From the NCBI GenBank assembly GCA_022571985.1, contig JACZWU010000002.1, positions 1-64,000 on the forward strand: a stretch of 64,000 nucleotides of DNA, read 5' to 3'. Under the pieces are notes generated by a model, which saw only the letters and a list, made by a program, of their open reading frames with translations, had not been told where the DNA came from and searched no databases. The position numbers and the translations under genes were made by a program. The DNA is from Candidatus Zixiibacteriota bacterium. GTDB taxonomy: Bacteria; Zixibacteria; MSB-5A5; GN15; FEB-12. Positions 1 through 64,000 of this stretch are shown in pieces (positions within the stretch are counted from its first letter, which is position 1; each line of letters opens with the position of its first letter).

Positions 1-3000
1 TTCTGCTAAGTTTTGGAGTATCAGCTACTGATATAGAGAGCACGCCGATTTTAACAACCTCGATTTTACCGACCGGCGCAGTCTTTATAGATAATGGCAA
101 CGGTACCGGATCTTTCGACTGGACACCGGACTACTTACAGTCAGGCAGTTACAATGTAACATTTTATGCCACTGATGACAGCACAGCAGTTGATAGTGAA
201 ATCGTTACAATTACAGTAACTGAAGCTGGCAATCAGCTGCCGATACTTACGGCAATTGGCGCCCAGTCTACAACCGAAAATGTTCTGCTTTCTTTCGGAG
301 TTTCAGCTTCAGATATAGAAAGTACTCCGACTTTATCAACCTCGACTCTACCGACAGGTGCAGTCTTTACAGATAACGGCAACGGTACCGGATCATTTGA
401 CTGGACGCCTACATTTTTACAATCTGGTGTTTACAGTGTAACTTTCTATGCCACCGATGATTCTTTGGCAGTTGATTCTGAAATAGTTTCAATAACTGTA
501 ATTGAGGCTGGCAATCAGCTGCCGATACTTGCAGCCATTGGCGCACAGTCAACTACTGAGAATATTCTGCTTTCGTTTGGTGTCTCAGCTACAGATGCTG
601 AAGGTGTATTGCCAGTTCTTACAACCTCAACTCTACCGACAGGTGCCATCTTTACAGATAACGGCAACGGTACCGGATCATTTGACTGGACGCCTACATT
701 TTTACAATCTGGTGTTTACAGTATAACTTTCTATGCCACCGATGATTCTTTGGCAGTTGATTCTGAAATAGTTTTAATAACTGTAATTGAGGCTGGCAAC
801 CAGTTGCCGATACTTGCAGCCATTGGCGCACAGTCAACTACTGAGAATATTCTGCTAAGTTTTGGAGTATCAGCTACTGATATAGAGAGCACGCCGATTT
901 TAACAACCTCGATTTTACCGACCGGCGCAGTCTTTATAGATAATGGCAACGGTACCGGATCTTTCGACTGGACACCCGGATCGAATCAGGGTGGCACATA
1001 TAATATTACTTTCTACGCTACCGATGATTCGACAGCAGTTGACAGCGAAGTTGTCGCTATAACGGTAAACTTTGTAAATGACGCTCCCGTCCTGGCAGCA
1101 ATAGGTGCCAAAGCGACTACAGAAAATGTGAATCTCAATTTCGGCGTAACAGCCTCTGACCCTGACGGTACTATTCCGGTGCTGACCACAAATTTACTTC
1201 CATCAGGAGCTTCTTTCACGGACAATGGCAACGGCAGCGGATCATTTGACTGGACACCCACTTACTTCCAGTCGGGAGTATACAACATAACTTTTTACGC
1301 AACCGACGATTCCTCGGCTGTGGATTCTGAAATCGTTACAATTACAGTCATTGATGCTGGAAACCAGTTACCGGTATTGGCAGTGATCGGACCTCAATCA
1401 ACTATCGAAAACTCAACTCTTCCATTTGATATATCGGCAACCGATATAGAGAGTACGCCGTCATTAACAGTCGCAAATTTGCCGACCGGTGCCGTATTTA
1501 TAGATAACGGTAATGGTATTGGAAGCTTTGACTGGGTACCGACCTTCCTGCAATCTGGTGTTTACAACGTAACATTTTACGCTACTGATGATAGTTCAGC
1601 AGTTGACTCTGAAATAGTTACAATTACAGTCATTGATGCTGGAAACCAGTTACCGGTATTGGCAGTGATCGGACCTCAATCGACTACCGAAAACGTACTT
1701 CTTTCATTTGGTGTCTCGGCAACAGATATAGAAAGTACTCCTGTTCTGACTACCTCGACCCTTCCAGGCGGTGCAGTTTTTACAGATAACGGCAACGGTA
1801 CCGGATCATTTGACTGGACTCCGACATTCCTGCAATCAGGCAGTTATAATGTAACGTTTTACGCCACTGATGACAGTACGGCTATAGATTCTGAAATTGT
1901 TACCATTACAGTTAATGACGCCGGCAACCAGCTGCCGATACTCTCTGCAATTGGAGCTCAGTCAACCACTGAAAATGTTCTACTTTCGTTTGGAGTTTCA
2001 GCCACTGATATAGAGAGTACTCCAGTTCTGACAACTTCAACTTTACCTACCGGTGCCATCTTTACAGATAACGGCAACGGTACCGGATTATTTGACTGGA
2101 CGCCTACATTCCTGCAGTCCGGCATATATAATGTGACTTTTTATGCGACTGACGATAGTTCCGCGATTGACTCAGAAGTTGTAACGATTACAGTAGCCGA
2201 TGCCGGCAACCAGCTGCCTGTATTGACCTCAATAGGTGCACAGTCTACTACTGAAAATGTTCTGCTTTCGTTTGCAGTTTCAGCCACTGATGCGGAAAGT
2301 ACACCTGTTTTAACTACTTCAGTTCTTCCAGCAGGCGCAGTCTTTATAGACAACGGCAACGGCACCGGTTCATTTGACTGGACACCGGATTTCTTACAGT
2401 CTGGCATATATAATGTGACTTTTTATGCGACTGACGATAGTTCAGCGATTGATTCGGAAGTTGTAACGATTACAGTAAACGATGCCGGCAACCAGCTGCC
2501 GGTACTTTCAGCAATAGGTGCTCAGTCAACGACTGAAAATGTGCTGCTTTCGTTCGGTCTGTCAGCAACAGATATTGAAAGCACTCCTGTTCTGACAACT
2601 TCAACTTTACCTACCGGTGCAATCTTTACAGATAACGGCAACGGCACCGGATCATTAGACTGGACTCCGACATTCCTGCAATCAGGCAGTTATAATGTAA
2701 CTTTCTATGCCACGGATGATTCTTTGGTAGTTGATTCTGAAATAGTTTCAATAACTGTAATTGAGGCTGGCAACCAGGCCCCAGTTCTGGCAGCAATTGG
2801 AGCTCAGTCAACCACTGAAAATGTTCTACTTTCGTTTGGAGTTTCAGCTTCGGATATTGAGAGTACTCCAACTTTAACTACCTCGACTCTTCCAAGCGGC
2901 GCAGTTTTTACAGATAACGGCAACGGTACCGGATCATTTGACTGGACGCCTACATTCCTGCAATCAGGCAGTTATAATGTAACTTTCTATGCCACTGATG

Positions 3001-5870
3001 ACAGCACAGCTGTAGATTCTGAAATTGTCATAATTACAGTTAACGATGCCGGCAACCAGCTGCCGGTATTAACTTCAATAGGTGCACAGTCTACGACCGA
3101 AAATGTTCTGCTTTCGTTTGGAGTTTCAGCCACCGATGCGGAAAGTACACCTGTTTTAACTACTTCAGCTCTTCCAGCAGGCGCAGTTTTTGTAGACAGC
3201 CTCAATGGTAAGGGTTCGATTACCTGGACGCCGACATTCCTCCAATCAGGCAGTTATAATGTAACGTTTTACGCCACTGATGACAGTACGGCTGTAGATT
3301 CTGAAATAGTTTCAATAACTGTAATTGAGGCGGGCAACCAACTGCCGGTATTGACGTCGATAGGAGCACAGTCTACGTCCGAAAATATTCTGATTTCGTT
3401 TGTAGTGTCAGCAACAGATATTGAAAGCACTCCGGTTCTGACAACTTCAACTTTACCTATCGGTGCAATCTTTACAGATAACGGCAACGGCACCGGATCA
3501 TTTGACTGGACCCCGACATTTTTGCAATCTGGAAGTTATAACGTAACTTTTTATGCCACCGACGACAGTACGGCTGTAGATTCTGAAATAGTTTCAATAA
3601 CTGTAATTGAGGCTGGCAACCAGCTGCCGGTATTGACCTCAATAGGTGCACAGTCTACTACTGAAAATGTTCTGCTTTCGTTTGGAATAGCAGCAACAGA
3701 TATTGAAAGCACTCCGGTTCTTACGACTTCGTCACTTCCTACTGGTGCGGTCTTTACAGATAACGGCAACGGTACCGGATCATTTGACTGGACTCCGACA
3801 TTCCTGCAATCTGGCAGCTACAATATCACTTTTTACGCTACTGATGACAGTACAGCTATAGATTCTGAAATTGTCATAATTACAGTTAACGATGCCGGCA
3901 ATCAGCTACCGATACTCTCTGCAATCGGTGCGCAGTCAACCACTGAAAATGTGCTGCTTTCGTTCGGAGTTTTAGCAACAGATATTGAGAGCACTCCAGT
4001 TCTGACAACTTCAACTTTACCTAACGGTGCAATATTTACAGATAATGGCAACGGCACCGGATCATTTGAGTGGACGCCTACATTCCTGCAATCTGGCAGT
4101 TACAATATCACTTTCTATGCCACGGATGACAGTACAGCAGTCGATTCTGAAATTGTCAATATCACCGTTAATGATGGCGGCAACCAGCTGCCGGTATTAA
4201 CTTCAATAGGTGCACAGTCTACTACTGAAAATGTTCTGCTTTCGTTTGGAGTTTCAGCCACCGATGCGGAAAGCACACCTGTTTTAACTACTTCAGCTCT
4301 TCCAGCAGGCGCAGTTTTTGTAGACAGCCTCAATGGTAAGGGTTCGATTACCTGGACTCCGACATTTTTGCAATCTGGAAGTTATAACATAACTTTTTAT
4401 GCCACCGACGACAGTACGGCTGTAGATTCTGAAATTGTTACCATTACAGTGACTGAAGCCGGCAACCAGTTGCCGATACTCTCTGCAATTGGAGCTCAGT
4501 CTACTACTGAAAATGTGCTGCTTTCATTCGGAGTTTCAGCCACTGATATCGAGAGCACTCCGGTTCTGACAACTTCAACTTTACCTACCGGTGCAATCTT
4601 TACAGATAACGGCAACGGTACCGGATCGTTTGACTGGACGCCTACATTCCTGCAATCTGGAAGTTATAGCGTAACATTTTATGCAACCGACGACAGCACA
4701 GCCGTAGATTCAGAAATTGTTACCATTACAGTTAACGATGGCGGCAACCAGCTGCCTATACTTACAGCAATAGGCGCTCGTTCAACTGTTGAAAATATAA
4801 CACTCTCTTTCGCTGTTTCAGCAACAGACATAGAGAGTACTCCGGTTTTAAGTGTATCCGCTCTGCCTTCGGGAGCTACCTTTACAGTAAACGGCGATGG
4901 TACCGGCAACTTTGATTGGACACCGACATTTTTACAGTCAGGATCATACAACGTCACTTTCTATGCCACCGACGACTCTGCCTCAGTTGATTCCGAAGTA
5001 GTCACCATAACAGTCAGTGATGGTGGTAATCAGCTGCCTATACTTACATCAATCGGCGCACAGTTTATTACAGAAAATGTTCTGCTCTCAATCGGTATAT
5101 CAGCCAGTGATATAGAAAGTACTCCTGTGCTGACGACATCGACTCTTCCTGTCGGTGCGGTTTTTACTGACAACGGCAACGGTACGGGAAGTTTTGACTG
5201 GACTCCGACGTTCCTGCAGTCCGGAAGTTACAGCGTAACATTTTATGCGGCTGATGACAGCGCAGCAGTTGATTCCGAAATAGTTTCAATAACCGTAAAC
5301 GAGGCCGGCAACCAGGCCCCGGTTCTGGCTGCGATAGGTGCCCGATCAACAACAGAAAATGTGCTGCTATCATTCGGAGTCTCGGCAACAGATATAGAAG
5401 GTACTGTCTCGCTGGCAACTTCAGCGCTTCCGGCAGGGGCATCGTTTACAGATAATGGCAATGGCACCGGAAGTTTTGACTGGACTCCCACATTTTTGCA
5501 GTCCGGATCATATAACGTCACTTTCTATGCAACCGATGACAGCACAGCTGTCGATTCTGAAATTGTCACTATAACCGTTAATGATGGCGGCAATCAGCTG
5601 CCGATTTTGGCATTTATCGGTGCGCAGTCGACTACAGAAAATATTTTACTGACTTTTAATGTCTCGGCCACAGATATAGAGAGCACCCCGGTACTGACAA
5701 CATCAAGTTTGCCTAACGCGGCAACATTTACTGATAATGGCAACGGCACCGGTTCTTTTGAGTGGACACCGTTATATAACCAGGCCGGTATCTACAATAT
5801 TACGATTTATGCCACCGATGACAGTACAGCGATTGATTCGGAAATTGTTGAAATTACTATTCTTGAAGCG
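1..5870 (+). repeat. Repeat block A: homogeneous 282-bp tandem units
   Basis: About 21 units share the protein consensus SATDIESTPVLTTS, TFLQSGSYNVTFYATDDS and AVDSEIV. Neighbouring units are very similar at the DNA level, with exact matches over 60-127 bases (for example 1-127 equals 850-976). This indicates recent duplication or gene conversion. Base composition is moderate: 26 of 60 bases are G or C at 4681-4740 (hand count). Confidence 0.85.
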
Positions 5871-8800
5871 GGCAACCAGCCGGTCACGCTCAACCCGATT
5901 GGCAATCAATCAGTAAACGAAGGCATTAATTTAAGCTTTACAGTTAGCGCTACGGATCCTGACTCTACCTTCGCTGTCTTGACAACCTCGGCGCTGCCTT
6001 CAGGCGCTACCTATGTTGACAATGGCGATGGCACCGCAATTTTTGACTGGACTCCTGATTTTACCCAGTCAGGTTCTTACAATATTAGTTTCTATGCCTC
6101 GGACGGCATCTCGATCGATACGGAAATTGTCAATATTAACGTCCTTGAGTCCGGCAACCAGTCACCAACATTGTCTGCTATAGGCAATAAAACTACTGCC
6201 GAGGGAGTCTTATTAAGTTTTGTAATTTCAGCAGTTGACCCGGATAGCACAGTACCAAGTTTGAGCAGCTCCACTCTTCCGACAGGAGCTCTGTTTGTAG
6301 TTAATGGAGACGGCACCGCCAGCTTTGACTGGACACCGGATTTTACTCAGGCCGGAATATACAATATTACTTTTTACGCCACGGACGGGGTAGCCACCGA
6401 CTCTGAGCAGATCTCAATTACCGTCAACGAGGCTGGAAACCAGCCACCGGTATTAACTGCAATTGGAGCACAGGGAGTTATCGAAGGTGCTAACTTAAAC
6501 TTTGGAGTTTTTGCCAGCGATGCCGACGGCACCATTCCGATACTAAGCACCAGCAGTTTGCCGACCGGAGCTGTATTTGTAGATAGCGGTAACGGTAATG
6601 GTTCATTTGACTGGACACCAAGTTTTACTCAAAGCGGAGTCTATAACGTTACATTTTATGCCACCGATGGCAGCGCCACCGATAGTGAAATCGTGACCAT
6701 TTCTGTTGTCGAAGAAGGTAACCAGCCCCCGGTGCTTGCTCTGATTGGAGCTCAAAGCATTACCGAAGGCCTTAACTTGAACTTCGGAGTCTCAGCCTCT
6801 GACCCCGACAGCACCATCCCGGTCCTGACGACTTCAGCTCTGCCAATCGGGGCAACTTTTAGTGACAATGCCGACGGAACAGGAGTTTTTGACTGGACAC
6901 CGGAATTTGTTCAATCCGGTTCATACAATATCACTTTCTATGCCTCAGACGGCGTTGAAATAGACAGCGAAATTATTGTAATCACCGTTAATGAAGCCGG
7001 TAACCAGGAACCGGTAATGGCTACTATCGGTGCTCAAAGTACAATCGAAGGATTAAATCTAAATTTTGTTATTTCAGTAATTGACCCGGATAGCACCTTT
7101 CTGACACTGACAACATCATCGCTTCCGGCCGGCGCCAGCTTTACAGATAACGGTGATGGCACCGGTACTTTTGACTGGACGCCAACATTTACCCAGAGCG
7201 GCAGCTACTTTGTAATATTCTCGGCAATTGATGACAGCAGCGCCGGTGATAGTGAAATAGTTTCCATTACAATCAATGAAGCCGGCAACCAGTCACCCGT
7301 GCTGACGTCAATAGGGGCACAGTCGACGACAGAAAATATAAATCTGGCATTTGCTGTTGCGGCTACTGACCCCGATGCCACTACTCCGACTTTGTCAACA
7401 TCGACACTTCCGAGTGGAGCAACATTTGTAGACAACGGCAATGGCAGCGGTAATTTCAGCTGGACTCCCAACTTTATCCAGGCCGGAGTATTTAACGTAA
7501 CTTTCTATGCTTTTGATGGCGCTCTGACTGACTCAGAAATTGTGGATATAACCGTAACTGAAGCTGGCAACCAAACTCCCGTCCTGGCAACGATAGGTGC
7601 ACAGTCTACAACCGAAGGAGTTCTTTTAAGCTTTGGTTTGTCGGCCAGTGATGCAGATTCTACCATTCCTGCATTCTCAGCATCAACTTTACCTTCAGGT
7701 GCATCGTTTACAGACAACGGTGATGGCACCGGAACATTTAACTGGACGCCCGATTTTGTCCAAAGCGGGACATATAATGTCACTTTTTATGCTACTGACA
7801 GCCTGGCCACCGATAGCGAGATAGTTACTATAACAGTTACCGATGCTGGTAACCAGTCACCAACTTTGGCCACAATCGGAGCGCAGTCTACAACAGAAAA
7901 TCTGAATCTCAATTTTGTAATTTCGGCTTCCGACCCTGAAAGCGCTCTGCCATCCTTGACAACTTCAAGCTTACCAGCCGGCGCAACTTTTGTCGACAAT
8001 GGCAACGGCACCGGAACATTTGACTGGATACCGGACTTTACCCAAAGTGGCTCATATAATGTAACGTTTTATGCTACCGACGATTCAACAGCTGTTGATT
8101 CCGAACTGGTAACCATAACTGTAATCGAATCAGGTAACCAGGTACCTGTCTTAAATCCGATTGGAGCAAAAGGCAGTGCCGAAGGTGTTCTGCTTAGCTT
8201 TAGTTTGTTAGCTTCGGATCCGGATGGTACCATCCCAACTTTGTCGGCCATAGTTTTACCATCTGGTGCAACCTTTGTTGATAATGGTGACGGCACCGCA
8301 GACTTTAACTGGACGCCGAATTTTGTCCAGAGCGGGACATATAATGTCACTTTTTATGCGTCTGACGGCATTGCCACAGATAGCGAAACAATTACAATTA
8401 CCATAAGCGAGGCCGGTAACCAGAACCCTGTCTTAGCCACTATTGGTTCAAGAAATATTCTTGAGGGTGAAAGTCTTAACTTTGTAACTTCAGCTACTGA
8501 CCCCGAAGGCAACCCGCCGACGCTGACAACATCGACTCTTCCGAGCGGCGCCACTTTTATAGACAACGGCGACGGTACAGCTACTTTTGACTGGACACCA
8601 AATTTCAATCAAAGCGGCACCTACGGTATATCATTCTACGCTACTGATGATTCGTCTGCGGTAGATTCAGAAAATGTAACAATTACAGTGACCGAAGCCG
8701 GTAACCAGATACCAGTTCTGGCAACAATCGGACCTCAAAGTACCAGTGAAAACGTTCAATTATTGTTTAGCATTTCTGCCAGTGACCCGGACGCTACCAC

Positions 8801-11800
8801 TCCGACACTAAGTGCAGTATCACTGCCAACTGGAGCAGTTTTTACAGACAACGGCAATGGTACTGGTTTATTTGACTGGACACCGGATTTCACTCAAGCC
8901 GGTTCATATATCGTAACATTTATAGCTTCCGATGGTCTGGCCAGCGACAGCGAAATAGTTTCTATTACGGTGAACGAAGAAGGCAACCAGGCGCCAGTAT
9001 TGGCAGCCATCGGAGCAAAAAGTGTTACCGAAGGTGCAAATCTAAACTTCACCGCTGTGGCATCTGATCTGGATGGCACCACACCAAGTCTTAGCAGTTC
9101 AGCTCTGCCAGCTGGCGCTACCTTTACAGATAACCTGAATGGTACCGGAACGTTCGACTGGACGCCGACATTTGTGCAGGCGGGAAGTTACAATGTAACA
9201 TTCTATGCCTCAGACGGTCTCTTGACCGATAGTGAAGTGGTTACCATAACAGTCAACGAAGCGGGCAACCAGGGACCGATCCTCTCTTCGATAGGTTCAA
9301 AGGCGACTACTGAAGGCATTCAGCTTGCATTCGGTATTTCGGCCACAGACCCCGACAGCACCATACCAGCTTTATCTGCTCTGTCACTGCCGAGCGGCGC
9401 CACTTTTACAGATAACCTCGACGGCACCGGCACCTTTGACTGGACACCAAACTTTATTCAAGGCGGCATCTACAATGTAACGTTTATAGCTGCCGACAGC
9501 CTGGCCGCAGACAGCGAAGTGGTTACGATAACTGTCACCGAGGCGGGTAACCAGCTACCGGTTTTAGCAACAATTGGTGCACAGAGCGTTACCGAAGGAA
9601 TAAATCTTAATTTCGCTATCTCAGCCTCTGACCCGGATAGCACTACGCCAGTATTGACTACTTCAAGTTTGCCGTTGGGAGCCTCATTTACTGATAATGG
9701 TGATGGCACCGGCAGCTTTGACTGGACGCCTGATTTCACTCAAGCCGGAACATATAACATAATATTCCGCGCCTCAGATGGTCTGGCTTCAGACAGTGAA
9801 GTGGTGGCCTTTACAATTAACGAAGCCGGCAACCAGACTCCGGTTCTGTCAAACATAGGCGCTCGTTCTACAACAGAAGGAGTAGCCCTCATCTTTACCG
9901 TTTTGGCTGCCGACGCCGATGGTACAACTCCTGTTATAAGCACTTCCGCGCTCCCCACAGGAGCGACATTTACAGATAACCTCGACGGTACCGCTGACTT
10001 TAATTGGTTGCCAACCTTTACCCAGAGCGGCAGCTATGTCGTAACTTTCTACGCCACCGACGGGGCCGCGACCGACAGCGAAGTAGTATCCATCACAGTC
10101 AATGAGGCCGGTAACCAAATTCCACAACTTGATCCGATCGGTGCTAAGGGAACAACTGAAGGAATAAACTTAAACTTTGTAATCTCTGCTTCAGACGTGG
10201 ACGGCACCATACCGAGCCTGACGACATCAACCCTGCCGACCGGTGCGTCTTTTATAGACAATGGAAATGGCAGCGGCACCTTTGACTGGACACCGGATTT
10301 CACTCAAAGCGGAACATATAATATTACTTTTTATGCCACCGACGGCGCCGCTACCGACAGTGAAATCGTTACAATCAGCGTTAGTGAAGCGGGTAATCAG
10401 ACGCCGGTATTAGACCCAATCGGATCAAAAGTCACCGATGAAGGTGTTAATCTTAATTTTGGAATTTCCGCCTCTGACCCGGATGGCTTACTGCCCAGCC
10501 TGACAACTTCAGCACTTCCTGCGGGAGCCAGCTTCACCGATAACGGCGACGGCACCGGCTCTTTTGACTGGACACCAACTTTTGTGCAGGCTGGACTATA
10601 TAATATCACTTTCTTTGCCTCAGACGGTGCAGCCAAAGACTCGGAAATTGTTTCGATAAGTGTTATCGAAGTCGGCAACCAGGCTCCGGTTCTTATAGCC
10701 ATAGGAGCTAAGTCTGCTACCGAAGGAACCAGCCTTAACTTTGGAATAACCGCCAGTGACCCGGACAGCACAATTCCTAATCTGTCTACATCGTCACTCC
10801 CCGCTGGAGCAACTTTTGTAAACAATGGTGATGGTACCGGCACTTTCGACTGGACACCGGATTTCACCCAGAGCGGAATCTATAATGTAACGTTTTATGC
10901 TACAGACGGGCTGGCTACTGATAGTGAGCAGGTAACAATTACAATATTCGAAGCCGGCAATCAAAATCCTGTCTTAGCGGTTATAGGTGCGCAGTCTGTT
11001 TTAGAAGGAACTCTGTTATCGTTTGCGGTTACGGCCAGCGACCCGGATGGTACTTTCGCTACACTTTCTACTTCCGTGCTTCCGGCGGGAGCTTCTTTCG
11101 TTGACAACCTTGACGGTACTGGTAGTTTCAGCTGGACACCAAACTTTATTCAAAGCAGCACCTATAATGTCACCTTTTATGCCACCGATGGAGTCGCTAC
11201 CGATAGCGAAGTGGTATCAATAACCGTCAGCGAAGCCGGCAATCAGTCACCCGAGCTGGTCGCCATAGGTGCGCAAAGCACAACTGAGGGAATTAATCTT
11301 AATTTCTCAGTCTCTGCTTCTGACCCAGACAGTACCATTACGATATTGACTACTTCAACTCTGCCAATTGGAGCAACTTTCATAGATAACGGCAACGGTA
11401 CTGGTTCTTTCGACTGGACCCCTGATTTTACGCAAAGCGGCACTTACAACGTCACTTTTTATGCTTCTGATAGTCTTGCCACTGACAGTGAAGTTGTCAC
11501 GATCGGTGTCAACGAGGCCGGTAATCAGGCTCCTGTGCTGGCGAATATTGGTGACCAAAGCACAACAGAAGGAATAAATTTAAACTTTGGAGTTTCAGCT
11601 ACTGACCCTGATGGATCGACACCCACTTTTACAACATCATCGCTGCCATCCGGTGCAACATTCATTGACAATGGCGACGGTACTGGAACATTTGACTGGC
11701 TGACAGATTTTACCCAGAGCGGCACCTATTTTGTTATATTCCGTGCATCCGACGGCGTATTAATTGACAGTGAAGTGGTTACAATCACCATTTTGGAAGC

Positions 11801-14800
11801 CGGCAACCAGGCACCGACACTTGATCCAATCGGCTCCAAGAGTATAACCGAAGGGCAGAATTTGCTCTTTAGTATCTCTAGTACGGACGCGGATGGTACT
11901 ACTCCAACTCTGACAAGCTCAGCACTGCCGTCCGGCGCTACTTTCGTAGACAGCGGCAACGGCACCGGCTCATTTGACTGGACACCTGACTTTACTCAAG
12001 CCGGTTCCTACAATGTTACTTTTTATTCGACGGATGGTGTCGAAACAGATAGCGAAACAGTCACTATTACGGTCAACGAAGCCGGCAACCAGATACCAAT
12101 TTTGGCAGCCATAGGTTCACAGACTGTTTCTGAGGGTGCAAATCTTAACTTGCTTATTTCCGCCTCGGATGCGGACAGCACAATTTCATTTATGTCGGCC
12201 GCACCACTGCCTGCCGGGGCCACCTTTACTGACAACGGTGACGGCACCGGCACCTTCGACTGGACGCCCGATTTTACCCAGAGCGGAACTTATAATATAA
12301 CATTTGCCGCTTCCGATGGTTTAGCCACCGACAGCGAAGTGGTAACTATCAATGTTAATGAGTCCGGCAACCAGGCGCCGATCTTAGAGCCTATCGGCTT
12401 TCAGTCTACTACTGAAGATGTCAACCTGAATTTTAATATCGCAGCTTCCGATCCGGACGGCACCACGCCAACTTTGTCGACTTCGTCACTACCAACAGGG
12501 GCAACCTTTGTTGATAGTGGAAACGGAGCTGGAAATTTTGACTGGACGCCTGGCTTTGATCAAAGCGGTGATTATATGGTGACTTTTTATGCCACTGACG
12601 GGGTCGCTACCGATTCAGAAATAGTACAAATTACAGTTAACGAAGTTGGTAACCAGGCGCCAATTCTTGCTGTAATCGGTGCAAAAAACGTAGGTGAAGG
12701 CGCAAATCTGAACTTTGGGGTTACGGCTTCAGATGCTGATGCCACTACGCCTAATCTTAGTACTTCTACCCTCCCTGCAGGAGCAACATTTGTAGACAGC
12801 CTCAACGGCAGCGGCAGCTTTGACTGGTCTCCGGATTTTACCCAGAGCGGCACCTATAGTATAACTTTCTATGCCTCCGATGGTCTCTTAATTGACAGCG
12901 AAGTTGTCACTATTACGGTCAACGATGCCGGTAATCAGTTGCCTCTGCTGACGGCTATTGGAAGCCAGACCACAATTGAAGGAACTAATCTCAACTTTAG
13001 TCTGTCGGCTGCAGATGTTGACGGCCCTTCGCCGGTATTAACAACTTCGGTTCTTCCAATAGGCGCAACATTTGTCGATAATGCAGATGGCACCGGCAAT
13101 TTTGACTGGACACCTGGTTTTACCCAGAGCGGGACCTATGGCGTCACATTTTATGCGACCGATGACAGCCTGGCTGTCGATAGTGAAGTTGTTACTATTT
13201 CAGTTAACGAGGCCGGCAACCAGTCGCCGGTACTGGCAACAATTGGAAGTAAGAGTGTTACAGAAGGCGCCAATCTTAGTTTTAGTGTTTCAGCGGTTGA
13301 CCCCGACAGTACTACTTCAGCTTTAAGTACCTCGACACTGCCCTCAGGCGCCATATTTACCGATAACGGTGACGGCACCGCTAACTTTAACTGGACGCCA
13401 GACTTTACTCAATCTGGTAGTTACTTTGTAATCTTCTATGCCACCGACGGCATAGCTACAGATAGTGAGATTGTATCATTTACAGTCAACGAAGCCGGCA
13501 ACCAGGTACCAATTCTGACTGCGATCGGCTCAAAGATAGTTACCGAAGGAATTAACTTAAACTTTACAGTCTCAGCCACCGACCCCGACAGCACCATCCC
13601 CGCTCTTTCAACCAGCGCCCTGCCCTCAGGCGCCACCTTCGTAGACAACGGCGACGGCACAGCCACCTTCGACTGGACCCCGAGTTTTGTGCAGTCTGGT
13701 GTTTATAATGTTACTTTCCTGACAACTGATGGAGCCCTGTCTGATTCCGAAATTGTCACCATCACAGTCAACGAAGCCGGCAACCAAAACCCAATACTTG
13801 CTACCATCGGCTCACAGTCAACTATCGAAGGAGTAAATCTTAACTTCAGCGTTTCAGCCACAGACCCTGATGCAACAACGCCTACACTCAGTACTTCAAC
13901 TCTTCCTGTTGGAGCAGCATTTACCGACAACGACAACGGTACAGGAGTATTTGACTGGACGCCAGGCTTTACTCAAAGTGGCAGTTACTTTGTAATCTTC
14001 TATGCTTCAGACGGTTTTTCAAGTGATAGTGAAGTAGTCTCTATTACTGTAAATGAGGCGGGCAACCAGTCGCCGGTCTTATCGGCTATTGGCTCACAGT
14101 CAGTAACCGAAGGCAGCAGCTTAAGTTTTGCTGTCTTGGCAGTTGACCCCGACAGCACCATCCCGGTACTTTCAACTTCAACTTTACCGAGTGGCGCCAC
14201 CTTTATCGATAATGGTGACGGCACAGGCAGCTTTGAGTGGTCGCCAGACTTTATTCAGGCCGGGGGATATAGCGTAACATTCTATGCCAGTGACGGCACT
14301 GTTACCGACAGCGAAGTGGTGACCATCACCGTCATTGAAGCCGGCAACCAGTCGCCTGTTTTAGCGACTATCGGTGCGCAGTCAGTGGTCGAGGGAATAA
14401 ATTTAGCATTTGCCATCAGCGCTTCAGATGCCGACTCTACCATCCCGGCACTTTCGACTTCGGCGCTCCCTGCCGGCGCCACCTTCGTAGATAACGGCAA
14501 CGGCACAGCCAGCTTTGACTGGACCCCGGACTTTACTCAAGGTGGCAGCTACAGTGTAACTTTCTATGCTACCGACGGCCTGGCCACTGATAGTGAGGTA
14601 GTCACCATAACAGTAACTGAAGCCGGTAACCAGACGCCTGTTTTAGCTGCTATCGGAGCTAAGAGTACCAGCGAGAATGTCTTGCTGGCCTTTGCAGTCT
14701 CAGCCACTGATGCCGACGGTACTTTTCCGGTCCTGACAACCACCGCTTTACCAACAGGAGCGGTCTTCACAGACAACGCTGACGGCAGCGGATCTTTTGA

Positions 14801-17800
14801 CTGGACCCCGACTTTCACTCAGGCCGGTGTCTATAATATAACTTTCTACGCCGCTGACGGACTGGCCACAGACTCCGAAGCGATTACCATCACAGTCGGC
14901 GAAGCCGGCAACCAGTCGCCAATACTTAGCTCAATCGGTTCACAAAGCAGCAATGAGAACGTCAATTTGACTTTTGCAGTTTCTGCCAGCGATCCCGACG
15001 GCACCACCCCGGTTTTAACGGCGGTCAATCTGCCTTCAGGCGCAGTCTTCACCGATAACGGCAACGGCTCAGGCTCCTTTGACTGGACTCCGGACTTTAC
15101 CCAGGCCGGAACTTATTTGATAACTTTCCGTGCCTCTGATGGCGTCCTGACCGACAGCGAAGTTGTGGCCGTCACAATTTTTGAAACAGGCAACCAGTCG
15201 CCGGTCTTAAGCGCTATCGGAGCTCAAGGCGTTACCGAAGGCAATAATCTTAACTTTGTAACAACTGCCACCGACCCCGACGGCACCACCCCCAGTTTTA
15301 GTTCGACCACTCTGCCGACAGGCGCCAGCTACAGCGATAACGGTGACGGCTCAGCTACATTTGACTGGACACCGCTCTTTACTCAGAGCGGAATCTATAA
15401 CATTACTTTCTATGCCACCGATGGCTCACTGACTGACAGCGAAGTAGTCACCATAACAGTCACAGAAGCCGGCAACCAGCCGCCAACACTGGCTGCCATC
15501 GGACCAAAGGGCACCACCGAAGGCGTTAATCTTAACTTCTCTGTGGCGGCTTCAGACCCCGACAGCACTATCCCGGTCCTGACAACTTCAACACTGCCTT
15601 CAGGCGCCACCTTTGTCGATAACGCCAACGGCTCAGGAACTTTTGACTGGACACCGGACTTTACCCAGAGCGGGACATATAATGTCACTTTTTATGCTAC
15701 GGATGGTATAGCCACTGACAGTGAAATCGTCTCAATAACAGTCAACGAAGTCGGCAACCAGGCGCCTGTGCTGGCAACTATCGGCGCTCAAACCACCACC
15801 GAAAATATCAATTTAAGCTTCGCTGTTTCAGCTGTCGACCCCGACGCCACTACTCCGGTCCTGACAACTTCCACGCTGCCATCAGGCGCTGTCTTCGTAG
15901 ACAGCGGCAACGGCAGCGGCTCATTTAACTGGACGCCTACTTTTATTCAGAGCGGCAGCTACTTTGTCATCTTCTATGCCTCAGACGGCGTCGCCTCTGA
16001 CAGTGAAGTAGTTTCAATTACAGTCAACGAAGCCGGCAACCAGCCGCCCGTCTTAAGCACTATCGGAGCTAAGTCAACCACCGAGGGTAATAATCTTAAC
16101 TTCAGTATCACGGCCTCTGACGCCGATGGTACCAATGCCACCTTAAGCACCTCAACCCTGCCTTCAGGCGTAACCTTCATAGACAACGCTGACGGCAGCG
16201 CCTCTTTTGACTGGACACCAAACTTCATTCAGAGCGGCAGCTATAATATCACCTTCTATGCTTCTGACGGACTGGCCACAGACAGCGAAGTGGTCACTAT
16301 CACCGTGACAGAAGCCGGTAACCAGTCGCCAGTTCTGACAGCTATCGGAGCTAAAGCGACCACCGAAGGCATAAATCTTAACTTTGTCGTCGCAGCCACA
16401 GATGCCGACTCTACCATCCCGGTACTGTCAACTTCAAGCTTACCAACCGGCGCTGTCTTTACCGACAATGGCAACGGCTCTGGAACTTTTGACTGGACTC
16501 CAATATTTACTCAAGCCGGGACATATAATGTCACCTTCTATGCCTCAGACGGACTCTTAACCGACTCGGAAGTCGTCAACATTACCGTCAACGAAGCCGG
16601 TAACCAGACGCCGGTCTTAGCCACCATCGGCGCCCGCACAACCACCGAAGGCGTCAGTCTCAATTTTACAATCTCAGCTACCGATGCCGACAGCCTGATA
16701 CCAGCCCTGACTACTTCAAGCTTACCGGCCGGCGCCAGCTTCACAGATAACGGTGACGGCTCCGGAACTTTCGACTGGACACCAACCTTTACCCAGGCCA
16801 ACTCTTACTTTGTCATCTTTATCGCCTCTGACGGCGTCGCCGCTGACTCAGAAATCGTTTCGATCACCGTCAACGAAGCCGGCAACCAGGCACCAACACT
16901 GGCTGCCATCGGAGCTAAGTCTGTCAGCGAAGGCAATTCTCTTAACTTTGATATCGCCGCTTCAGATCCCGACGGCACCACCCCCACCCTGTCGGCTTTG
17001 ACTTTACCGAGTGGCGCTACCTTCACAGACAACACCAATGGTACTGGTACCTTTGACTGGACCCCGAGCTTTACCCAGGCCGGAATCTACAGCGTTACTT
17101 TCATAGCTTCCGACGGCTCACTGGCTGACAGCGAAGTGGTCACCATTACAGTAGCTGAAGCCGGTAACCAATCACCAGTGCTCAGCTTTATCGGAGCCAA
17201 AGGAATCACCGAAGGCCTAAATCTTAATTTCAGTATAAGCGCCACTGATGCCGACGCTACTATCCCGACTCTGTCAACTTCGGCACTACCCTCTGGCGCT
17301 ACCTTCACAGACAACACCAATGGTACTGGTACCTTCGACTGGACCCCAAGCTTTACCCAGAGCGGGACATATAATGTCACCTTTTACGCCTTTGACGGCA
17401 TTGCCACAGACTCAGAAGTAGTCACCATCACAGTCAATGACGCCGGTAACCAGCGTCCGCTTTTAAGCGCTATCGGCGCCCAGAGTTCGACTGAGGGTCT
17501 GCTTTTGACTTTTGCTGCTGCCGCTTCCGACCCCGACGGCACCACCCCCTCAATAAATACCGGCACACTACCTTCAGGCGCCAGCTTTGTTGATAACGGC
17601 GACGGTAGCGGATCTTTTAGCTGGACAACCACCTTCACCCAGGCCGGCATTTATAACATTCTTTTCATTGCCGCCGACGGCGTGCTCTCTGATTCGGAAA
17701 CTGTTCAAATTACAATACTCGAAGCCGGCAACCAGACGCCGCAGCTGGCTGCCATCGGTGCAAAATTTGTTAACGAAGGCGCCAACCTTAACTTCTCTAT

Positions 17801-20800
17801 CTCAGCCAGCGACCCTGACGGCACCACCCCCAGCTTCAGTAATTCAGTGCTGCCAACCGGCGCCACCTTTGTTGACAACGGCAACGGCAGCGCCACCTTC
17901 GACTGGACGCCCGACTTCACCCAGGGCGGCAGTTTCAATATAACTTTCCGGGCCTCCGACGGCGCCCTGACCGACTCCGAAGTGGTCACCATAACAGTCA
18001 CCGAATCCGGCAACCAGGCCCCGCTGCTTACTGCCATCGGCGCTCAGTCTGTCACCGAAGGTGTTAACTTAAACTTCGGCATCTCAGCTTCAGACCCCGA
18101 TGCCACCATACCTGCGCTTAGCACTGCCAATCTGCCAACCGGCGCTAGTTTTGTTGACAACGGTGACGGCTCCGGAACCTTTGATTGGACACCAGACTTC
18201 ACCCAGAGCGGGACGTATAATGTCACTTTCATTGCCTCCGACGGACTCTTAGCCGATAGCGAAGTGGTCACCATCTCCGTCTCAGAAACCGGCAACCAGA
18301 TTCCACAACTCTCAGCAATCGGGCCAAAAAGCACAACCGAAGATGTAAACTTAAGCTTCTCTGTCACGGCCAGCGACCCCGACGGCACCATCCCGGCTCT
18401 GTTGATCTCGACACTACCCTCTGGCGCCACCTTCACCGACAACGCTGACGGCAGCGGTAATTTCAGCTGGACGCCCGACTTTACCCAGAGCGGGACGTAT
18501 AACGTTACTTTTTATGCCTCTGACGGTGTGCTCTCAGATAGCGAAGTTGTCTCAATTACCGTCAACGAAGTCGGCAACCAGGCACCGGTCATGACTCTCA
18601 TCGGCGCTAAGTCTGTTAGCGAAGGTGCTAACTTAAACTTCAGCATCACTGCTGCCGATGCCGACGGCACCACCCCGACCTTCTCGACTTCGGCCCTGCC
18701 ATCAGGTGTAACTTTTACCGATAACTTAAACGGCAGCGCTGATTTTGACTGGATACCCAACTTCATCCAGAGCGGGACATATAATATAACTTTCATAGCC
18801 TCTGACGGCTTGCTCTCAGATAGCGAAGTCGTCACTATTACAGTCACCGAAGCCGGCAACCAGACGCCAGTCTTAAGCTCCATCGGCGCCCGGAGTACAA
18901 CCGAAAATGTTAATCTTAATTTTGTGGTCACAGCCTCTGACGCCGACAGCACAGTACCAGTACTTTCAACTTCTGCTTTACCCTCAGGCGCTACCTTCGT
19001 AGACAACGCTGACGGCACTGCTGATTTTGACTGGACACCAACCTTCATTCAAGCCGGGATATATAATATCACCTTCTATGCCACTGACGGCACAGCCACT
19101 GACAGTGAAGTCGTCACCATCACAGTCATTGAAGCCGGCAACCAGTCACCAGTTCTAGCCGCTATAGGCGCCCAGTCGGTCACCGAAGGACAACTGCTCT
19201 TGATTATTGCCACCGCCACAGATGTCGACGGACCAAACCCGACCATGACAACCTCAGCTCTGCCTTCAGGCGCGACTTTCACAGATAACGGCAACGGCAC
19301 CGCTGACTTTAACTGGACACCAACCTTTACTCAAAACGGCAGCTACTTTGTTATCTTCTATGCCACCGACGGCACCGCCTCAGACTCTGAAATTGTTGCC
19401 ATAACAGTCAACGAAGCCGGCAACCAGCCACCCGTCTTAGCCGTCATTGGCGCCCAGACAACCACCGAAGGAACCAACTTAAACTTTGCAGTCACAGCCA
19501 CAGATGCCGACGCTACCATCCCGACTCTGTCTGCTTCAACGCTGCCTTCAGGCGCTACTTTTACAGATAACGCCAACGGCTCAGGAGTATTTGACTGGAC
19601 ACCAAACTTCACCCAGAGCGGTATATACAGCGTAACTTTCTATACCACCGACGGCGCTTTAACCGACTCAGAAGTCGTCACCATTACAGTCACCGAATCA
19701 GGCAACCAGACGCCAGTCCTAAGCGCAATCGGCACCCAGTCAATAACCGAAGGAACGACTCTTAACTTTAGCCTCTCAGCCACCGATGCCGACTCTACCA
19801 TCCCGGCTCTGGCGACTTCCGCTTTACCCTCAGGCGCAACTTTTGTAGACAACGGCGACGGCTCAGCATCTTTTGACTGGACACCCAACTTTATTCAAAG
19901 CGGGACATATAACGTCACTTTCTATGCTTCCGACGGCATAGCCACCGACTCAGAAGCTGTCACCATTACCGTCAGCGAAGCCGGCAACCAGACCCCGACA
20001 CTTGAACCGATCGGCTCACAGGTCACCACCGAAGGCATCCAGCTGATAATTAATATCGCCGCCGCCGACCCCGACAGTATCATCCCCAGCCTCTCAAGCT
20101 CAAGCTTACCTGCCGGCGCAATATTCACCGATAATGGCAATGGCTCCGGCTCTCTTGACTGGACACCAACCTTTACCCAGGCCGGTATCTACAGCATTAC
20201 CTTCTTCGCCTCTGACGGCGCCGCCAAAGATTCTGAAATTGTCTCAATTACTGTTATTGAAGCCGGCAACCAGACACCGCTGTTAACTGCTATCGGCGCC
20301 CAGGCTACCAGCGAAGGTGTCAGTCTCAGCTTTGACGCAGCGGCCACCGATGCCGACGGCACCACCCCGGCTCTTACTGCTTCACCACTGCCGGCCGGCG
20401 CCATATTCACCGATAACGCTGACGGCTCAGGAACCTTCGGCTGGACGCCCGACTTTACCCAGAGCGGCATATATAATGTCACTTTCAAAGCCACCGACGG
20501 CGTTGCTACAGATTCCGAAGTCGTCACCATTACCGTTACCGAATCAGGTAACCAGGCACCGCTACTTAGCGCTATCGGAGCACAGTCTGTGACCGAAGGA
20601 CTAAATCTTAACTTCAGCATAACAGCCGCTGACCCCGACAGCACCATACCAGTCTTAACAACCTCAAGCTTACCGACCGGGGCTACTTTCATAGACAACG
20701 GCGACGGCTCAGGAACATTCGACTGGTCACCCGACTTTACCCAAAGCGCTGTCTATGGTCTTACTTTCTACGCCTCTGACGGCTTACTTATTGACTCTGA

Positions 20801-23800
20801 AGTCGTCACCATAACAGTCAACGAAGCCGGTAACCAGGATCCCGTCCTGGCCACTATCGGACAGAAGTTTGTACTTGAAGGCGCCAATCTTAACTTTACC
20901 ATCTCAGCCACGGACGCCGACGCCACCATTCCCAGCTTAATTGCCACCGACCTGCCCATCGGCGCCAGCTTCGTAGACAACGGCGACGGCAGCGGCACCT
21001 TCGACTGGACACCCGCCTTTATCCAGAGCGGTACTTATTTTGTCTTCTTCTACGCCTCTGACGGACTAATCTCCGACTCAGAAATCGTCAGAATTACTGT
21101 CAACGAAGCCGGCAACCAGCTGCCAGTCCTAAGCACTATCGGAAGTCAGTCTACTACCGAGGGAATAAACTTAAACTTTGCTCTCGCTGCGGTTGACCCT
21201 GACTCTACCATTCCCACTCTCTCAATTTCAAGTCTGCCAAGTGGCGCTATATTCACCGACAACGGCAATGGCACCGCATCTTTTGACTGGACACCGGACT
21301 TTAACCAGAGCGGCAGCTATAACGTCACCTTCTTTGCCTCCGACGGCGCCTCAAAAGATTCAGAAGTGGTCACCATTACCGTCAACGAAGGCGGCAACCA
21401 GACCCCGGTCTTAGCGAGCATAGGCAACAAGACCGTTTTAGAAGGTGTAAATCTGAACTTTGCCATAAGTGCCACCGATGTTGACGCTACTATTCCTATT
21501 CTAACCACCTCAAGTCTGCCGAGTGGCGCTATATTCACAGACAACGGCGACGGCACTGCCGACTTTGACTGGACACCAAACTTTATCCAGAGCGGGACGT
21601 ACAACGTCATCTTTTACGCTTCTGACGGCTCACTTATCGATAGTGAAGTCGTCAACATTACCGTCAACGAAGCCGGCAACCAGACGCCGGTCTTAGCTGC
21701 CATCGGACCCAAGTCTACCACCGAAGGCGCTACTCTTAACTTTGCAGTTACAGCCACCGATGCCGACTCTACCATCCCGGCTCTCTTTGCGCTCTCGCTG
21801 CCTTCAGGCGCCAGCTTCACCGACAACGGTGACGGCTCAGGCTCATTTAACTGGTCGCCAGACTTTACCCAGAGCGGGACGTATAACGTCACTTTCTATG
21901 CGTCTGACGGTTCAGCCGCTGATACCGAAATTGTTTCTATCTCTGTCAGTGAAGCCGGCAACCAGACTCCAATACTGACAGCCATCGGAGCACAAAGTAC
22001 TTCCGAAGGTGTCAGCTTAAACTTTTCCCTCTCAGCCACCGACGCCGACAGCACCATTCCCGTCCTGTCTGCTCTCTCACTACCCTCAGGCGCCATCTTC
22101 ACCGATAACGGTGACGGCTCAGCAACATTCGACTGGACACCGGACTTTACTCAGGCAGCTGTTTACAATGTCACCTTTATCGCCTCTGACGGCGTCGCCG
22201 CCGACTCAGAAATCGTCACTATAACGGTCGGCGAATCAGGCAACCAGGCCCCAATTCTGACTGCGATCGGCTCAAAGACAGTTACCGAAGGAATAAACTT
22301 AAACTTTACAGTCGCAGCCAGCGACCCCGACTCTACCATCCCGACCCTCTCGACGTCAAGCTTACCCTCAGGTGCGGTCTTCACCGACAACGGCGACGGC
22401 AGCGCATCTTTTGACTGGACACCGAACTTCATCCAGAGCGGGACATATAATGTCATCTTTTACGCCAATGACGGCTTCCTGAGCGACTCCGAAATCGTCA
22501 CCATCACAGTCACAGAAGCCGGCAACCAAAACCCAATACTCGCTACCATCGGACAGAAGACAATTCTAGAAGGTGCCAATCTAAATTTTGGAATTTCAGC
22601 AACTGATGCCGACAGTACTTTCCCTCTCTTAACAGCTACCGATCTTCCTATAGGAGCAACTTTTGTAGACAACGGCAATGGTACAGGAGTATTCGACTGG
22701 ACGCCGGCATTCACCCAGAGCGGAACCTATTTCGTATTCTTTTACGCTGCCGACAGCCTGGTCTCAGATAGTGAAATCGTCAGAATAACCGTCAACGAAG
22801 CCGGCAATCAGCTGCCAGTATTATCTGCAATAGGAAGTCAAAGTACAACCGAGGGAATTAACTTAAGCTTTGCAGTTTCGGCGGTTGACCCCGACAGTAC
22901 CATCCCGGTACTTTCAACTTCAACTTTACCGAGTGGCGCCACCTTTATCGATAATGGTGACGGTAGCGGCAGCTTCAGCTGGACACCTGGATTTGATCAA
23001 TCAGGAATTTATAACTTAACCTTCTTTGCATCCGATGGAGCCGCCAAAGATAGCGAGATAGTCACTATTACAATAGGCGACGGTGGCAACCAGTCGCCGA
23101 TTCTGGCAGCCATCGGCGCCCAAGCCGTAACAGAAGGTAACAATCTAAACTTTGCTGTCAGCGCTACAGATATTGATGCTACAATTCCGGTCCTGACAAC
23201 TTCAACTTTACCAGCCGGCGCCTCATTTACCGATAACACCAACGGCAACGGAACATTCGACTGGACACCGGCTTTTATTCAGAGCGGCTCCTACAATATT
23301 ACATTCTATGCCTCAGACGGGTCCCTGATTGACAGCGAAGTGGTGACGATCACAGTTGGTGAAGCCGGTAACCAGACGCCGATACTTACAGCAATTGGTG
23401 CTCAAACTATCAACGAAGGTGATTCGCTGACAATTTCAATATCAGCAGTTGATCCGGACAGCACTACGCCGGTCTTGACGACATCTACTCTGCCGAGTGG
23501 TGCTTCATTCACCGACAACGGCAATGGCACCGGCAGCTTTAACTGGGTACCGAACTTTATTCAATCCGGCATTTACAATATCAAACTTTTTGCAAGAGAC
23601 GCTTCCAATGCTGTCGACTCCGAAGTGGTGACCATCACAGTCGGTGAATCCGGCAACCAGCCGCCGGTTCTCGATTCAATTGGCGCCCAGACAACAACCG
23701 AAAACGTATTACTTAGCTTTGCCTTAACAGCCACCGACCCCGAAGGCATCACTCCGACCATGACTTCTTCGTCATTACCGGCCGGAGCAGCCTTTGTAGA

Positions 23801-26800
23801 CAATGGTAACGGCTCAGGCTCCTTTGACTGGACTCCTACTTTCCTGCAAAGCGGCGTTTATGTTGTAACATTCTTTACCAGCGACGGCATTTTGTCAGAC
23901 ACAGAGGCTGTTGTAATTACTGTCATTGAAGCCGGCAACCAGCTGCCTCTGCTCGATCCTATTTCCGACACTTCTTTAACAGAGGGAATAGCTTTTGTAC
24001 TGCCAGTAACTGCTTCAGATGCCGAATCTATTCCAGCTCTTACAACTTCAAGCTTGCCAACTGGAGCAACCTTCGCAGATAACGGTGACGGCAGCGGATC
24101 ATTCGATTGGACTCCAGGTTTTGTCCAAAGCGGTTCGTACCCTGTAACTTTCTATGCCACCGATGACTCTCTCGCAATCGACAGCAGCCTCATCATACTA
24201 ACTGTCAATGACGGCGGTAACCAGTCACCGGTTCTGAATCCAATCGGTGCTCAGGCAGTTGCCGAAGGGGTCGCCCTAAACTTTGGCTTCAGCGCTTTTG
24301 ACCCCGAAGGTTTTACTCCGGTTCTTTCCGCCACAAACTTACCTGCCGGGGCTTCTATTATAGATAGTGGAAACGGAGCTGGAAGCTTCTCATGGACTCC
24401 GGACTTCAACCAGAGCGGGACATATAATGTCACTTTTTACGCTACCGACGACTCCGCAGCAGTTGACAGCGAAATAATAACTATTACAGTTAACGAAGCC
24501 GGCAACCAGGCGCCGCTGCTGGCTACTATTGGAGCGCAGTCAACAGCGGAAGGCATTCAGTTACTCTTTGGAGTTTCTTCGTCCGATGGTGAAGACATTG
24601 CATTACTGACAACCTCCACTCTGCCAGCTGGAGCAACATTTGTAGATAGCGGTAACGGCAATGGTAGCTTTAGCTGGACACCAACTTTTGTACAGTCCGG
24701 CATATATAATGTAACTTTCTATGCTACCGATGATTCACTGGCGGTCGACAGCGAAGTCGTAACTATCACAGTTAATGAGGTCGGCAACCAGCTGCCGGTT
24801 TTGGCCGCCGTTGGTTCGCAGTCAATTCTTGAAGGTGTCAAGCTGCTGTTTGCAGTTACTGCAACAGATGGTGAGAGCATCCCTGTACTGACAACCTCGG
24901 CATTGCCTGCTGGCGCAAATTTTGTAGACAGCGGCAACGGAGCAGCGTCATTTAGCTGGACACCAAATTTTGTACAGAGCGGAATATATAATGTAACATT
25001 TTACGCTGCCGATGATTCTCTGGCAGTAGACTCAGAAGTGGTAACAATAACAGTAACTGACGCCGGCAACCAAGCGCCTCTGTTTGACTCCATCGGGTCC
25101 CAGGCAATTGTCGAGGGAATAAAATTGCAATTTATAATATCGGCTCTCGATGGTGAAAGCATTCCGACTCTGACAACTTCAACTCTACCTTCAGGCGCTG
25201 CTTTTGTAGATAGTGCAAACGGATCAGGTTCTTTTGTCTGGACACCGGATTTTGTACAGTCCGGCACTTATAGTGTCACTTTCTATGCCACCGATGATTC
25301 TCTGGCAGTAGACTCAGAAGTAGTAACTATCACAGTCAACGATGCCGGTAACCAGACACCTCTGCTTACTGCCATAGGCGCTCAAATAATCTCCGAGGGT
25401 GTGCAGCTGACAGTGACAGTCTCAGCCTCTGACGGTGAATCCATTCCAGCCCTGACAACCTCGGCGCTCCCGACAGGCGCTCTCTTTGTCGACAGCGGCA
25501 ACGGTATTGGCAGTTTTAAGTGGACGCCTACTTTCCTGCAATCGGGTGTTTACAATATTACATTCTATGCCACCGATGATTCACTGGCAGTTGATAGCGA
25601 GCTTGTTACAATTACAGTAACAGAGCCGGGTAATCAGGCCCCTGTTCTGGCGACTATAGGTGCCCAGACGGTAGCGGAAAACGTCGAACTGCAATTTACC
25701 ATATCTGCTGCAGATGCCGAAGGCATACCTGCTCTGACCACTTCCGCCCTGCCAGCCGGCGCTGTCTTTATAGATAGCGGCAACGGCTCCGGCAGCTTTA
25801 TCTGGACACCTAACTTTATTCAGTCGGGAGTATACAGCCTGACTTTCTATGCTACCGACGATTCACTGGCAGTCGACAGCGAAGTGGTGACTATTACAGT
25901 TAACGAAGTGGGCAATCAATTACCTCTGCTTGATTCGATTGGTGCACAGACGATCACAGAAGGAATACAGCTGTTGTTTGCAATCACAGCATCCGACGCC
26001 GAAAGCATCCCGATTCTGACCACATCCGCTCTTCCGACTGGTGCAGTCTTTACAGACAACGGCAATGGCTCTGGATCATTTGACTGGACTCCGGATTTCT
26101 TACAGTCAGGAACTTATAATGTAGCTTTCTATGCTACTGATGATTCACTGGCAGTTGACAGCGAAGTCGTAACTATTACAGTTGACGAAGCTGGCAACCA
26201 GGCTCCTGTGCTTGACTCTATTGGCGCCCAGACAACTCCAGAGGGTCTGCAGCTGCTATTTGTAGTCAACGCCTCCGACGGCGAAAGCATTCCTGTTTTA
26301 ACAACCTCAGCGCTTCCGAGCGGAGCTGTCTTTGTAGACAGCGGCAACGGTAGTGCCTCATTTAATTGGCTGCCTGAATTCACACAGGCAGGAATTTATA
26401 ATGTTACGTTTTACGCTACAGATGATTCAGCAGTTGTTGACAGTGAACTTGTCACAATAACCGTCACAGAAGCCGGCAACCAGCCGCCTGTTCTGGATTC
26501 AATTCCGGACACTTCTGTAACGGAGTCCTTACTTCTCTCATTTATTGTTACAGCATCAGACCCTGACAGCACTATACCTGCCTTGAGCACATCAATCCTG
26601 CCTGCCGGTGCGGTTTTTGTAGACAGCGCTAACGGCACTGGTGAATTCAACTGGACGCCAAGTTTTGCACAGAACGGAATATATCAAATCATATTTTATG
26701 CTTCAGACAGCCTTGATTTCGACAGTCAGGTCGTAACGATTACAGTAATTGATGTTGGCAACCAGCCGCCGCTGATTGATTCTATTGGCGACCAGTCAAC

Positions 26801-29618
26801 AGCTGAAGGTCTGATTCTCTCAATTGTAGTTACAGCCTCAGATGCCGAATCTGTTCCGGCGCTGACAACTTCAGCGCTTCCGATCGGTGCAACTTTCGTA
26901 GACAGTGCCAACGGCAACGGCTATTTTGACTGGACTCCTGGATTCACCCAGGCAGGCTTATATCCGATTACATTCTACGCCACTGATGATTCCAGCGCTG
27001 TAGACAGCCAGCTGATTACTATTACAGTTACCGAGTCTGGCGACCAGCCGCCCGTCTTTGATTCTCTGGCTGACTTTACGACCACCGAGCTGGACACCTT
27101 GATCGTAACAGTTAAGGCTATTGATCCCGATAGCTCCGGAATATCTCTGACAATTATTACCAACCTGACAAGTTTTAGTTTTGTAGATAGTGGCAACGGA
27201 GTTGGTGTACTGACTTACTTCCCCTCGCTGTTCGATGCCGGTCTAGACACCGTCAAATTCCTGGCTACTGATTCCGGAAGTCCGCCGAGGACGACAACTA
27301 TTGTCTCGGTAATCACGACAATTGAAAACAACCAGCCGCCGGTTTTTGATTCTGCCGGTCCTTATGCAGTCGAAGTAAACGATACCCTGATTTTCACTGT
27401 TTTTGCTGCGGATTCCACAGACCAGGATACTACGCATTCGGTCTTCTTGACGACTACAGGCCTGCCCGCCAACGCAAGTTTTACTGACAACGGTGACAAT
27501 ACCGGTACCTTTATATTTGCTCCTGTGGCAGGACAGGAGGGTTTTGATACGCTGGGTTTCCTGGCAACAGATGAGGGAACGCCTGCCCTTTCAGGTTTAT
27601 TGGATGTGGAAATAAGAGTAGTTGGAGTAAACATACCGCCGGTTCTTAATCCAATCGGAGCGCAGAGCGTAAAAGAGGGAGATATTCTTACAATTATTTT
27701 GACCGGCTACGACCCGGACTCTACAATGATACCGTTCTTTTCAGTAGACACTTCTCAATTACTTGGCGCCTCTTCACTGGTAGATAGTGGTAATGGTACA
27801 GCCGTTTTCACATATGTACCAAACTTCATCTCCTCCGGACTGAGAAATGTAACGTTCAGAATTCACGATGGCATAGACTTCGACAAAGAAGTTGTCATCA
27901 TTCAGGTCACTGATTTTGGTAACAGGCTGCCTCTTTACGATTCCATTCCGAGCCCGTCGGTTGTCGAAGGAGACTCTTTAGTTGTTTTCCTGACAGCCTA
28001 CGACCCTGATGACGGTCCGGTTGTGCTTTCGATAGATGAAGCTGCTACTCCTCTGCCGCCAAACTTCATCTTTACCGATAGCGGCGGCGGCCTGGCTACT
28101 TTGGAATTATATCCGGTATTTAATCAGGCAGGGAATTACCCGCTTGATCTGATAGTAGCTGACGACAGTTCAACGGCTGATACTTTTTCAATGATTGTAC
28201 AAATTATCGAAGCTGGCCCGCAGCCGCCTATACTCGATAGCATACCGGACTACTCGGTTGATGAGGCAACCAGCCTAACTTTCACTATTACAACATCAGA
28301 TATTGATTCTGTGCCGCCGGTTCTGACAACTTCCGCTCTGTCCGGAAGCGCCAGCTTTACCGATAATGGAGATTACACAGGAACCTTTAGCTGGACTCCT
28401 ACTCATGATGACTCAGGTTTTTATACAGTTACTTTCTATGCTACTGATGCGGATCCGGCAACTACAATGGTAGATTCGCAGGAGATAACAATTATTGTCG
28501 TTGACGTAAACAGGGCGCCGTTCATGGATAATTTGCCAAATCCTTCAAATACAATGAACGAATTTGATACGCTTTCGCTTTACTTTACTGCCACTGACCA
28601 GGATGGCTCAACTCCCAGCATTAGAGTTACGTTGTCTGGTGCTGATACGATGGCAACTAACATGACATTCTTTGATTCAGGTAATGGAGCCGGTGTCTTT
28701 AGGTTCATACCCGACCATACTCAAGGCAACGACAATCCGACTTCTTACAGCTACATCGTGACAGCCATCGATGAATTCGATTCCACTCTATCACAATCCA
28801 GCGGAACGCGCACAATACGAGTGAGCAATGTTAACGTTGCACCTACTTTGAATTTCCTTGACGGGGCAGGTCCTTTCGATATTGTCGAAGGTGAAGCCCT
28901 GAGGTTCAGAGTGCTGGCCGAAGATATTGACGGGTCCATAACCTCGCTGGATGTAACCAATTTGCCTGCTGGCGCAACTTTTTCTGGACCGGTAGACTAC
29001 TTCAAAACTTTAACCTGGACGCCTCTTTTCAATCAAGCCGGCACCTATAACATAAAGTTCAGTACCAGCGACAACGATCTGGCCGGTGTCAATCAGACAG
29101 TTAAAATAAATGTGGCCGAGTTTGGCAACCACGCTCCATTCTTTACAACAACACTACCTGACACAATTGACTTCTTTGTAGGAGTAGTCGGAAATATTGT
29201 CGTCAAAGCCCAGGACCTGGACTTTGATAATATTACCATTTCATTAGACTTGGGGCCCTTGAGCAGTTCATTTGTAGACTCCGGCAATGGCACAGGTGTG
29301 CACTCCTATATGCCAGATTCTTCTGTAATAGGCTTGCTCACGTCTGTCAGATTTATCGTCACCGATGTTCCGGCTGGCCTAACCGACACGTTGGAAACAA
29401 TTTACTGGATTAGGAGTTTCCTTAGAGGAGATCTGGACGGCAATTTCAAATATACCATGAATGACATAGTATACCTGGTGAACTATATTTATAGAGGTGG
29501 ACCTGAGCCAGATCCTCTCGAAGCCGGAGACGTTGATGCCAGCGGTGCCATAAATACTGCCGACCTGTCTTACCTGATTAACTTTATCTATCGAGGCGGC
29601 CCGGCTCCTCCGCAATAG
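1..29618 (+). CDS. Giant Ig-like repeat surface protein with dockerin-like tail (5' partial)
   Basis: The frame is open from the first complete codon at position 3 to TAG at 29616-29618, so at least 9871 residues (about 1 MDa) are encoded and the true start lies upstream. The methionine at 465 is only an internal residue of a repeat. The protein is a tandem array of about 94-residue units (282 bp) starting with GNQxPVLxxIG, then a TEG/TEN strand, an LPxGAxF turn, DNGxGTGxFDWTP and a YATD/ASDG-DSExVxITV end strand. This matches cadherin-like putative Ig domains (He_PIG type), which typically build long extracellular stalks or adhesins. From about 27040 the domains become diverse, and the last 65 residues form two dockerin-like calcium loops. 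No T9SS sorting domain or membrane anchor is visible at the C-terminus. Function is inferred: surface fibre, adhesin or scaffold. Repeat copy number may be affected by assembly collapse. Confidence 0.9.
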   Translation, partial: LLSFGVSATDIESTPILTTSILPTGAVFIDNGNGTGSFDWTPDYLQSGSYNVTFYATDDSTAVDSEIVTITVTEAGNQLPILTAIGAQSTTENVLLSFGVSASDIESTPTLSTSTLPTGAVFTDNGNGTGSFDWTPTFLQSGVYSVTFYATDDSLAVDSEIVSITVIEAGNQLPILAAIGAQSTTENILLSFGVSATDAEGVLPVLTTSTLPTGAIFTDNGNGTGSFDWTPTFLQSGVYSITFYATDDSLAVDSEIVLITVIEAGNQLPILAAIGAQSTTENILLSFGVSATDIESTPILTTSILPTGAVFIDNGNGTGSFDWTPGSNQGGTYNITFYATDDSTAVDSEVVAITVNFVNDAPVLAAIGAKATTENVNLNFGVTASDPDGTIPVLTTNLLPSGASFTDNGNGSGSFDWTPTYFQSGVYNITFYATDDSSAVDSEIVTITVIDAGNQLPVLAVIGPQSTIENSTLPFDISATDIESTPSLTVANLPTGAVFIDNGNGIGSFDWVPTFLQSGVYNVTFYATDDSSAVDSEIVTITVIDAGNQLPVLAVIGPQSTTENVLLSFGVSATDIESTPVLTTSTLPGGAVFTDNGNGTGSFDWTPTFLQSGSYNVTFYATDDSTAIDSEIVTITVNDAGNQLPILSAIGAQSTTENVLLSFGVSATDIESTPVLTTSTLPTGAIFTDNGNGTGLFDWTPTFLQSGIYNVTFYATDDSSAIDSEVVTITVADAGNQLPVLTSIGAQSTTENVLLSFAVSATDAESTPVLTTSVLPAGAVFIDNGNGTGSFDWTPDFLQSGIYNVTFYATDDSSAIDSEVVTITVNDAGNQLPVLSAIGAQSTTENVLLSFGLSATDIESTPVLTTSTLPTGAIFTDNGNGTGSLDWTPTFLQSGSYNVTFYATDDSLVVDSEIVSITVIEAGNQAPVLAAIGAQSTTENVLLSFGVSASDIESTPTLTTSTLPSGAVFTDNGNGTGSFDWTPTFLQSGSYNVTFYATDDSTAVDSEIVIITVNDAGNQLPVLTSIGAQSTTENVLLSFGVSATDAESTPVLTTSALPAGAVFVDSLNGKGSITWTPTFLQSGSYNVTFYATDDSTAVDSEIVSITVIEAGNQLPVLTSIGAQSTSENILISFVVSATDIESTPVLTTSTLPIGAIFTDNGNGTGSFDWTPTFLQSGSYNVTFYATDDSTAVDSEIVSITVIEAGNQLPVLTSIGAQSTTENVLLSFGIAATDIESTPVLTTSSLPTGAVFTDNGNGTGSFDWTPTFLQSGSYNITFYATDDSTAIDSEIVIITVNDAGNQLPILSAIGAQSTTENVLLSFGVLATDIESTPVLTTSTLPNGAIFTDNGNGTGSFEWTPTFLQSGSYNITFYATDDSTAVDSEIVNITVNDGGNQLPVLTSIGAQSTTENVLLSFGVSATDAESTPVLTTSALPAGAVFVDSLNGKGSITWTPTFLQSGSYNITFYATDDSTAVDSEIVTITVTEAGNQLPILSAIGAQSTTENVLLSFGVSATDIESTPVLTTSTLPTGAIFTDNGNGTGSFDWTPTFLQSGSYSVTFYATDDSTAVDSEIVTITVNDGGNQLPILTAIGARSTVENITLSFAVSATDIESTPVLSVSALPSGATFTVNGDGTGNFDWTPTFLQSGSYNVTFYATDDSASVDSEVVTITVSDGGNQLPILTSIGAQFITENVLLSIGISASDIESTPVLTTSTLPVGAVFTDNGNGTGSFDWTPTFLQSGSYSVTFYAADDSAAVDSEIVSITVNEAGNQAPVLAAIGARSTTENVLLSFGVSATDIEGTVSLATSALPAGASFTDNGNGTGSFDWTPTFLQSGSYNVTFYATDDSTAVDSEIVTITVNDGGNQLPILAFIGAQSTTENILLTFNVSATDIESTPVLTTSSLPNAATFTDNGNGTGSFEWTPLYNQAGIYNITIYATDDSTAIDSEIVEITILEAGNQPVTLNPIGNQSVNEGINLSFTVSATDPDSTFAVLTTSALPSGATYVDNGDGTAIFDWTPDFTQSGSYNISFYASDGISIDTEIVNINVLESGNQSPTLSAIGNKTTAEGVLLSFVISAVDPDSTVPSLSSSTLPTGALFVVNGDGTASFDWTPDFTQAGIYNITFYATDGVATDSEQISITVNEAGNQPPVLTAIGAQGVIEGANLNFGVFASDADGTIPILSTSSLPTGAVFVDSGNGNGSFDWTPSFTQSGVYNVTFYATDGSATDSEIVTISVVEEGNQPPVLALIGAQSITEGLNLNFGVSASDPDSTIPVLTTSALPIGATFSDNADGTGVFDWTPEFVQSGSYNITFYASDGVEIDSEIIVITVNEAGNQEPVMATIGAQSTIEGLNLNFVISVIDPDSTFLTLTTSSLPAGASFTDNGDGTGTFDWTPTFTQSGSYFVIFSAIDDSSAGDSEIVSITINEAGNQSPVLTSIGAQSTTENINLAFAVAATDPDATTPTLSTSTLPSGATFVDNGNGSGNFSWTPNFIQAGVFNVTFYAFDGALTDSEIVDITVTEAGNQTPVLATIGAQSTTEGVLLSFGLSASDADSTIPAFSASTLPSGASFTDNGDGTGTFNWTPDFVQSGTYNVTFYATDSLATDSEIVTITVTDAGNQSPTLATIGAQSTTENLNLNFVISASDPESALPSLTTSSLPAGATFVDNGNGTGTFDWIPDFTQSGSYNVTFYATDDSTAVDSELVTITVIESGNQVPVLNPIGAKGSAEGVLLSFSLLASDPDGTIPTLSAIVLPSGATFVDNGDGTADFNWTPNFVQSGTYNVTFYASDGIATDSETITITISEAGNQNPVLATIGSRNILEGESLNFVTSATDPEGNPPTLTTSTLPSGATFIDNGDGTATFDWTPNFNQSGTYGISFYATDDSSAVDSENVTITVTEAGNQIPVLATIGPQSTSENVQLLFSISASDPDATTPTLSAVSLPTGAVFTDNGNGTGLFDWTPDFTQAGSYIVTFIASDGLASDSEIVSITVNEEGNQAPVLAAIGAKSVTEGANLNFTAVASDLDGTTPSLSSSALPAGATFTDNLNGTGTFDWTPTFVQAGSYNVTFYASDGLLTDSEVVTITVNEAGNQGPILSSIGSKATTEGIQLAFGISATDPDSTIPALSALSLPSGATFTDNLDGTGTFDWTPNFIQGGIYNVTFIAADSLAADSEVVTITVTEAGNQLPVLATIGAQSVTEGINLNFAISASDPDSTTPVLTTSSLPLGASFTDNGDGTGSFDWTPDFTQAGTYNIIFRASDGLASDSEVVAFTINEAGNQTPVLSNIGARSTTEGVALIFTVLAADADGTTPVISTSALPTGATFTDNLDGTADFNWLPTFTQSGSYVVTFYATDGAATDSEVVSITVNEAGNQIPQLDPIGAKGTTEGINLNFVISASDVDGTIPSLTTSTLPTGASFIDNGNGSGTFDWTPDFTQSGTYNITFYATDGAATDSEIVTISVSEAGNQTPVLDPIGSKVTDEGVNLNFGISASDPDGLLPSLTTSALPAGASFTDNGDGTGSFDWTPTFVQAGLYNITFFASDGAAKDSEIVSISVIEVGNQAPVLIAIGAKSATEGTSLNFGITASDPDSTIPNLSTSSLPAGATFVNNGDGTGTFDWTPDFTQSGIYNVTFYATDGLATDSEQVTITIFEAGNQNPVLAVIGAQSVLEGTLLSFAVTASDPDGTFATLSTSVLPAGASFVDNLDGTGSFSWTPNFIQSSTYNVTFYATDGVATDSEVVSITVSEAGNQSPELVAIGAQSTTEGINLNFSVSASDPDSTITILTTSTLPIGATFIDNGNGTGSFDWTPDFTQSGTYNVTFYASDSLATDSEVVTIGVNEAGNQAPVLANIGDQSTTEGINLNFGVSATDPDGSTPTFTTSSLPSGATFIDNGDGTGTFDWLTDFTQSGTYFVIFRASDGVLIDSEVVTITILEAGNQAPTLDPIGSKSITEGQNLLFSISSTDADGTTPTLTSSALPSGATFVDSGNGTGSFDWTPDFTQAGSYNVTFYSTDGVETDSETVTITVNEAGNQIPILAAIGSQTVSEGANLNLLISASDADSTISFMSAAPLPAGATFTDNGDGTGTFDWTPDFTQSGTYNITFAASDGLATDSEVVTINVNESGNQAPILEPIGFQSTTEDVNLNFNIAASDPDGTTPTLSTSSLPTGATFVDSGNGAGNFDWTPGFDQSGDYMVTFYATDGVATDSEIVQITVNEVGNQAPILAVIGAKNVGEGANLNFGVTASDADATTPNLSTSTLPAGATFVDSLNGSGSFDWSPDFTQSGTYSITFYASDGLLIDSEVVTITVNDAGNQLPLLTAIGSQTTIEGTNLNFSLSAADVDGPSPVLTTSVLPIGATFVDNADGTGNFDWTPGFTQSGTYGVTFYATDDSLAVDSEVVTISVNEAGNQSPVLATIGSKSVTEGANLSFSVSAVDPDSTTSALSTSTLPSGAIFTDNGDGTANFNWTPDFTQSGSYFVIFYATDGIATDSEIVSFTVNEAGNQVPILTAIGSKIVTEGINLNFTVSATDPDSTIPALSTSALPSGATFVDNGDGTATFDWTPSFVQSGVYNVTFLTTDGALSDSEIVTITVNEAGNQNPILATIGSQSTIEGVNLNFSVSATDPDATTPTLSTSTLPVGAAFTDNDNGTGVFDWTPGFTQSGSYFVIFYASDGFSSDSEVVSITVNEAGNQSPVLSAIGSQSVTEGSSLSFAVLAVDPDSTIPVLSTSTLPSGATFIDNGDGTGSFEWSPDFIQAGGYSVTFYASDGTVTDSEVVTITVIEAGNQSPVLATIGAQSVVEGINLAFAISASDADSTIPALSTSALPAGATFVDNGNGTASFDWTPDFTQGGSYSVTFYATDGLATDSEVVTITVTEAGNQTPVLAAIGAKSTSENVLLAFAVSATDADGTFPVLTTTALPTGAVFTDNADGSGSFDWTPTFTQAGVYNITFYAADGLATDSEAITITVGEAGNQSPILSSIGSQSSNENVNLTFAVSASDPDGTTPVLTAVNLPSGAVFTDNGNGSGSFDWTPDFTQAGTYLITFRASDGVLTDSEVVAVTIFETGNQSPVLSAIGAQGVTEGNNLNFVTTATDPDGTTPSFSSTTLPTGASYSDNGDGSATFDWTPLFTQSGIYNITFYATDGSLTDSEVVTITVTEAGNQPPTLAAIGPKGTTEGVNLNFSVAASDPDSTIPVLTTSTLPSGATFVDNANGSGTFDWTPDFTQSGTYNVTFYATDGIATDSEIVSITVNEVGNQAPVLATIGAQTTTENINLSFAVSAVDPDATTPVLTTSTLPSGAVFVDSGNGSGSFNWTPTFIQSGSYFVIFYASDGVASDSEVVSITVNEAGNQPPVLSTIGAKSTTEGNNLNFSITASDADGTNATLSTSTLPSGVTFIDNADGSASFDWTPNFIQSGSYNITFYASDGLATDSEVVTITVTEAGNQSPVLTAIGAKATTEGINLNFVVAATDADSTIPVLSTSSLPTGAVFTDNGNGSGTFDWTPIFTQAGTYNVTFYASDGLLTDSEVVNITVNEAGNQTPVLATIGARTTTEGVSLNFTISATDADSLIPALTTSSLPAGASFTDNGDGSGTFDWTPTFTQANSYFVIFIASDGVAADSEIVSITVNEAGNQAPTLAAIGAKSVSEGNSLNFDIAASDPDGTTPTLSALTLPSGATFTDNTNGTGTFDWTPSFTQAGIYSVTFIASDGSLADSEVVTITVAEAGNQSPVLSFIGAKGITEGLNLNFSISATDADATIPTLSTSALPSGATFTDNTNGTGTFDWTPSFTQSGTYNVTFYAFDGIATDSEVVTITVNDAGNQRPLLSAIGAQSSTEGLLLTFAAAASDPDGTTPSINTGTLPSGASFVDNGDGSGSFSWTTTFTQAGIYNILFIAADGVLSDSETVQITILEAGNQTPQLAAIGAKFVNEGANLNFSISASDPDGTTPSFSNSVLPTGATFVDNGNGSATFDWTPDFTQGGSFNITFRASDGALTDSEVVTITVTESGNQAPLLTAIGAQSVTEGVNLNFGISASDPDATIPALSTANLPTGASFVDNGDGSGTFDWTPDFTQSGTYNVTFIASDGLLADSEVVTISVSETGNQIPQLSAIGPKSTTEDVNLSFSVTASDPDGTIPALLISTLPSGATFTDNADGSGNFSWTPDFTQSGTYNVTFYASDGVLSDSEVVSITVNEVGNQAPVMTLIGAKSVSEGANLNFSITAADADGTTPTFSTSALPSGVTFTDNLNGSADFDWIPNFIQSGTYNITFIASDGLLSDSEVVTITVTEAGNQTPVLSSIGARSTTENVNLNFVVTASDADSTVPVLSTSALPSGATFVDNADGTADFDWTPTFIQAGIYNITFYATDGTATDSEVVTITVIEAGNQSPVLAAIGAQSVTEGQLLLIIATATDVDGPNPTMTTSALPSGATFTDNGNGTADFNWTPTFTQNGSYFVIFYATDGTASDSEIVAITVNEAGNQPPVLAVIGAQTTTEGTNLNFAVTATDADATIPTLSASTLPSGATFTDNANGSGVFDWTPNFTQSGIYSVTFYTTDGALTDSEVVTITVTESGNQTPVLSAIGTQSITEGTTLNFSLSATDADSTIPALATSALPSGATFVDNGDGSASFDWTPNFIQSGTYNVTFYASDGIATDSEAVTITVSEAGNQTPTLEPIGSQVTTEGIQLIINIAAADPDSIIPSLSSSSLPAGAIFTDNGNGSGSLDWTPTFTQAGIYSITFFASDGAAKDSEIVSITVIEAGNQTPLLTAIGAQATSEGVSLSFDAAATDADGTTPALTASPLPAGAIFTDNADGSGTFGWTPDFTQSGIYNVTFKATDGVATDSEVVTITVTESGNQAPLLSAIGAQSVTEGLNLNFSITAADPDSTIPVLTTSSLPTGATFIDNGDGSGTFDWSPDFTQSAVYGLTFYASDGLLIDSEVVTITVNEAGNQDPVLATIGQKFVLEGANLNFTISATDADATIPSLIATDLPIGASFVDNGDGSGTFDWTPAFIQSGTYFVFFYASDGLISDSEIVRITVNEAGNQLPVLSTIGSQSTTEGINLNFALAAVDPDSTIPTLSISSLPSGAIFTDNGNGTASFDWTPDFNQSGSYNVTFFASDGASKDSEVVTITVNEGGNQTPVLASIGNKTVLEGVNLNFAISATDVDATIPILTTSSLPSGAIFTDNGDGTADFDWTPNFIQSGTYNVIFYASDGSLIDSEVVNITVNEAGNQTPVLAAIGPKSTTEGATLNFAVTATDADSTIPALFALSLPSGASFTDNGDGSGSFNWSPDFTQSGTYNVTFYASDGSAADTEIVSISVSEAGNQTPILTAIGAQSTSEGVSLNFSLSATDADSTIPVLSALSLPSGAIFTDNGDGSATFDWTPDFTQAAVYNVTFIASDGVAADSEIVTITVGESGNQAPILTAIGSKTVTEGINLNFTVAASDPDSTIPTLSTSSLPSGAVFTDNGDGSASFDWTPNFIQSGTYNVIFYANDGFLSDSEIVTITVTEAGNQNPILATIGQKTILEGANLNFGISATDADSTFPLLTATDLPIGATFVDNGNGTGVFDWTPAFTQSGTYFVFFYAADSLVSDSEIVRITVNEAGNQLPVLSAIGSQSTTEGINLSFAVSAVDPDSTIPVLSTSTLPSGATFIDNGDGSGSFSWTPGFDQSGIYNLTFFASDGAAKDSEIVTITIGDGGNQSPILAAIGAQAVTEGNNLNFAVSATDIDATIPVLTTSTLPAGASFTDNTNGNGTFDWTPAFIQSGSYNITFYASDGSLIDSEVVTITVGEAGNQTPILTAIGAQTINEGDSLTISISAVDPDSTTPVLTTSTLPSGASFTDNGNGTGSFNWVPNFIQSGIYNIKLFARDASNAVDSEVVTITVGESGNQPPVLDSIGAQTTTENVLLSFALTATDPEGITPTMTSSSLPAGAAFVDNGNGSGSFDWTPTFLQSGVYVVTFFTSDGILSDTEAVVITVIEAGNQLPLLDPISDTSLTEGIAFVLPVTASDAESIPALTTSSLPTGATFADNGDGSGSFDWTPGFVQSGSYPVTFYATDDSLAIDSSLIILTVNDGGNQSPVLNPIGAQAVAEGVALNFGFSAFDPEGFTPVLSATNLPAGASIIDSGNGAGSFSWTPDFNQSGTYNVTFYATDDSAAVDSEIITITVNEAGNQAPLLATIGAQSTAEGIQLLFGVSSSDGEDIALLTTSTLPAGATFVDSGNGNGSFSWTPTFVQSGIYNVTFYATDDSLAVDSEVVTITVNEVGNQLPVLAAVGSQSILEGVKLLFAVTATDGESIPVLTTSALPAGANFVDSGNGAASFSWTPNFVQSGIYNVTFYAADDSLAVDSEVVTITVTDAGNQAPLFDSIGSQAIVEGIKLQFIISALDGESIPTLTTSTLPSGAAFVDSANGSGSFVWTPDFVQSGTYSVTFYATDDSLAVDSEVVTITVNDAGNQTPLLTAIGAQIISEGVQLTVTVSASDGESIPALTTSALPTGALFVDSGNGIGSFKWTPTFLQSGVYNITFYATDDSLAVDSELVTITVTEPGNQAPVLATIGAQTVAENVELQFTISAADAEGIPALTTSALPAGAVFIDSGNGSGSFIWTPNFIQSGVYSLTFYATDDSLAVDSEVVTITVNEVGNQLPLLDSIGAQTITEGIQLLFAITASDAESIPILTTSALPTGAVFTDNGNGSGSFDWTPDFLQSGTYNVAFYATDDSLAVDSEVVTITVDEAGNQAPVLDSIGAQTTPEGLQLLFVVNASDGESIPVLTTSALPSGAVFVDSGNGSASFNWLPEFTQAGIYNVTFYATDDSAVVDSELVTITVTEAGNQPPVLDSIPDTSVTESLLLSFIVTASDPDSTIPALSTSILPAGAVFVDSANGTGEFNWTPSFAQNGIYQIIFYASDSLDFDSQVVTITVIDVGNQPPLIDSIGDQSTAEGLILSIVVTASDAESVPALTTSALPIGATFVDSANGNGYFDWTPGFTQAGLYPITFYATDDSSAVDSQLITITVTESGDQPPVFDSLADFTTTELDTLIVTVKAIDPDSSGISLTIITNLTSFSFVDSGNGVGVLTYFPSLFDAGLDTVKFLATDSGSPPRTTTIVSVITTIENNQPPVFDSAGPYAVEVNDTLIFTVFAADSTDQDTTHSVFLTTTGLPANASFTDNGDNTGTFIFAPVAGQEGFDTLGFLATDEGTPALSGLLDVEIRVVGVNIPPVLNPIGAQSVKEGDILTIILTGYDPDSTMIPFFSVDTSQLLGASSLVDSGNGTAVFTYVPNFISSGLRNVTFRIHDGIDFDKEVVIIQVTDFGNRLPLYDSIPSPSVVEGDSLVVFLTAYDPDDGPVVLSIDEAATPLPPNFIFTDSGGGLATLELYPVFNQAGNYPLDLIVADDSSTADTFSMIVQIIEAGPQPPILDSIPDYSVDEATSLTFTITTSDIDSVPPVLTTSALSGSASFTDNGDYTGTFSWTPTHDDSGFYTVTFYATDADPATTMVDSQEITIIVVDVNRAPFMDNLPNPSNTMNEFDTLSLYFTATDQDGSTPSIRVTLSGADTMATNMTFFDSGNGAGVFRFIPDHTQGNDNPTSYSYIVTAIDEFDSTLSQSSGTRTIRVSNVNVAPTLNFLDGAGPFDIVEGEALRFRVLAEDIDGSITSLDVTNLPAGATFSGPVDYFKTLTWTPLFNQAGTYNIKFSTSDNDLAGVNQTVKINVAEFGNHAPFFTTTLPDTIDFFVGVVGNIVVKAQDLDFDNITISLDLGPLSSSFVDSGNGTGVHSYMPDSSVIGLLTSVRFIVTDVPAGLTDTLETIYWIRSFLRGDLDGNFKYTMNDIVYLVNYIYRGGPEPDPLEAGDVDASGAINTADLSYLINFIYRGGPAPPQ
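5871..23640 (+). repeat. Repeat block B: DPDST-type 282-bp units
   Basis: About 63 units carry the consensus SASDPDSTIPxLSTS, DFTQSGTYNVTFYASDG and TDSEVVTITV. The YATDDS element of block A is replaced by a shorter ASDG/ATDG form. Units are more diverged than in block A. The part from about 13500 to 22600 is clearly richer in C- and G-ending codons (37 of 60 bases G or C at 13561-13620 and 38 of 60 at 17521-17580, hand counts). Confidence 0.8.
23641..27040 (+). repeat. Repeat block C: DSLAVDSEVV-type units
   Basis: About 12 units return to a YATDDSLAVDSEVVTITV end strand and a SIPxLTTSALP centre, with DSGNGxGSF in the turn. The block resembles A in layout but has its own consensus and a mid-range composition (29 of 60 bases G or C at 24721-24780, hand count). 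It is followed by divergent domains. Confidence 0.75.
27041..29420 (+). other. Divergent Ig-like domains near the C-terminus of the giant protein
   Basis: Roughly eight units keep the DSGNGxG / PxFxxAG pattern but vary in length (about 90-105 residues) and sequence. They no longer show the near-identical DNA of the upstream array. This is the old, stable end of the protein, while copy number grows upstream. Confidence 0.6.
29421..29615 (+). other. Double dockerin-like module at the C-terminus of the giant protein
   Basis: Two EF-hand-like calcium loops are visible, GDLDGNFKYTMND and GDVDASGAINTAD. Each is followed by a helix ending in YIYRGG or FIYRGG, and the protein ends GGPAPPQ. Spacing of the acidic residues (1, 3, 5 and 12) fits dockerin type I. 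The same tail occurs in the next secreted gene and in the broken protease, so it may be a shared docking or sorting module. Confidence 0.75.
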
Positions 29619-30173
29619 TTGCGCCCAATATTCTGGACAATCTTCCTAATACCTCTGATTTGAAGGCTTTTCGACAAGAATCGCTGCTGTGGGATTAGCC
29701 CCGAAGGCTTTAAAAACAGGGGAAATCTCTTGACAATTTACTTGCTCTCCCATATTTTAGTTTGACCCACTACTGGGGAAGTCGGCCTGTATGCGGCCAT
29801 TTCTCAATAGAAATGTGGCATGTTTTAGTACTGCCACACGTAATGACAGCATCAGCGGAAGCTGGTTAATTCTTAAGACGGTGGAATTTACAACAATACG
29901 GTATTTGTTAACACTTACCTCAGTTACAAACTAATAGAAAGCTAGTTAAGTAGACAACATTTTTGAGAATTAACAATATAATTAACTTTTTCGTGCTGCT
30001 ATGTGCATGTGCGAAGGGAGGTGAATCTGCAAAAGAGTAAGAAAACAGCTTTTTGTTTGTCCCTTAGTTTGAGGACAAAAGGTGAACTACTTTCCAATTG
30101 CAACGCATTTGCGTTTGGTGAAGGAACAATTAATTAATGGGAACTTTAAAAAAACTCTCGAAAGGAGCAATTG
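29619..30173. other. Long intergenic leader with hairpins, no gene
   Basis: No convincing coding region is seen. A promoter-like pair lies at 29730-29758. Two adjoining perfect hairpins follow: catttct/agaaatg at 29798-29815 and gtggca/tgccac at 29815-29837. An eight-base perfect Shine-Dalgarno core (GGAGGTGA) sits at 30017-30024 without an ordinary start codon at proper spacing. The mRNA leader of the next gene would be about 400 bases long. Confidence 0.5.
29730..29758 (+). promoter_or_regulatory. Candidate sigma70-like promoter
   Basis: TTGACA at 29730-29735, a 17-base spacer, and TATTTT at 29753-29758 (four of six bases match the -10 consensus). It would drive the secreted gene at 30174 through a long structured leader. 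Promoter rules for this phylum are not established. Confidence 0.4.
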
Positions 30174-33100
30174 ATGTCAAGGAGAATTCCTTTAATACTA
30201 ATCTTCTCCTTACTGTTGATCGCAGTTAGTGCGACATCAGTATTCTCCGCCAAAAAGGCATGGGAGACTCCGCGGTACAATCCTATTATCCGTCAGGTCT
30301 GGGATTACGCGATGCCTATGGAGCATCCTACAATAAATGCCCCGGCCCGCAAAGCAGGTGATTATCCGCAAGCTTCATTAGGAGCATCGGTGCCATCCGC
30401 CTCTCCCGGTGCCGTAATTGGCAACACTTATTACGACTATCAAACGAACAACCGCATGAACCGTCGTATGATGGTCGGTCGTAATTTCGATACTGGTCTG
30501 GGTGACACACTGACACTGGTTCACGCGACCTGGATGGACCTTCCTGGTCCGGATTTCGGTAACGCCCGTACCGCGGGTTATGCCGCCTATAGTGCCGCCG
30601 ACAATGCTTATTTGACAGAAGTAAATATCACATTTTCCCCGGAATATTGTGGTTATTTTGAACTCGAAGTTACTCCTGACAACCGGGCTATTATTTGCGG
30701 TCACTGGAACCCTGATGGAGTTTCTGCTCATTATAGATCCACAGTCTTTTATGACGAAGTAGCCCCCGGCGATGCTGGCTTTGGTGTGAAAGCGATTGTA
30801 GATAGTGCTCTGTCGACTTGGAAAAACCCTTATTCCAACGGCGATGAAGTAGTAATATGGCCGACAGTTGGTTTTCAGGTCAGACCGACCGGTGAGGCAG
30901 TAACCCACGTTGCTGCTATAGCATTCTCTGGCGGTGGTTCAGGCCATATTGGCTATTACTTCCGCAGAGAAGGTCATGCAGACTCTGCTCTGGGTGATGG
31001 CTCTCTGTCGAGCTGTTTTATATCTGGAGAGATTGATCCTCTGGTAGAAGGCTGGGAATGCCCCTGGGTCTTTGACACTATACATGCTACTTCGGAAACA
31101 ATAGAAGCTTCCAAGAAGTCAGGTAAAGTGGCACTTTTCTGGACAGCAAATCTGCCGGAACCCGGTTGTGATACCTGTTCAATCAACGCTGACATGCCCG
31201 GTCCCAGGAATCGTTATTTCAATGACATTTATTATCAGATTTCAGATGACTATGGTGTGACCTGGAATCGCAGAGTAAATGCTACCAAGTTTGATACATT
31301 GACAGACAGATGGATTGCCTGGAATGACATTTGTGGTCTTTGGGTAGGCGATGCTCCCACCGAAGAGCTTCATATTGCCTGGAACGCCTCGGACATTGGC
31401 CGTTACCTGAGTGAAGGTATTATTGCTTACACTTCTCGTGTATATCACTGGGCCGAGTCATTCCCGGCTGGTGGTTTTGGCCCGCGTGTTGCGATGGTCA
31501 GCCAGAAGGATCCAATTATGTGTAATGCCGGATTCTTCAACGCTAATCTTTCCAAAATTAGCATGGCGACCTGTGCCGGTAACCTTTACATTTCAGCATC
31601 GGATCTTTGGGATGGCCATATTGATCCTGCTAATCCGGACTGTTCACAGCGCGGTTACGATGGCAGCGCCCTGGGAGCAGTTAATGGTGAGATAATTGTT
31701 GTTATATCTGATAACAACGGTGTATCTTTTGACCTGCCTCATAACCTGACCCGTTCACCAACACCTCAGTGTGACTCTGCCACAGGTGCCGTAGGAGAAT
31801 GTGCTTCAGACCACTGGGCTTCGATGGCGCCTTTTGGTATAGCGACACTGTCAGGTGATGATTTCTCCGGAGCCGATACTGTCCTGCCTCGTTCAGTCTC
31901 TTATCCTGATGGAGTAGGCACAAACTGGCTGCATATGGTTTATGAACAGGATCTTGACCCGGGTGGAATTGTTTTTGGCCATGGAACTTGGCAGAATAAC
32001 CCCTTTAGGCATATTCGTATAGCCTGTGTTAATCCTGATCAGATACCGGTTCCGGTTTATGAATACACCGAAATAAACTGGCCTAACTATGTTAAGCCCG
32101 ACTCTATCAAAGATACTACCCTGATCATAGAGAATACCGGTAATGCAACCTTGAATATTACAGTATCAACCGAAGAAGACACCGGCCCCCCCGGCTGGCT
32201 TTCAGCTTCTAATTTTGCAACGATAATTACCGATGGAGCCAACAACGCTGATACCGGAACGATTACTTTTGACGCTTCTGGTATTTCTCAGGCGAAAATC
32301 AACGCCGCTGGTGGTCATATTACGGTTACGGGTCGAGTATTGTTTGACCATGATGGTCCGAGCGATATAGATACTCTTGAAGTGATTTTGATAGTCACGG
32401 ATACAGTTCTCTTGACCGTTTGGGATACAATCTCAACAGGCGTAATCTCTTTGGCAGTAGCCACCAACGGCCAGTTTGGCGGTGGTACCGGAGTCGGCCC
32501 GGGAGTCCAAATGGACTACTGGTTTGACCCGGCCGAGTGCGACACCTTTGATTCTATTGTAGGTTTAACCGATGTTTACCTCTATGATGGCAGCTTTGTG
32601 GTAGGCGGTATCATAGACGACGATGGTAGTCCCGATACCATTTTGACCAACCAGATATTTGATCAGGGACCTCGTAGTCCCAGTTCAGTTTATTCTCTGG
32701 AGGCTCCGGCTGCTCCTGTCACAGATGGCATGCTTCAGACCTGGAGTACCGGTAAGATGACCAACCATGATTCGTCATTAGCTTTTCATGTGACCTATTA
32801 TGCGCCACAGGCAACGGCTACTTATAGTGGTGGCTGGCAAGCCGACCAGCAGTTCATCACCAAAAGCCTTAAGATTTGGTCCAACAATGGCCTGAATCAT
32901 GACAGTCTGGCTATAGGTGATGCCATAGACTGGGATATTCCATCCGACCGGAAGGATACTGCCGGTGCCGTTGTCGGTACTCAATCTGATAACAGAGGTG
33001 AAGTAAGCTCAGATTTGAGTCTTATTTACTTTATCGGAGCGGAGACTGGCCTCGACAATGCAACCGAGTGTCAGGAGAATGATGCCCGTTTTGGTGGTAT

Positions 33101-33692
33101 GGCTCATGCTTATACGACTCATTATAATGGTGCAACCAGGAAGTGGACTATCGTTGATACTCTTCCTTACGGTGGATATGCTGAGGCAAATGCTCGTTAT
33201 GTCTATACCGGTTGGGATGACAACGAGCTTTATGCAAACATGGCATTAGCATCAGGTTTAATTCCGTGGAGTCATCCTGATCCTGACTCAGCCGAGACAG
33301 ACCTGCATGGAGTCTTGACATATAAGTTTAAGTATAATCTCCTTGCCGGCGATACTTTGGTAGTTTACACGGTATTGGCCTCGGTACGTGAGGATCTTGC
33401 TGGTCCTGGTCGTATAGAGGACCTGGCCGATAAGGGTCGTAACTTTACTCACTATTTTGGTTGTTGTCGTGGCCTTCGTGGTGATTTGAACAATGACAAT
33501 AAAGATGCAAACGTGCTTGATCTGACTTTCTCGGTAGACAGAATCTTCCGTGGCGGTGGTAAAGCCGTTTGTTCAGGTGAAGCTGATCCCAACAGTGACG
33601 GGAATATTCTAAATGTACTTGACTTGACATTCCTGGTAGACCGTATCTTCCGTGGTGGAGATGCACCTAATAGCTGCGGATCGCCTCTATAG
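30174..33692 (+). CDS. Secreted BNR/sialidase-like protein with double dockerin-like C-terminus
   Basis: The protein has 1172 residues. The start is ATG 30174, with AAAGGAG at 30161-30167 six bases upstream; the in-frame TTG at 30171 is less likely. A signal peptide covers about residues 1-26 (positively charged start, long hydrophobic run, SATSVFSA). The body to about residue 620 has YYQISDDYGVTWNRRVN and DNNGVSFDLPHN motifs that resemble the SxDxGxTW Asp-box turns of BNR/sialidase-type beta propellers. Next comes an Ig-like segment of the IENTGNATLNITVS kind, then a beta-rich region. The C-terminus has two dockerin-like loops (GDLNNDNKDANVLD and ADPNSDGNILNVLD), each ending in RIFRGG. Catalytic activity cannot be assigned; a non-enzymatic secreted propeller is equally possible. 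A strong terminator follows. Confidence 0.85.
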   Translation: MSRRIPLILIFSLLLIAVSATSVFSAKKAWETPRYNPIIRQVWDYAMPMEHPTINAPARKAGDYPQASLGASVPSASPGAVIGNTYYDYQTNNRMNRRMMVGRNFDTGLGDTLTLVHATWMDLPGPDFGNARTAGYAAYSAADNAYLTEVNITFSPEYCGYFELEVTPDNRAIICGHWNPDGVSAHYRSTVFYDEVAPGDAGFGVKAIVDSALSTWKNPYSNGDEVVIWPTVGFQVRPTGEAVTHVAAIAFSGGGSGHIGYYFRREGHADSALGDGSLSSCFISGEIDPLVEGWECPWVFDTIHATSETIEASKKSGKVALFWTANLPEPGCDTCSINADMPGPRNRYFNDIYYQISDDYGVTWNRRVNATKFDTLTDRWIAWNDICGLWVGDAPTEELHIAWNASDIGRYLSEGIIAYTSRVYHWAESFPAGGFGPRVAMVSQKDPIMCNAGFFNANLSKISMATCAGNLYISASDLWDGHIDPANPDCSQRGYDGSALGAVNGEIIVVISDNNGVSFDLPHNLTRSPTPQCDSATGAVGECASDHWASMAPFGIATLSGDDFSGADTVLPRSVSYPDGVGTNWLHMVYEQDLDPGGIVFGHGTWQNNPFRHIRIACVNPDQIPVPVYEYTEINWPNYVKPDSIKDTTLIIENTGNATLNITVSTEEDTGPPGWLSASNFATIITDGANNADTGTITFDASGISQAKINAAGGHITVTGRVLFDHDGPSDIDTLEVILIVTDTVLLTVWDTISTGVISLAVATNGQFGGGTGVGPGVQMDYWFDPAECDTFDSIVGLTDVYLYDGSFVVGGIIDDDGSPDTILTNQIFDQGPRSPSSVYSLEAPAAPVTDGMLQTWSTGKMTNHDSSLAFHVTYYAPQATATYSGGWQADQQFITKSLKIWSNNGLNHDSLAIGDAIDWDIPSDRKDTAGAVVGTQSDNRGEVSSDLSLIYFIGAETGLDNATECQENDARFGGMAHAYTTHYNGATRKWTIVDTLPYGGYAEANARYVYTGWDDNELYANMALASGLIPWSHPDPDSAETDLHGVLTYKFKYNLLAGDTLVVYTVLASVREDLAGPGRIEDLADKGRNFTHYFGCCRGLRGDLNNDNKDANVLDLTFSVDRIFRGGGKAVCSGEADPNSDGNILNVLDLTFLVDRIFRGGDAPNSCGSPL

Positions 33693-33752
33693 TAAAGTAA
33701 GTAAGTCGACGAATAACATATAACCAGTCATGTACTGGTAAGTTATAAAGAC

Positions 33753-33788
33753 AATGGCCATCCCGGGCAATCGGGGTGGCCATTTTAT
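33753..33788 (+). terminator. Rho-independent-type terminator
   Basis: A 13-bp stem (33753-33765 with 33772-33784, one G-U pair) closes a six-base loop and is followed by a short T-rich tail. It ends the transcript of the dockerin-tailed gene. Confidence 0.88.
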
Positions 33789-34808
33789 GTTTAGCTAAAC
33801 GAGAATATCATCGTATATTGATAACTAAGTTAACCCCGGCGGAGTGCCACCACCGATTTACTTGCCAATATTGTGAGGACTACAAAACAAGCAGGTAATT
33901 TGATTATGAGAATTAGAACAGCGTCCCGGCACTTTTTGACTTTTTTGTTTCTGTTGCTGGTAGTTTCGTCAGCATCTGCAGAAAAATATCCGGACGGAGA
34001 TCCTCCAAAACCTTACATAATTAAAGGGCGTCTTACTATTCAATTTGAAGATGAGGTCAGTACAGAATCGTTCAGCCAGAGCTTTGGAAAAGTAAATTTT
34101 TCTCTGCCGAGTCTGGATATCATTTTAGAAAAGTATAATGTATATTCGGCAAATGCTGTTTTTCCCTGGCGCAAGGAAAAACCTAAAGCAAACTCAGGAA
34201 TTTACGACCTCACCAGATTCTGGGAAATTTACTTTGCTGAAACTGCCGACGAAAATAGATTAATAGAAGAATTACTTCAAAACCCAAACGTTCGAAATGT
34301 CGAAACTGTCTGGGCGTTGCCAATTCATGCCTCTCCTGATGATCCTTCCTGGAATTTACAATGGGCCATGTTTCCCGGAGGGATAGATCCGTTGTTTTAT
34401 GATGCCTGGGATCTGGAAACGGGATCGGACTCAATCAAATTTGCCAATATTGATACCGGCGTTGACTACTGACATCCTGACCTTGTGGGAAACGTCTGGG
34501 TAAATCCCGGAGAAGATCTGGATGGAGATGGTCTGGTCTTTGACGTCAACGACTTAAACGGTATCGACGATGACGGTAATGGCATTGTTGATGACCTGAT
34601 AGGCTACGATTTTTTTACAGGTTGGGCGGATTAGGAACAATGCCCGGAGAGGATGGCGGTGTCCGGGACCCGGATCCTAATGACTTTAACAGCCATGGTA
34701 CTCATATTGCCGGGATCGCGGCCGGGATGAATAACAACGGCACCGGTGTAACCGGCATAGCCTGGAGATTGGTTCGGAGGCAACAGGTCATATAGGGGAG
34801 TACAGATA

Positions 34809-35405
34809 ATGTGCCTGCGTGTCGGGGGAACAGCAGCAGATGGTCTGGGCTATGTCAATTCTACTAATTGCGGACAGGCAATTGACTATGCCGCTATGAT
34901 GGGGGCTGATGTAATTAATTGCAGCTGGGGGTCTCAAGGAACTTCGGCGATGGTTCAGGGAATGAGTAATGCAGCAGCGGCGGGGATTACTGTCGTGCAT
35001 GCTTCTGGAAATAGCAACTCAGAAGTACCGGACTTTTTGGACGTTTTGGGTGATGACGTCTTATCGGTCGCATCTACGACTTCTTCTGATACCAAGTCTG
35101 GATTTTCGAATTTTGGAGACTGGATAGATATAAGCGCTCCCGGCTCGAGTATCTACTCTACAGTCTCATTTGCCTATGTTCCGTCGTATGGCTATAAGTC
35201 GGGAACATCAATGGCTGCACCAATGATCTGCGGCACGGTGCTTCATATAAAATCGATGATGCCTTCACTTTCCCATCAGCAGATAGAATCGATTATATTT
35301 GCGACAGCCGATAATATTGATGCCCAAAACCCGTCATATATCGGATTCCTTGGTGCCGGAAGAATAAATGCATACAACGCCCTGGCCGGTCTTGCCAATA
35401 GCTAA
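34809..35405 (+). pseudogene. Fragment: S8 protease catalytic C-terminal half
   Basis: This open piece continues the protease of 33906-36186. It carries the oxyanion-region segment (HASGNSN) and the Ser motif GTSMAAP, ending GAGRINAYNALAGL, the usual end of an S8 domain. In the same frame upstream of the methionine the peptide GDWFGGN reads on from the previous fragment, so this ATG is not a real start. Confidence 0.7.
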
Positions 35406-36186
35406 ATTCAGCGCCGACATGACCGAGGGCAGCGCGCCTCTGACAGTTCAGTTTAGTGACCTGTCGCCAAACTCTCCATTTTTCTGGGAGTGGAGTTTTG
35501 GCACCGGCGACAGCTCGATTATACAGAACCCGGAGTATACTTATACTCAGCCGGGTATTTATTCTGTCTCACTTCGAATCGATGACGGCCACCCGCTGGG
35601 CTTGGGCGAAGAGCACCTGCGCAATTTCATCTGGGTCAGGAGCGACACCCTCGCTTTCGATTCAATCGTAGCCGTCAAGGGGCAAACTACCTCTTTACCT
35701 GTCTATCTATCCAACAGTTCCTTGATTAAAAAAATTGGCCTGTCATTTAGTTTGTCAAACGTTACAGGCGTGACTGTAGATTCCTTTGATATCTTAGCGA
35801 CACGCACCAGCAATTTTGAACGTGTTTCATTCGCTGTAGCAAATCCCGGCTCAGGGCAATGGCTGATAGAAATGATACCTGATACAAATGGCGGAGCTAA
35901 TTATCTGCCGGTTGGATCGGGGCTGTTTATAAAATTACTTATCAAAGTGGACACCTCTGCTCCATCTGGAATAATTGAGATTGATACTGCTGCAATAAGC
36001 GGTCAAGGGACGGTTATTTCATCAGTCTGGGGAGAGTACTTTCCTGACATTTATATAAGTGGTAAAATTGTTGTCGGATGTGCTTACGGTGACGCCAACT
36101 GTGATGGCGCTGCCGCAAATATTCTGGATTTGACCTATATGGTAGATTTCATATTCAGAAGCGGGCCTCCGCCCCCATCATCTTAG
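35368..36186 (+). pseudogene. Fragment: PKD, cohesin-like and dockerin-like tail of the protease
   Basis: Coding sense starts near 35395 (PIAKFSADMTEGSAPLTVQF, a PKD domain). A beta-rich segment of about 140 residues starting SIVAVKGQTTSLPVYLSNS resembles cohesin-like folds. The end is one dockerin-like loop, GDANCDGAAANILD, with FIFRSGPPPPSS as the last residues. The 35368 ATG itself lies in the shifted frame of the catalytic fragment. Confidence 0.7.
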
Positions 36187-36275
36187 GGAAATCGCCTGAT
36201 TTGAGCGTAAATTGTCAAATTAGGCGCAGAATTTGGGCCAAATTGGCAGCTTTATCAGTAAGACATTATTTTCTA

Positions 36276-36304
36276 TTGACTCATTTTATGCAAAATGATA
36301 TAAT
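36276..36304 (+). promoter_or_regulatory. Strong sigma70-like promoter with palindrome in the spacer
   Basis: TTGACT at 36276-36281, exactly 17 bases, then TATAAT at 36299-36304. The spacer holds the inverted repeat catttt-atgc-aaaatg (36282-36297), a possible operator. The next gene starts at 36457, giving a leader of about 145 bases. Confidence 0.62.
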
Positions 36305-36456
36305 TGGTAAAGCATAGATTGAACTCTAAATTGACTTTCGCTCAAACAGCGTTGGCCAGGAGGTGAATACTTATAGAATTTTGTTAAATTTTTGTAGTTG
36401 TTTTATTTTATGAATATTGAAATTAGCTCTATTATTATGACTTTGGAGGCAAAATA

Positions 36457-37338
36457 ATGAAATTAAAAAGCTTTGTTGTATTGGCAGCACTTATTTTTGC
36501 TGTCTCTTCTGTTTCCGCGCAGGACTTGGGTGCACCCGATAGTGTGAAACTGGTACCCGTCACGACACTACAAACCGGACTAAGCACGCAGACTTTTGAA
36601 CTTGCCTGTTCGGCCTTTGTCGATGTTACCGTACTTTCAACTCTTCAATTGGGCTGGGACTGGACAACCGCTTCGGCAACATTACAGATGGACAGCGCTG
36701 TACCATCGGCAGCTTTTGATGCTATGGCAATCGGACCTTTTTTCTTCCTGGATAATTCGTTGGCCACAACTAACTCTATGCAGGCAGCACTTGCCAGTGG
36801 GACTTCCGTTATTGGTGATGATTTCCCTGTCGCTGCAAGTTGGCAGCATGTTTGTACTTATTACATGACTATGACAAACTGGATTGCATCAAGTTCGCTC
36901 GCTATAGACACTGCATTTGACACAGCTTTTGTTTCAACTGAATATATTTTCATCCCCTTGGGTGGAATAGACTATGACCCGATCTGGGGCGGCCCGATTA
37001 ATATTTCCGGTACCGCAGTTGAAGAAAGTATTACTGATATTCTGCCTGCATCTTTTCAGCTGGAGCAGAATTATCCCAATCCCTTTAACCCTTCAACCAG
37101 TATCTGGTTTGATTTGCCCACCAGAGCCAAGGTTACGCTCACAGTATTTAACCTCTTGGGTCAGGAAGTTTCTACCCTGGTAGATGAAGACTTGCCCGCC
37201 GGAAGACATTTATCCACTTGGGACGGTCATTCCGATAATGGCGCTCCTGTGGCCAGCGGCATATACTTCTACAAACTGATTGCTGATGCCGATGATAACA
37301 AGTTTGTTGAAACCAAGAAAATGATGTTACTAAAGTAA
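36457..37338 (+). CDS. Secreted protein with T9SS type A sorting domain
   Basis: The protein has 293 residues. ATG 36457 follows GGAGG at 36445-36449. Residues 1-21 are a clear signal peptide ending SVSA|QD. The middle part, about 165 residues, is beta-rich with WDWTTASATLQMDS and FIPLGGIDYDP, and resembles the cohesin-like bodies of related secreted proteins (inference). The last 85 residues are a classic Por secretion/T9SS type A sorting domain: QNYPNPFNPST, LTVFNLLGQEVSTLVD, ASGIYFYKL and KKMMLLK. The protein is therefore probably exported to the periplasm by Sec and sorted to the surface by a type IX-like system. Its own promoter and terminator make it a single transcription unit. Confidence 0.85.
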   Translation: MKLKSFVVLAALIFAVSSVSAQDLGAPDSVKLVPVTTLQTGLSTQTFELACSAFVDVTVLSTLQLGWDWTTASATLQMDSAVPSAAFDAMAIGPFFFLDNSLATTNSMQAALASGTSVIGDDFPVAASWQHVCTYYMTMTNWIASSSLAIDTAFDTAFVSTEYIFIPLGGIDYDPIWGGPINISGTAVEESITDILPASFQLEQNYPNPFNPSTSIWFDLPTRAKVTLTVFNLLGQEVSTLVDEDLPAGRHLSTWDGHSDNGAPVASGIYFYKLIADADDNKFVETKKMMLLK

Positions 37339-37357
37339 TAAAAGCATTGAAATTTTC

Positions 37358-37394
37358 ATGCCCCCGCTTTCATTAAAGCGGGGGCATTTTGTTT
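37358..37394 (+). terminator. Rho-independent-type terminator
   Basis: A 13-bp perfect stem (37358-37370 with 37375-37387), loop of four bases, then TTTG-TTT. It lies just after the stop at 37338 and only about 40 bases before the start of the following gene. Confidence 0.9.
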
Positions 37395-37429
37395 ATAATT
37401 CATGTACAAAACATTTCTCAGGTGGTAGC

Positions 37430-38296
37430 GTGCGATCATATATTTTTTTACTTACAATCTTTATTATTTCCCAGATTGCTGTTGCCCAGCAGGATCCCAA
37501 TGATCTCGGTCAGGCCGACACCGTAGCACTGGAAATAGGCTATTTTCAGGCAGATAATCAAAATGTGAATTTTACAGTAGAAGCCTGGGTATATTCCGAC
37601 AATCCTATTTCATCATTCATCTCCGGGTTTAAATGGGACAATGCTGCCTTGCACTTAGATAGCGTTAAACCGGCGGCTATATTATCCGAAAATAGTCTGA
37701 CCGTTTTTCTATATTATCATGACAGCTATTTTGCTTCGAAAGACAACCAGATATTTACACTTGGAGGATTTTCAACTGGAAGCTCAATAGAGAGTTATCC
37801 AGAGTCCAGGCGCCTCTGGGCAACATACTATTTTAGTTCCAGCAGCTGGAATCCAAATGACAGCTTTGTGATAGATATTCTTCCAGCTGAAATAGTGGAC
37901 TTTAAATTTGTCAGAGAAGGCCCCTATTATCCAATCGGGTACAAGCCGCTGTTCTTGGGAGCATTAAGAATATCAGGCATTCCAACGGACATAAAGGAAG
38001 CAGAAGTAGAATTACCCGAAGATTTCTCACTTTTGCAAAACTACCCCAATCCATTTAATCCAACGACCACTATAGAATTTAGCCTGAACCAAAAATCTCA
38101 TACTTTGTTAGAAATTTTTAATATTGAAGGAAAAAAAGTCCAGACTTTAGTCAATCAGGTGCTTTCAGCCGGGCCACATAAATTTGAATGGAACGCCAAT
38201 TTTTCTGATAACACCAAGGCGCCCACGGGGATATACTTCTATAGACTGAAAAGTGGAGAATATGAAAAGTCGAATAAGATGATTTTGATAAAGTAA
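37430..38296 (+). CDS. Secreted protein with T9SS type A sorting domain (paralogous layout)
   Basis: The protein has 288 residues. The frame extends back to an ATG at 37358, but that codon lies inside the terminator stem. GTG 37430, preceded by AGGTGG at 37420-37425, gives a proper signal peptide (VRSYIFLLTIFIISQ, cleavage near AVA|QQ). The body starts DPNDLGQADTVALEIG and is beta-rich, with the same order of features as the upstream gene (SIP, LGQADTV/LGAPDSV start, LGALRISG/GGPINISG end), so the two look like distant paralogues. The C-terminal 85 residues are a T9SS sorting domain (QNYPNPFNPTTTIEF, GIYFYRLKSG, NKMILIK). There is little room for a separate promoter, so expression may depend on readthrough of the preceding terminator. 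Confidence 0.82.
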   Translation: MRSYIFLLTIFIISQIAVAQQDPNDLGQADTVALEIGYFQADNQNVNFTVEAWVYSDNPISSFISGFKWDNAALHLDSVKPAAILSENSLTVFLYYHDSYFASKDNQIFTLGGFSTGSSIESYPESRRLWATYYFSSSSWNPNDSFVIDILPAEIVDFKFVREGPYYPIGYKPLFLGALRISGIPTDIKEAEVELPEDFSLLQNYPNPFNPTTTIEFSLNQKSHTLLEIFNIEGKKVQTLVNQVLSAGPHKFEWNANFSDNTKAPTGIYFYRLKSGEYEKSNKMILIK

Positions 38297-38361
38297 AAAC
38301 CAGTTAAATATTCTAGGCACCCCCGTAACTTATTGAAGCGCAATAAATTATAACATATATA

Positions 38362-38390
38362 TTGACTTTACTACCGCTATTTGCTATTAT
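38362..38390 (+). promoter_or_regulatory. Sigma70-like promoter upstream of the glycosidase gene
   Basis: TTGACT at 38362-38367, 17-base spacer, TATTAT at 38385-38390. The coding start is 57 bases further on. The surrounding DNA is AT-rich. Confidence 0.55.
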
Positions 38391-38446
38391 TATAGCTACA
38401 TCCATAATGTTGTTATAAGTTAACCCATTGAACTATAAGGATTTAT

Positions 38447-40636
38447 ATGTTAGGTGTAATTGGTAATAAGTTTTCGATAGGTAAAGAAACCTACCGTCCT
38501 TTCTCGGCAGAGCTCCATTATTTTAGAATAGACAAGAGATACTGGTCTATCTGCTTCGAACGGATAAGAAAAGCCGGCTACAAAATCATTGCTACCGCAG
38601 TTCCCTGGAATATCCATCAGGACCCGACCACCAAGCACTTTGATTTCACGGGTTTTACCGATCCCAAAAGAGATCTGGTCGTATTTTTGGAGCTGGCCCG
38701 GGAGTTTGGATTTAAGGTTATTTTGAGACCGGGACCTTCGGTTTTTGGCCAGCTAAAAAACGGCGGGCTTCCGGATTACTTATTTAATGACATAAAGGTT
38801 TTTGCGCGGGACTCTGAAGGGCAGGAAGTTAAAATTCTCAGCGACCATGGTGTAGACAGCGGTCATCTGGTCAGCTATCTTCACAGCAACTATCAGTTTC
38901 ACCTGCGGACTTTCTTTAAAGCGTTTATAGAAATTACCAAGAACTATGTACATCCGCGCGGACCAATCTTTATGGTCGAACTGGATTATGAAACTTCCTT
39001 CGGAAAGATGCTGGATCCTTCTAAGGCCGATTACAACCCCCAGGTCATAGAAAATTACTATCCGCAGTTTCTGGAGAGCCGCTACCAAGACGTCAAGAAA
39101 CTAAATAATCTCTACAAAGAGAAAAATAAAGAATTTGCAACTGTGGATCCCCCAAGAAAATTCAGAAACATCGAACTTAAAAACTATCCCAAAGTTCTTG
39201 ACTGGTTCCGTTTCAGGGAGTACATGCTCAACAAATATTTACAGACGGTCGAGGATCTGTTTGCATCTTATTCAGTAGAGCCATTGATTTTTCGCTCCCT
39301 TTATTTCAAACCAGGCGACCTGCTGCCCGCGTATAATCTGGTGCCTGATGACCGTGATCCGTTTTTGGGATGTAACGTATTTCCCGAAGGAAACTACTTT
39401 GACCTGGCAGTTAAAGCCAGATTTTTGAGAGCTGAGTACGGTTTTGCCTTCGCCTCATCGTTTGTGTCGGGATCTTCATCAAGCTCTGCAAACGGTTCTC
39501 ATTCCCAAAGCGAATTTACAAATCAAGAGAGAAAATTCTATCTCACAGCCGGTCTGGCGGCAGGATTCAAAGGAATGAACCAATACATGTTTGTAGACCG
39601 GGAGCATTGGAGCGGAGCCCCACTGCATGCTGACGGTACTGTTTCTGAGGGTTTCCCCATAGCACAAAGGTTCAATCAGGCAGTTGCAGAAATTGGTCTG
39701 GAAGAAATGGAATACAATAACGATGTAGCAGTATTAGGAAATCGGCTATACAGCTGGCTCAGTCTTACATCTGGCAAGAAAGAATTTGAATATATCCCCA
39801 AGCTGATAAATGAAACCGTAGTCGGCTTCTGTCGCGATCTGATGAGACTGAAAATAGGTTTTAGTGTGCGTGAAAACAGAATCTTTGAAACCCTGAACAA
39901 GTATAAACTTGTCTTTGTACCCACAGCAGAAATGATGGCGGAAAAAGATCAGGAAGCGCTGGTAGAACTCATCAAATCCGGCACAAGTGTGGTGCTCTGC
40001 GGCGTTATGCCCAAGTTTGATGAGAATCTCAAGAACTGTCAGATTCTGGCCAACTGCTTTAGAATAAAATCCAGCGTCGAATACAGAATAGGTACGGTCA
40101 CGCACAAAGATGGCGAGTATCCTACCCAGATTTATGCCTCGATACGCGGCCCCGAAGATTCCAAAACTAAAAAGCTGGTTAAGAGTGGCTCGAAAGTTGT
40201 CGGTATCTGCTCGTCGCGTTTAAAAGGCAGCCTTTACTATTTCTCGTTTGATATTGCTTCAGCCGGCGATCATCACAAACTGGCTTTCATAGAATCAATC
40301 CTGCAGGCAGAAAAGATTGAATCAAATCTATACTGTAGCGACCCGGCCGTGGATATCGCATTTCAGATGGGATCCAAATCCGGCATGCTCTGTATCGTGG
40401 CACCCCCCCCGGGAGAACTTTCCAGTGGTTTTGAGGCTCCCTCAAAAGAGATAATAATCAAAGCGGACTTAAAGCCATTAGGCTTTAAAGCTGCCAATGT
40501 CAGACTGACCAACCTCTTTGATGATCCTGAGAATTCTACACCGATTAAAACGTCGGCTAAAGAACTAAAAGAAGGGCTGGCGCTTAGCATCAGTTTCCCC
40601 GATGGTATCATCTTCCACGTAGAAAAGAGACAATAG
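38447..40636 (+). CDS. GH35-like (clan GH-A) glycosidase, cytoplasmic
   Basis: The protein has 729 residues. ATG 38447 follows AAGG at 38437-38440. There is no signal peptide. The N-terminal 200 residues follow the GH35 beta-galactosidase plan: SAELHYFRI (20-28), KAGYKIIATAVPWNIHQ (42-58), DLVVFLELAREFGFKVILRPGP (76-97) and GGLPDYLF. The acid/base position GPIFMVELDYE (172-182) keeps the Glu (E182), but the usual Asn before it in the NE pair is Tyr. A later segment, MNQYMFVDREHWSGAP, resembles GH42/GH35 barrel ends. The C-terminal third looks like the glutamine-amidotransferase-like and beta domains common in GH42 relatives. Substrate is unknown; a cytoplasmic beta-galactosidase-type exoglycosidase is the best guess. 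Confidence 0.75.
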   Translation: MLGVIGNKFSIGKETYRPFSAELHYFRIDKRYWSICFERIRKAGYKIIATAVPWNIHQDPTTKHFDFTGFTDPKRDLVVFLELAREFGFKVILRPGPSVFGQLKNGGLPDYLFNDIKVFARDSEGQEVKILSDHGVDSGHLVSYLHSNYQFHLRTFFKAFIEITKNYVHPRGPIFMVELDYETSFGKMLDPSKADYNPQVIENYYPQFLESRYQDVKKLNNLYKEKNKEFATVDPPRKFRNIELKNYPKVLDWFRFREYMLNKYLQTVEDLFASYSVEPLIFRSLYFKPGDLLPAYNLVPDDRDPFLGCNVFPEGNYFDLAVKARFLRAEYGFAFASSFVSGSSSSSANGSHSQSEFTNQERKFYLTAGLAAGFKGMNQYMFVDREHWSGAPLHADGTVSEGFPIAQRFNQAVAEIGLEEMEYNNDVAVLGNRLYSWLSLTSGKKEFEYIPKLINETVVGFCRDLMRLKIGFSVRENRIFETLNKYKLVFVPTAEMMAEKDQEALVELIKSGTSVVLCGVMPKFDENLKNCQILANCFRIKSSVEYRIGTVTHKDGEYPTQIYASIRGPEDSKTKKLVKSGSKVVGICSSRLKGSLYYFSFDIASAGDHHKLAFIESILQAEKIESNLYCSDPAVDIAFQMGSKSGMLCIVAPPPGELSSGFEAPSKEIIIKADLKPLGFKAANVRLTNLFDDPENSTPIKTSAKELKEGLALSISFPDGIIFHVEKRQ

Positions 40637-40649
40637 TATCAGGTTTGGT

Positions 40650-41387
40650 TTGACATTTTTGAGAATTATAATCAAGCAGAGATACATGGCAGCAGCGTTT
40701 TTACTGGCGCTGCTGCCTTTCTTTATATCTGGCTGTGAAAATGCTGCTGTTGCCGGCTATTATGAAAAAGGTGCCCTGGCTACTGCCTTCCCCATAGCAA
40801 CTCGAATTGGTGAGCAGGTTTTTGCCAGAGGCGGCAATGCTTTTGATGTCGCTGTTGCGGTAGGATTTGCTCTGGCAGTAGTTCATCCGGAAGCCGGCAA
40901 TATCGGCGGCGGCGGCTTTTTATTAAACAATGAGATGGATGACTTTGCCATAGCGCCGGGGGTTCCCAATCTCTATGGTCTGGTGGGCGGCCAGGCTAAC
41001 AAGATTGAACCTGCCAAGCGAATGCTGTCATCGATGTCTCCAACAATAGTCTTAAAAAACGACAAACCACTTTTGATTCTGGGTTCACGCGGCGGCTCTG
41101 AGATAATAACCGCTGTGGCACAGTTGCTAATTAACTTTAGCAGATTCAATTTGTCTTTAGAAAAGGCCTTATCACAGCCTCGTTTTCATCATCAGTGGCT
41201 GCCCGATAATATCTTGCTCGAAGAAAAATCTTTTGATATGAATCTTAAGCAGGGGCTCTTAAAGCTTGGTCACATAATAAAAGAAGCTGACATGATAAGT
41301 GAAATTCCTGCTGTTTACATAGATGATGCAGGTCTGATGACCGCCGCAGCCGACCGCCGCGGACCCGGATCTGTCGGTGGGCAATAG
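40650..41387 (+). CDS. Gamma-glutamyltransferase remnant with internal deletion (lipoprotein)
   Basis: The protein has 245 residues, against about 550 for the family. The start is probably TTG 40650, which supplies the basic residues before a hydrophobic segment and lipobox (FISGC, Cys29); ATG 40686 is an alternative. Residues 34-90 match the N-terminus of the large subunit (GEQVFARGGNAFDVAVAVGF, GNIGGGGF). Residue 91 onward matches the late small subunit (LLNNEMDDF, KRMLSSMSPTIV, GSRGGSEII, PRFHHQWLPD). The roughly 300 residues between, including the autoprocessing and nucleophilic Thr, are missing at the junction near 40919. The frame remains open, so a protein may be made, but it cannot have normal transferase activity. 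It follows the glycosidase gene by 13 bases and faces the bactofilin-like gene. Confidence 0.75.
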   Translation: MTFLRIIIKQRYMAAAFLLALLPFFISGCENAAVAGYYEKGALATAFPIATRIGEQVFARGGNAFDVAVAVGFALAVVHPEAGNIGGGGFLLNNEMDDFAIAPGVPNLYGLVGGQANKIEPAKRMLSSMSPTIVLKNDKPLLILGSRGGSEIITAVAQLLINFSRFNLSLEKALSQPRFHHQWLPDNILLEEKSFDMNLKQGLLKLGHIIKEADMISEIPAVYIDDAGLMTAAADRRGPGSVGGQ

Positions 41388-41406
41388 TTGTTACTAAGCT
41401 GCCCGC

Positions 41407-42687
41407 CTATAAAGTCTCTGAGTCCTCAGAGACTGAGGTTGAGTGGCTGTCGTCGATTTTAAATTTAAACTTTATTTTTCTAATAGCTAAAATAATAGCG
41501 CCGGCCCCGGTCATGCTTCCTAACAGATAAAGCACAAATCCCAGATAGGGAATGGCAAAGATTATTGCCAGAACAATCAGCCCCAGCATAAGTTGAGTTT
41601 TACTCAATAGCGCCGGATTTTTCTTAAGTTTCCGTACCAGGAACATTCCGATAAAAAATGCCATTAAAATTTTGCCAACGTAAAATAAGATCCCGCCTGA
41701 AACCGCACCAAAGGCTGATACCGGAAAAATTATTGTAGAAAATATAAGAACCATGGCGCCGGCAGCAGGTGTATCACCGGAAGCTAGGGCGAACCCGACC
41801 AAAAATAAGAAGCTGGTTAAAAGCGTAAAAAACGCTGCCAGACAAAACAGGAAAACAGCTATAAACCCGGTCGCCAGTGAAACTGCAAAATTTTCTTTGA
41901 GTTGGGCGTAGGCAACTCTGGCATAATTGCGGCCGGGTATCAGGAGAATCAGCCCGAACAAAAAGGCAGCCAAAATTTCTGAAAAAATTACAGCAGTATT
42001 GCGGAGCTCCTCCGCTTCTAAATCTACAGCGTCACTCTCGTCTATCCACTCGGTCACACCGCTTATGGTTACTCCAAAACTATCTATCTTTGCTTCAGTC
42101 GCTGATACATAAGTCAGATTACCATGAATCACAGCCGGTGCAGAAATTATCAGCCGCTCTGCCTCAATAAATACATCACCCTTAATATCACCCATTAGCC
42201 GAACTTCTTTTCCCTTTATTTTCAAATTTCCGCCAACCGTTCCGTAAATATCAATGTCAACTCCCATAATATGGACGTCACGGCCAATTTGGCCCAATCC
42301 GCTCAGATTGAACTTGGTGCAAACAGCCATTACAGATCTTTCTACACGACCGTTAATCGTGAAGCTGATTGAAAAAGACCTGAGCGAACCTTTGATAAGC
42401 CCGTTGTGAAAAGAATGAATAGCTAACAAATTTCCGTTGCCGCTTATCTCTCCGTTGATGGTGACATCCGAAGATATCGAACTAAAATCACCGTCGATAA
42501 AACCATCCATCGAAATAGGGTTCTTGCTGAAAGTATAGACGTCATCATCTATGTGGTGCAGCGGAGAAAACTGAATGTCATCTCCTTTTTCTATAACAGA
42601 GGCTGCTGGCTCGCCTGTGAGAACCAGGAAAAAGCAGAACGTGGCTACTATTAAGGCTGTTGTTATCCTGGTTAAAGCTCTACTCAT
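41407..42687 (-). CDS. Bactofilin-like polymer-forming domain fused to multi-pass membrane region
   Basis: The protein has 426 residues, with ATG at 42687-42685. A signal or anchor helix lies at about residues 8-28. Residues 55-215 form a repetitive beta pattern (GFIDGDFSSISSDVTINGEI, GTVGGNLKIKGKEVRLMGD, IKGDVFIEAE), typical of bactofilin/polymer-forming right-handed beta helices. From about residue 235 to 415 there are around five hydrophobic helices (EILAAFLFGLILLIPG onward). The tail is basic, then Ser/Glu-rich. Such proteins are usually called polymer-forming cytoskeletal-like membrane proteins; the beta domain probably faces the periplasm, given the N-terminal signal. A perfect hairpin (41413-41434) lies in the last codons. 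The gene is convergent with the transferase remnant and divergent from the diguanylate cyclase. Confidence 0.7.
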   Translation of the reverse strand: MSRALTRITTALIVATFCFFLVLTGEPAASVIEKGDDIQFSPLHHIDDDVYTFSKNPISMDGFIDGDFSSISSDVTINGEISGNGNLLAIHSFHNGLIKGSLRSFSISFTINGRVERSVMAVCTKFNLSGLGQIGRDVHIMGVDIDIYGTVGGNLKIKGKEVRLMGDIKGDVFIEAERLIISAPAVIHGNLTYVSATEAKIDSFGVTISGVTEWIDESDAVDLEAEELRNTAVIFSEILAAFLFGLILLIPGRNYARVAYAQLKENFAVSLATGFIAVFLFCLAAFFTLLTSFLFLVGFALASGDTPAAGAMVLIFSTIIFPVSAFGAVSGGILFYVGKILMAFFIGMFLVRKLKKNPALLSKTQLMLGLIVLAIIFAIPYLGFVLYLLGSMTGAGAIILAIRKIKFKFKIDDSHSTSVSEDSETL

Positions 42688-43129
42688 AATATTCTATATC
42701 TTCAGACTGTATTCTTTCAGCTACATCTATTTACGAAGTCGTGGGATTATAGTTATACTATTTACAAATTTCTACCTATTTTTTGAATCAGGCTTACTGT
42801 TTAACTGTTGATACAGCCAAGTATTCGCTTCTTCAATTGTCTGGCTGTATGATAGTAGTCCAGGTTTCCTCCTGGCTCTGACCGTGAGGGCCACAGCAAT
42901 ATAGCCCTAACCAGTTGCCTAACAATTAGATAAAAGATGGTTAGGCGTAGCCTTCTGGCTGCAGCAGCTCTGATGTTGTCAATTTTAGCTTTTTGTGTTG
43001 CCGCCCCAATTGATTAAAAAAGTCTTACCGCCAAAGTTGAGTCTCAACGTTCATAATTTTCCTAAATCGTTACCAAACAATAAATAAACCCCGTTTTTGG
43101 CCGATATACGGCTGTATATAGGTATATTT
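42688..43129. other. Divergent intergenic region with clustered hairpins (candidate structured RNA)
   Basis: No open frame of note. Three perfect stems follow one another: atacagcca 42811-42819 with tggctgtat 42842-42850, ccagg 42860-42864 with cctgg 42871-42875, and gcctaac 42917-42923 with gttaggc 42940-42946. A short agggc/gccct stem lies at 42887-42891 and 42904-42908. The segment cctaacc at 42906-42912 could compete for the last stem's 3' arm, as in a switching leader. No known riboswitch class was recognised. Orientation is unclear, since both flanking genes start outward. Confidence 0.4.
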
Positions 43130-44689
43130 ATGAAGCTCTTTCTTGATAGAAATAGGACACTACTGCCCAGAATTGACGTTATTTATCTTTTGACGCGCGT
43201 AATGGCGTTATCTGGTATTGTCTGGTATACATTTTTCGGCGAAAGCCAAAGTTCAGATCTTAATCTATTCTATTTCATCATCGGTACATTTGTTGTTCAT
43301 TTGGCCGTCTTTTATCTGGCAGTAAGAGGTAGGTTCGATATCAAATTAGCCTATCTCTCTGCTATCGTATATGACTTGATCCTGATACCATTGATGATTA
43401 TGCACACCAGCGGTATCAATTCGTCGTTTTATCTTATGTACTATCTTACTATTTCAGTTGCCGCTTACGTTCTGACTTTTTGGTTTGCAACCGGTTTTTC
43501 TATCATCGCTACTGCTTCATATCTGATAGCTATTTTAGCAGACTTGGAAAACGTCAATCTTTTTGACATAACCATGCGATTTGGATTTATTTGGGCCTAT
43601 TTTCTGGCAATTTCATACGCCTCAGAATACTTGCGGCGAAGTGAAAAAAGGCTCCTCAATTTATTTGATACGCTCAACTTAAGAACCTCTGAACTTGAAA
43701 AATCACAGGCGCAACTGGAAGTTATTTATGAAAACTCCCGTATTCTGGCTTCGATTCTGGATTCAGAAAGCGTAGTTCGCGAAGTTATGAAAATTATGGG
43801 AGATATTCTCGGCTATGATTCATATGCAATCATATTTAGAGACAGAGAAGGAAAATTCTACTACAGGGCGCGGGCGGTAGACCGCCATATCAGCCTTCAC
43901 CCCAAACAGTGTGACAGCGAAGGCATCAGCCTTATTAAGAAAGTCATAGAAATGGGAGAACCGGTCAGTATCAAAAACGTAATGACCAGGCAGGACTATA
44001 CCGTTTTAAACGAGCGCACCCGCTCAATCATGTTAGTGCCCCTTGCTTCTCATGGATTTACTATGGGACTGCTGATTGCAGAGTCAAATGAAGCCAACCA
44101 CTTCCATGAACGGGACCAGCAGATGCTTTCAATTGTCTCCCGCTCAACTGCTATGGCACTGGAAAACGCAGAGCTGCACAGAAGAACCGAAGAGCTGACA
44201 ATCAACGATGAGCTTACCGATACTTATAATTACCGTTATTTTGTGCAGAAACTTCAGGAAGAAAAGCGAAGAGCCTTAAGATATACGCTGCCGCTTTCGC
44301 TGATAATGGTTGATATCGACTGGTTCAAAAAGCTTAATGATTCATACGGTCACCAGGTAGGCAACGTTGTACTCAAGCAATTGTCAGATATAATAAAAAG
44401 ATGTATAAGAGATGTTGATATATTCTGCCGCTACGGGGGTGAAGAATTTGTGGTGATACTGCCGCAGACGCCCCAGGTTGAAGCTTCCAGTATTGCTGAG
44501 AGAATTCGCGAGCAGGTAGAGCAGTCTGTACTTTTGGTTGATAATGCCGGAAGATTAAAGATAACTGTATCTATTGGTGTTACCTCATTTCCTGAAAATG
44601 GGAAATCACAGGAAGATATCCTGGCAGTTGCAGACCAGGCTTTGTACCGTGCCAAAGGGGGGGGAAGAAATCTTGTATGTATTATATAG
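43130..44689 (+). CDS. Membrane diguanylate cyclase (6TM-coiled coil-GAF-GGDEF)
   Basis: The protein has 519 residues. ATG 43130 follows AGG at 43120-43122; a TTG at 43097 in the same frame is less likely. About six hydrophobic segments span residues 15-180, followed by a short coiled coil (SEYLRRSEKRLLNLFDTL to ELEKSQAQLEV). A GAF-type sensor domain covers about 205-355. The GGDEF domain is at about 365-519, with the active-site signature RYGGEEF (GGEEF 436-440). The inhibitory I-site RxxD is present as RDVD (427-430), so product inhibition by cyclic di-GMP is likely. It makes c-di-GMP from two GTP at the inner membrane. It lies 51 bases before nagZ in the same direction, so it may be transcribed with the cell-wall genes. 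Confidence 0.9.
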   Translation: MKLFLDRNRTLLPRIDVIYLLTRVMALSGIVWYTFFGESQSSDLNLFYFIIGTFVVHLAVFYLAVRGRFDIKLAYLSAIVYDLILIPLMIMHTSGINSSFYLMYYLTISVAAYVLTFWFATGFSIIATASYLIAILADLENVNLFDITMRFGFIWAYFLAISYASEYLRRSEKRLLNLFDTLNLRTSELEKSQAQLEVIYENSRILASILDSESVVREVMKIMGDILGYDSYAIIFRDREGKFYYRARAVDRHISLHPKQCDSEGISLIKKVIEMGEPVSIKNVMTRQDYTVLNERTRSIMLVPLASHGFTMGLLIAESNEANHFHERDQQMLSIVSRSTAMALENAELHRRTEELTINDELTDTYNYRYFVQKLQEEKRRALRYTLPLSLIMVDIDWFKKLNDSYGHQVGNVVLKQLSDIIKRCIRDVDIFCRYGGEEFVVILPQTPQVEASSIAERIREQVEQSVLLVDNAGRLKITVSIGVTSFPENGKSQEDILAVADQALYRAKGGGRNLVCII

Positions 44690-44740
44690 ACGTGTTTATG
44701 AGGGGCTAACTATGAGATATGCTAGATGTGGAGCTGTATT

Positions 44741-45745
44741 ATGAGTAAATCAAAACTATTCGAGAGGCTTGGTCAATTTTTCATGATCGGTTTTAAGGGA
44801 AAAGAACCTTCGCCGGAATTTCTGGAATTTGTTTCTGAAGAAAACATCGGCGGAGTAATTCTCTTTGAAGAAAACTGCGCCAGCTACGATGTTTTAAAAG
44901 AGAATATCAGAAAGATTAAAGCATCATACCGGGGCATGACCCCTCTGATTGCAGTTGACCAGGAAGGGGGCCGGGTCTGTCGCATTAAAGGCATGCCGGC
45001 AGAATACCATTCGGCATCGTATTATGCCTCAGGCAAAATGCTGGAGAAGTTTGCCGAAGATTATGCCCATTCTGCTTTGTACATGGAATCTGTGGGGATC
45101 AGTCTCAATCTGGCTCCGGTCGCTGACATCTTTTTAGACGAAGATAACGACTGCCTCAGAGACCGCTGCTTTGGCAGGACAGCCGAAGAAGTTTCTGCTT
45201 TTGTGGAAAAATCTGTCGAAGTTGCCCATCGCTCAGGACTGCTTTGTTGCCTTAAACATTTCCCCGGTCTTGGTTCGGCTGACACTGATCCCCACCTGGC
45301 TGTCCCAGTAGTGACTATCGACGAACCAACCTGGCTCAGCAGAGAGATGATTCCTTTTATGTCCGGCGTGGAAAAGGGCGTTGATTTTGTCATGACCACT
45401 CACATGCTCATGTCTAAAATTGACGATAAAATCGTAACAGAATCTGAGAATGTGTTAAGTAAACTGCTGCGTGAAGAGATTGGTTTTGAGGGTCCCGTCA
45501 TTACCGATGCGCTTGATATGAATGGCGCCGAAAAACTGGGTGAGCCGGGAGAAAGAGCAGTAAAAGCTTTCAGGGCCGGTCATGACATTTTACTATTCGG
45601 ACAAGACCTTGAAGATACGGTGGAAGCCTTTGACTATTTCGTCAGAGCCTGCCGAGACGGAGAAATTTCGGAAGATCGGCTTGAATCTGCCCAGCAGCGT
45701 ATTTCCGGAATTAAGCTAAAACTGGACAGCAACGTGTTGCAGTAG
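44741..45745 (+). CDS. nagZ: Beta-N-acetylhexosaminidase, family GH3 (NagZ)
   Basis: The protein has 334 residues. ATG 44741 has GGAG at 44730-44733 upstream; an in-frame ATG at 44726 is poorly placed. There is no signal peptide, so it is probably cytoplasmic. GH3 signatures are IAVDQEGGRVCRI (70-82), KHFPGLGSADTDPH (172-185), which keeps the Asp183/His185 acid-base dyad typical of NagZ, and the nucleophile loop ITDALDM with Asp256. NagZ removes N-acetylglucosamine from GlcNAc-anhydroMurNAc muropeptides. The next gene, anmK, 11 bases on, uses the anhydroMurNAc product. The usual KHFPGHG reads KHFPGLG here, a minor variation. Confidence 0.88.
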   Translation: MSKSKLFERLGQFFMIGFKGKEPSPEFLEFVSEENIGGVILFEENCASYDVLKENIRKIKASYRGMTPLIAVDQEGGRVCRIKGMPAEYHSASYYASGKMLEKFAEDYAHSALYMESVGISLNLAPVADIFLDEDNDCLRDRCFGRTAEEVSAFVEKSVEVAHRSGLLCCLKHFPGLGSADTDPHLAVPVVTIDEPTWLSREMIPFMSGVEKGVDFVMTTHMLMSKIDDKIVTESENVLSKLLREEIGFEGPVITDALDMNGAEKLGEPGERAVKAFRAGHDILLFGQDLEDTVEAFDYFVRACRDGEISEDRLESAQQRISGIKLKLDSNVLQ

Positions 45746-45756
45746 CATAATGGAGC

Positions 45757-46944
45757 ATGTCGCTGTTGAAACTGATAAATAAAAAATCACTGATTGTTCT
45801 GGGGCTGAATTCCGGTACATCGGCCGATGGCATTGATCTGGCAGCGGTAAAAATAGAGAGGTCAAACGGAAAAGTTTCCGCCAGATTTATTAAAGGCAGT
45901 GCCAGAAAATTTTCACCGGAACTGCGCCAGAAAATAATAAAATTGTCAGAATCACAATCTGTCGTCATGGAAGATTTCATAGACACAGACAATCGACTTG
46001 GAGAATCTTTCGGCAGAGCTGCCAGGTCGTTTCTGAAATCCTTAGAAAAAGATAAAATCAAAATTGACCTGATTGCTTCGCACGGCCAGACCGTGCGTCA
46101 TATTCCCGCTCCCGGGGGCAACGAAAAAAGCGGAACTCTGCAAATCGGCTCTCTTGAGATGATTTCAAATATTACCGGAAAGTTAACAGTAGGGGATTTC
46201 CGTCAGGCCGATATTGCCTTAGGCAACGAAGGCGCCCCTATCACAGTAGCTGCAATGAAGAGACTCTTTGCGGCAAAAATCGAGTCACGTCTGATCCTGA
46301 ACATTGGCGGCATCTCAAACTTCTTTTATTTTCCAAAATCTAATTCGGGCTTAAAAGTCAAAGCCAGAGACTGCGGACCCGGAAATTCTCTCTGCGATCT
46401 ACTCAGCCAGAAGCTATTTAACAGAAAATTCGATCACAACGGAACAATCGCCAATTGCGGCAGACCTTCTAAGAAGATTCTTACTTTAATTATGGCCGAA
46501 CCTTTTTTTAGAGGCAAATATGTCTCGACGGGAAAAGAAATGTTTGGCGAGAGCCTGACAGGTAAAATGACAGCTCTGGCCTCGAAATTTTCGGTTTCAG
46601 ACGGTGATCTGCTGTCTACCGCAGCAGAACTGACAGTTTTGTCAATAGCACATAGCCTGAAGCCTGTAATCAAAAAAGATAAAGATATTGAGAAATTGTA
46701 TTTGACCGGGGGCGGCAGAAAGAACAAATTTTTTGTAAGTAGATTAAAGGAGCTTTTGCCGGAAACGAAAATTGAAATGGCGGATAAACTCGGGATAAAT
46801 GCAGACTATATTGAGGCCGCGGCCTATGCGGTAATGGGAGAGGCCGCTCTGAGATCTGAACCGCTGCCAACTTTGTTCAGCGGTAAGGACCAGAAACAAA
46901 TTGCAATTCTGGGTAAAATAGTGCAGCCACCGGTAAGAATTTAA
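45757..46944 (+). CDS. anmK: Anhydro-N-acetylmuramic acid kinase
   Basis: The protein has 395 residues. ATG 45757 is the first methionine, although a GGAG lies almost directly before it, so a start a few codons further (TTG 45766) is possible. Family motifs are NSGTSADGIDLAAV (ATP/Mg-binding loop, family SGTSxDGxD), ASHGQTVRHIP, GDFRQADIALGNEGAPI (usually GGQGAPL), LNIGGISN and DCGPGNSLCD. The enzyme hydrolyses and phosphorylates anhydroMurNAc to MurNAc-6-phosphate. It sits between nagZ and a SpoIID-like gene with gaps of 11 and 7 bases, so the three almost certainly form an operon. No murQ etherase is seen in the window. Confidence 0.92.
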   Translation: MSLLKLINKKSLIVLGLNSGTSADGIDLAAVKIERSNGKVSARFIKGSARKFSPELRQKIIKLSESQSVVMEDFIDTDNRLGESFGRAARSFLKSLEKDKIKIDLIASHGQTVRHIPAPGGNEKSGTLQIGSLEMISNITGKLTVGDFRQADIALGNEGAPITVAAMKRLFAAKIESRLILNIGGISNFFYFPKSNSGLKVKARDCGPGNSLCDLLSQKLFNRKFDHNGTIANCGRPSKKILTLIMAEPFFRGKYVSTGKEMFGESLTGKMTALASKFSVSDGDLLSTAAELTVLSIAHSLKPVIKKDKDIEKLYLTGGGRKNKFFVSRLKELLPETKIEMADKLGINADYIEAAAYAVMGEAALRSEPLPTLFSGKDQKQIAILGKIVQPPVRI

Positions 46945-46951
46945 AATATTT

Positions 46952-48229
46952 ATGTTTTCTAAAAATAAAATAGTCGCCGGCTTGAAATTACTCGCCCGTA
47001 TTACAGGCGGCTTATCTGTCCTGGTCTTGGTCTGGAGCTGTGGCTCGGTAACCAGTCTTAACAACGAGAGTGGGAATGGCTATCTCAGAGTTCCTTTTGT
47101 GCGAGTGCTCTTAGATGACACCAACAGCAAGGCTACGATAGGCGCGGTCGGATCATTTGCGATAGAATGTATCAGTGATAACGAACAGGTTATATATTAT
47201 TCAAACAGCGACATCACGGCTGTAATAGAAAACACTCATCTGGTTGTAAAAACCAACAAAGGCGCGGTTCTTCACGAAGGATTAAAAGAAGTAAATTTCC
47301 TGCCAAGGGGGAAAAACAATCATCTTAAGGTAAACAACAGGACGTACCGGGGTATGATAAAAGTTCTGCCCAATGGGGGAAATGTTCGGATCATAAATGT
47401 AGTTTATATGGAAGACTATCTCAAAGGCGTAGTTCCCCCGGAAATCGGCAAAAGAACAATCGATGAAATTGAAGCTGTCAAAGCGCAGGCCGTTGCCGCC
47501 AGAACTTATGCCATGGCCCATCTGGGACAGTACGGCAAGCAGCCTTATGATATGAAATCAAGCATAATTGACCAGCTATATCAAGGTTACAATGTAGAGA
47601 ATAAACTGGTCAACAGCGCCATTGCCGCCACCTCGGGCAAAGTAGTATTCTATAACGATTCGTTTGTGAATGCCTACTACCATTCAACCTGCGGCGGTAT
47701 GACTGATGATATCGATCATGTCTGGGAACGTAAAGAAACACCGTACCTGAAAGCAGTATCAGACAGCGGCGCCTGTTCCTGGTCAAAGTATTACACCTGG
47801 AAAGAATTTTTTACTGAAAAACAGCTGCGGGGACGTATTGAACATTTTTTATCGAGCGACCGGGGACGGGATTTCAAAATTCACAGAATCAAAGATATCA
47901 TTGCCAAAGACCATACCCCCGGCGGACGAGTCGCCGTGCTGATTATAAAAACTGACAACGACAGTTTTCGTTTCAAAAAAGACAGAATACGCTGGGTAAT
48001 CGGCAGAACTTCGGACCCGGACCTGATACTTCCCTCTGACAGATTCTCTGTCGACATCGAACGCGATGCCGCCGGATATGTCAGCGGAGTTACTTTCAGA
48101 GGGCGGGGCTATGGCCACGGAGTAGGCATGTGCCAATGCGGCGCCATCGGTCTGGCCAGAATCGGCTGGACTTACAATAATATATTATCGCACTATTATA
48201 CCGACATTGAGCTCAAAGAATTGTACTAA
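46952..48229 (+). CDS. SpoIID/LytB-like lipoprotein (peptidoglycan lytic transglycosylase)
   Basis: The protein has 425 residues. The N-terminus has a basic stretch, a hydrophobic run and a lipobox-like LVWSC (Cys30), suggesting an outer- or inner-membrane lipoprotein. Residues from about 150 carry the SpoIID domain: YMEDYLKGVVPPEIG with the conserved Glu, EAVKAQAVAARTYA, AYYHSTCGGMTDD and GYGHGVGMCQCGAIGLA. SpoIID cleaves denuded glycan strands (lacking peptide stems) into anhydro-muropeptide ends. In the operon it would supply substrate for NagZ and AnmK. The middle contains an insert of about 60 residues (ASDRGRDF region) compared with short SpoIID proteins. Confidence 0.88.
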   Translation: MFSKNKIVAGLKLLARITGGLSVLVLVWSCGSVTSLNNESGNGYLRVPFVRVLLDDTNSKATIGAVGSFAIECISDNEQVIYYSNSDITAVIENTHLVVKTNKGAVLHEGLKEVNFLPRGKNNHLKVNNRTYRGMIKVLPNGGNVRIINVVYMEDYLKGVVPPEIGKRTIDEIEAVKAQAVAARTYAMAHLGQYGKQPYDMKSSIIDQLYQGYNVENKLVNSAIAATSGKVVFYNDSFVNAYYHSTCGGMTDDIDHVWERKETPYLKAVSDSGACSWSKYYTWKEFFTEKQLRGRIEHFLSSDRGRDFKIHRIKDIIAKDHTPGGRVAVLIIKTDNDSFRFKKDRIRWVIGRTSDPDLILPSDRFSVDIERDAAGYVSGVTFRGRGYGHGVGMCQCGAIGLARIGWTYNNILSHYYTDIELKELY

Positions 48230-48242
48230 AGATACGAACACC

Positions 48243-49724
48243 ATGAGAATCTCAATCTCAATTAGCAGGCTTTCTTTCATAGCGGGCCTCATCCTTTTGA
48301 CATTTATATTTTCGCAAAAGGCGCATTCTCAAAGCCAGACGTTATCAGTGAGCGGCGGCCTGGTAAGTTTGTCTGGCGGCCAGAGCACAAACTTCACTTT
48401 CCAGCCTTCATTTGGGACTCAGGTCGGGCAGCGTTTAAGCGATAACTGGTTTATACATCTGGGTTTTTCAAAGCAGACGTTTTACAATGACACCACCGCA
48501 ACTTCCGGCTTCGCTCTTGGCTATAACAAAGATAACGCTACCTTAAAATGGAAAGCGACCCGCCTGTCTATGGTATTTGACAGGTTCTTTGGTCATGCAG
48601 AAAACAAATTCAACTTTTCAGCAGGATTAGGCGGCGGCCTGGTGGTCTGGGAATTGCTTGATCCTGCCGGCGATACGCTGATTACAGTTACTTCATCAAA
48701 GAACCAACCGACTGACTATTCAGCTTCAGAAATTTTTCTGACACTTCAGACCGGACTGCATTTTAGTCTCTCGCCCAAATTCAGCCTTATTTTTGCAACA
48801 AGTGTAGATTACTTAACCGGTGCCGGTGCCGATTTTGCCGAACAAATCAAATCTGACAGGGACAGCTGGCAGCTCGGCAGCTCTTTGTCACTAAAGCTTG
48901 GATTCGGAGGGCACACCGATGTTTCCTGGCAGCCAGTCCAGCCGATGGCATTGACATCGGATTATTCCGGTGCCAGTGTTGGCAGAGTGATGTCGAGCGT
49001 TGCGGTCGATAGTGATCAAGACGGTGTACCGGATGATCAAGACGACTGCCCCTTAAACGAACCCGGCGTCAAAGTCGACAAACACGGCTGCCCGCTTGAC
49101 ACAGATTTTGACGGTGTCCCCGATGGTCTGGACCATTGCCCCAATACCGACAGGGAGGCAGGAAACTTAGTTGATGTCTACGGTTGTGCTGTCGATTCTG
49201 ATTTTGATGGCATCCCCGATTTTGCCGATAACTGTCCGCATAATAGAATTGGCGCACAGGTTGACAACCAGGGCTGCCCGATAGATACCGACAAAGATGG
49301 CGTCCCCGACGGACTTGATGATTGTCCTTACACTCTGGGCGGAGTCGAAGTTGACCGCAACGGCTGTATCGACCTGTCGATTATTGACAAGCCGCTGATC
49401 TTAAATATAAATTATCTGCCCGGCTCGTTCGAAGTAGACCCGCACAATATCAAAAAACTAAAACGACTTGCCCGGCTGCTGAATTTTATCGAAGATGTCA
49501 GAATGGAAATAAACGGCTATACTGATAATATCGGGACTACTTTGGCCAATAGAAAACTGTCCTTAAGAAGAGCAGCCAGAGTCAAAGAGTATCTGGTTTC
49601 GTACGGCGTTGATTCGGCCAGGTTCAAGCTGTTCGGTCAGGGCGAAACAAACTTTGTAGCCAGTAACGACACCTCAAAAGGCCGCAACAAAAACCGCCGT
49701 ATCGAAATCGTTTTCTATAAGTAG
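48243..49724 (+). CDS. OmpA-family outer membrane protein with thrombospondin type 3 repeats
   Basis: The protein has 493 residues. ATG 48243 gives a good signal peptide (MRISISISRL to KAHS|QSQ); an upstream TTG at 48207 lies inside the previous gene. Residues 30-245 look like an outer-membrane beta barrel (alternating Gly/aromatic strands). Next come four calcium-binding TSP3-type repeats of the DSDxDGxPDxxDxCP kind (about 255-380). The C-terminal OmpA domain (MEINGYTDNIG, ANRKLSLRRAARVKEYL, GQGETNF, NRRIEIVFYK) binds peptidoglycan non-covalently. It tethers the outer membrane to the wall, in keeping with the upstream wall-remodelling genes. The gap to the SpoIID-like gene is 13 bases. Confidence 0.9.
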   Translation: MRISISISRLSFIAGLILLTFIFSQKAHSQSQTLSVSGGLVSLSGGQSTNFTFQPSFGTQVGQRLSDNWFIHLGFSKQTFYNDTTATSGFALGYNKDNATLKWKATRLSMVFDRFFGHAENKFNFSAGLGGGLVVWELLDPAGDTLITVTSSKNQPTDYSASEIFLTLQTGLHFSLSPKFSLIFATSVDYLTGAGADFAEQIKSDRDSWQLGSSLSLKLGFGGHTDVSWQPVQPMALTSDYSGASVGRVMSSVAVDSDQDGVPDDQDDCPLNEPGVKVDKHGCPLDTDFDGVPDGLDHCPNTDREAGNLVDVYGCAVDSDFDGIPDFADNCPHNRIGAQVDNQGCPIDTDKDGVPDGLDDCPYTLGGVEVDRNGCIDLSIIDKPLILNINYLPGSFEVDPHNIKKLKRLARLLNFIEDVRMEINGYTDNIGTTLANRKLSLRRAARVKEYLVSYGVDSARFKLFGQGETNFVASNDTSKGRNKNRRIEIVFYK

Positions 49725-49747
49725 CTAAGCAATAACCTGCTAAAAAA

Positions 49748-50311
49748 ATGCAGCGCAATTTATACGTTAGTGATTCACAGAATCAAAGAAAAAGAACATA
49801 CGCTATCGTTGCTTTGCTGCCGCAGGATCTTGATGAAATAATATATCCCATTCGTGAGAAATTTGATCCGGACTACAATAAAGTCCCCGGCCATGTTACA
49901 GTTGTTTTTCCATTCGACAGTAAAGCATCGTTTAACGAGTTATCTGCGGTGATAAGCTATCAGCTTCAAAATATTGAGCCGTTTGAAATTGAGCTTGACT
50001 CCATAGCAGATTTCTACCCGCATTCTCCCATAATCTACTGGCAGGTAAAGCCTTGTGAAGCACTCCAAAAACTCTATCGGAATCTCCATGCCGAACTGGA
50101 TTTGCCCATACCATTCAGTAATTATCTCCCACATGTAACGGTTGCCAGAGAGATCTCCAGCCATAGGGTAATGCTTGTTAAAGAGAGAATTTTACCTGGG
50201 CTGCCGCAGGAGAAATTCAATGTTTTGTCCTTAGACTTGATGATTCCGATAGTCGGGGACAGGTGGGTTTCGGCCAGAACTTTCTCCCTTGAGAGTCCCG
50301 ATAACAATTAG
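49748..50311 (+). CDS. 2H phosphoesterase (2'-5' RNA ligase family)
   Basis: The protein has 187 residues, cytoplasmic. Two HxT motifs about 85 residues apart, GHVTVVFPF (near residue 48) and PHVTVARE (near 132), are the catalytic His pair of the 2H phosphoesterase superfamily (ThpR/LigT-like). Known members open cyclic phosphodiesters or ligate RNA ends; the substrate here is not known. The ribosome-binding site is weak. The gene follows the OmpA-like gene by 23 bases, but the functional link to the wall genes is not clear. Confidence 0.8.
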   Translation: MQRNLYVSDSQNQRKRTYAIVALLPQDLDEIIYPIREKFDPDYNKVPGHVTVVFPFDSKASFNELSAVISYQLQNIEPFEIELDSIADFYPHSPIIYWQVKPCEALQKLYRNLHAELDLPIPFSNYLPHVTVAREISSHRVMLVKERILPGLPQEKFNVLSLDLMIPIVGDRWVSARTFSLESPDNN

Positions 50312-50337
50312 GCCGCCATTGCCTTAGGACAGCGAAG

Positions 50338-50351
50338 AATTAGCGCTAATT
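50338..50351. promoter_or_regulatory. 14-bp perfect palindrome, possible operator
   Basis: The sequence aattagcgctaatt is a perfect palindrome 48 bases before the glycosyltransferase start. Its position suits a dimeric regulator site, but no regulator gene is near. Confidence 0.3.
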
Positions 50352-50398
50352 ATTTTCTTGCAATGGTTCGATAATTATAGTAAACTGACCTGATTAAA

Positions 50399-51610
50399 AT
50401 GAAGATACTTATTGTCTCCCAACACTTTCCCCCGGAAAAGGGGGCCGTAAGACGAATCTTTGAATTCGCCCGTTATTTTGTCAGCAAAGGTCACGAAGTC
50501 TCAGTCCTGACTGCCATGCCCAATTATCCTGACGGTATAGTCCCCGAGGCCTACCGGGGCCGCTTCTATTTTAATGAAAAGCTCGATGGTGTTAACATAC
50601 ATCGCAGCTATGTGCTGCCGGCGGCCAACAGCGCTCCCGGTAAGAGAATGATTGGCTTTATAGTATTTATGTTTACCTCGCTGATTAATTCGTTCAGAAT
50701 AAGAGACAATTTCGACGTGGTTCTGGCCACAGCACCTCCGGTTACCACACCTGTAATAGGCTGGATACTCAGTAAAATTTACCGCAGCAAACTGATTATT
50801 GAAATCAGAGACCTGCAGCCGGAGTCCAGTGAAGACTTCGGCAATCTTAATCGATCGTTTCTTACCCGCGCCCTCAAGAAACTAATGCATTGGTTTTACC
50901 GCAAAGCCGATAAAGTCGTCTCGGTGACAGACGGCATAACCGACTATCTGGAAACAATCGGCATCTCCAAAGAGCGCGTAACAACTATCAAGTCCGGCGT
51001 CAGTGATGAATTTATAAATGCTGACTCCAACGGTATCAGAACAACTTTTGGCTGGGAAGAAAAATTTCTGGTGTTATACGCCGGTACTCTGGGCTGGGCG
51101 CATTCTCTGGAAACCATCATTGAGGCTGCCCGCAAACTGACTGACCAGCCCGATATTCAGTTTGTATTTGTTGGTGGCGGCCAGAAGCGCGATGCGCTCG
51201 AAGGCATGGTGCGCGACTACGGCCTGCGCAATGTTGCTTTCATAGGCACTCAGCCGCTTGAAGATATCCCCTATTTCCTAAAAGCCAGCGACGTGCTGGT
51301 TGAGAGCTTAAGAGAAGTTCCCATAACCAAAGGCACTTTCCCCTGCAAGCTGTTTGAATATATGGCCTCGGGACGTCCGATTGTATTCGGCGCCCGCGAG
51401 GGTGAAGCAATCGACGAACTTAATAAAGCGGGCGGAGCGCTCTCTTTTCCAACAGACGATGCCGGTAAACTCTCTGAGCTGATTATGCAGCTTAAGACCG
51501 GCCAGATAGACGGCAAAAAACTGGGACAGCAGTACCACCGGCATGCTTTGCAATATCACCGCCGCGAAATCTGGGCCGAACGCTATGTCAGTCTGATCGA
51601 ATCTGTCTAG
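50399..51610 (+). CDS. Glycosyltransferase family 4 (WbuB-like)
   Basis: The protein has 403 residues, with two Rossmann-like (GT-B) domains. The N-terminal domain begins MKILIVSQHFPPEKGAVRRIFEFARYF and has LTAMPNYPDG, typical of WbuB/fucosamine-type GT4 enzymes. The C-terminal nucleotide-sugar domain has VLYAGTLGWAHSLETIIEAA, FVGGGQKRDAL, and PCKLFEYMASGRPIV with the conserved EYMA segment of the E-x7-E motif. It transfers a sugar from an NDP donor to an envelope polysaccharide or lipid-linked oligosaccharide; donor and acceptor cannot be read from the sequence. It ends the co-directional run that begins at 43130. Confidence 0.88.
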   Translation: MKILIVSQHFPPEKGAVRRIFEFARYFVSKGHEVSVLTAMPNYPDGIVPEAYRGRFYFNEKLDGVNIHRSYVLPAANSAPGKRMIGFIVFMFTSLINSFRIRDNFDVVLATAPPVTTPVIGWILSKIYRSKLIIEIRDLQPESSEDFGNLNRSFLTRALKKLMHWFYRKADKVVSVTDGITDYLETIGISKERVTTIKSGVSDEFINADSNGIRTTFGWEEKFLVLYAGTLGWAHSLETIIEAARKLTDQPDIQFVFVGGGQKRDALEGMVRDYGLRNVAFIGTQPLEDIPYFLKASDVLVESLREVPITKGTFPCKLFEYMASGRPIVFGAREGEAIDELNKAGGALSFPTDDAGKLSELIMQLKTGQIDGKKLGQQYHRHALQYHRREIWAERYVSLIESV

Positions 51611-51705
51611 ATAGAATTTTCACTCATAAGTAGTCACCCTGAACGGACAAAGTCCCGAAGCGTACGAAGTCCCGTGGGAGTCGAAGGGTGTGCGAGTCGA
51701 ACGCT

Positions 51706-51739
51706 GGGGCAGATGAGGACCAGTCTTGCGCTGGCCGCC
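51706..51739. repeat. 34-bp direct repeat, copy 1
   Basis: It begins ggggcagatgagg and ends ctggccgcc. It is identical to 52241-52274, about 535 bases away. It is probably the end of a dispersed repeat family. Confidence 0.85.
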
Positions 51740-51763
51740 CACAAACCCGCCACTTATTCCGTC

Positions 51764-51783
51764 ATTCTTGCGCATGCGAGAAT
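51764..51783. repeat. Short palindrome of the gtcattc/gaatcc type
   Basis: attcttgc and gcgagaat pair with one G-U around a gcat loop, flanked by gtc and cc. This resembles palindromic elements common in intergenic DNA of many bacteria. Confidence 0.6.
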
Positions 51784-51885
51784 CCAGCCAGTAATATAAG
51801 CTCAAGACTATCGAGCTATATTTTCTTATCCCTCATGATCCAACTGCAAGCGGACAAAGTCCCGTGGGGTGGCGCACCCGAATCA

Positions 51886-51972
51886 GTCATTGCGAGGAGC
51901 AAAGCGACGCGGCAATCTCAGTAGTCTAAAGCCAGATTGCCACAGCCCGATTTCATCGGGCTTCGCAATGAC
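51886..51972. repeat. MITE-like inverted repeat element (cattgcga ends)
   Basis: Perfect 10-bp terminal arms gtcattgcga (51886-51895) and tcgcaatgac (51963-51972). Inner arms are ggcaatct (51911-51918) and agattgcc (51934-51941). No coding capacity. Confidence 0.75.
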
Positions 51973-51984
51973 AAAACCGCAGCT

Positions 51985-52068
51985 CTTGTAGGTCAGGAGT
52001 CTTGCACTCCTGACACTCGAGGTTGAAGCGTCAGGACCACGCCAAGGAGGCGGGTCCTGACCTACAAG
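51985..52068. repeat. Cloverleaf-like palindromic element
   Basis: Outer arms of 14 bp (51985-51998 and 52055-52068) enclose two further hairpins, gtcaggag/ctcctgac and tcaggacc/ggtcctga. The folded form would be a three-way or four-way junction. A fragment (gaagcgtcaggacc) recurs at about 55365. Confidence 0.75.
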
Positions 52069-52154
52069 GAACTGCCTATCTGTCATTCCTGCTTTAGTCC
52101 CGTGCATTCACTGGGAGTGCCGTTGTCGGGAATCCATCTTCCATTCGTTATTAT

Positions 52155-52172
52155 CCCACAGCAAGCTGTGGG
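52155..52172. repeat. Short perfect hairpin
   Basis: cccacag-caag-ctgtggg, a 7-bp stem within the repeat cluster. It is not followed by a T run, so it is not a typical terminator. Confidence 0.5.
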
Positions 52173-52240
52173 CGACCCCCAGCCGAGATGTGCAAGCTTG
52201 TTATAATTTTGTAGGGGTTGAATATATTCAGCCCGTAATT

Positions 52241-52274
52241 GGGGCAGATGAGGACCAGTCTTGCGCTGGCCGCC
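52241..52274. repeat. 34-bp direct repeat, copy 2
   Basis: Identical to 51706-51739. Sequences outside the 34 bases differ. Confidence 0.85.
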
Positions 52275-52488
52275 GACGAATAAATGGTCCGCGGAACTGC
52301 GACGTTCTGCGCGTTTGGGTTCGTTTTGTCATATTTTACTTTTCCCCTATCGAAAGTTGTTGGTTTTTTGCTCTGGTCTCAATTGCAATTAAGCATTGTC
52401 ATAGCCGCTTTATTTTAGGGTGACGGCAGTATTTTGCAGTAAGAGTGGAGTTAATTTGTGGGGTCCTGATAAATGAGACAGCATTTGC

Positions 52489-52518
52489 AGGGCACTATGG
52501 CCCTTTACGGTTCTGCCA
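52489..52518. repeat. Left arm of inverted repeat bracketing the TPR gene pair
   Basis: Complementary to 55415-55445 with one substitution and one indel over about 31 positions. It lies 94 bases before the first gene of the pair. Confidence 0.75.
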
Positions 52519-52612
52519 TGAAAGCTAAGACCAAGCAATTCTTGACTATTCAAAGAGGTTCCGGTATTGTCAATGCACCTAAAGAACTGAATTGTTTTTC
52601 TTGAGTGCTCAT

Positions 52613-53113
52613 ATGGGAAAACCCGGCAAAAAAAAGAAAAGTTCTCAGTCGGCGAAGAAAGAAATCGGCGATATCACAACGCGCGACACGCAGGACGGTA
52701 GTGATGTCATAATCTCGCAGCCTGCTGGTGATAAACGCAAAAACGGGCTAAAACGAATTGCCACGATTTTGGTAATTGTCTTAGCTATCCCTGGTTCATA
52801 CCTCGCATATTTGAATATTCGTGAAAAAAACAAAGAGAATTTAGTACCCGAAACCGCCCAATATTACGGCGTTGTGCGCTTTGAAGACGGCAATCCGGTC
52901 CCAAACGCCACTATTCGCATCGAATCATCCAGCCAATCGGGGGAAGTTCTGGGTGTCGGACAAACCAAATCGAACGGCCAGTTTAACTTCATTGTCAAGG
53001 CCAATCCGGAGGCAGCAGTCTGGGTGACTATAACTAAAGACGGCATCGTCGGCTTTGCGGAAATGCAGGTCTTAGCTGGAAACAAGAGCCTGACATTTAA
53101 GAGAGGGCCATGA
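52613..53113 (+). CDS. Membrane-anchored carboxypeptidase-regulatory-like protein
   Basis: The protein has 166 residues from ATG 52613 (a TTG at 52592 is in frame). The N-terminus is lysine-rich and polar (MGKPGKKKKSSQS). One transmembrane helix spans about residues 47-65 (IATILVIVLAIPGSYLAYL), giving an N-in topology. The rest is a small beta domain, YGVVRFEDGNPVPNATIRIES to LTFKRGP, of the CarboxypepD_reg/SdrD-B type. Its stop overlaps the next start by four bases (ATGA at 53110-53113), so the pair is translationally coupled. No enzyme is implied; a structural or sensing role with the TPR partner is inferred. Confidence 0.7.
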   Translation: MGKPGKKKKSSQSAKKEIGDITTRDTQDGSDVIISQPAGDKRKNGLKRIATILVIVLAIPGSYLAYLNIREKNKENLVPETAQYYGVVRFEDGNPVPNATIRIESSSQSGEVLGVGQTKSNGQFNFIVKANPEAAVWVTITKDGIVGFAEMQVLAGNKSLTFKRGP

Positions 53114-55365
53114 AACAGCTATTCTTTTGCCTGCTGATCCTCAGCACTTCTTCGCTCCACGCCCAAACTAAAATCATCGGTCGGGTGATGGACTCCGACT
53201 CGAACGCCGTCTCCTTTGTCACTGTCCGATTGCCCGGTCTTGATGCCATCCAAACTGACAAGGATGGGTACTTTGCCTTTGATTTTCCCGAAAGAACTGC
53301 GCAAAAGCACTTTCTCAAAGGCGGCGTCGATCTGCATTTTGAGGTGGAAAAGGAAGGCTGGCAAGTGCTTGAGCCGCCCAATCGCAAAATCCGCCTGCCG
53401 TTTAGCTGGACCTACCAGGACCCCTTTGAGATTTATCTGGCCCAAAAAGGCTCTCTGTTATTTGTGCGCAGTGAGCGCATGTTGAAATTCCTGCTGCTCG
53501 AAAAAATTCAGGCCGCCGTACAAATCAAAGAAGAAGAATTTGTCGGGCGTGATGTACTAGAAGAAGAAGCGGCTAGGCTGGGCCTCACCAAAGTGATGCT
53601 GCTTGCTGCCGTTGAAAAATATAAGGATAGTCTGCGCAGCAGTGAGGATTTGTACGAACGCGGTCTGGCTGCTTTAGATGATGCCTACGCCGCCCCGCAA
53701 TTTGAAATCAAGCAGCAAAAACTAGACACGGCCGAGGTTAACTTCCGCGAAGCCGCGCGCCAGGATGAACTTGCGGTTCAGGGAGGCCAGAAAGCGCAGG
53801 AGCGACTGCCCGATGTTTACTACAACCTCGGTCTCACGTTATTCACTATGGCTCGTTATGACAGTGCCGTTATCTATTTTGTCAAGGCCGATAGCGTCGC
53901 ACCGGGCGATGTAAATCGAATGAACATGCTGGGGCGGGCACTGGTCGAAACAGCTCAATACGACCGGGCTATGCAAGTCTATCAGAGCGCATTCACGATT
54001 GACACGGCCACTCATGGGCGCAATCATCCCAATGTAGCCACCCGGTTGAACAACATTGGCCTCGTGCTCCAAGCTCAGGGAGATTATGCGGATGCCATGG
54101 AGAAATACACGGAAGCGCTGGAGATTGATACTTCGTTCTTCGGGCGCGATCATCCCAAGGTAGCCACCCGGTTGAACAACATTGCCGGTGTGCTCAAAGT
54201 CCAGGGAGATTATGCGGGTGCCATGGAGAAATACACCGAAGCGCTGGAGATATGGGAGAACGCCTATGGTCGGACGCATCCCGATGTTGCTATGGCATTG
54301 AACAACATTGCCGGCGTGCTTGAATCAAAAGGAGATTATGCGGGTGCTTTAGAGAGATACACCGAAGCGCTGGAGATTGATACATCGTTCTTCGGGCGCA
54401 ATCATCCCAAAGTAGCTGTCGCATTGAATAACATTGGCCTCGTGCTCAAAGCCCAGGGAGATTATGCGGGTGCCATGGAGAAATACAGCGAAGCGCTGGA
54501 GATTGATACATCGTTCTTCGGGCGCAATCATCCCAATGTAGCCACCCGGTTGAACAACATTGCCAGTGTGCTTTATGCCCAGGGAGATCTTGCGGGTGCT
54601 TTAGAAAAATACACTGAAGCGCTGGAAATTGATGCTTCGTTCTTCGGGCGCCATCATCCCAAGGTAGCCATCCGGTTGAACAACATTGCCGGCGTGCTTG
54701 AATCAAAAGGAGATTATGCAGGTGCTTTAGAGCAATTCACCGAAGCGTTCGAGATTGATACTTCGTTCTTCGGGCGCCATCATCCCAAGGTAGCCATCGC
54801 ATTGAACAACATTGCCGGCGTGCTTGAATCAAAAGGAGATTATGCCGGTGCCATGGAGAAATACACCGAAGCGCTGGAGATTGACACTTCGTTCTTCGGG
54901 CGCAATCATCCCAAAGTAGCCATCCGGTTGAACAACATTGCTGGCGTGCTCAAAATACAGGGAGATCATACTGGCGCTTTAGAGAAATACACGGAAGCGC
55001 TGGAGATTGATACTTCGTTCTTCGGGCGCGATCATCCCAAGGTAGCCACCCGGTTGAACAACATTGCCAGTGTGCTTTATGCCCAGGGAGATCTTGCGGG
55101 TGCTTTAGAGCAATTCACCGAAGCGCTGGAGATTGATACTTCGTTCTTCGGGCGCCATCATCCTGACGTCGCCATAGATTTGAGCAACATTGCCCTCGTA
55201 CTTCTTGCACAGAAGGATTTTCAAAGTGCGCTGGAGCACTTTCGCGAAGCAGAGAGAATCTTCGCGGAATTTCTCGGCACGGAGCATCCCCATACCAAGG
55301 GTGCTCGTGATGTCATAGACTACATCATGGAACTCATTGAGCGAGACAAAAAGGAGGGCAAGTAG
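53110..55365 (+). CDS. Secreted kinesin-light-chain-type TPR repeat protein
   Basis: The protein has 751 residues. A signal peptide covers residues 1-18 (MKQLFFCLLILSTSSLHA). A CarboxypepD_reg-like beta domain lies at about 20-75 (GRVMDSDSNAVSFVTVRLPG, DKDGYFAFDF), echoing the upstream gene. A helical region follows at about 115-235. Degenerate TPRs come next, then ten 42-residue TPRs of the FGRNHPKVATRLNNIAGVL...GDYAGALEKYTEALEIDTSF pattern (about residues 300-720), the TPR_12/KLC class. Such arrays bind peptides or partner proteins. The repeat DNA is nearly identical between units, unlike most TPR genes, which suggests ongoing recombination. Together with the coupled membrane protein it probably forms a periplasmic complex. 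Confidence 0.85.
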   Translation: MKQLFFCLLILSTSSLHAQTKIIGRVMDSDSNAVSFVTVRLPGLDAIQTDKDGYFAFDFPERTAQKHFLKGGVDLHFEVEKEGWQVLEPPNRKIRLPFSWTYQDPFEIYLAQKGSLLFVRSERMLKFLLLEKIQAAVQIKEEEFVGRDVLEEEAARLGLTKVMLLAAVEKYKDSLRSSEDLYERGLAALDDAYAAPQFEIKQQKLDTAEVNFREAARQDELAVQGGQKAQERLPDVYYNLGLTLFTMARYDSAVIYFVKADSVAPGDVNRMNMLGRALVETAQYDRAMQVYQSAFTIDTATHGRNHPNVATRLNNIGLVLQAQGDYADAMEKYTEALEIDTSFFGRDHPKVATRLNNIAGVLKVQGDYAGAMEKYTEALEIWENAYGRTHPDVAMALNNIAGVLESKGDYAGALERYTEALEIDTSFFGRNHPKVAVALNNIGLVLKAQGDYAGAMEKYSEALEIDTSFFGRNHPNVATRLNNIASVLYAQGDLAGALEKYTEALEIDASFFGRHHPKVAIRLNNIAGVLESKGDYAGALEQFTEAFEIDTSFFGRHHPKVAIALNNIAGVLESKGDYAGAMEKYTEALEIDTSFFGRNHPKVAIRLNNIAGVLKIQGDHTGALEKYTEALEIDTSFFGRDHPKVATRLNNIASVLYAQGDLAGALEQFTEALEIDTSFFGRHHPDVAIDLSNIALVLLAQKDFQSALEHFREAERIFAEFLGTEHPHTKGARDVIDYIMELIERDKKEGK
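54010..55269 (+). repeat. Ten tandem 126-bp TPR units
   Basis: The period is 126 bases. Units 5 and 9 share an identical stretch of about 65 bases (54541-54605 and 55045-55109) carrying the SVLYAQGDLAGALE variant, while units 3, 6 and 7 share GVLESKGDYAGA. Variants are scattered rather than adjacent, which suggests gene conversion or unequal exchange. Confidence 0.85.
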
Positions 55366-55414
55366 AAGCGTCAGGACCGTTAAAAGGTCCTTAACTAAAG
55401 GAGATTCAAATCAG

Positions 55415-55445
55415 TGGCAGAACCGCTAAAGGGCCATGGTGCCCT
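55415..55445. repeat. Right arm of inverted repeat bracketing the TPR gene pair
   Basis: It pairs with 52489-52518. A further hairpin (agccct/agggct) lies just beyond, near 55455-55475. No transposase is present between or beside the arms. Confidence 0.75.
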
Positions 55446-55580
55446 ACGGTTATTTAGCCCTTTGCAGTAGGGCTTCCCACGCAAATTCCGCCTCAAAACT
55501 ATTTTTTGCCTTTATTCCAATTTCGGGTTATATTCAGCTGAGCGAGAGACTAACCTTATAAAAACTTAAAAGGGGTATAA

Positions 55581-57005
55581 ATGGCTGTCATAGCAGAAGA
55601 AATTGAAAAAACATCAATCTCAATAGACGACCTGCCAGAACTTCTGGTCGGGCATGATACGGTAGTGCCGACGCTTGACGGCTCCAGAAGATATATAAAT
55701 TTTGATAACGCCGCTTCGACCCCGACCTTTGCACCGATAGCCGACGGTGTTCGTTCTTTTCTACAGTGGTATTCAAATGTTCATCGCGGCACCGGTTTTA
55801 AGTCGCAGCTTTCCAGCTGGGCTTTTGAGCAGGCGCGCGATTTGGTGGCAGAATTTGTAGGTGCCGATCTCGACCGGCAGGTGGTCATTTTTACCAAGAA
55901 TTCAACTGAGGCGATAAACAAACTTGCCCATCGTCTGCCGTTTGAAAAAGACGACATTATCCTGACTACCCTGATGGAGCACCATTCCAACGAGCTGCCC
56001 TGGCGCCGGGTGGGGACGGTTCATCATATCGCAGTCGATGCCGATGGCCGCATTATCAACAGAGATTTTGAAAATAAAATCAAAGAGTTCGGCGACAGAA
56101 TTAAATTAGTGGCCATAACCGGTGCCTCAAACGTGACCGGCTTTATAAACAACTTAAATTATTTTGCCAGTGAAACGCATAAGATAGGCGCTAAGATAAT
56201 TGTCGATGCTGCTCAGCTGGCACCGCACCGGCCGATAAATATGAATCCCCGCGACCCAGAGCAGGCGATTGATTATCTCGTTTTTTCAGCGCACAAGATG
56301 TATGCTCCTTTTGGAGTCGGTGTTTTAGTAAGTGACAAAGAAACGTTTATTGCCGGCGAACCCGAAGTAGTCGGCGGCGGGGTGGTTGATGTTGTCACTT
56401 TAGAAGAAGCCTACTGGACCGAGCCTCCGGAAAAAGAAGAAGCCGGCACGCCCGACATAGTCGGGGTAGTAGCGCTGGCTAAGGCCATCAGGCTGCTGCA
56501 GGCAGTGGGCTGGGAAGCGATTGTAAAGCATGAATCGGAACTTGCGGCCTATACCCTGACAGAGCTGAATAATATTCCCGAAGTAATAATCTACGGCGAC
56601 AATGACCCGGAGACGACTTCTGAAAGACTTGGCGTGATTTCTTTCAACATCAAAGACGTGCGTCATAATCTGGCGGCTGCGATTTTAGGATTTGAAGGCG
56701 CCATCGGTGTACGCTCGGGCTGTTTCTGTGCTCAGCCGTATGTAAAATCACTTCTCAATCTGGATTGCGAAGAAGAGAAAATTGTCGAAAAACAGATTCT
56801 TAACCGCGACCGCTCTGAGCTCCCCGGTACTATTCGCGTTTCTTTTGGCATCTACAACACCAAAGCAGAAGTCGACCAGCTGATCATAATGGTTAAAAAG
56901 ATTGTGGCAGGCGACTACCATCCCTTTTATATGGTCGACAGAGAAAGCGGCTCGTACAACCCTAAGGGGTTTAAGTTTAATTTCGAGGAATCGTTTAAGC
57001 TCTGA
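55581..57005 (+). CDS. Class V aminotransferase / cysteine desulfurase-like protein
   Basis: The protein has 474 residues. ATG 55581 follows AGGGG at 55571-55575. It is a PLP enzyme of the SufS/CsdA type: FDNAASTPTF near the N-terminus, TTLMEHHSN, an ITGASNVTG loop, IVDAAQLAPH, the PLP-binding Lys239 in FSAHKMYAPFG, and the sulfur-relay loop VRSGCFCAQPY with Cys381. Family members remove sulfur from cysteine for Fe-S cluster assembly. It is about 65 residues longer than typical SufS, with an insert after the Cys loop and a C-terminal extension. No suf genes are nearby, so it may serve another sulfur or amino-group transfer. It is convergent with coaX, two bases apart. Confidence 0.82.
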   Translation: MAVIAEEIEKTSISIDDLPELLVGHDTVVPTLDGSRRYINFDNAASTPTFAPIADGVRSFLQWYSNVHRGTGFKSQLSSWAFEQARDLVAEFVGADLDRQVVIFTKNSTEAINKLAHRLPFEKDDIILTTLMEHHSNELPWRRVGTVHHIAVDADGRIINRDFENKIKEFGDRIKLVAITGASNVTGFINNLNYFASETHKIGAKIIVDAAQLAPHRPINMNPRDPEQAIDYLVFSAHKMYAPFGVGVLVSDKETFIAGEPEVVGGGVVDVVTLEEAYWTEPPEKEEAGTPDIVGVVALAKAIRLLQAVGWEAIVKHESELAAYTLTELNNIPEVIIYGDNDPETTSERLGVISFNIKDVRHNLAAAILGFEGAIGVRSGCFCAQPYVKSLLNLDCEEEKIVEKQILNRDRSELPGTIRVSFGIYNTKAEVDQLIIMVKKIVAGDYHPFYMVDRESGSYNPKGFKFNFEESFKL

Positions 57006-57007
57006 TT

Positions 57008-57778
57008 TTAGCGGCTGTTGTATTCGCTGATAATCCGCAAACCTTCCAAAGTCAGATCCGGCTCGGTGTGCTGAATAAATTTTGAGAAGCTGACGAATAT
57101 TTCTGCCAGACCGCCGGTGGCAATGACAGTCGGCTTGTTAAATTTGGCTTCATTAATAATCCGCTCGACGATATAATCAACTTGCCCGACCGTGCCAAAA
57201 AACAGACCGGACATTAATGCTTCGGTTGTTGTCCGTCCTATCACTTTCCGGGGAGGCTCAATATCTACGACGTGCAGCTGGGCTGCTTTGCGGGCTAGTT
57301 CTGCCATTGATGTTTCCGGCCCGGGCAGCAGCACCCCGCCGATATAATCACCGCTTCTATTTACAATATCAAAATTTGTGGCCGTTCCAAAATCCACCAC
57401 TATACATTCGCCGCCAAATTTTGAAAAGGCCGCTACGGCATTGGCGATGCGATCGGCGCCGACTTGCTCCGGTGTGTCAATATCTATCTTTATCGGCAGT
57501 GGTAGTTCTGATGAAAGAATCAGAGCGTCTATTTTAAATAATTCTTGAGCCATCTGCGTAAAGGCGCCGGTTACAAGAGGCACCACCGAGCAGATTATTA
57601 TAGATTTTATTTTTTCTTTTTCGACTTTGGCTTGAGTAAGCCAGTTATTAAATGAACTAACAAGTTCTTTTGCTGTTGAGTCTCTGTTGGTTACAATTCT
57701 GTTTTGATGCAGTAGATTCTTGCCGTCAAAGATTCCGGCCACGGTATTGGTGTTGCCAATATCTAAGGCTAAGAGCAT
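57008..57778 (-). CDS. coaX: Type III pantothenate kinase
   Basis: The protein has 256 residues, the usual CoaX length. ASKHA-fold motifs are MLLALDIGNTNTVAGIFDG (phosphate loop), TPEQVGADRIANAVAA, VVDFGTATNFDIV (catalytic Asp region) and GGVLLPGPETSMAELARKAAQL. It phosphorylates pantothenate in the first step of coenzyme A synthesis, in the cytoplasm. The TM2-type gene lies 40 bases upstream on the same strand and may be co-transcribed. Confidence 0.93.
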   Translation of the reverse strand: MLLALDIGNTNTVAGIFDGKNLLHQNRIVTNRDSTAKELVSSFNNWLTQAKVEKEKIKSIIICSVVPLVTGAFTQMAQELFKIDALILSSELPLPIKIDIDTPEQVGADRIANAVAAFSKFGGECIVVDFGTATNFDIVNRSGDYIGGVLLPGPETSMAELARKAAQLHVVDIEPPRKVIGRTTTEALMSGLFFGTVGQVDYIVERIINEAKFNKPTVIATGGLAEIFVSFSKFIQHTEPDLTLEGLRIISEYNSR

Positions 57779-57818
57779 TTTGATTTCGAAGCCGCTAAAG
57801 CGGTTTTGGCCGGCCTGG

Positions 57819-58100
57819 TCAATTTACTCCGGGACGGTTTCCGGCGCTGCGGGCGATATCTACGTTTATTTTTTCAGCAGATTTGTAGGCATCGTAAATA
57901 CCGTAAATCCAGAGAATTGGTGTGGTCAATAAACCGATCAAAAGAAACATAAGCAGCCAGGAGATTGAATAGGCTATTAGAAATGCGATTCCCTTGTGAA
58001 GCTGGCCATTGTATATCTGTCCTAAACCCATATAGAAAAACGAAAAAACAGCGGCCAGACCGGGGTTCTTATAGAAAACTGGTGAGGTAGGTTGGTTCAT
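57819..58100 (-). CDS. Small TM2-type membrane protein
   Basis: The protein has 93 residues. GGAGG stands a few bases before ATG 58100. It contains PGLAAVFSFFYMGLGQIYNGQLHKG, the TM2-domain signature (first helix, G-x-GQ-Y turn), and a second long hydrophobic segment, SWLLMFLLIGLLTTPILWIYGIYDAY. Two to three membrane passes are expected. TM2 proteins have no established bacterial function. Confidence 0.75.
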   Translation of the reverse strand: MNQPTSPVFYKNPGLAAVFSFFYMGLGQIYNGQLHKGIAFLIAYSISWLLMFLLIGLLTTPILWIYGIYDAYKSAEKINVDIARSAGNRPGVN

Positions 58101-58248
58101 TTATGCCTCCATAAATCAAAATTACAAAGTTTACTGCCAAATAATAACTATTTCTGCCCCTGTTATCCAATCGAAAAAAATGTCCAAAAGTTGCATTAAA
58201 TTTTGCAGTCTCAAATTCCGATTTAAGTAATAGACCGGGATTATAGCC

Positions 58249-58758
58249 ATGAAATTGAAATATGCTAATATACAGATGCTACTGCTTTGCCTGATTGTTT
58301 GCGGGTGCAGCTCAAATATTCCCATAATTAAGGCCTATCCCCGGCCAATTGATCACAAGCTGTATGTCAACTCGGCGCCCCCGGGAATCAGAGCGAAATT
58401 TGCGGCCAGTCTGAGCCTTTATTATCAGGGTAAGCTCGACTCTGCTTCAAGCTCATTGGTCAGCCTGACAGCCCAGCAGCCCAATTATTGGGGCAGCTAC
58501 TACTTTCTGGGGCTTATAAATAAGGATCTCGGTCTATTGGAGACAGCTATTGGCAGATTCAGGGAAGCTGCTAAATTACCAGTCAAAGAGCCGGCCCTGC
58601 GCAGCAATATTTATCTGGCTTTAGGCGAATGCTGGGAGTTAACGGGGGAATTTGCTGATGCCAAAATGCATTACCGGGCCGCCATAAATATAGACCCGGA
58701 ATCGGCTGTCGCCAGAGACAGCTATAACAGAGTCAGTCAACTTATCGCTCAAAAATAA
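58249..58758 (+). CDS. TPR lipoprotein
   Basis: The protein has 169 residues. The lipobox LIVCGC (Cys20) follows a short basic-hydrophobic start. Two to three TPR-like helical pairs are visible (ASLSLYYQGKLDSASSSLVS, YFLGLINKDLGLLETAIGRF, LALGECWELTGEFADAKMHY, then AAINIDPES). It is probably an outer-membrane lipoprotein for protein-protein contacts. It is divergent from the TM2-type gene, with no clear promoter. Confidence 0.75.
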   Translation: MKLKYANIQMLLLCLIVCGCSSNIPIIKAYPRPIDHKLYVNSAPPGIRAKFAASLSLYYQGKLDSASSSLVSLTAQQPNYWGSYYFLGLINKDLGLLETAIGRFREAAKLPVKEPALRSNIYLALGECWELTGEFADAKMHYRAAINIDPESAVARDSYNRVSQLIAQK

Positions 58759-58798
58759 GTGTCTACCCTATCAGCTCTTTTCATATATTTGAAATACT

Positions 58799-59233
58799 AT
58801 GTCTGAAATATTAAAAAGATTGTCAATTGCTGACTACCAAGAGATAGTCAATCTATGGGCCGATGCTGGTCTTCCCTATAAACCGAATGGCCGCGACAGC
58901 CGGGCAATGATGGCCAAAGAAATGCAGCAGGAAGGCGTTGCTTATTTTGGTCTCTATGAAGAAAGCCGGCTGCTGGCAGTGGGTATTGCCAACTACGACG
59001 GCCGCCGAGGCTGGATAAACCGAGTGGCGGTTGATCCTGACAGACGCGGCGACGGCTTGGCCGGAATGATTATCGAAGAATGTGAAAAATTTATGCGCGC
59101 TAAAGGAGCAGTGGTTCTGACAGCGCTGATAGAAGATATCAACGAACCCTCTATCTCATGTTTTCAAAAAGCAGGATTTATTTGTGATAAAAGCTGGCTC
59201 TATTTTTCAAAGCGGGATTTTCAAGATTCGTAA
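58799..59233 (+). CDS. GNAT family N-acetyltransferase
   Basis: The protein has 144 residues. The acetyl-CoA-binding motif A is VAVDPDRRGDGLAGMIIEECEKFM (R/Q-x-x-G-x-A/G form). ALIEDINEPSISCFQKAGF is the following strand-helix common to GNAT enzymes. The acceptor substrate is unknown (small molecule or protein amine). It sits 40 bases after the TPR lipoprotein. Confidence 0.85.
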   Translation: MSEILKRLSIADYQEIVNLWADAGLPYKPNGRDSRAMMAKEMQQEGVAYFGLYEESRLLAVGIANYDGRRGWINRVAVDPDRRGDGLAGMIIEECEKFMRAKGAVVLTALIEDINEPSISCFQKAGFICDKSWLYFSKRDFQDS

Positions 59234-59264
59234 TAATAATATGTTCTTGTCAGCTTAAGAGCTA

Positions 59265-59801
59265 TTAAAGAATAGCTTCGAAGCCTTTTTTGAGAGCGTC
59301 GTAGTCTTTCATCCCGATAAAGCGGGCAACCTCGTTGCCATCTTTGTCAATAAAGATAGTAGTCGGTACGCCGCGGGTAGCTTTATAGTCTATAAGTATC
59401 TGGTCTTCCGACATCAGCAGAACCCAATTCATATTATTTCGCTCGGCGTACTTTCTTACTCTCTCAGGAGTGTCCTTTACCGCCAGACTGATAAGTTCCA
59501 CGCCTTTAGGTTTATACTCTGCATATAGCTTAGCCAGATCAGGTATTTCTCTGCGACAAGGCGGACACCAGGTACCCCAGACGTTAATAACGACCGGCTG
59601 TTTACCCAGCCATTCAGAACTGTGGCGCAACTCACCATCAATATCTTTGGCGCTAAACTGCGGAACGTTAATACTGTTTACAGTTGCTGTCTTGGAATTG
59701 CCGTCAGTTTTGCTGCCCGAATTACTCGATGAGCAGCCTGCAATAATCAAAGAGATTAAGGCTAATACCGTTAATGCTGCTCCGATTTTACTTCTTTTCA
59801 T
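59265..59801 (-). CDS. TlpA-like thioredoxin-fold lipoprotein
   Basis: The protein has 178 residues from ATG 59801. The frame extends further upstream inside the previous gene, but MKRSKIGAALTVLALISLIIAGC gives a proper lipoprotein signal (LIIAGC). The thioredoxin fold carries the redox motif WGTWCPPCRREIPDL (CPPC) and the cis-Pro loop GVPTTIFIDKDG. TlpA/ResA-type proteins reduce disulfides or haem-binding cysteines in the periplasm. It overlaps the end of the preceding thioredoxin-like gene by 14 bases, which suggests coupled translation. Confidence 0.85.
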   Translation of the reverse strand: MKRSKIGAALTVLALISLIIAGCSSSNSGSKTDGNSKTATVNSINVPQFSAKDIDGELRHSSEWLGKQPVVINVWGTWCPPCRREIPDLAKLYAEYKPKGVELISLAVKDTPERVRKYAERNNMNWVLLMSEDQILIDYKATRGVPTTIFIDKDGNEVARFIGMKDYDALKKGFEAIL

Positions 59802-60342
59802 CTGTGTCGTCGCTGTCTTCGGATTTATCATCTTTGTTTTCTTCTTCATATTTTTTGTCTTTTACAAACTCAAGGTAATTTTTCAGGCTTGCGGCAGGTT
59901 GATAGCCGCTGACAGCGCCAAGTCTTGTGCCGGCCGGGTCCAGAAACCAAAATGTGGGATAGCCTCTGACTTTGAAATCTTTGGTAGTCAGGTTTCTTTC
60001 GGTTATTTTGTAGCCGTCAATATTAAGTTCCTTCTTTGAATCACCATCAACCTTAACCGCAATAAAATTATTGGCCAGCATGCTGATAATTTCCGGCTCT
60101 TTAAATGTGGTTCTTTCCATTTTCTTGCAATAGCCGCACCACTTGGTAGTGAAATCGATAAATAGATGCTTGCCTTCTTTTTTGGCCCTGGCCAGACCTA
60201 CATCATATGAGAGCCATTCTATCTCTGTTGCAGGTTTGTTTTTTTGAGATTTACTCTCTGTTTTATCATCACCAGCATAGGCCGGCATACACAAAATAAG
60301 TCCTGCCAGAAGTAAAGTTAGTATAGTCTTGATATTTCTCAT
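59788..60342 (-). CDS. Periplasmic thioredoxin-like protein (CGYC)
   Basis: The protein has 184 residues. Signal peptide is 1-23 (MRNIKTILTLLLAGLILCMPAYA). The active site FTTKWCGYCKKMERTTF and cis-Pro loop VRGYPTFWFLDPAG place it in the Thioredoxin_7/DsbD-gamma-like group. The C-terminus is very acidic (EEENKDDKSEDSDDTDEKK). GGAAG lies six bases before ATG and overlaps the end of dnaE, so the three minus-strand genes form an operon. It probably works with the TlpA-like protein as an extracytoplasmic disulfide reductant or relay. Confidence 0.85.
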   Translation of the reverse strand: MRNIKTILTLLLAGLILCMPAYAGDDKTESKSQKNKPATEIEWLSYDVGLARAKKEGKHLFIDFTTKWCGYCKKMERTTFKEPEIISMLANNFIAVKVDGDSKKELNIDGYKITERNLTTKDFKVRGYPTFWFLDPAGTRLGAVSGYQPAASLKNYLEFVKDKKYEEENKDDKSEDSDDTDEKK

Positions 60343-60357
60343 GATTACTTCCGCCTG

Positions 60358-63300
60358 TCAGCTGTTCGATATTGTTATGTTTTTTTTGGAAATTGGTCTC
60401 AAATAAGCTGCTCTATCTCCCAGCAAATCCTTCAAATTACTTAGCAGCTCAAAATCGACATTTACTGAATATTTCTTCGATCTTATATACACTTCCGAAC
60501 CGTTCTCCTTAGCGGCCAAAATAACCGGCACGGAGCCGGAATATTTTTCCAATGAAGCTAAAGCCTTACTTATCATACTATCGGTCTTATTTTTATCAAT
60601 CTTTATAACCAATTGGCAGTTAAATCGTTCCCCTAACTTCTCAAGCGGAACCAGTTCACTGACAATGACTTTGGGGGCTTCTCCCTCTCTGGTAGAAACC
60701 CGGCCGGTAATCAGAACCATTCTGTCAATCTCGAGATCCGAGCGACTCGTCTCATAAGTACTTGAAAATATAATCAATTCTACCTGTCCGGAATAGTCCT
60801 CCATAGTGGCAAAGGCCATATTCTTATTTCTTTTGTCCAGCTTGGTGCTCAGCTTGGAAATAATACCGCCAACTGTGATTTCGCGGTTATCTGCCACCTG
60901 TTCCAAGCCTGCTATGGTAGTGCTGGTAAATGATTTAAGCTCATCCCGGAACTTATCAAGCGGATGACCGGAGACATAAAATCCCAGCACTTTTTTCTCT
61001 TCGGCCAGTTTCTGAGAATTGGGCCAGTCTGAAAGCTCCGGCAAATCCGGGGCCACTCTGGCTATTTCCCCTCCGGGAGCAGCAAAAAGGTCATGACTGG
61101 ATTCTTTTTCAGAGATCTTTTGAGCATAATCGAGAGCTATTTCAACACTGGCATGTTTCTGAGCGCGGTTGCCTTTTAGAGAATCGCAGGCCCCGGCAGA
61201 TATCAATGATTCCAGAGTACGGCGGTTTAACGAACGAGCAGGGAGCCGGCTGGCTAGTTCCGTTAACGTCTGGTAACGGCTGCCCTTTTGTCTTTCCTCT
61301 ACAACAGCAGTAGCCGGGCCAGCTCCCACGTTCTTAATTGCCTGCAAGCCGAATCTTATTTTCTTATCTGTTACTGCAAAATCAATTCCTGATTCGTTAA
61401 CGTCGGGAGGTAATACCTCAATTGCCAGGCGGCGGCATTCTTCTAAGAGTACATAAATCCTGTCGGTGTTGCTCATTTCTGAACTCATCAATCCGGCCAT
61501 AAATTCTTCGGGGTAATAAGTTTTCAGCCAGGCTGTCTGATAAGCGATAAGAGCATAACAAGTAGAGTGTGCTTTGTTAAAACCGTAACGGGCAAATGTT
61601 TCAATCTGTTCAAAAATCTGCGTGGCTGCTTTTTCGGCTATCTTATTTTTAGCACAGCCGTCTAAGAATTCTCTTTTTTGCCCGGCCATCAAAGCGGCGT
61701 CTTTCTTGCCCATAGCCTTACGAAGAAGATCGGCGCGGCCCATCGAGTAACCGGCCAGATCATGAGCAATTTTTAGGACCTGCTCCTGAAAAACAATGAC
61801 ACCATAAGTGTCGCCCAGAATTGCTTCCAGTTCCGGCAGTAAGAATTCTTTTTTGCGATCACCGGTCTTGCACTCCACATAAATATCAATCATCCCCGAA
61901 TCCAGCGGACCCGGACGATAGAGCGCATTCATGGCCGTAATATCGTTAAAATTTTCCGGTCTCAACCGGCGCAGGTAATCGCGCATGCCCGCAGATTCAA
62001 ATTGAAAGATGCCAATTGTATTCCCTTTGGCAAACATCTTGTAAACTTCGGCGTCATCCAATTTCAGATTGTCAATATCCACCTGAACACCGGGGTAGTT
62101 TTCTGAAATCAGCCGCAGAGCGTCATCTATGACAGAGAGAGTGCGCAGCCCCAAAAAATCCATTTTCAAAAGACCAACTTCTTCGACCATCTTCATATCA
62201 AACTGGGTGGTGATCTCGTCACGTGAACCCTTAAATAACGGCACATAATCGGTCAGGGCAGTCGGGGCAATGACAACCCCGGCGGCGTGAGTACTGCAAT
62301 GGCGCGCCAGACCTTCGAGAGTACGCGAAATCTCAAGCAGTTTTTCGACCCGTTTATCGCTTTTGACAAGTTCTGATAAATCTTTGGACTGCTTCAGAGC
62401 TTTTTCCAGAGTCATGTCGACGGCAAAGGGAATCATTTTGGCGATACGGTCAACCTCGGCATAAGGCATAGACAATACCCGTCCGACATCGCGAACCACA
62501 CCTCTGGCCGCCATAGTGCCAAATGTTATTATCTGACTGACATTGTCTTTGCCATACTTGTCAATGACGTAGCGGATTATTTCATCGCGGCCTTTATCTG
62601 AAAAATCAATATCGATATCGGGCATTGAGATTCGTTCGGGGTTTAAGAAACGCTCGAACAAAAGCCCAAAATGAATCGGGCAGACATTGGTAATTTTTAA
62701 GACATAAGCAACGATTGAACCGGCAGCAGAGCCGCGGCCGGGGCCAACCCGGATTTTTTTCAAGCGGGCGTAATCGCAAAAATCTTTGACAATCAAAAAG
62801 TAACCGGAGTAACCCATCTGACGGATGACCCCCAGCTCGTACTTCAGACGTTCACTAACGACATCGTTCATCTTGCCATAGCGCTCGTCAATACCTTTCA
62901 GGCAGAGATGCTCTAAAAAAGCATCGGCGTCGACAAAGGGAGTCGGGATCGGAAATGTGGGAAGTTTGAGTTTGCCCAGTTCCAATTCCAGATTGCACTT
63001 TTCGGCAATCTCGATAGTATTGTCGAGAGCTTCTTTGAAATCGCCGAGTGCCTGCTGCATTTCGCTTTCGGACTTAAAATAAATCTGGTCGGTACTGTAT
63101 TTGAGACGGTCATTGTCTGAGACAAATTTGCCGGTTTGAATACATATCAAAGCATCGTGTGCTTCATAATCTTCCTGGCGCATATAGTGGCAGTCGTTAG
63201 TGGCCACCAGCGGTATCTTTGTTTCTCTGGCGATTGCTTCAATTTTTGGTATGAGTAGCAGTTCTTTGTCTATGCCATGATTCTGAAGTTCGAGATAAAA

Positions 63301-63822
63301 ATTGCCTTTACCAAAAATTTCCTCTAATTCCCTGGCGGCCATGACGGCGCCGTCGGTATCACCGTTTAAAAGGTTCCAGTTAACTTCACCTTTTAAGCAG
63401 GCCGAGGTAGCAATAATGCCTTCGGAGTATTTTCTGAGTAACTCTTTGTCCATGCGGGGGCGGTGATAAAATCCCTCCAAAAAGGCTGCGCTGGAGAGTT
63501 TTACCAGATTCTTATAGCCGCTCAGATTTTTGGCCAAAAGTATCAGATGATAGCCGCCGTCGGGGTGCTTGCTTGAGGGCTGCTTATCATGACGGCTGCC
63601 GCCGGCCACATAAGCCTCTATGCCTATTATCGGCTTGACTCCGGCTTTGGTCGCTTTTTTATAGAATTCAATAGCCCCAAACAGGTTGCCATGATCGGTT
63701 ATGGCCAGAGCAGGCATTTTGTACTCTTTGGCCTTGGCTATCAGGTCATCGATTTTGCTGGCGCCATCCAGTAATGAATAATGGCTGTGCGTGTGCAAAT
63801 GTACAAAATTTCCGTGTTTCAT
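60358..63822 (-). CDS. dnaE: DNA polymerase III alpha subunit
   Basis: The protein has 1154 residues, full length for DnaE1. The PHP domain (FVHLHTHSHYSLLDGA, AITDHGN, VATNDCHY) spans about 1-280. The C-family polymerase core has GPGRGSAAGSIVAY and the catalytic PDIDIDFSDKGRDEII. Then come the ARHCSTHAAGVVIA and MDFLGLRTLSVID segments, the beta-binding/HhH region (ECRRLAIEVLPPDVNESG), and a C-terminal OB fold (EITVGGIISKLSTK). It is the main replicative polymerase subunit. The minus-strand start is at 63822, with TATAAT only 12 bases upstream and no clear -35. Confidence 0.96.
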   Translation of the reverse strand: MKHGNFVHLHTHSHYSLLDGASKIDDLIAKAKEYKMPALAITDHGNLFGAIEFYKKATKAGVKPIIGIEAYVAGGSRHDKQPSSKHPDGGYHLILLAKNLSGYKNLVKLSSAAFLEGFYHRPRMDKELLRKYSEGIIATSACLKGEVNWNLLNGDTDGAVMAARELEEIFGKGNFYLELQNHGIDKELLLIPKIEAIARETKIPLVATNDCHYMRQEDYEAHDALICIQTGKFVSDNDRLKYSTDQIYFKSESEMQQALGDFKEALDNTIEIAEKCNLELELGKLKLPTFPIPTPFVDADAFLEHLCLKGIDERYGKMNDVVSERLKYELGVIRQMGYSGYFLIVKDFCDYARLKKIRVGPGRGSAAGSIVAYVLKITNVCPIHFGLLFERFLNPERISMPDIDIDFSDKGRDEIIRYVIDKYGKDNVSQIITFGTMAARGVVRDVGRVLSMPYAEVDRIAKMIPFAVDMTLEKALKQSKDLSELVKSDKRVEKLLEISRTLEGLARHCSTHAAGVVIAPTALTDYVPLFKGSRDEITTQFDMKMVEEVGLLKMDFLGLRTLSVIDDALRLISENYPGVQVDIDNLKLDDAEVYKMFAKGNTIGIFQFESAGMRDYLRRLRPENFNDITAMNALYRPGPLDSGMIDIYVECKTGDRKKEFLLPELEAILGDTYGVIVFQEQVLKIAHDLAGYSMGRADLLRKAMGKKDAALMAGQKREFLDGCAKNKIAEKAATQIFEQIETFARYGFNKAHSTCYALIAYQTAWLKTYYPEEFMAGLMSSEMSNTDRIYVLLEECRRLAIEVLPPDVNESGIDFAVTDKKIRFGLQAIKNVGAGPATAVVEERQKGSRYQTLTELASRLPARSLNRRTLESLISAGACDSLKGNRAQKHASVEIALDYAQKISEKESSHDLFAAPGGEIARVAPDLPELSDWPNSQKLAEEKKVLGFYVSGHPLDKFRDELKSFTSTTIAGLEQVADNREITVGGIISKLSTKLDKRNKNMAFATMEDYSGQVELIIFSSTYETSRSDLEIDRMVLITGRVSTREGEAPKVIVSELVPLEKLGERFNCQLVIKIDKNKTDSMISKALASLEKYSGSVPVILAAKENGSEVYIRSKKYSVNVDFELLSNLKDLLGDRAAYLRPISKKNITISNS

Positions 63823-64000
63823 AACCTATTCTCTATTATACGGGGAGATTTACCAGAAAGATACCACATTCCCCGGTCTGTAACTGCTTATTACTGTTCT
63901 GCCTTCTTATAATTACGTTTGGGCAGTCGTTCGGGTTGGCAAAAGTTTCATCCCATCCTCTGTTTTTACTGACAATATCTGTCAGTAGCCCATATATATT
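63823..64000. other. Upstream region of dnaE, window end
   Basis: The minus-strand TATAAT at 63840-63835 is the only promoter-like element seen. No gene or structure is recognised in the remaining 160 bases. Confidence 0.4.

Follow-up and report, generated by a model that had tools for sequence, protein, structure and literature searches.

The window analyzed here, a 64,000-nucleotide stretch that forms the first 64 kb of contig C9 (G000:C9:1-64000) in the 17-contig, 2.93-Mb assembly of a Candidatus Zixiibacteriota bacterium (G000), opens inside a giant frame of Ig-like repeats ending in a dockerin, which raises the question of what such a protein is and what its dockerin could hold on to. 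The frame (3-29618, + strand) runs for 9,871 open codons with a single stop, at its end; by comparison, 30-kb Markov-1 sequences simulated with matching composition never stayed open for more than 208 codons. With an HMM trained on the units themselves, 104 of them were located, mostly spaced by 94-95 aa, and on 1,000-aa pieces these matched He_PIG (PF05345, 215.5 bits) and Big_9 (PF17963, 186.1 bits), placing the protein by its tandem units among the bacterial Ig-like repeat proteins. The initial annotation had described a giant open Ig-repeat frame with its true start upstream, and both points are borne out, as the contig itself starts where the window does and the 5' part of the gene lies on contig C11. 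Together, the C11 and C9 parts encode at least 12,282 aa (1,261 kDa, ~126 units), with a pI of 4.05 and two cysteines for this minimum-size product. The giant frame is genuine, and it exceeds the size first stated. Its ranking as one of the larger bacterial frames holds as far as it is large, but it falls far short of the record: a 39,678-aa protein is reported in Omnitrophota, where one giant carries nine dockerins (PMC10066038). The features of the window are as follows:

3..29618 (+): 3' part (9,871 aa) of the giant Ig-like fiber gene, which continues 5' on contig C11:2-7222(-)
3..4754 (+): homogenized, lineage-specific units b1-b17, with best matches to another unit mostly at 80-97% aa identity
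4755..29366 (+): units b18-b104, one-to-one collinear with the orthologue of genome G002, with hardly any indels
26769..29366 (+): divergent, dockerin-proximal C-terminal Ig-like domains (units b96-b104), of low identity to other units
29424..29615 (+): single C-terminal dockerin with two F-hands, of the Cys-less fiber class (PF00404, 29.6 bits)
30171..33692 (+): downstream syntenic neighbor (1,173 aa) with its own terminal dockerin (33477-33674) of the common Cys-paired class

When one unit was used to search the whole genome, C9 and the beginning of C11 were the only places with arrays; isolated weak copies turned up on C6 and in the gene that follows on C11. The C11 frame (2,407 aa) begins with GTG-ATG at position 7222, opens with a signal-peptide-like sequence and leaves the contig at its start. 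C11 ends within '...LPVLTSIGAQ' and C9 takes up at '(V)LLSFGV', and the register is kept if the gap measures 15 bp, with or without any number of whole ~282-bp units in addition. The join is further supported because G009, a genome from a different genus, keeps the corresponding genes in this order on one contig: homologues of P0006 and P0003 (both C11 genes in G000), a complete 3,135-aa fiber, and a homologue of P0005 (a C9 gene in G000). Register, uniqueness and synteny form the basis of the join; reads are not part of it, which counts against the explanation favored below. Upstream of the fiber on C11, P0003, P0004 and P0006 stand in a row (L030:7244-14509), all with T9SS-like tails, and an orthologue of P0006 also precedes the P0003 counterpart in G009 (L075:49-2637).

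Along the array, conservation between congeners differs by zone. The 5' third (the C11 units plus b1-b17) is homogenized, lineage-specific and non-collinear with the congener G002, and the contigs of both G000 and G002 break within it. Adjacent units are ~60-70% identical in DNA where in register. Units 5-91 of the G002 orthologue pair in order with b18-b104, with a few blurred best matches near b90-b93, and fragments from G001 present much the same unit correspondence. In a gapped alignment with G002, the last 87 units (8,287 aa) share 84.9% identity with two compensating 1-aa indels, and dN/dS over 8,286 codons is 0.14 (dN 0.096, dS 0.678); against G001, 4,564 aa align at 88.1% identity with zero indels. 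Because they are collinear, near indel-free and low in dN/dS, units b18-b104 can be regarded as real, under purifying selection and fixed in number. The unchanged number may mean that length is under selection, or that the units have diverged too far to recombine, which would be neutral. That a tandem array should keep exactly 87 repeat units from one species to another was not to be expected, and it opens fiber-length control to testing. In mid-array (14600-22000), a strong negative GC skew (to about -0.22) accompanies raised GC, at the identical position also in G002.

At its C-terminus, the fiber scored 29.6 bits against Dockerin_1 (PF00404; cut-off 22.9), which assigns it to this family, and the fiber-dockerin profile A3 matched solved dockerin structures (E 3.4e-7). 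Two F-hand loops, DLDGNFKYTMND and DVDASGAINTAD, can be read in the sequence. The double dockerin-like end proposed initially is rejected, as Pfam gives one Dockerin_1 domain here, with two F-hand halves. No T9SS sorting tail was matched on the fiber itself, whose C-terminus is the dockerin.

Nor is a dockerin on a non-enzyme unusual in this genome, as had been supposed. A lineage-specific profile gave 107 matches, and an inventory drawn from the stretches around them contained, after duplicate removal, ~92 proteins (fiber included) whose dockerin lies 0-13 aa before the stop; beta-propeller and lectin-like proteins are numerous among them. A T9SS tail followed the terminal dockerin in none of the 92, and by a crude rule about 88 of 91 begin with a signal-peptide-like sequence. 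Among the matches listed for the 90 dockerin proteins scanned (25 families), FG-GAP propellers, subtilases and TSP_3 were commonest, other propellers and a C-type lectin also occurred, and no cellulase family appeared. Most C-terminal dockerins (83/92) have one Cys in the linker and another near the end, possibly a disulfide clamp of the dockerin in this lineage; the fiber dockerin is without this pair. The Cys-paired dockerins are often preceded by CCxGxRGD (dockerin C-termini, L081-L131). Fiber dockerins of G000, G001, G002, G009 and G021 form their own clade (support 0.909), apart from the other dockerins of the genome. Within its own genome the G000 fiber dockerin does not exceed 52% identity to any other, but it is 59-88% identical to those of the other four fibers.

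Further along the window, a subtilase (33873-36186; Peptidase_S8_N, Peptidase_S8, PKD and a dockerin end) is split over three frames and is a frameshifted or decayed copy; its G021 counterpart is a single 810-aa frame (L072:13260-15689). At 40650-41387, a gamma-glutamyltranspeptidase is represented by 245 aa of its C-terminal part only; the G002 frame has 580 aa (L062:15486-17225).

The initial annotation had also called for a search for a cognate cohesin, and it led to the neighboring gene, whose product is cohesin-like and ends in a T9SS tail. The gene of this protein, P0003, lies directly upstream of the fiber gene. Over 911 aa, P0003, which has three candidate cohesin modules, shares 42% identity with an orthologue that contains PF00963 cohesins; scores in this and two further orthologues were 41.8, 39.8 and 28.8 bits, all above cut-off, and each of these orthologues also carries a T9SS tail as well as an internal dockerin. 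The Pfam model reported no cohesin in P0003 itself, so the assignment was made via the orthologues, and the AlphaFold model of its cohesin-dockerin-cohesin region reached a pLDDT of 38; both points count against our explanation. Profile searches of the PDB were marginal: matches to the P0003 cohesin profile A4 were all cohesins (E 0.0045-0.08), and the sole match to the cohesin-2 profile A5 was a flagellin-like protein. Por_Secre_tail scored 25.9 bits in P0003, just below the cut-off of 27, and 31.7 and 30.3 bits in orthologues. Since the T9SS translocon gene SprA is also present (SprA_N, 45.1 bits), the genome combines a sorting domain on P0003 with a T9SS, as is characteristic of T9SS cargo. 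Within the fiber, no cohesin modules were found, and instead of the scaffold for dockerin or cohesin partners envisaged at first it looks like a docking client. Elsewhere in the genome, four other proteins gave Pfam cohesin matches (two of them marginal), all with a T9SS tail in frame.

This gene pairing extends across the order. The scaffold, traced by the second cohesin-like module of P0003, is single-copy in 48 of 56 genomes, and of the 24 loci whose sequence continues for at least 300 bp past the scaffold gene, 22 have a frame with a unit array or the N-terminal domain that opens -31 to +24 bp from the scaffold stop. Of 20 loci that were extended, 12 reach the contig end within about 3 kb of the scaffold match, as expected if the array breaks assemblies; that contigs end inside the array so soon after the scaffold gene in many genomes suggests why such genes are under-reported. 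Complete single-gene fibers with 32-34 units and a dockerin were found in four genera (L164, L165, L176, L075). In G021, G040, G038, G014, G054 and G010, the array starts in a gene that has no dockerin and goes on in a second gene, an arrangement that counts against our explanation; the second gene carries a dockerin where its end was seen.

At the opposite end, the N-terminal domain occurs twice in the fiber, the second copy ~2,000 residues on, and in at least three copies in G001. It is 61-71% identical between loci, its named relatives are all from Candidatus Zixiibacteriota, and no sequence match was found in the PDB. The model (pLDDT 75) is a jelly roll (beta-sandwich) that resembles carbohydrate-binding modules (CBMs), aligning 131 residues of CBM15 at a Z of 10.5 and an rmsd of 3.2, a score that non-CBM jelly rolls also attain. 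Sugar binding by this domain would be a guess from the modeled fold.

The frame, the order of its parts, the gene pairing, the separate class of the dockerin, conservation, purifying selection and the presence of an SprA gene were all computed directly. Taking these together, we consider it somewhat probable that the protein is a secreted surface fiber, held by its C-terminal dockerin in the P0003 cohesin and with the N-terminal domains as its tip. In such a fiber, a Sec signal peptide would be followed by the jelly-roll domain, ~126 Ig-like units of ~94 aa and one dockerin, giving a stalk of roughly 0.5 micrometer if each unit spans ~4 nm (our estimate). The dockerin would most likely plug, in a calcium-dependent manner, into the cohesin of the upstream-encoded P0003, which in turn would be fixed at the outer surface by its T9SS C-terminal domain. 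Held at its C-terminus, the fiber would leave the N-terminal domains exposed as an adhesive tip. We infer secretion, this predicted cohesin-dockerin binding, the orientation, a sugar ligand, and passage of the 1.26-MDa chain across the outer membrane without a T9SS tail of its own. To our knowledge, dockerin-like domains are common in bacteria without proven cohesin partners, which counts against the model. More tentatively, the fiber may be the dedicated structural client of a wider, non-cellulosomal, T9SS-anchored cohesin-dockerin system into which ~92 secreted proteins plug, with stalk length selected and only the tip region turning over.

Several alternatives concern the gene itself. That the array is an artefact of assembly or collapse is scarcely credible: it is highly repetitive and sits at a contig start, as such an error might, yet two congeneric assemblies contain identical units in identical order with almost no indels, and complete smaller fibers sit within contigs in other genera. 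We reject this explanation, which collinearity with the two congeners largely refutes for 4755-29618. It is also very unlikely, if less so, that the fiber of this genus consists of two adjacent genes, an array without a dockerin and then one with a dockerin, whose boundary falls inside the C11/C9 gap. Such pairs do occur in the six genomes named above, but the units flanking the gap on either side are of one homogenized type. The two-gene architecture was also not seen in the three genomes of the genus, neither the first-gene end domain nor the second-gene start domain being found in any of them, which is weak evidence as these assemblies lack the gap sequence.

Other alternatives leave the gene intact and differ over its dockerin. 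This domain could be a calcium-stabilized C-terminal cap or an export or retention tag, with the neighboring cohesin unbound and the fiber released into the matrix or held otherwise. The shared terminal position of the ~92 dockerins, 0-13 aa from the stop and never followed by a T9SS tail, is as expected of a tag, and the cohesins identified in the genome are far fewer than the dockerins, from which a tag might be deduced. We nevertheless judge this unlikely, since fiber dockerins form a separate clade without the Cys pair of the common class and the fiber gene is paired with a cohesin-like gene order-wide. Less likely again is that the fiber dockerin binds the cohesin of another surface protein, encoded at the C4, C5 or C9 loci, and that the P0003 cohesins serve other clients. 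The four further proteins with cohesin matches, all T9SS-tailed, make this conceivable, with two of the four matches marginal, but adjacency to P0003 is conserved and P0003 is single-copy order-wide. Tethering of the fiber by P0003 is the reading carried forward here.

In clostridial cellulosomes, scaffoldin cohesins receive dockerin-bearing enzymes and the scaffold is held at the cell surface. The proposed system would share with them a type I-like C-terminal dockerin on secreted proteins and a surface-held cohesin scaffold. In contrast, the client here is a non-catalytic Ig fiber of >12,000 aa, cellulases are not prominent among the clients, and a T9SS tail takes the place of the S-layer or sortase anchor on the scaffold. 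Stalked adhesins of the SprB and RTX types carry a long Ig-like stalk with an anchor at one end and a binding domain at the other; unlike them, the fiber has neither a T9SS tail of its own nor an RTX domain among its Pfam matches, and a separate anchor protein is proposed. For Candidatus Stygibacter (Cloacimonadota), genomes suggest that enzymes dock on a cohesin scaffold of 3,755 aa bearing a T9SS C-terminal domain (PMC8542988). Both systems, each deduced from genomes, combine dockerin-ended secreted proteins with tethering to a T9SS-tailed cohesin scaffold, whereas the scaffold here is shorter and is paired with a giant fiber gene, and the genome has ~92 dockerin proteins. Giant proteins of Chlorobium and Omnitrophota likewise have very long frames and adhesion-type domains (PMC10066038, PMC11573180), Big_9, Cadherin and Dockerin_1 being among the common domains of huge proteins (PMC11573180), and poor conservation is described for most Velamenicoccia giants (PMC10066038). 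A single terminal dockerin beside a cohesin-like gene sets the fiber apart from the Chlorobium and Omnitrophota giants, as does the conserved number of its 87 units across species. In the open literature searched, we found no dockerin-tethered giant fiber reported with a dedicated cohesin gene, no such system in Zixibacteria and, within incomplete coverage, no paper on both Zixibacteria and dockerins. Overall, a dockerin plugging into a cohesin scaffold is already known or proposed, and an Ig-fiber client with a fixed unit number would be new. With the proposed pairing, cohesin-dockerin plugging would reach beyond enzymes to include a structural surface fiber, and a giant bacterial fiber, one of a class usually without a partner, would gain a concrete one.
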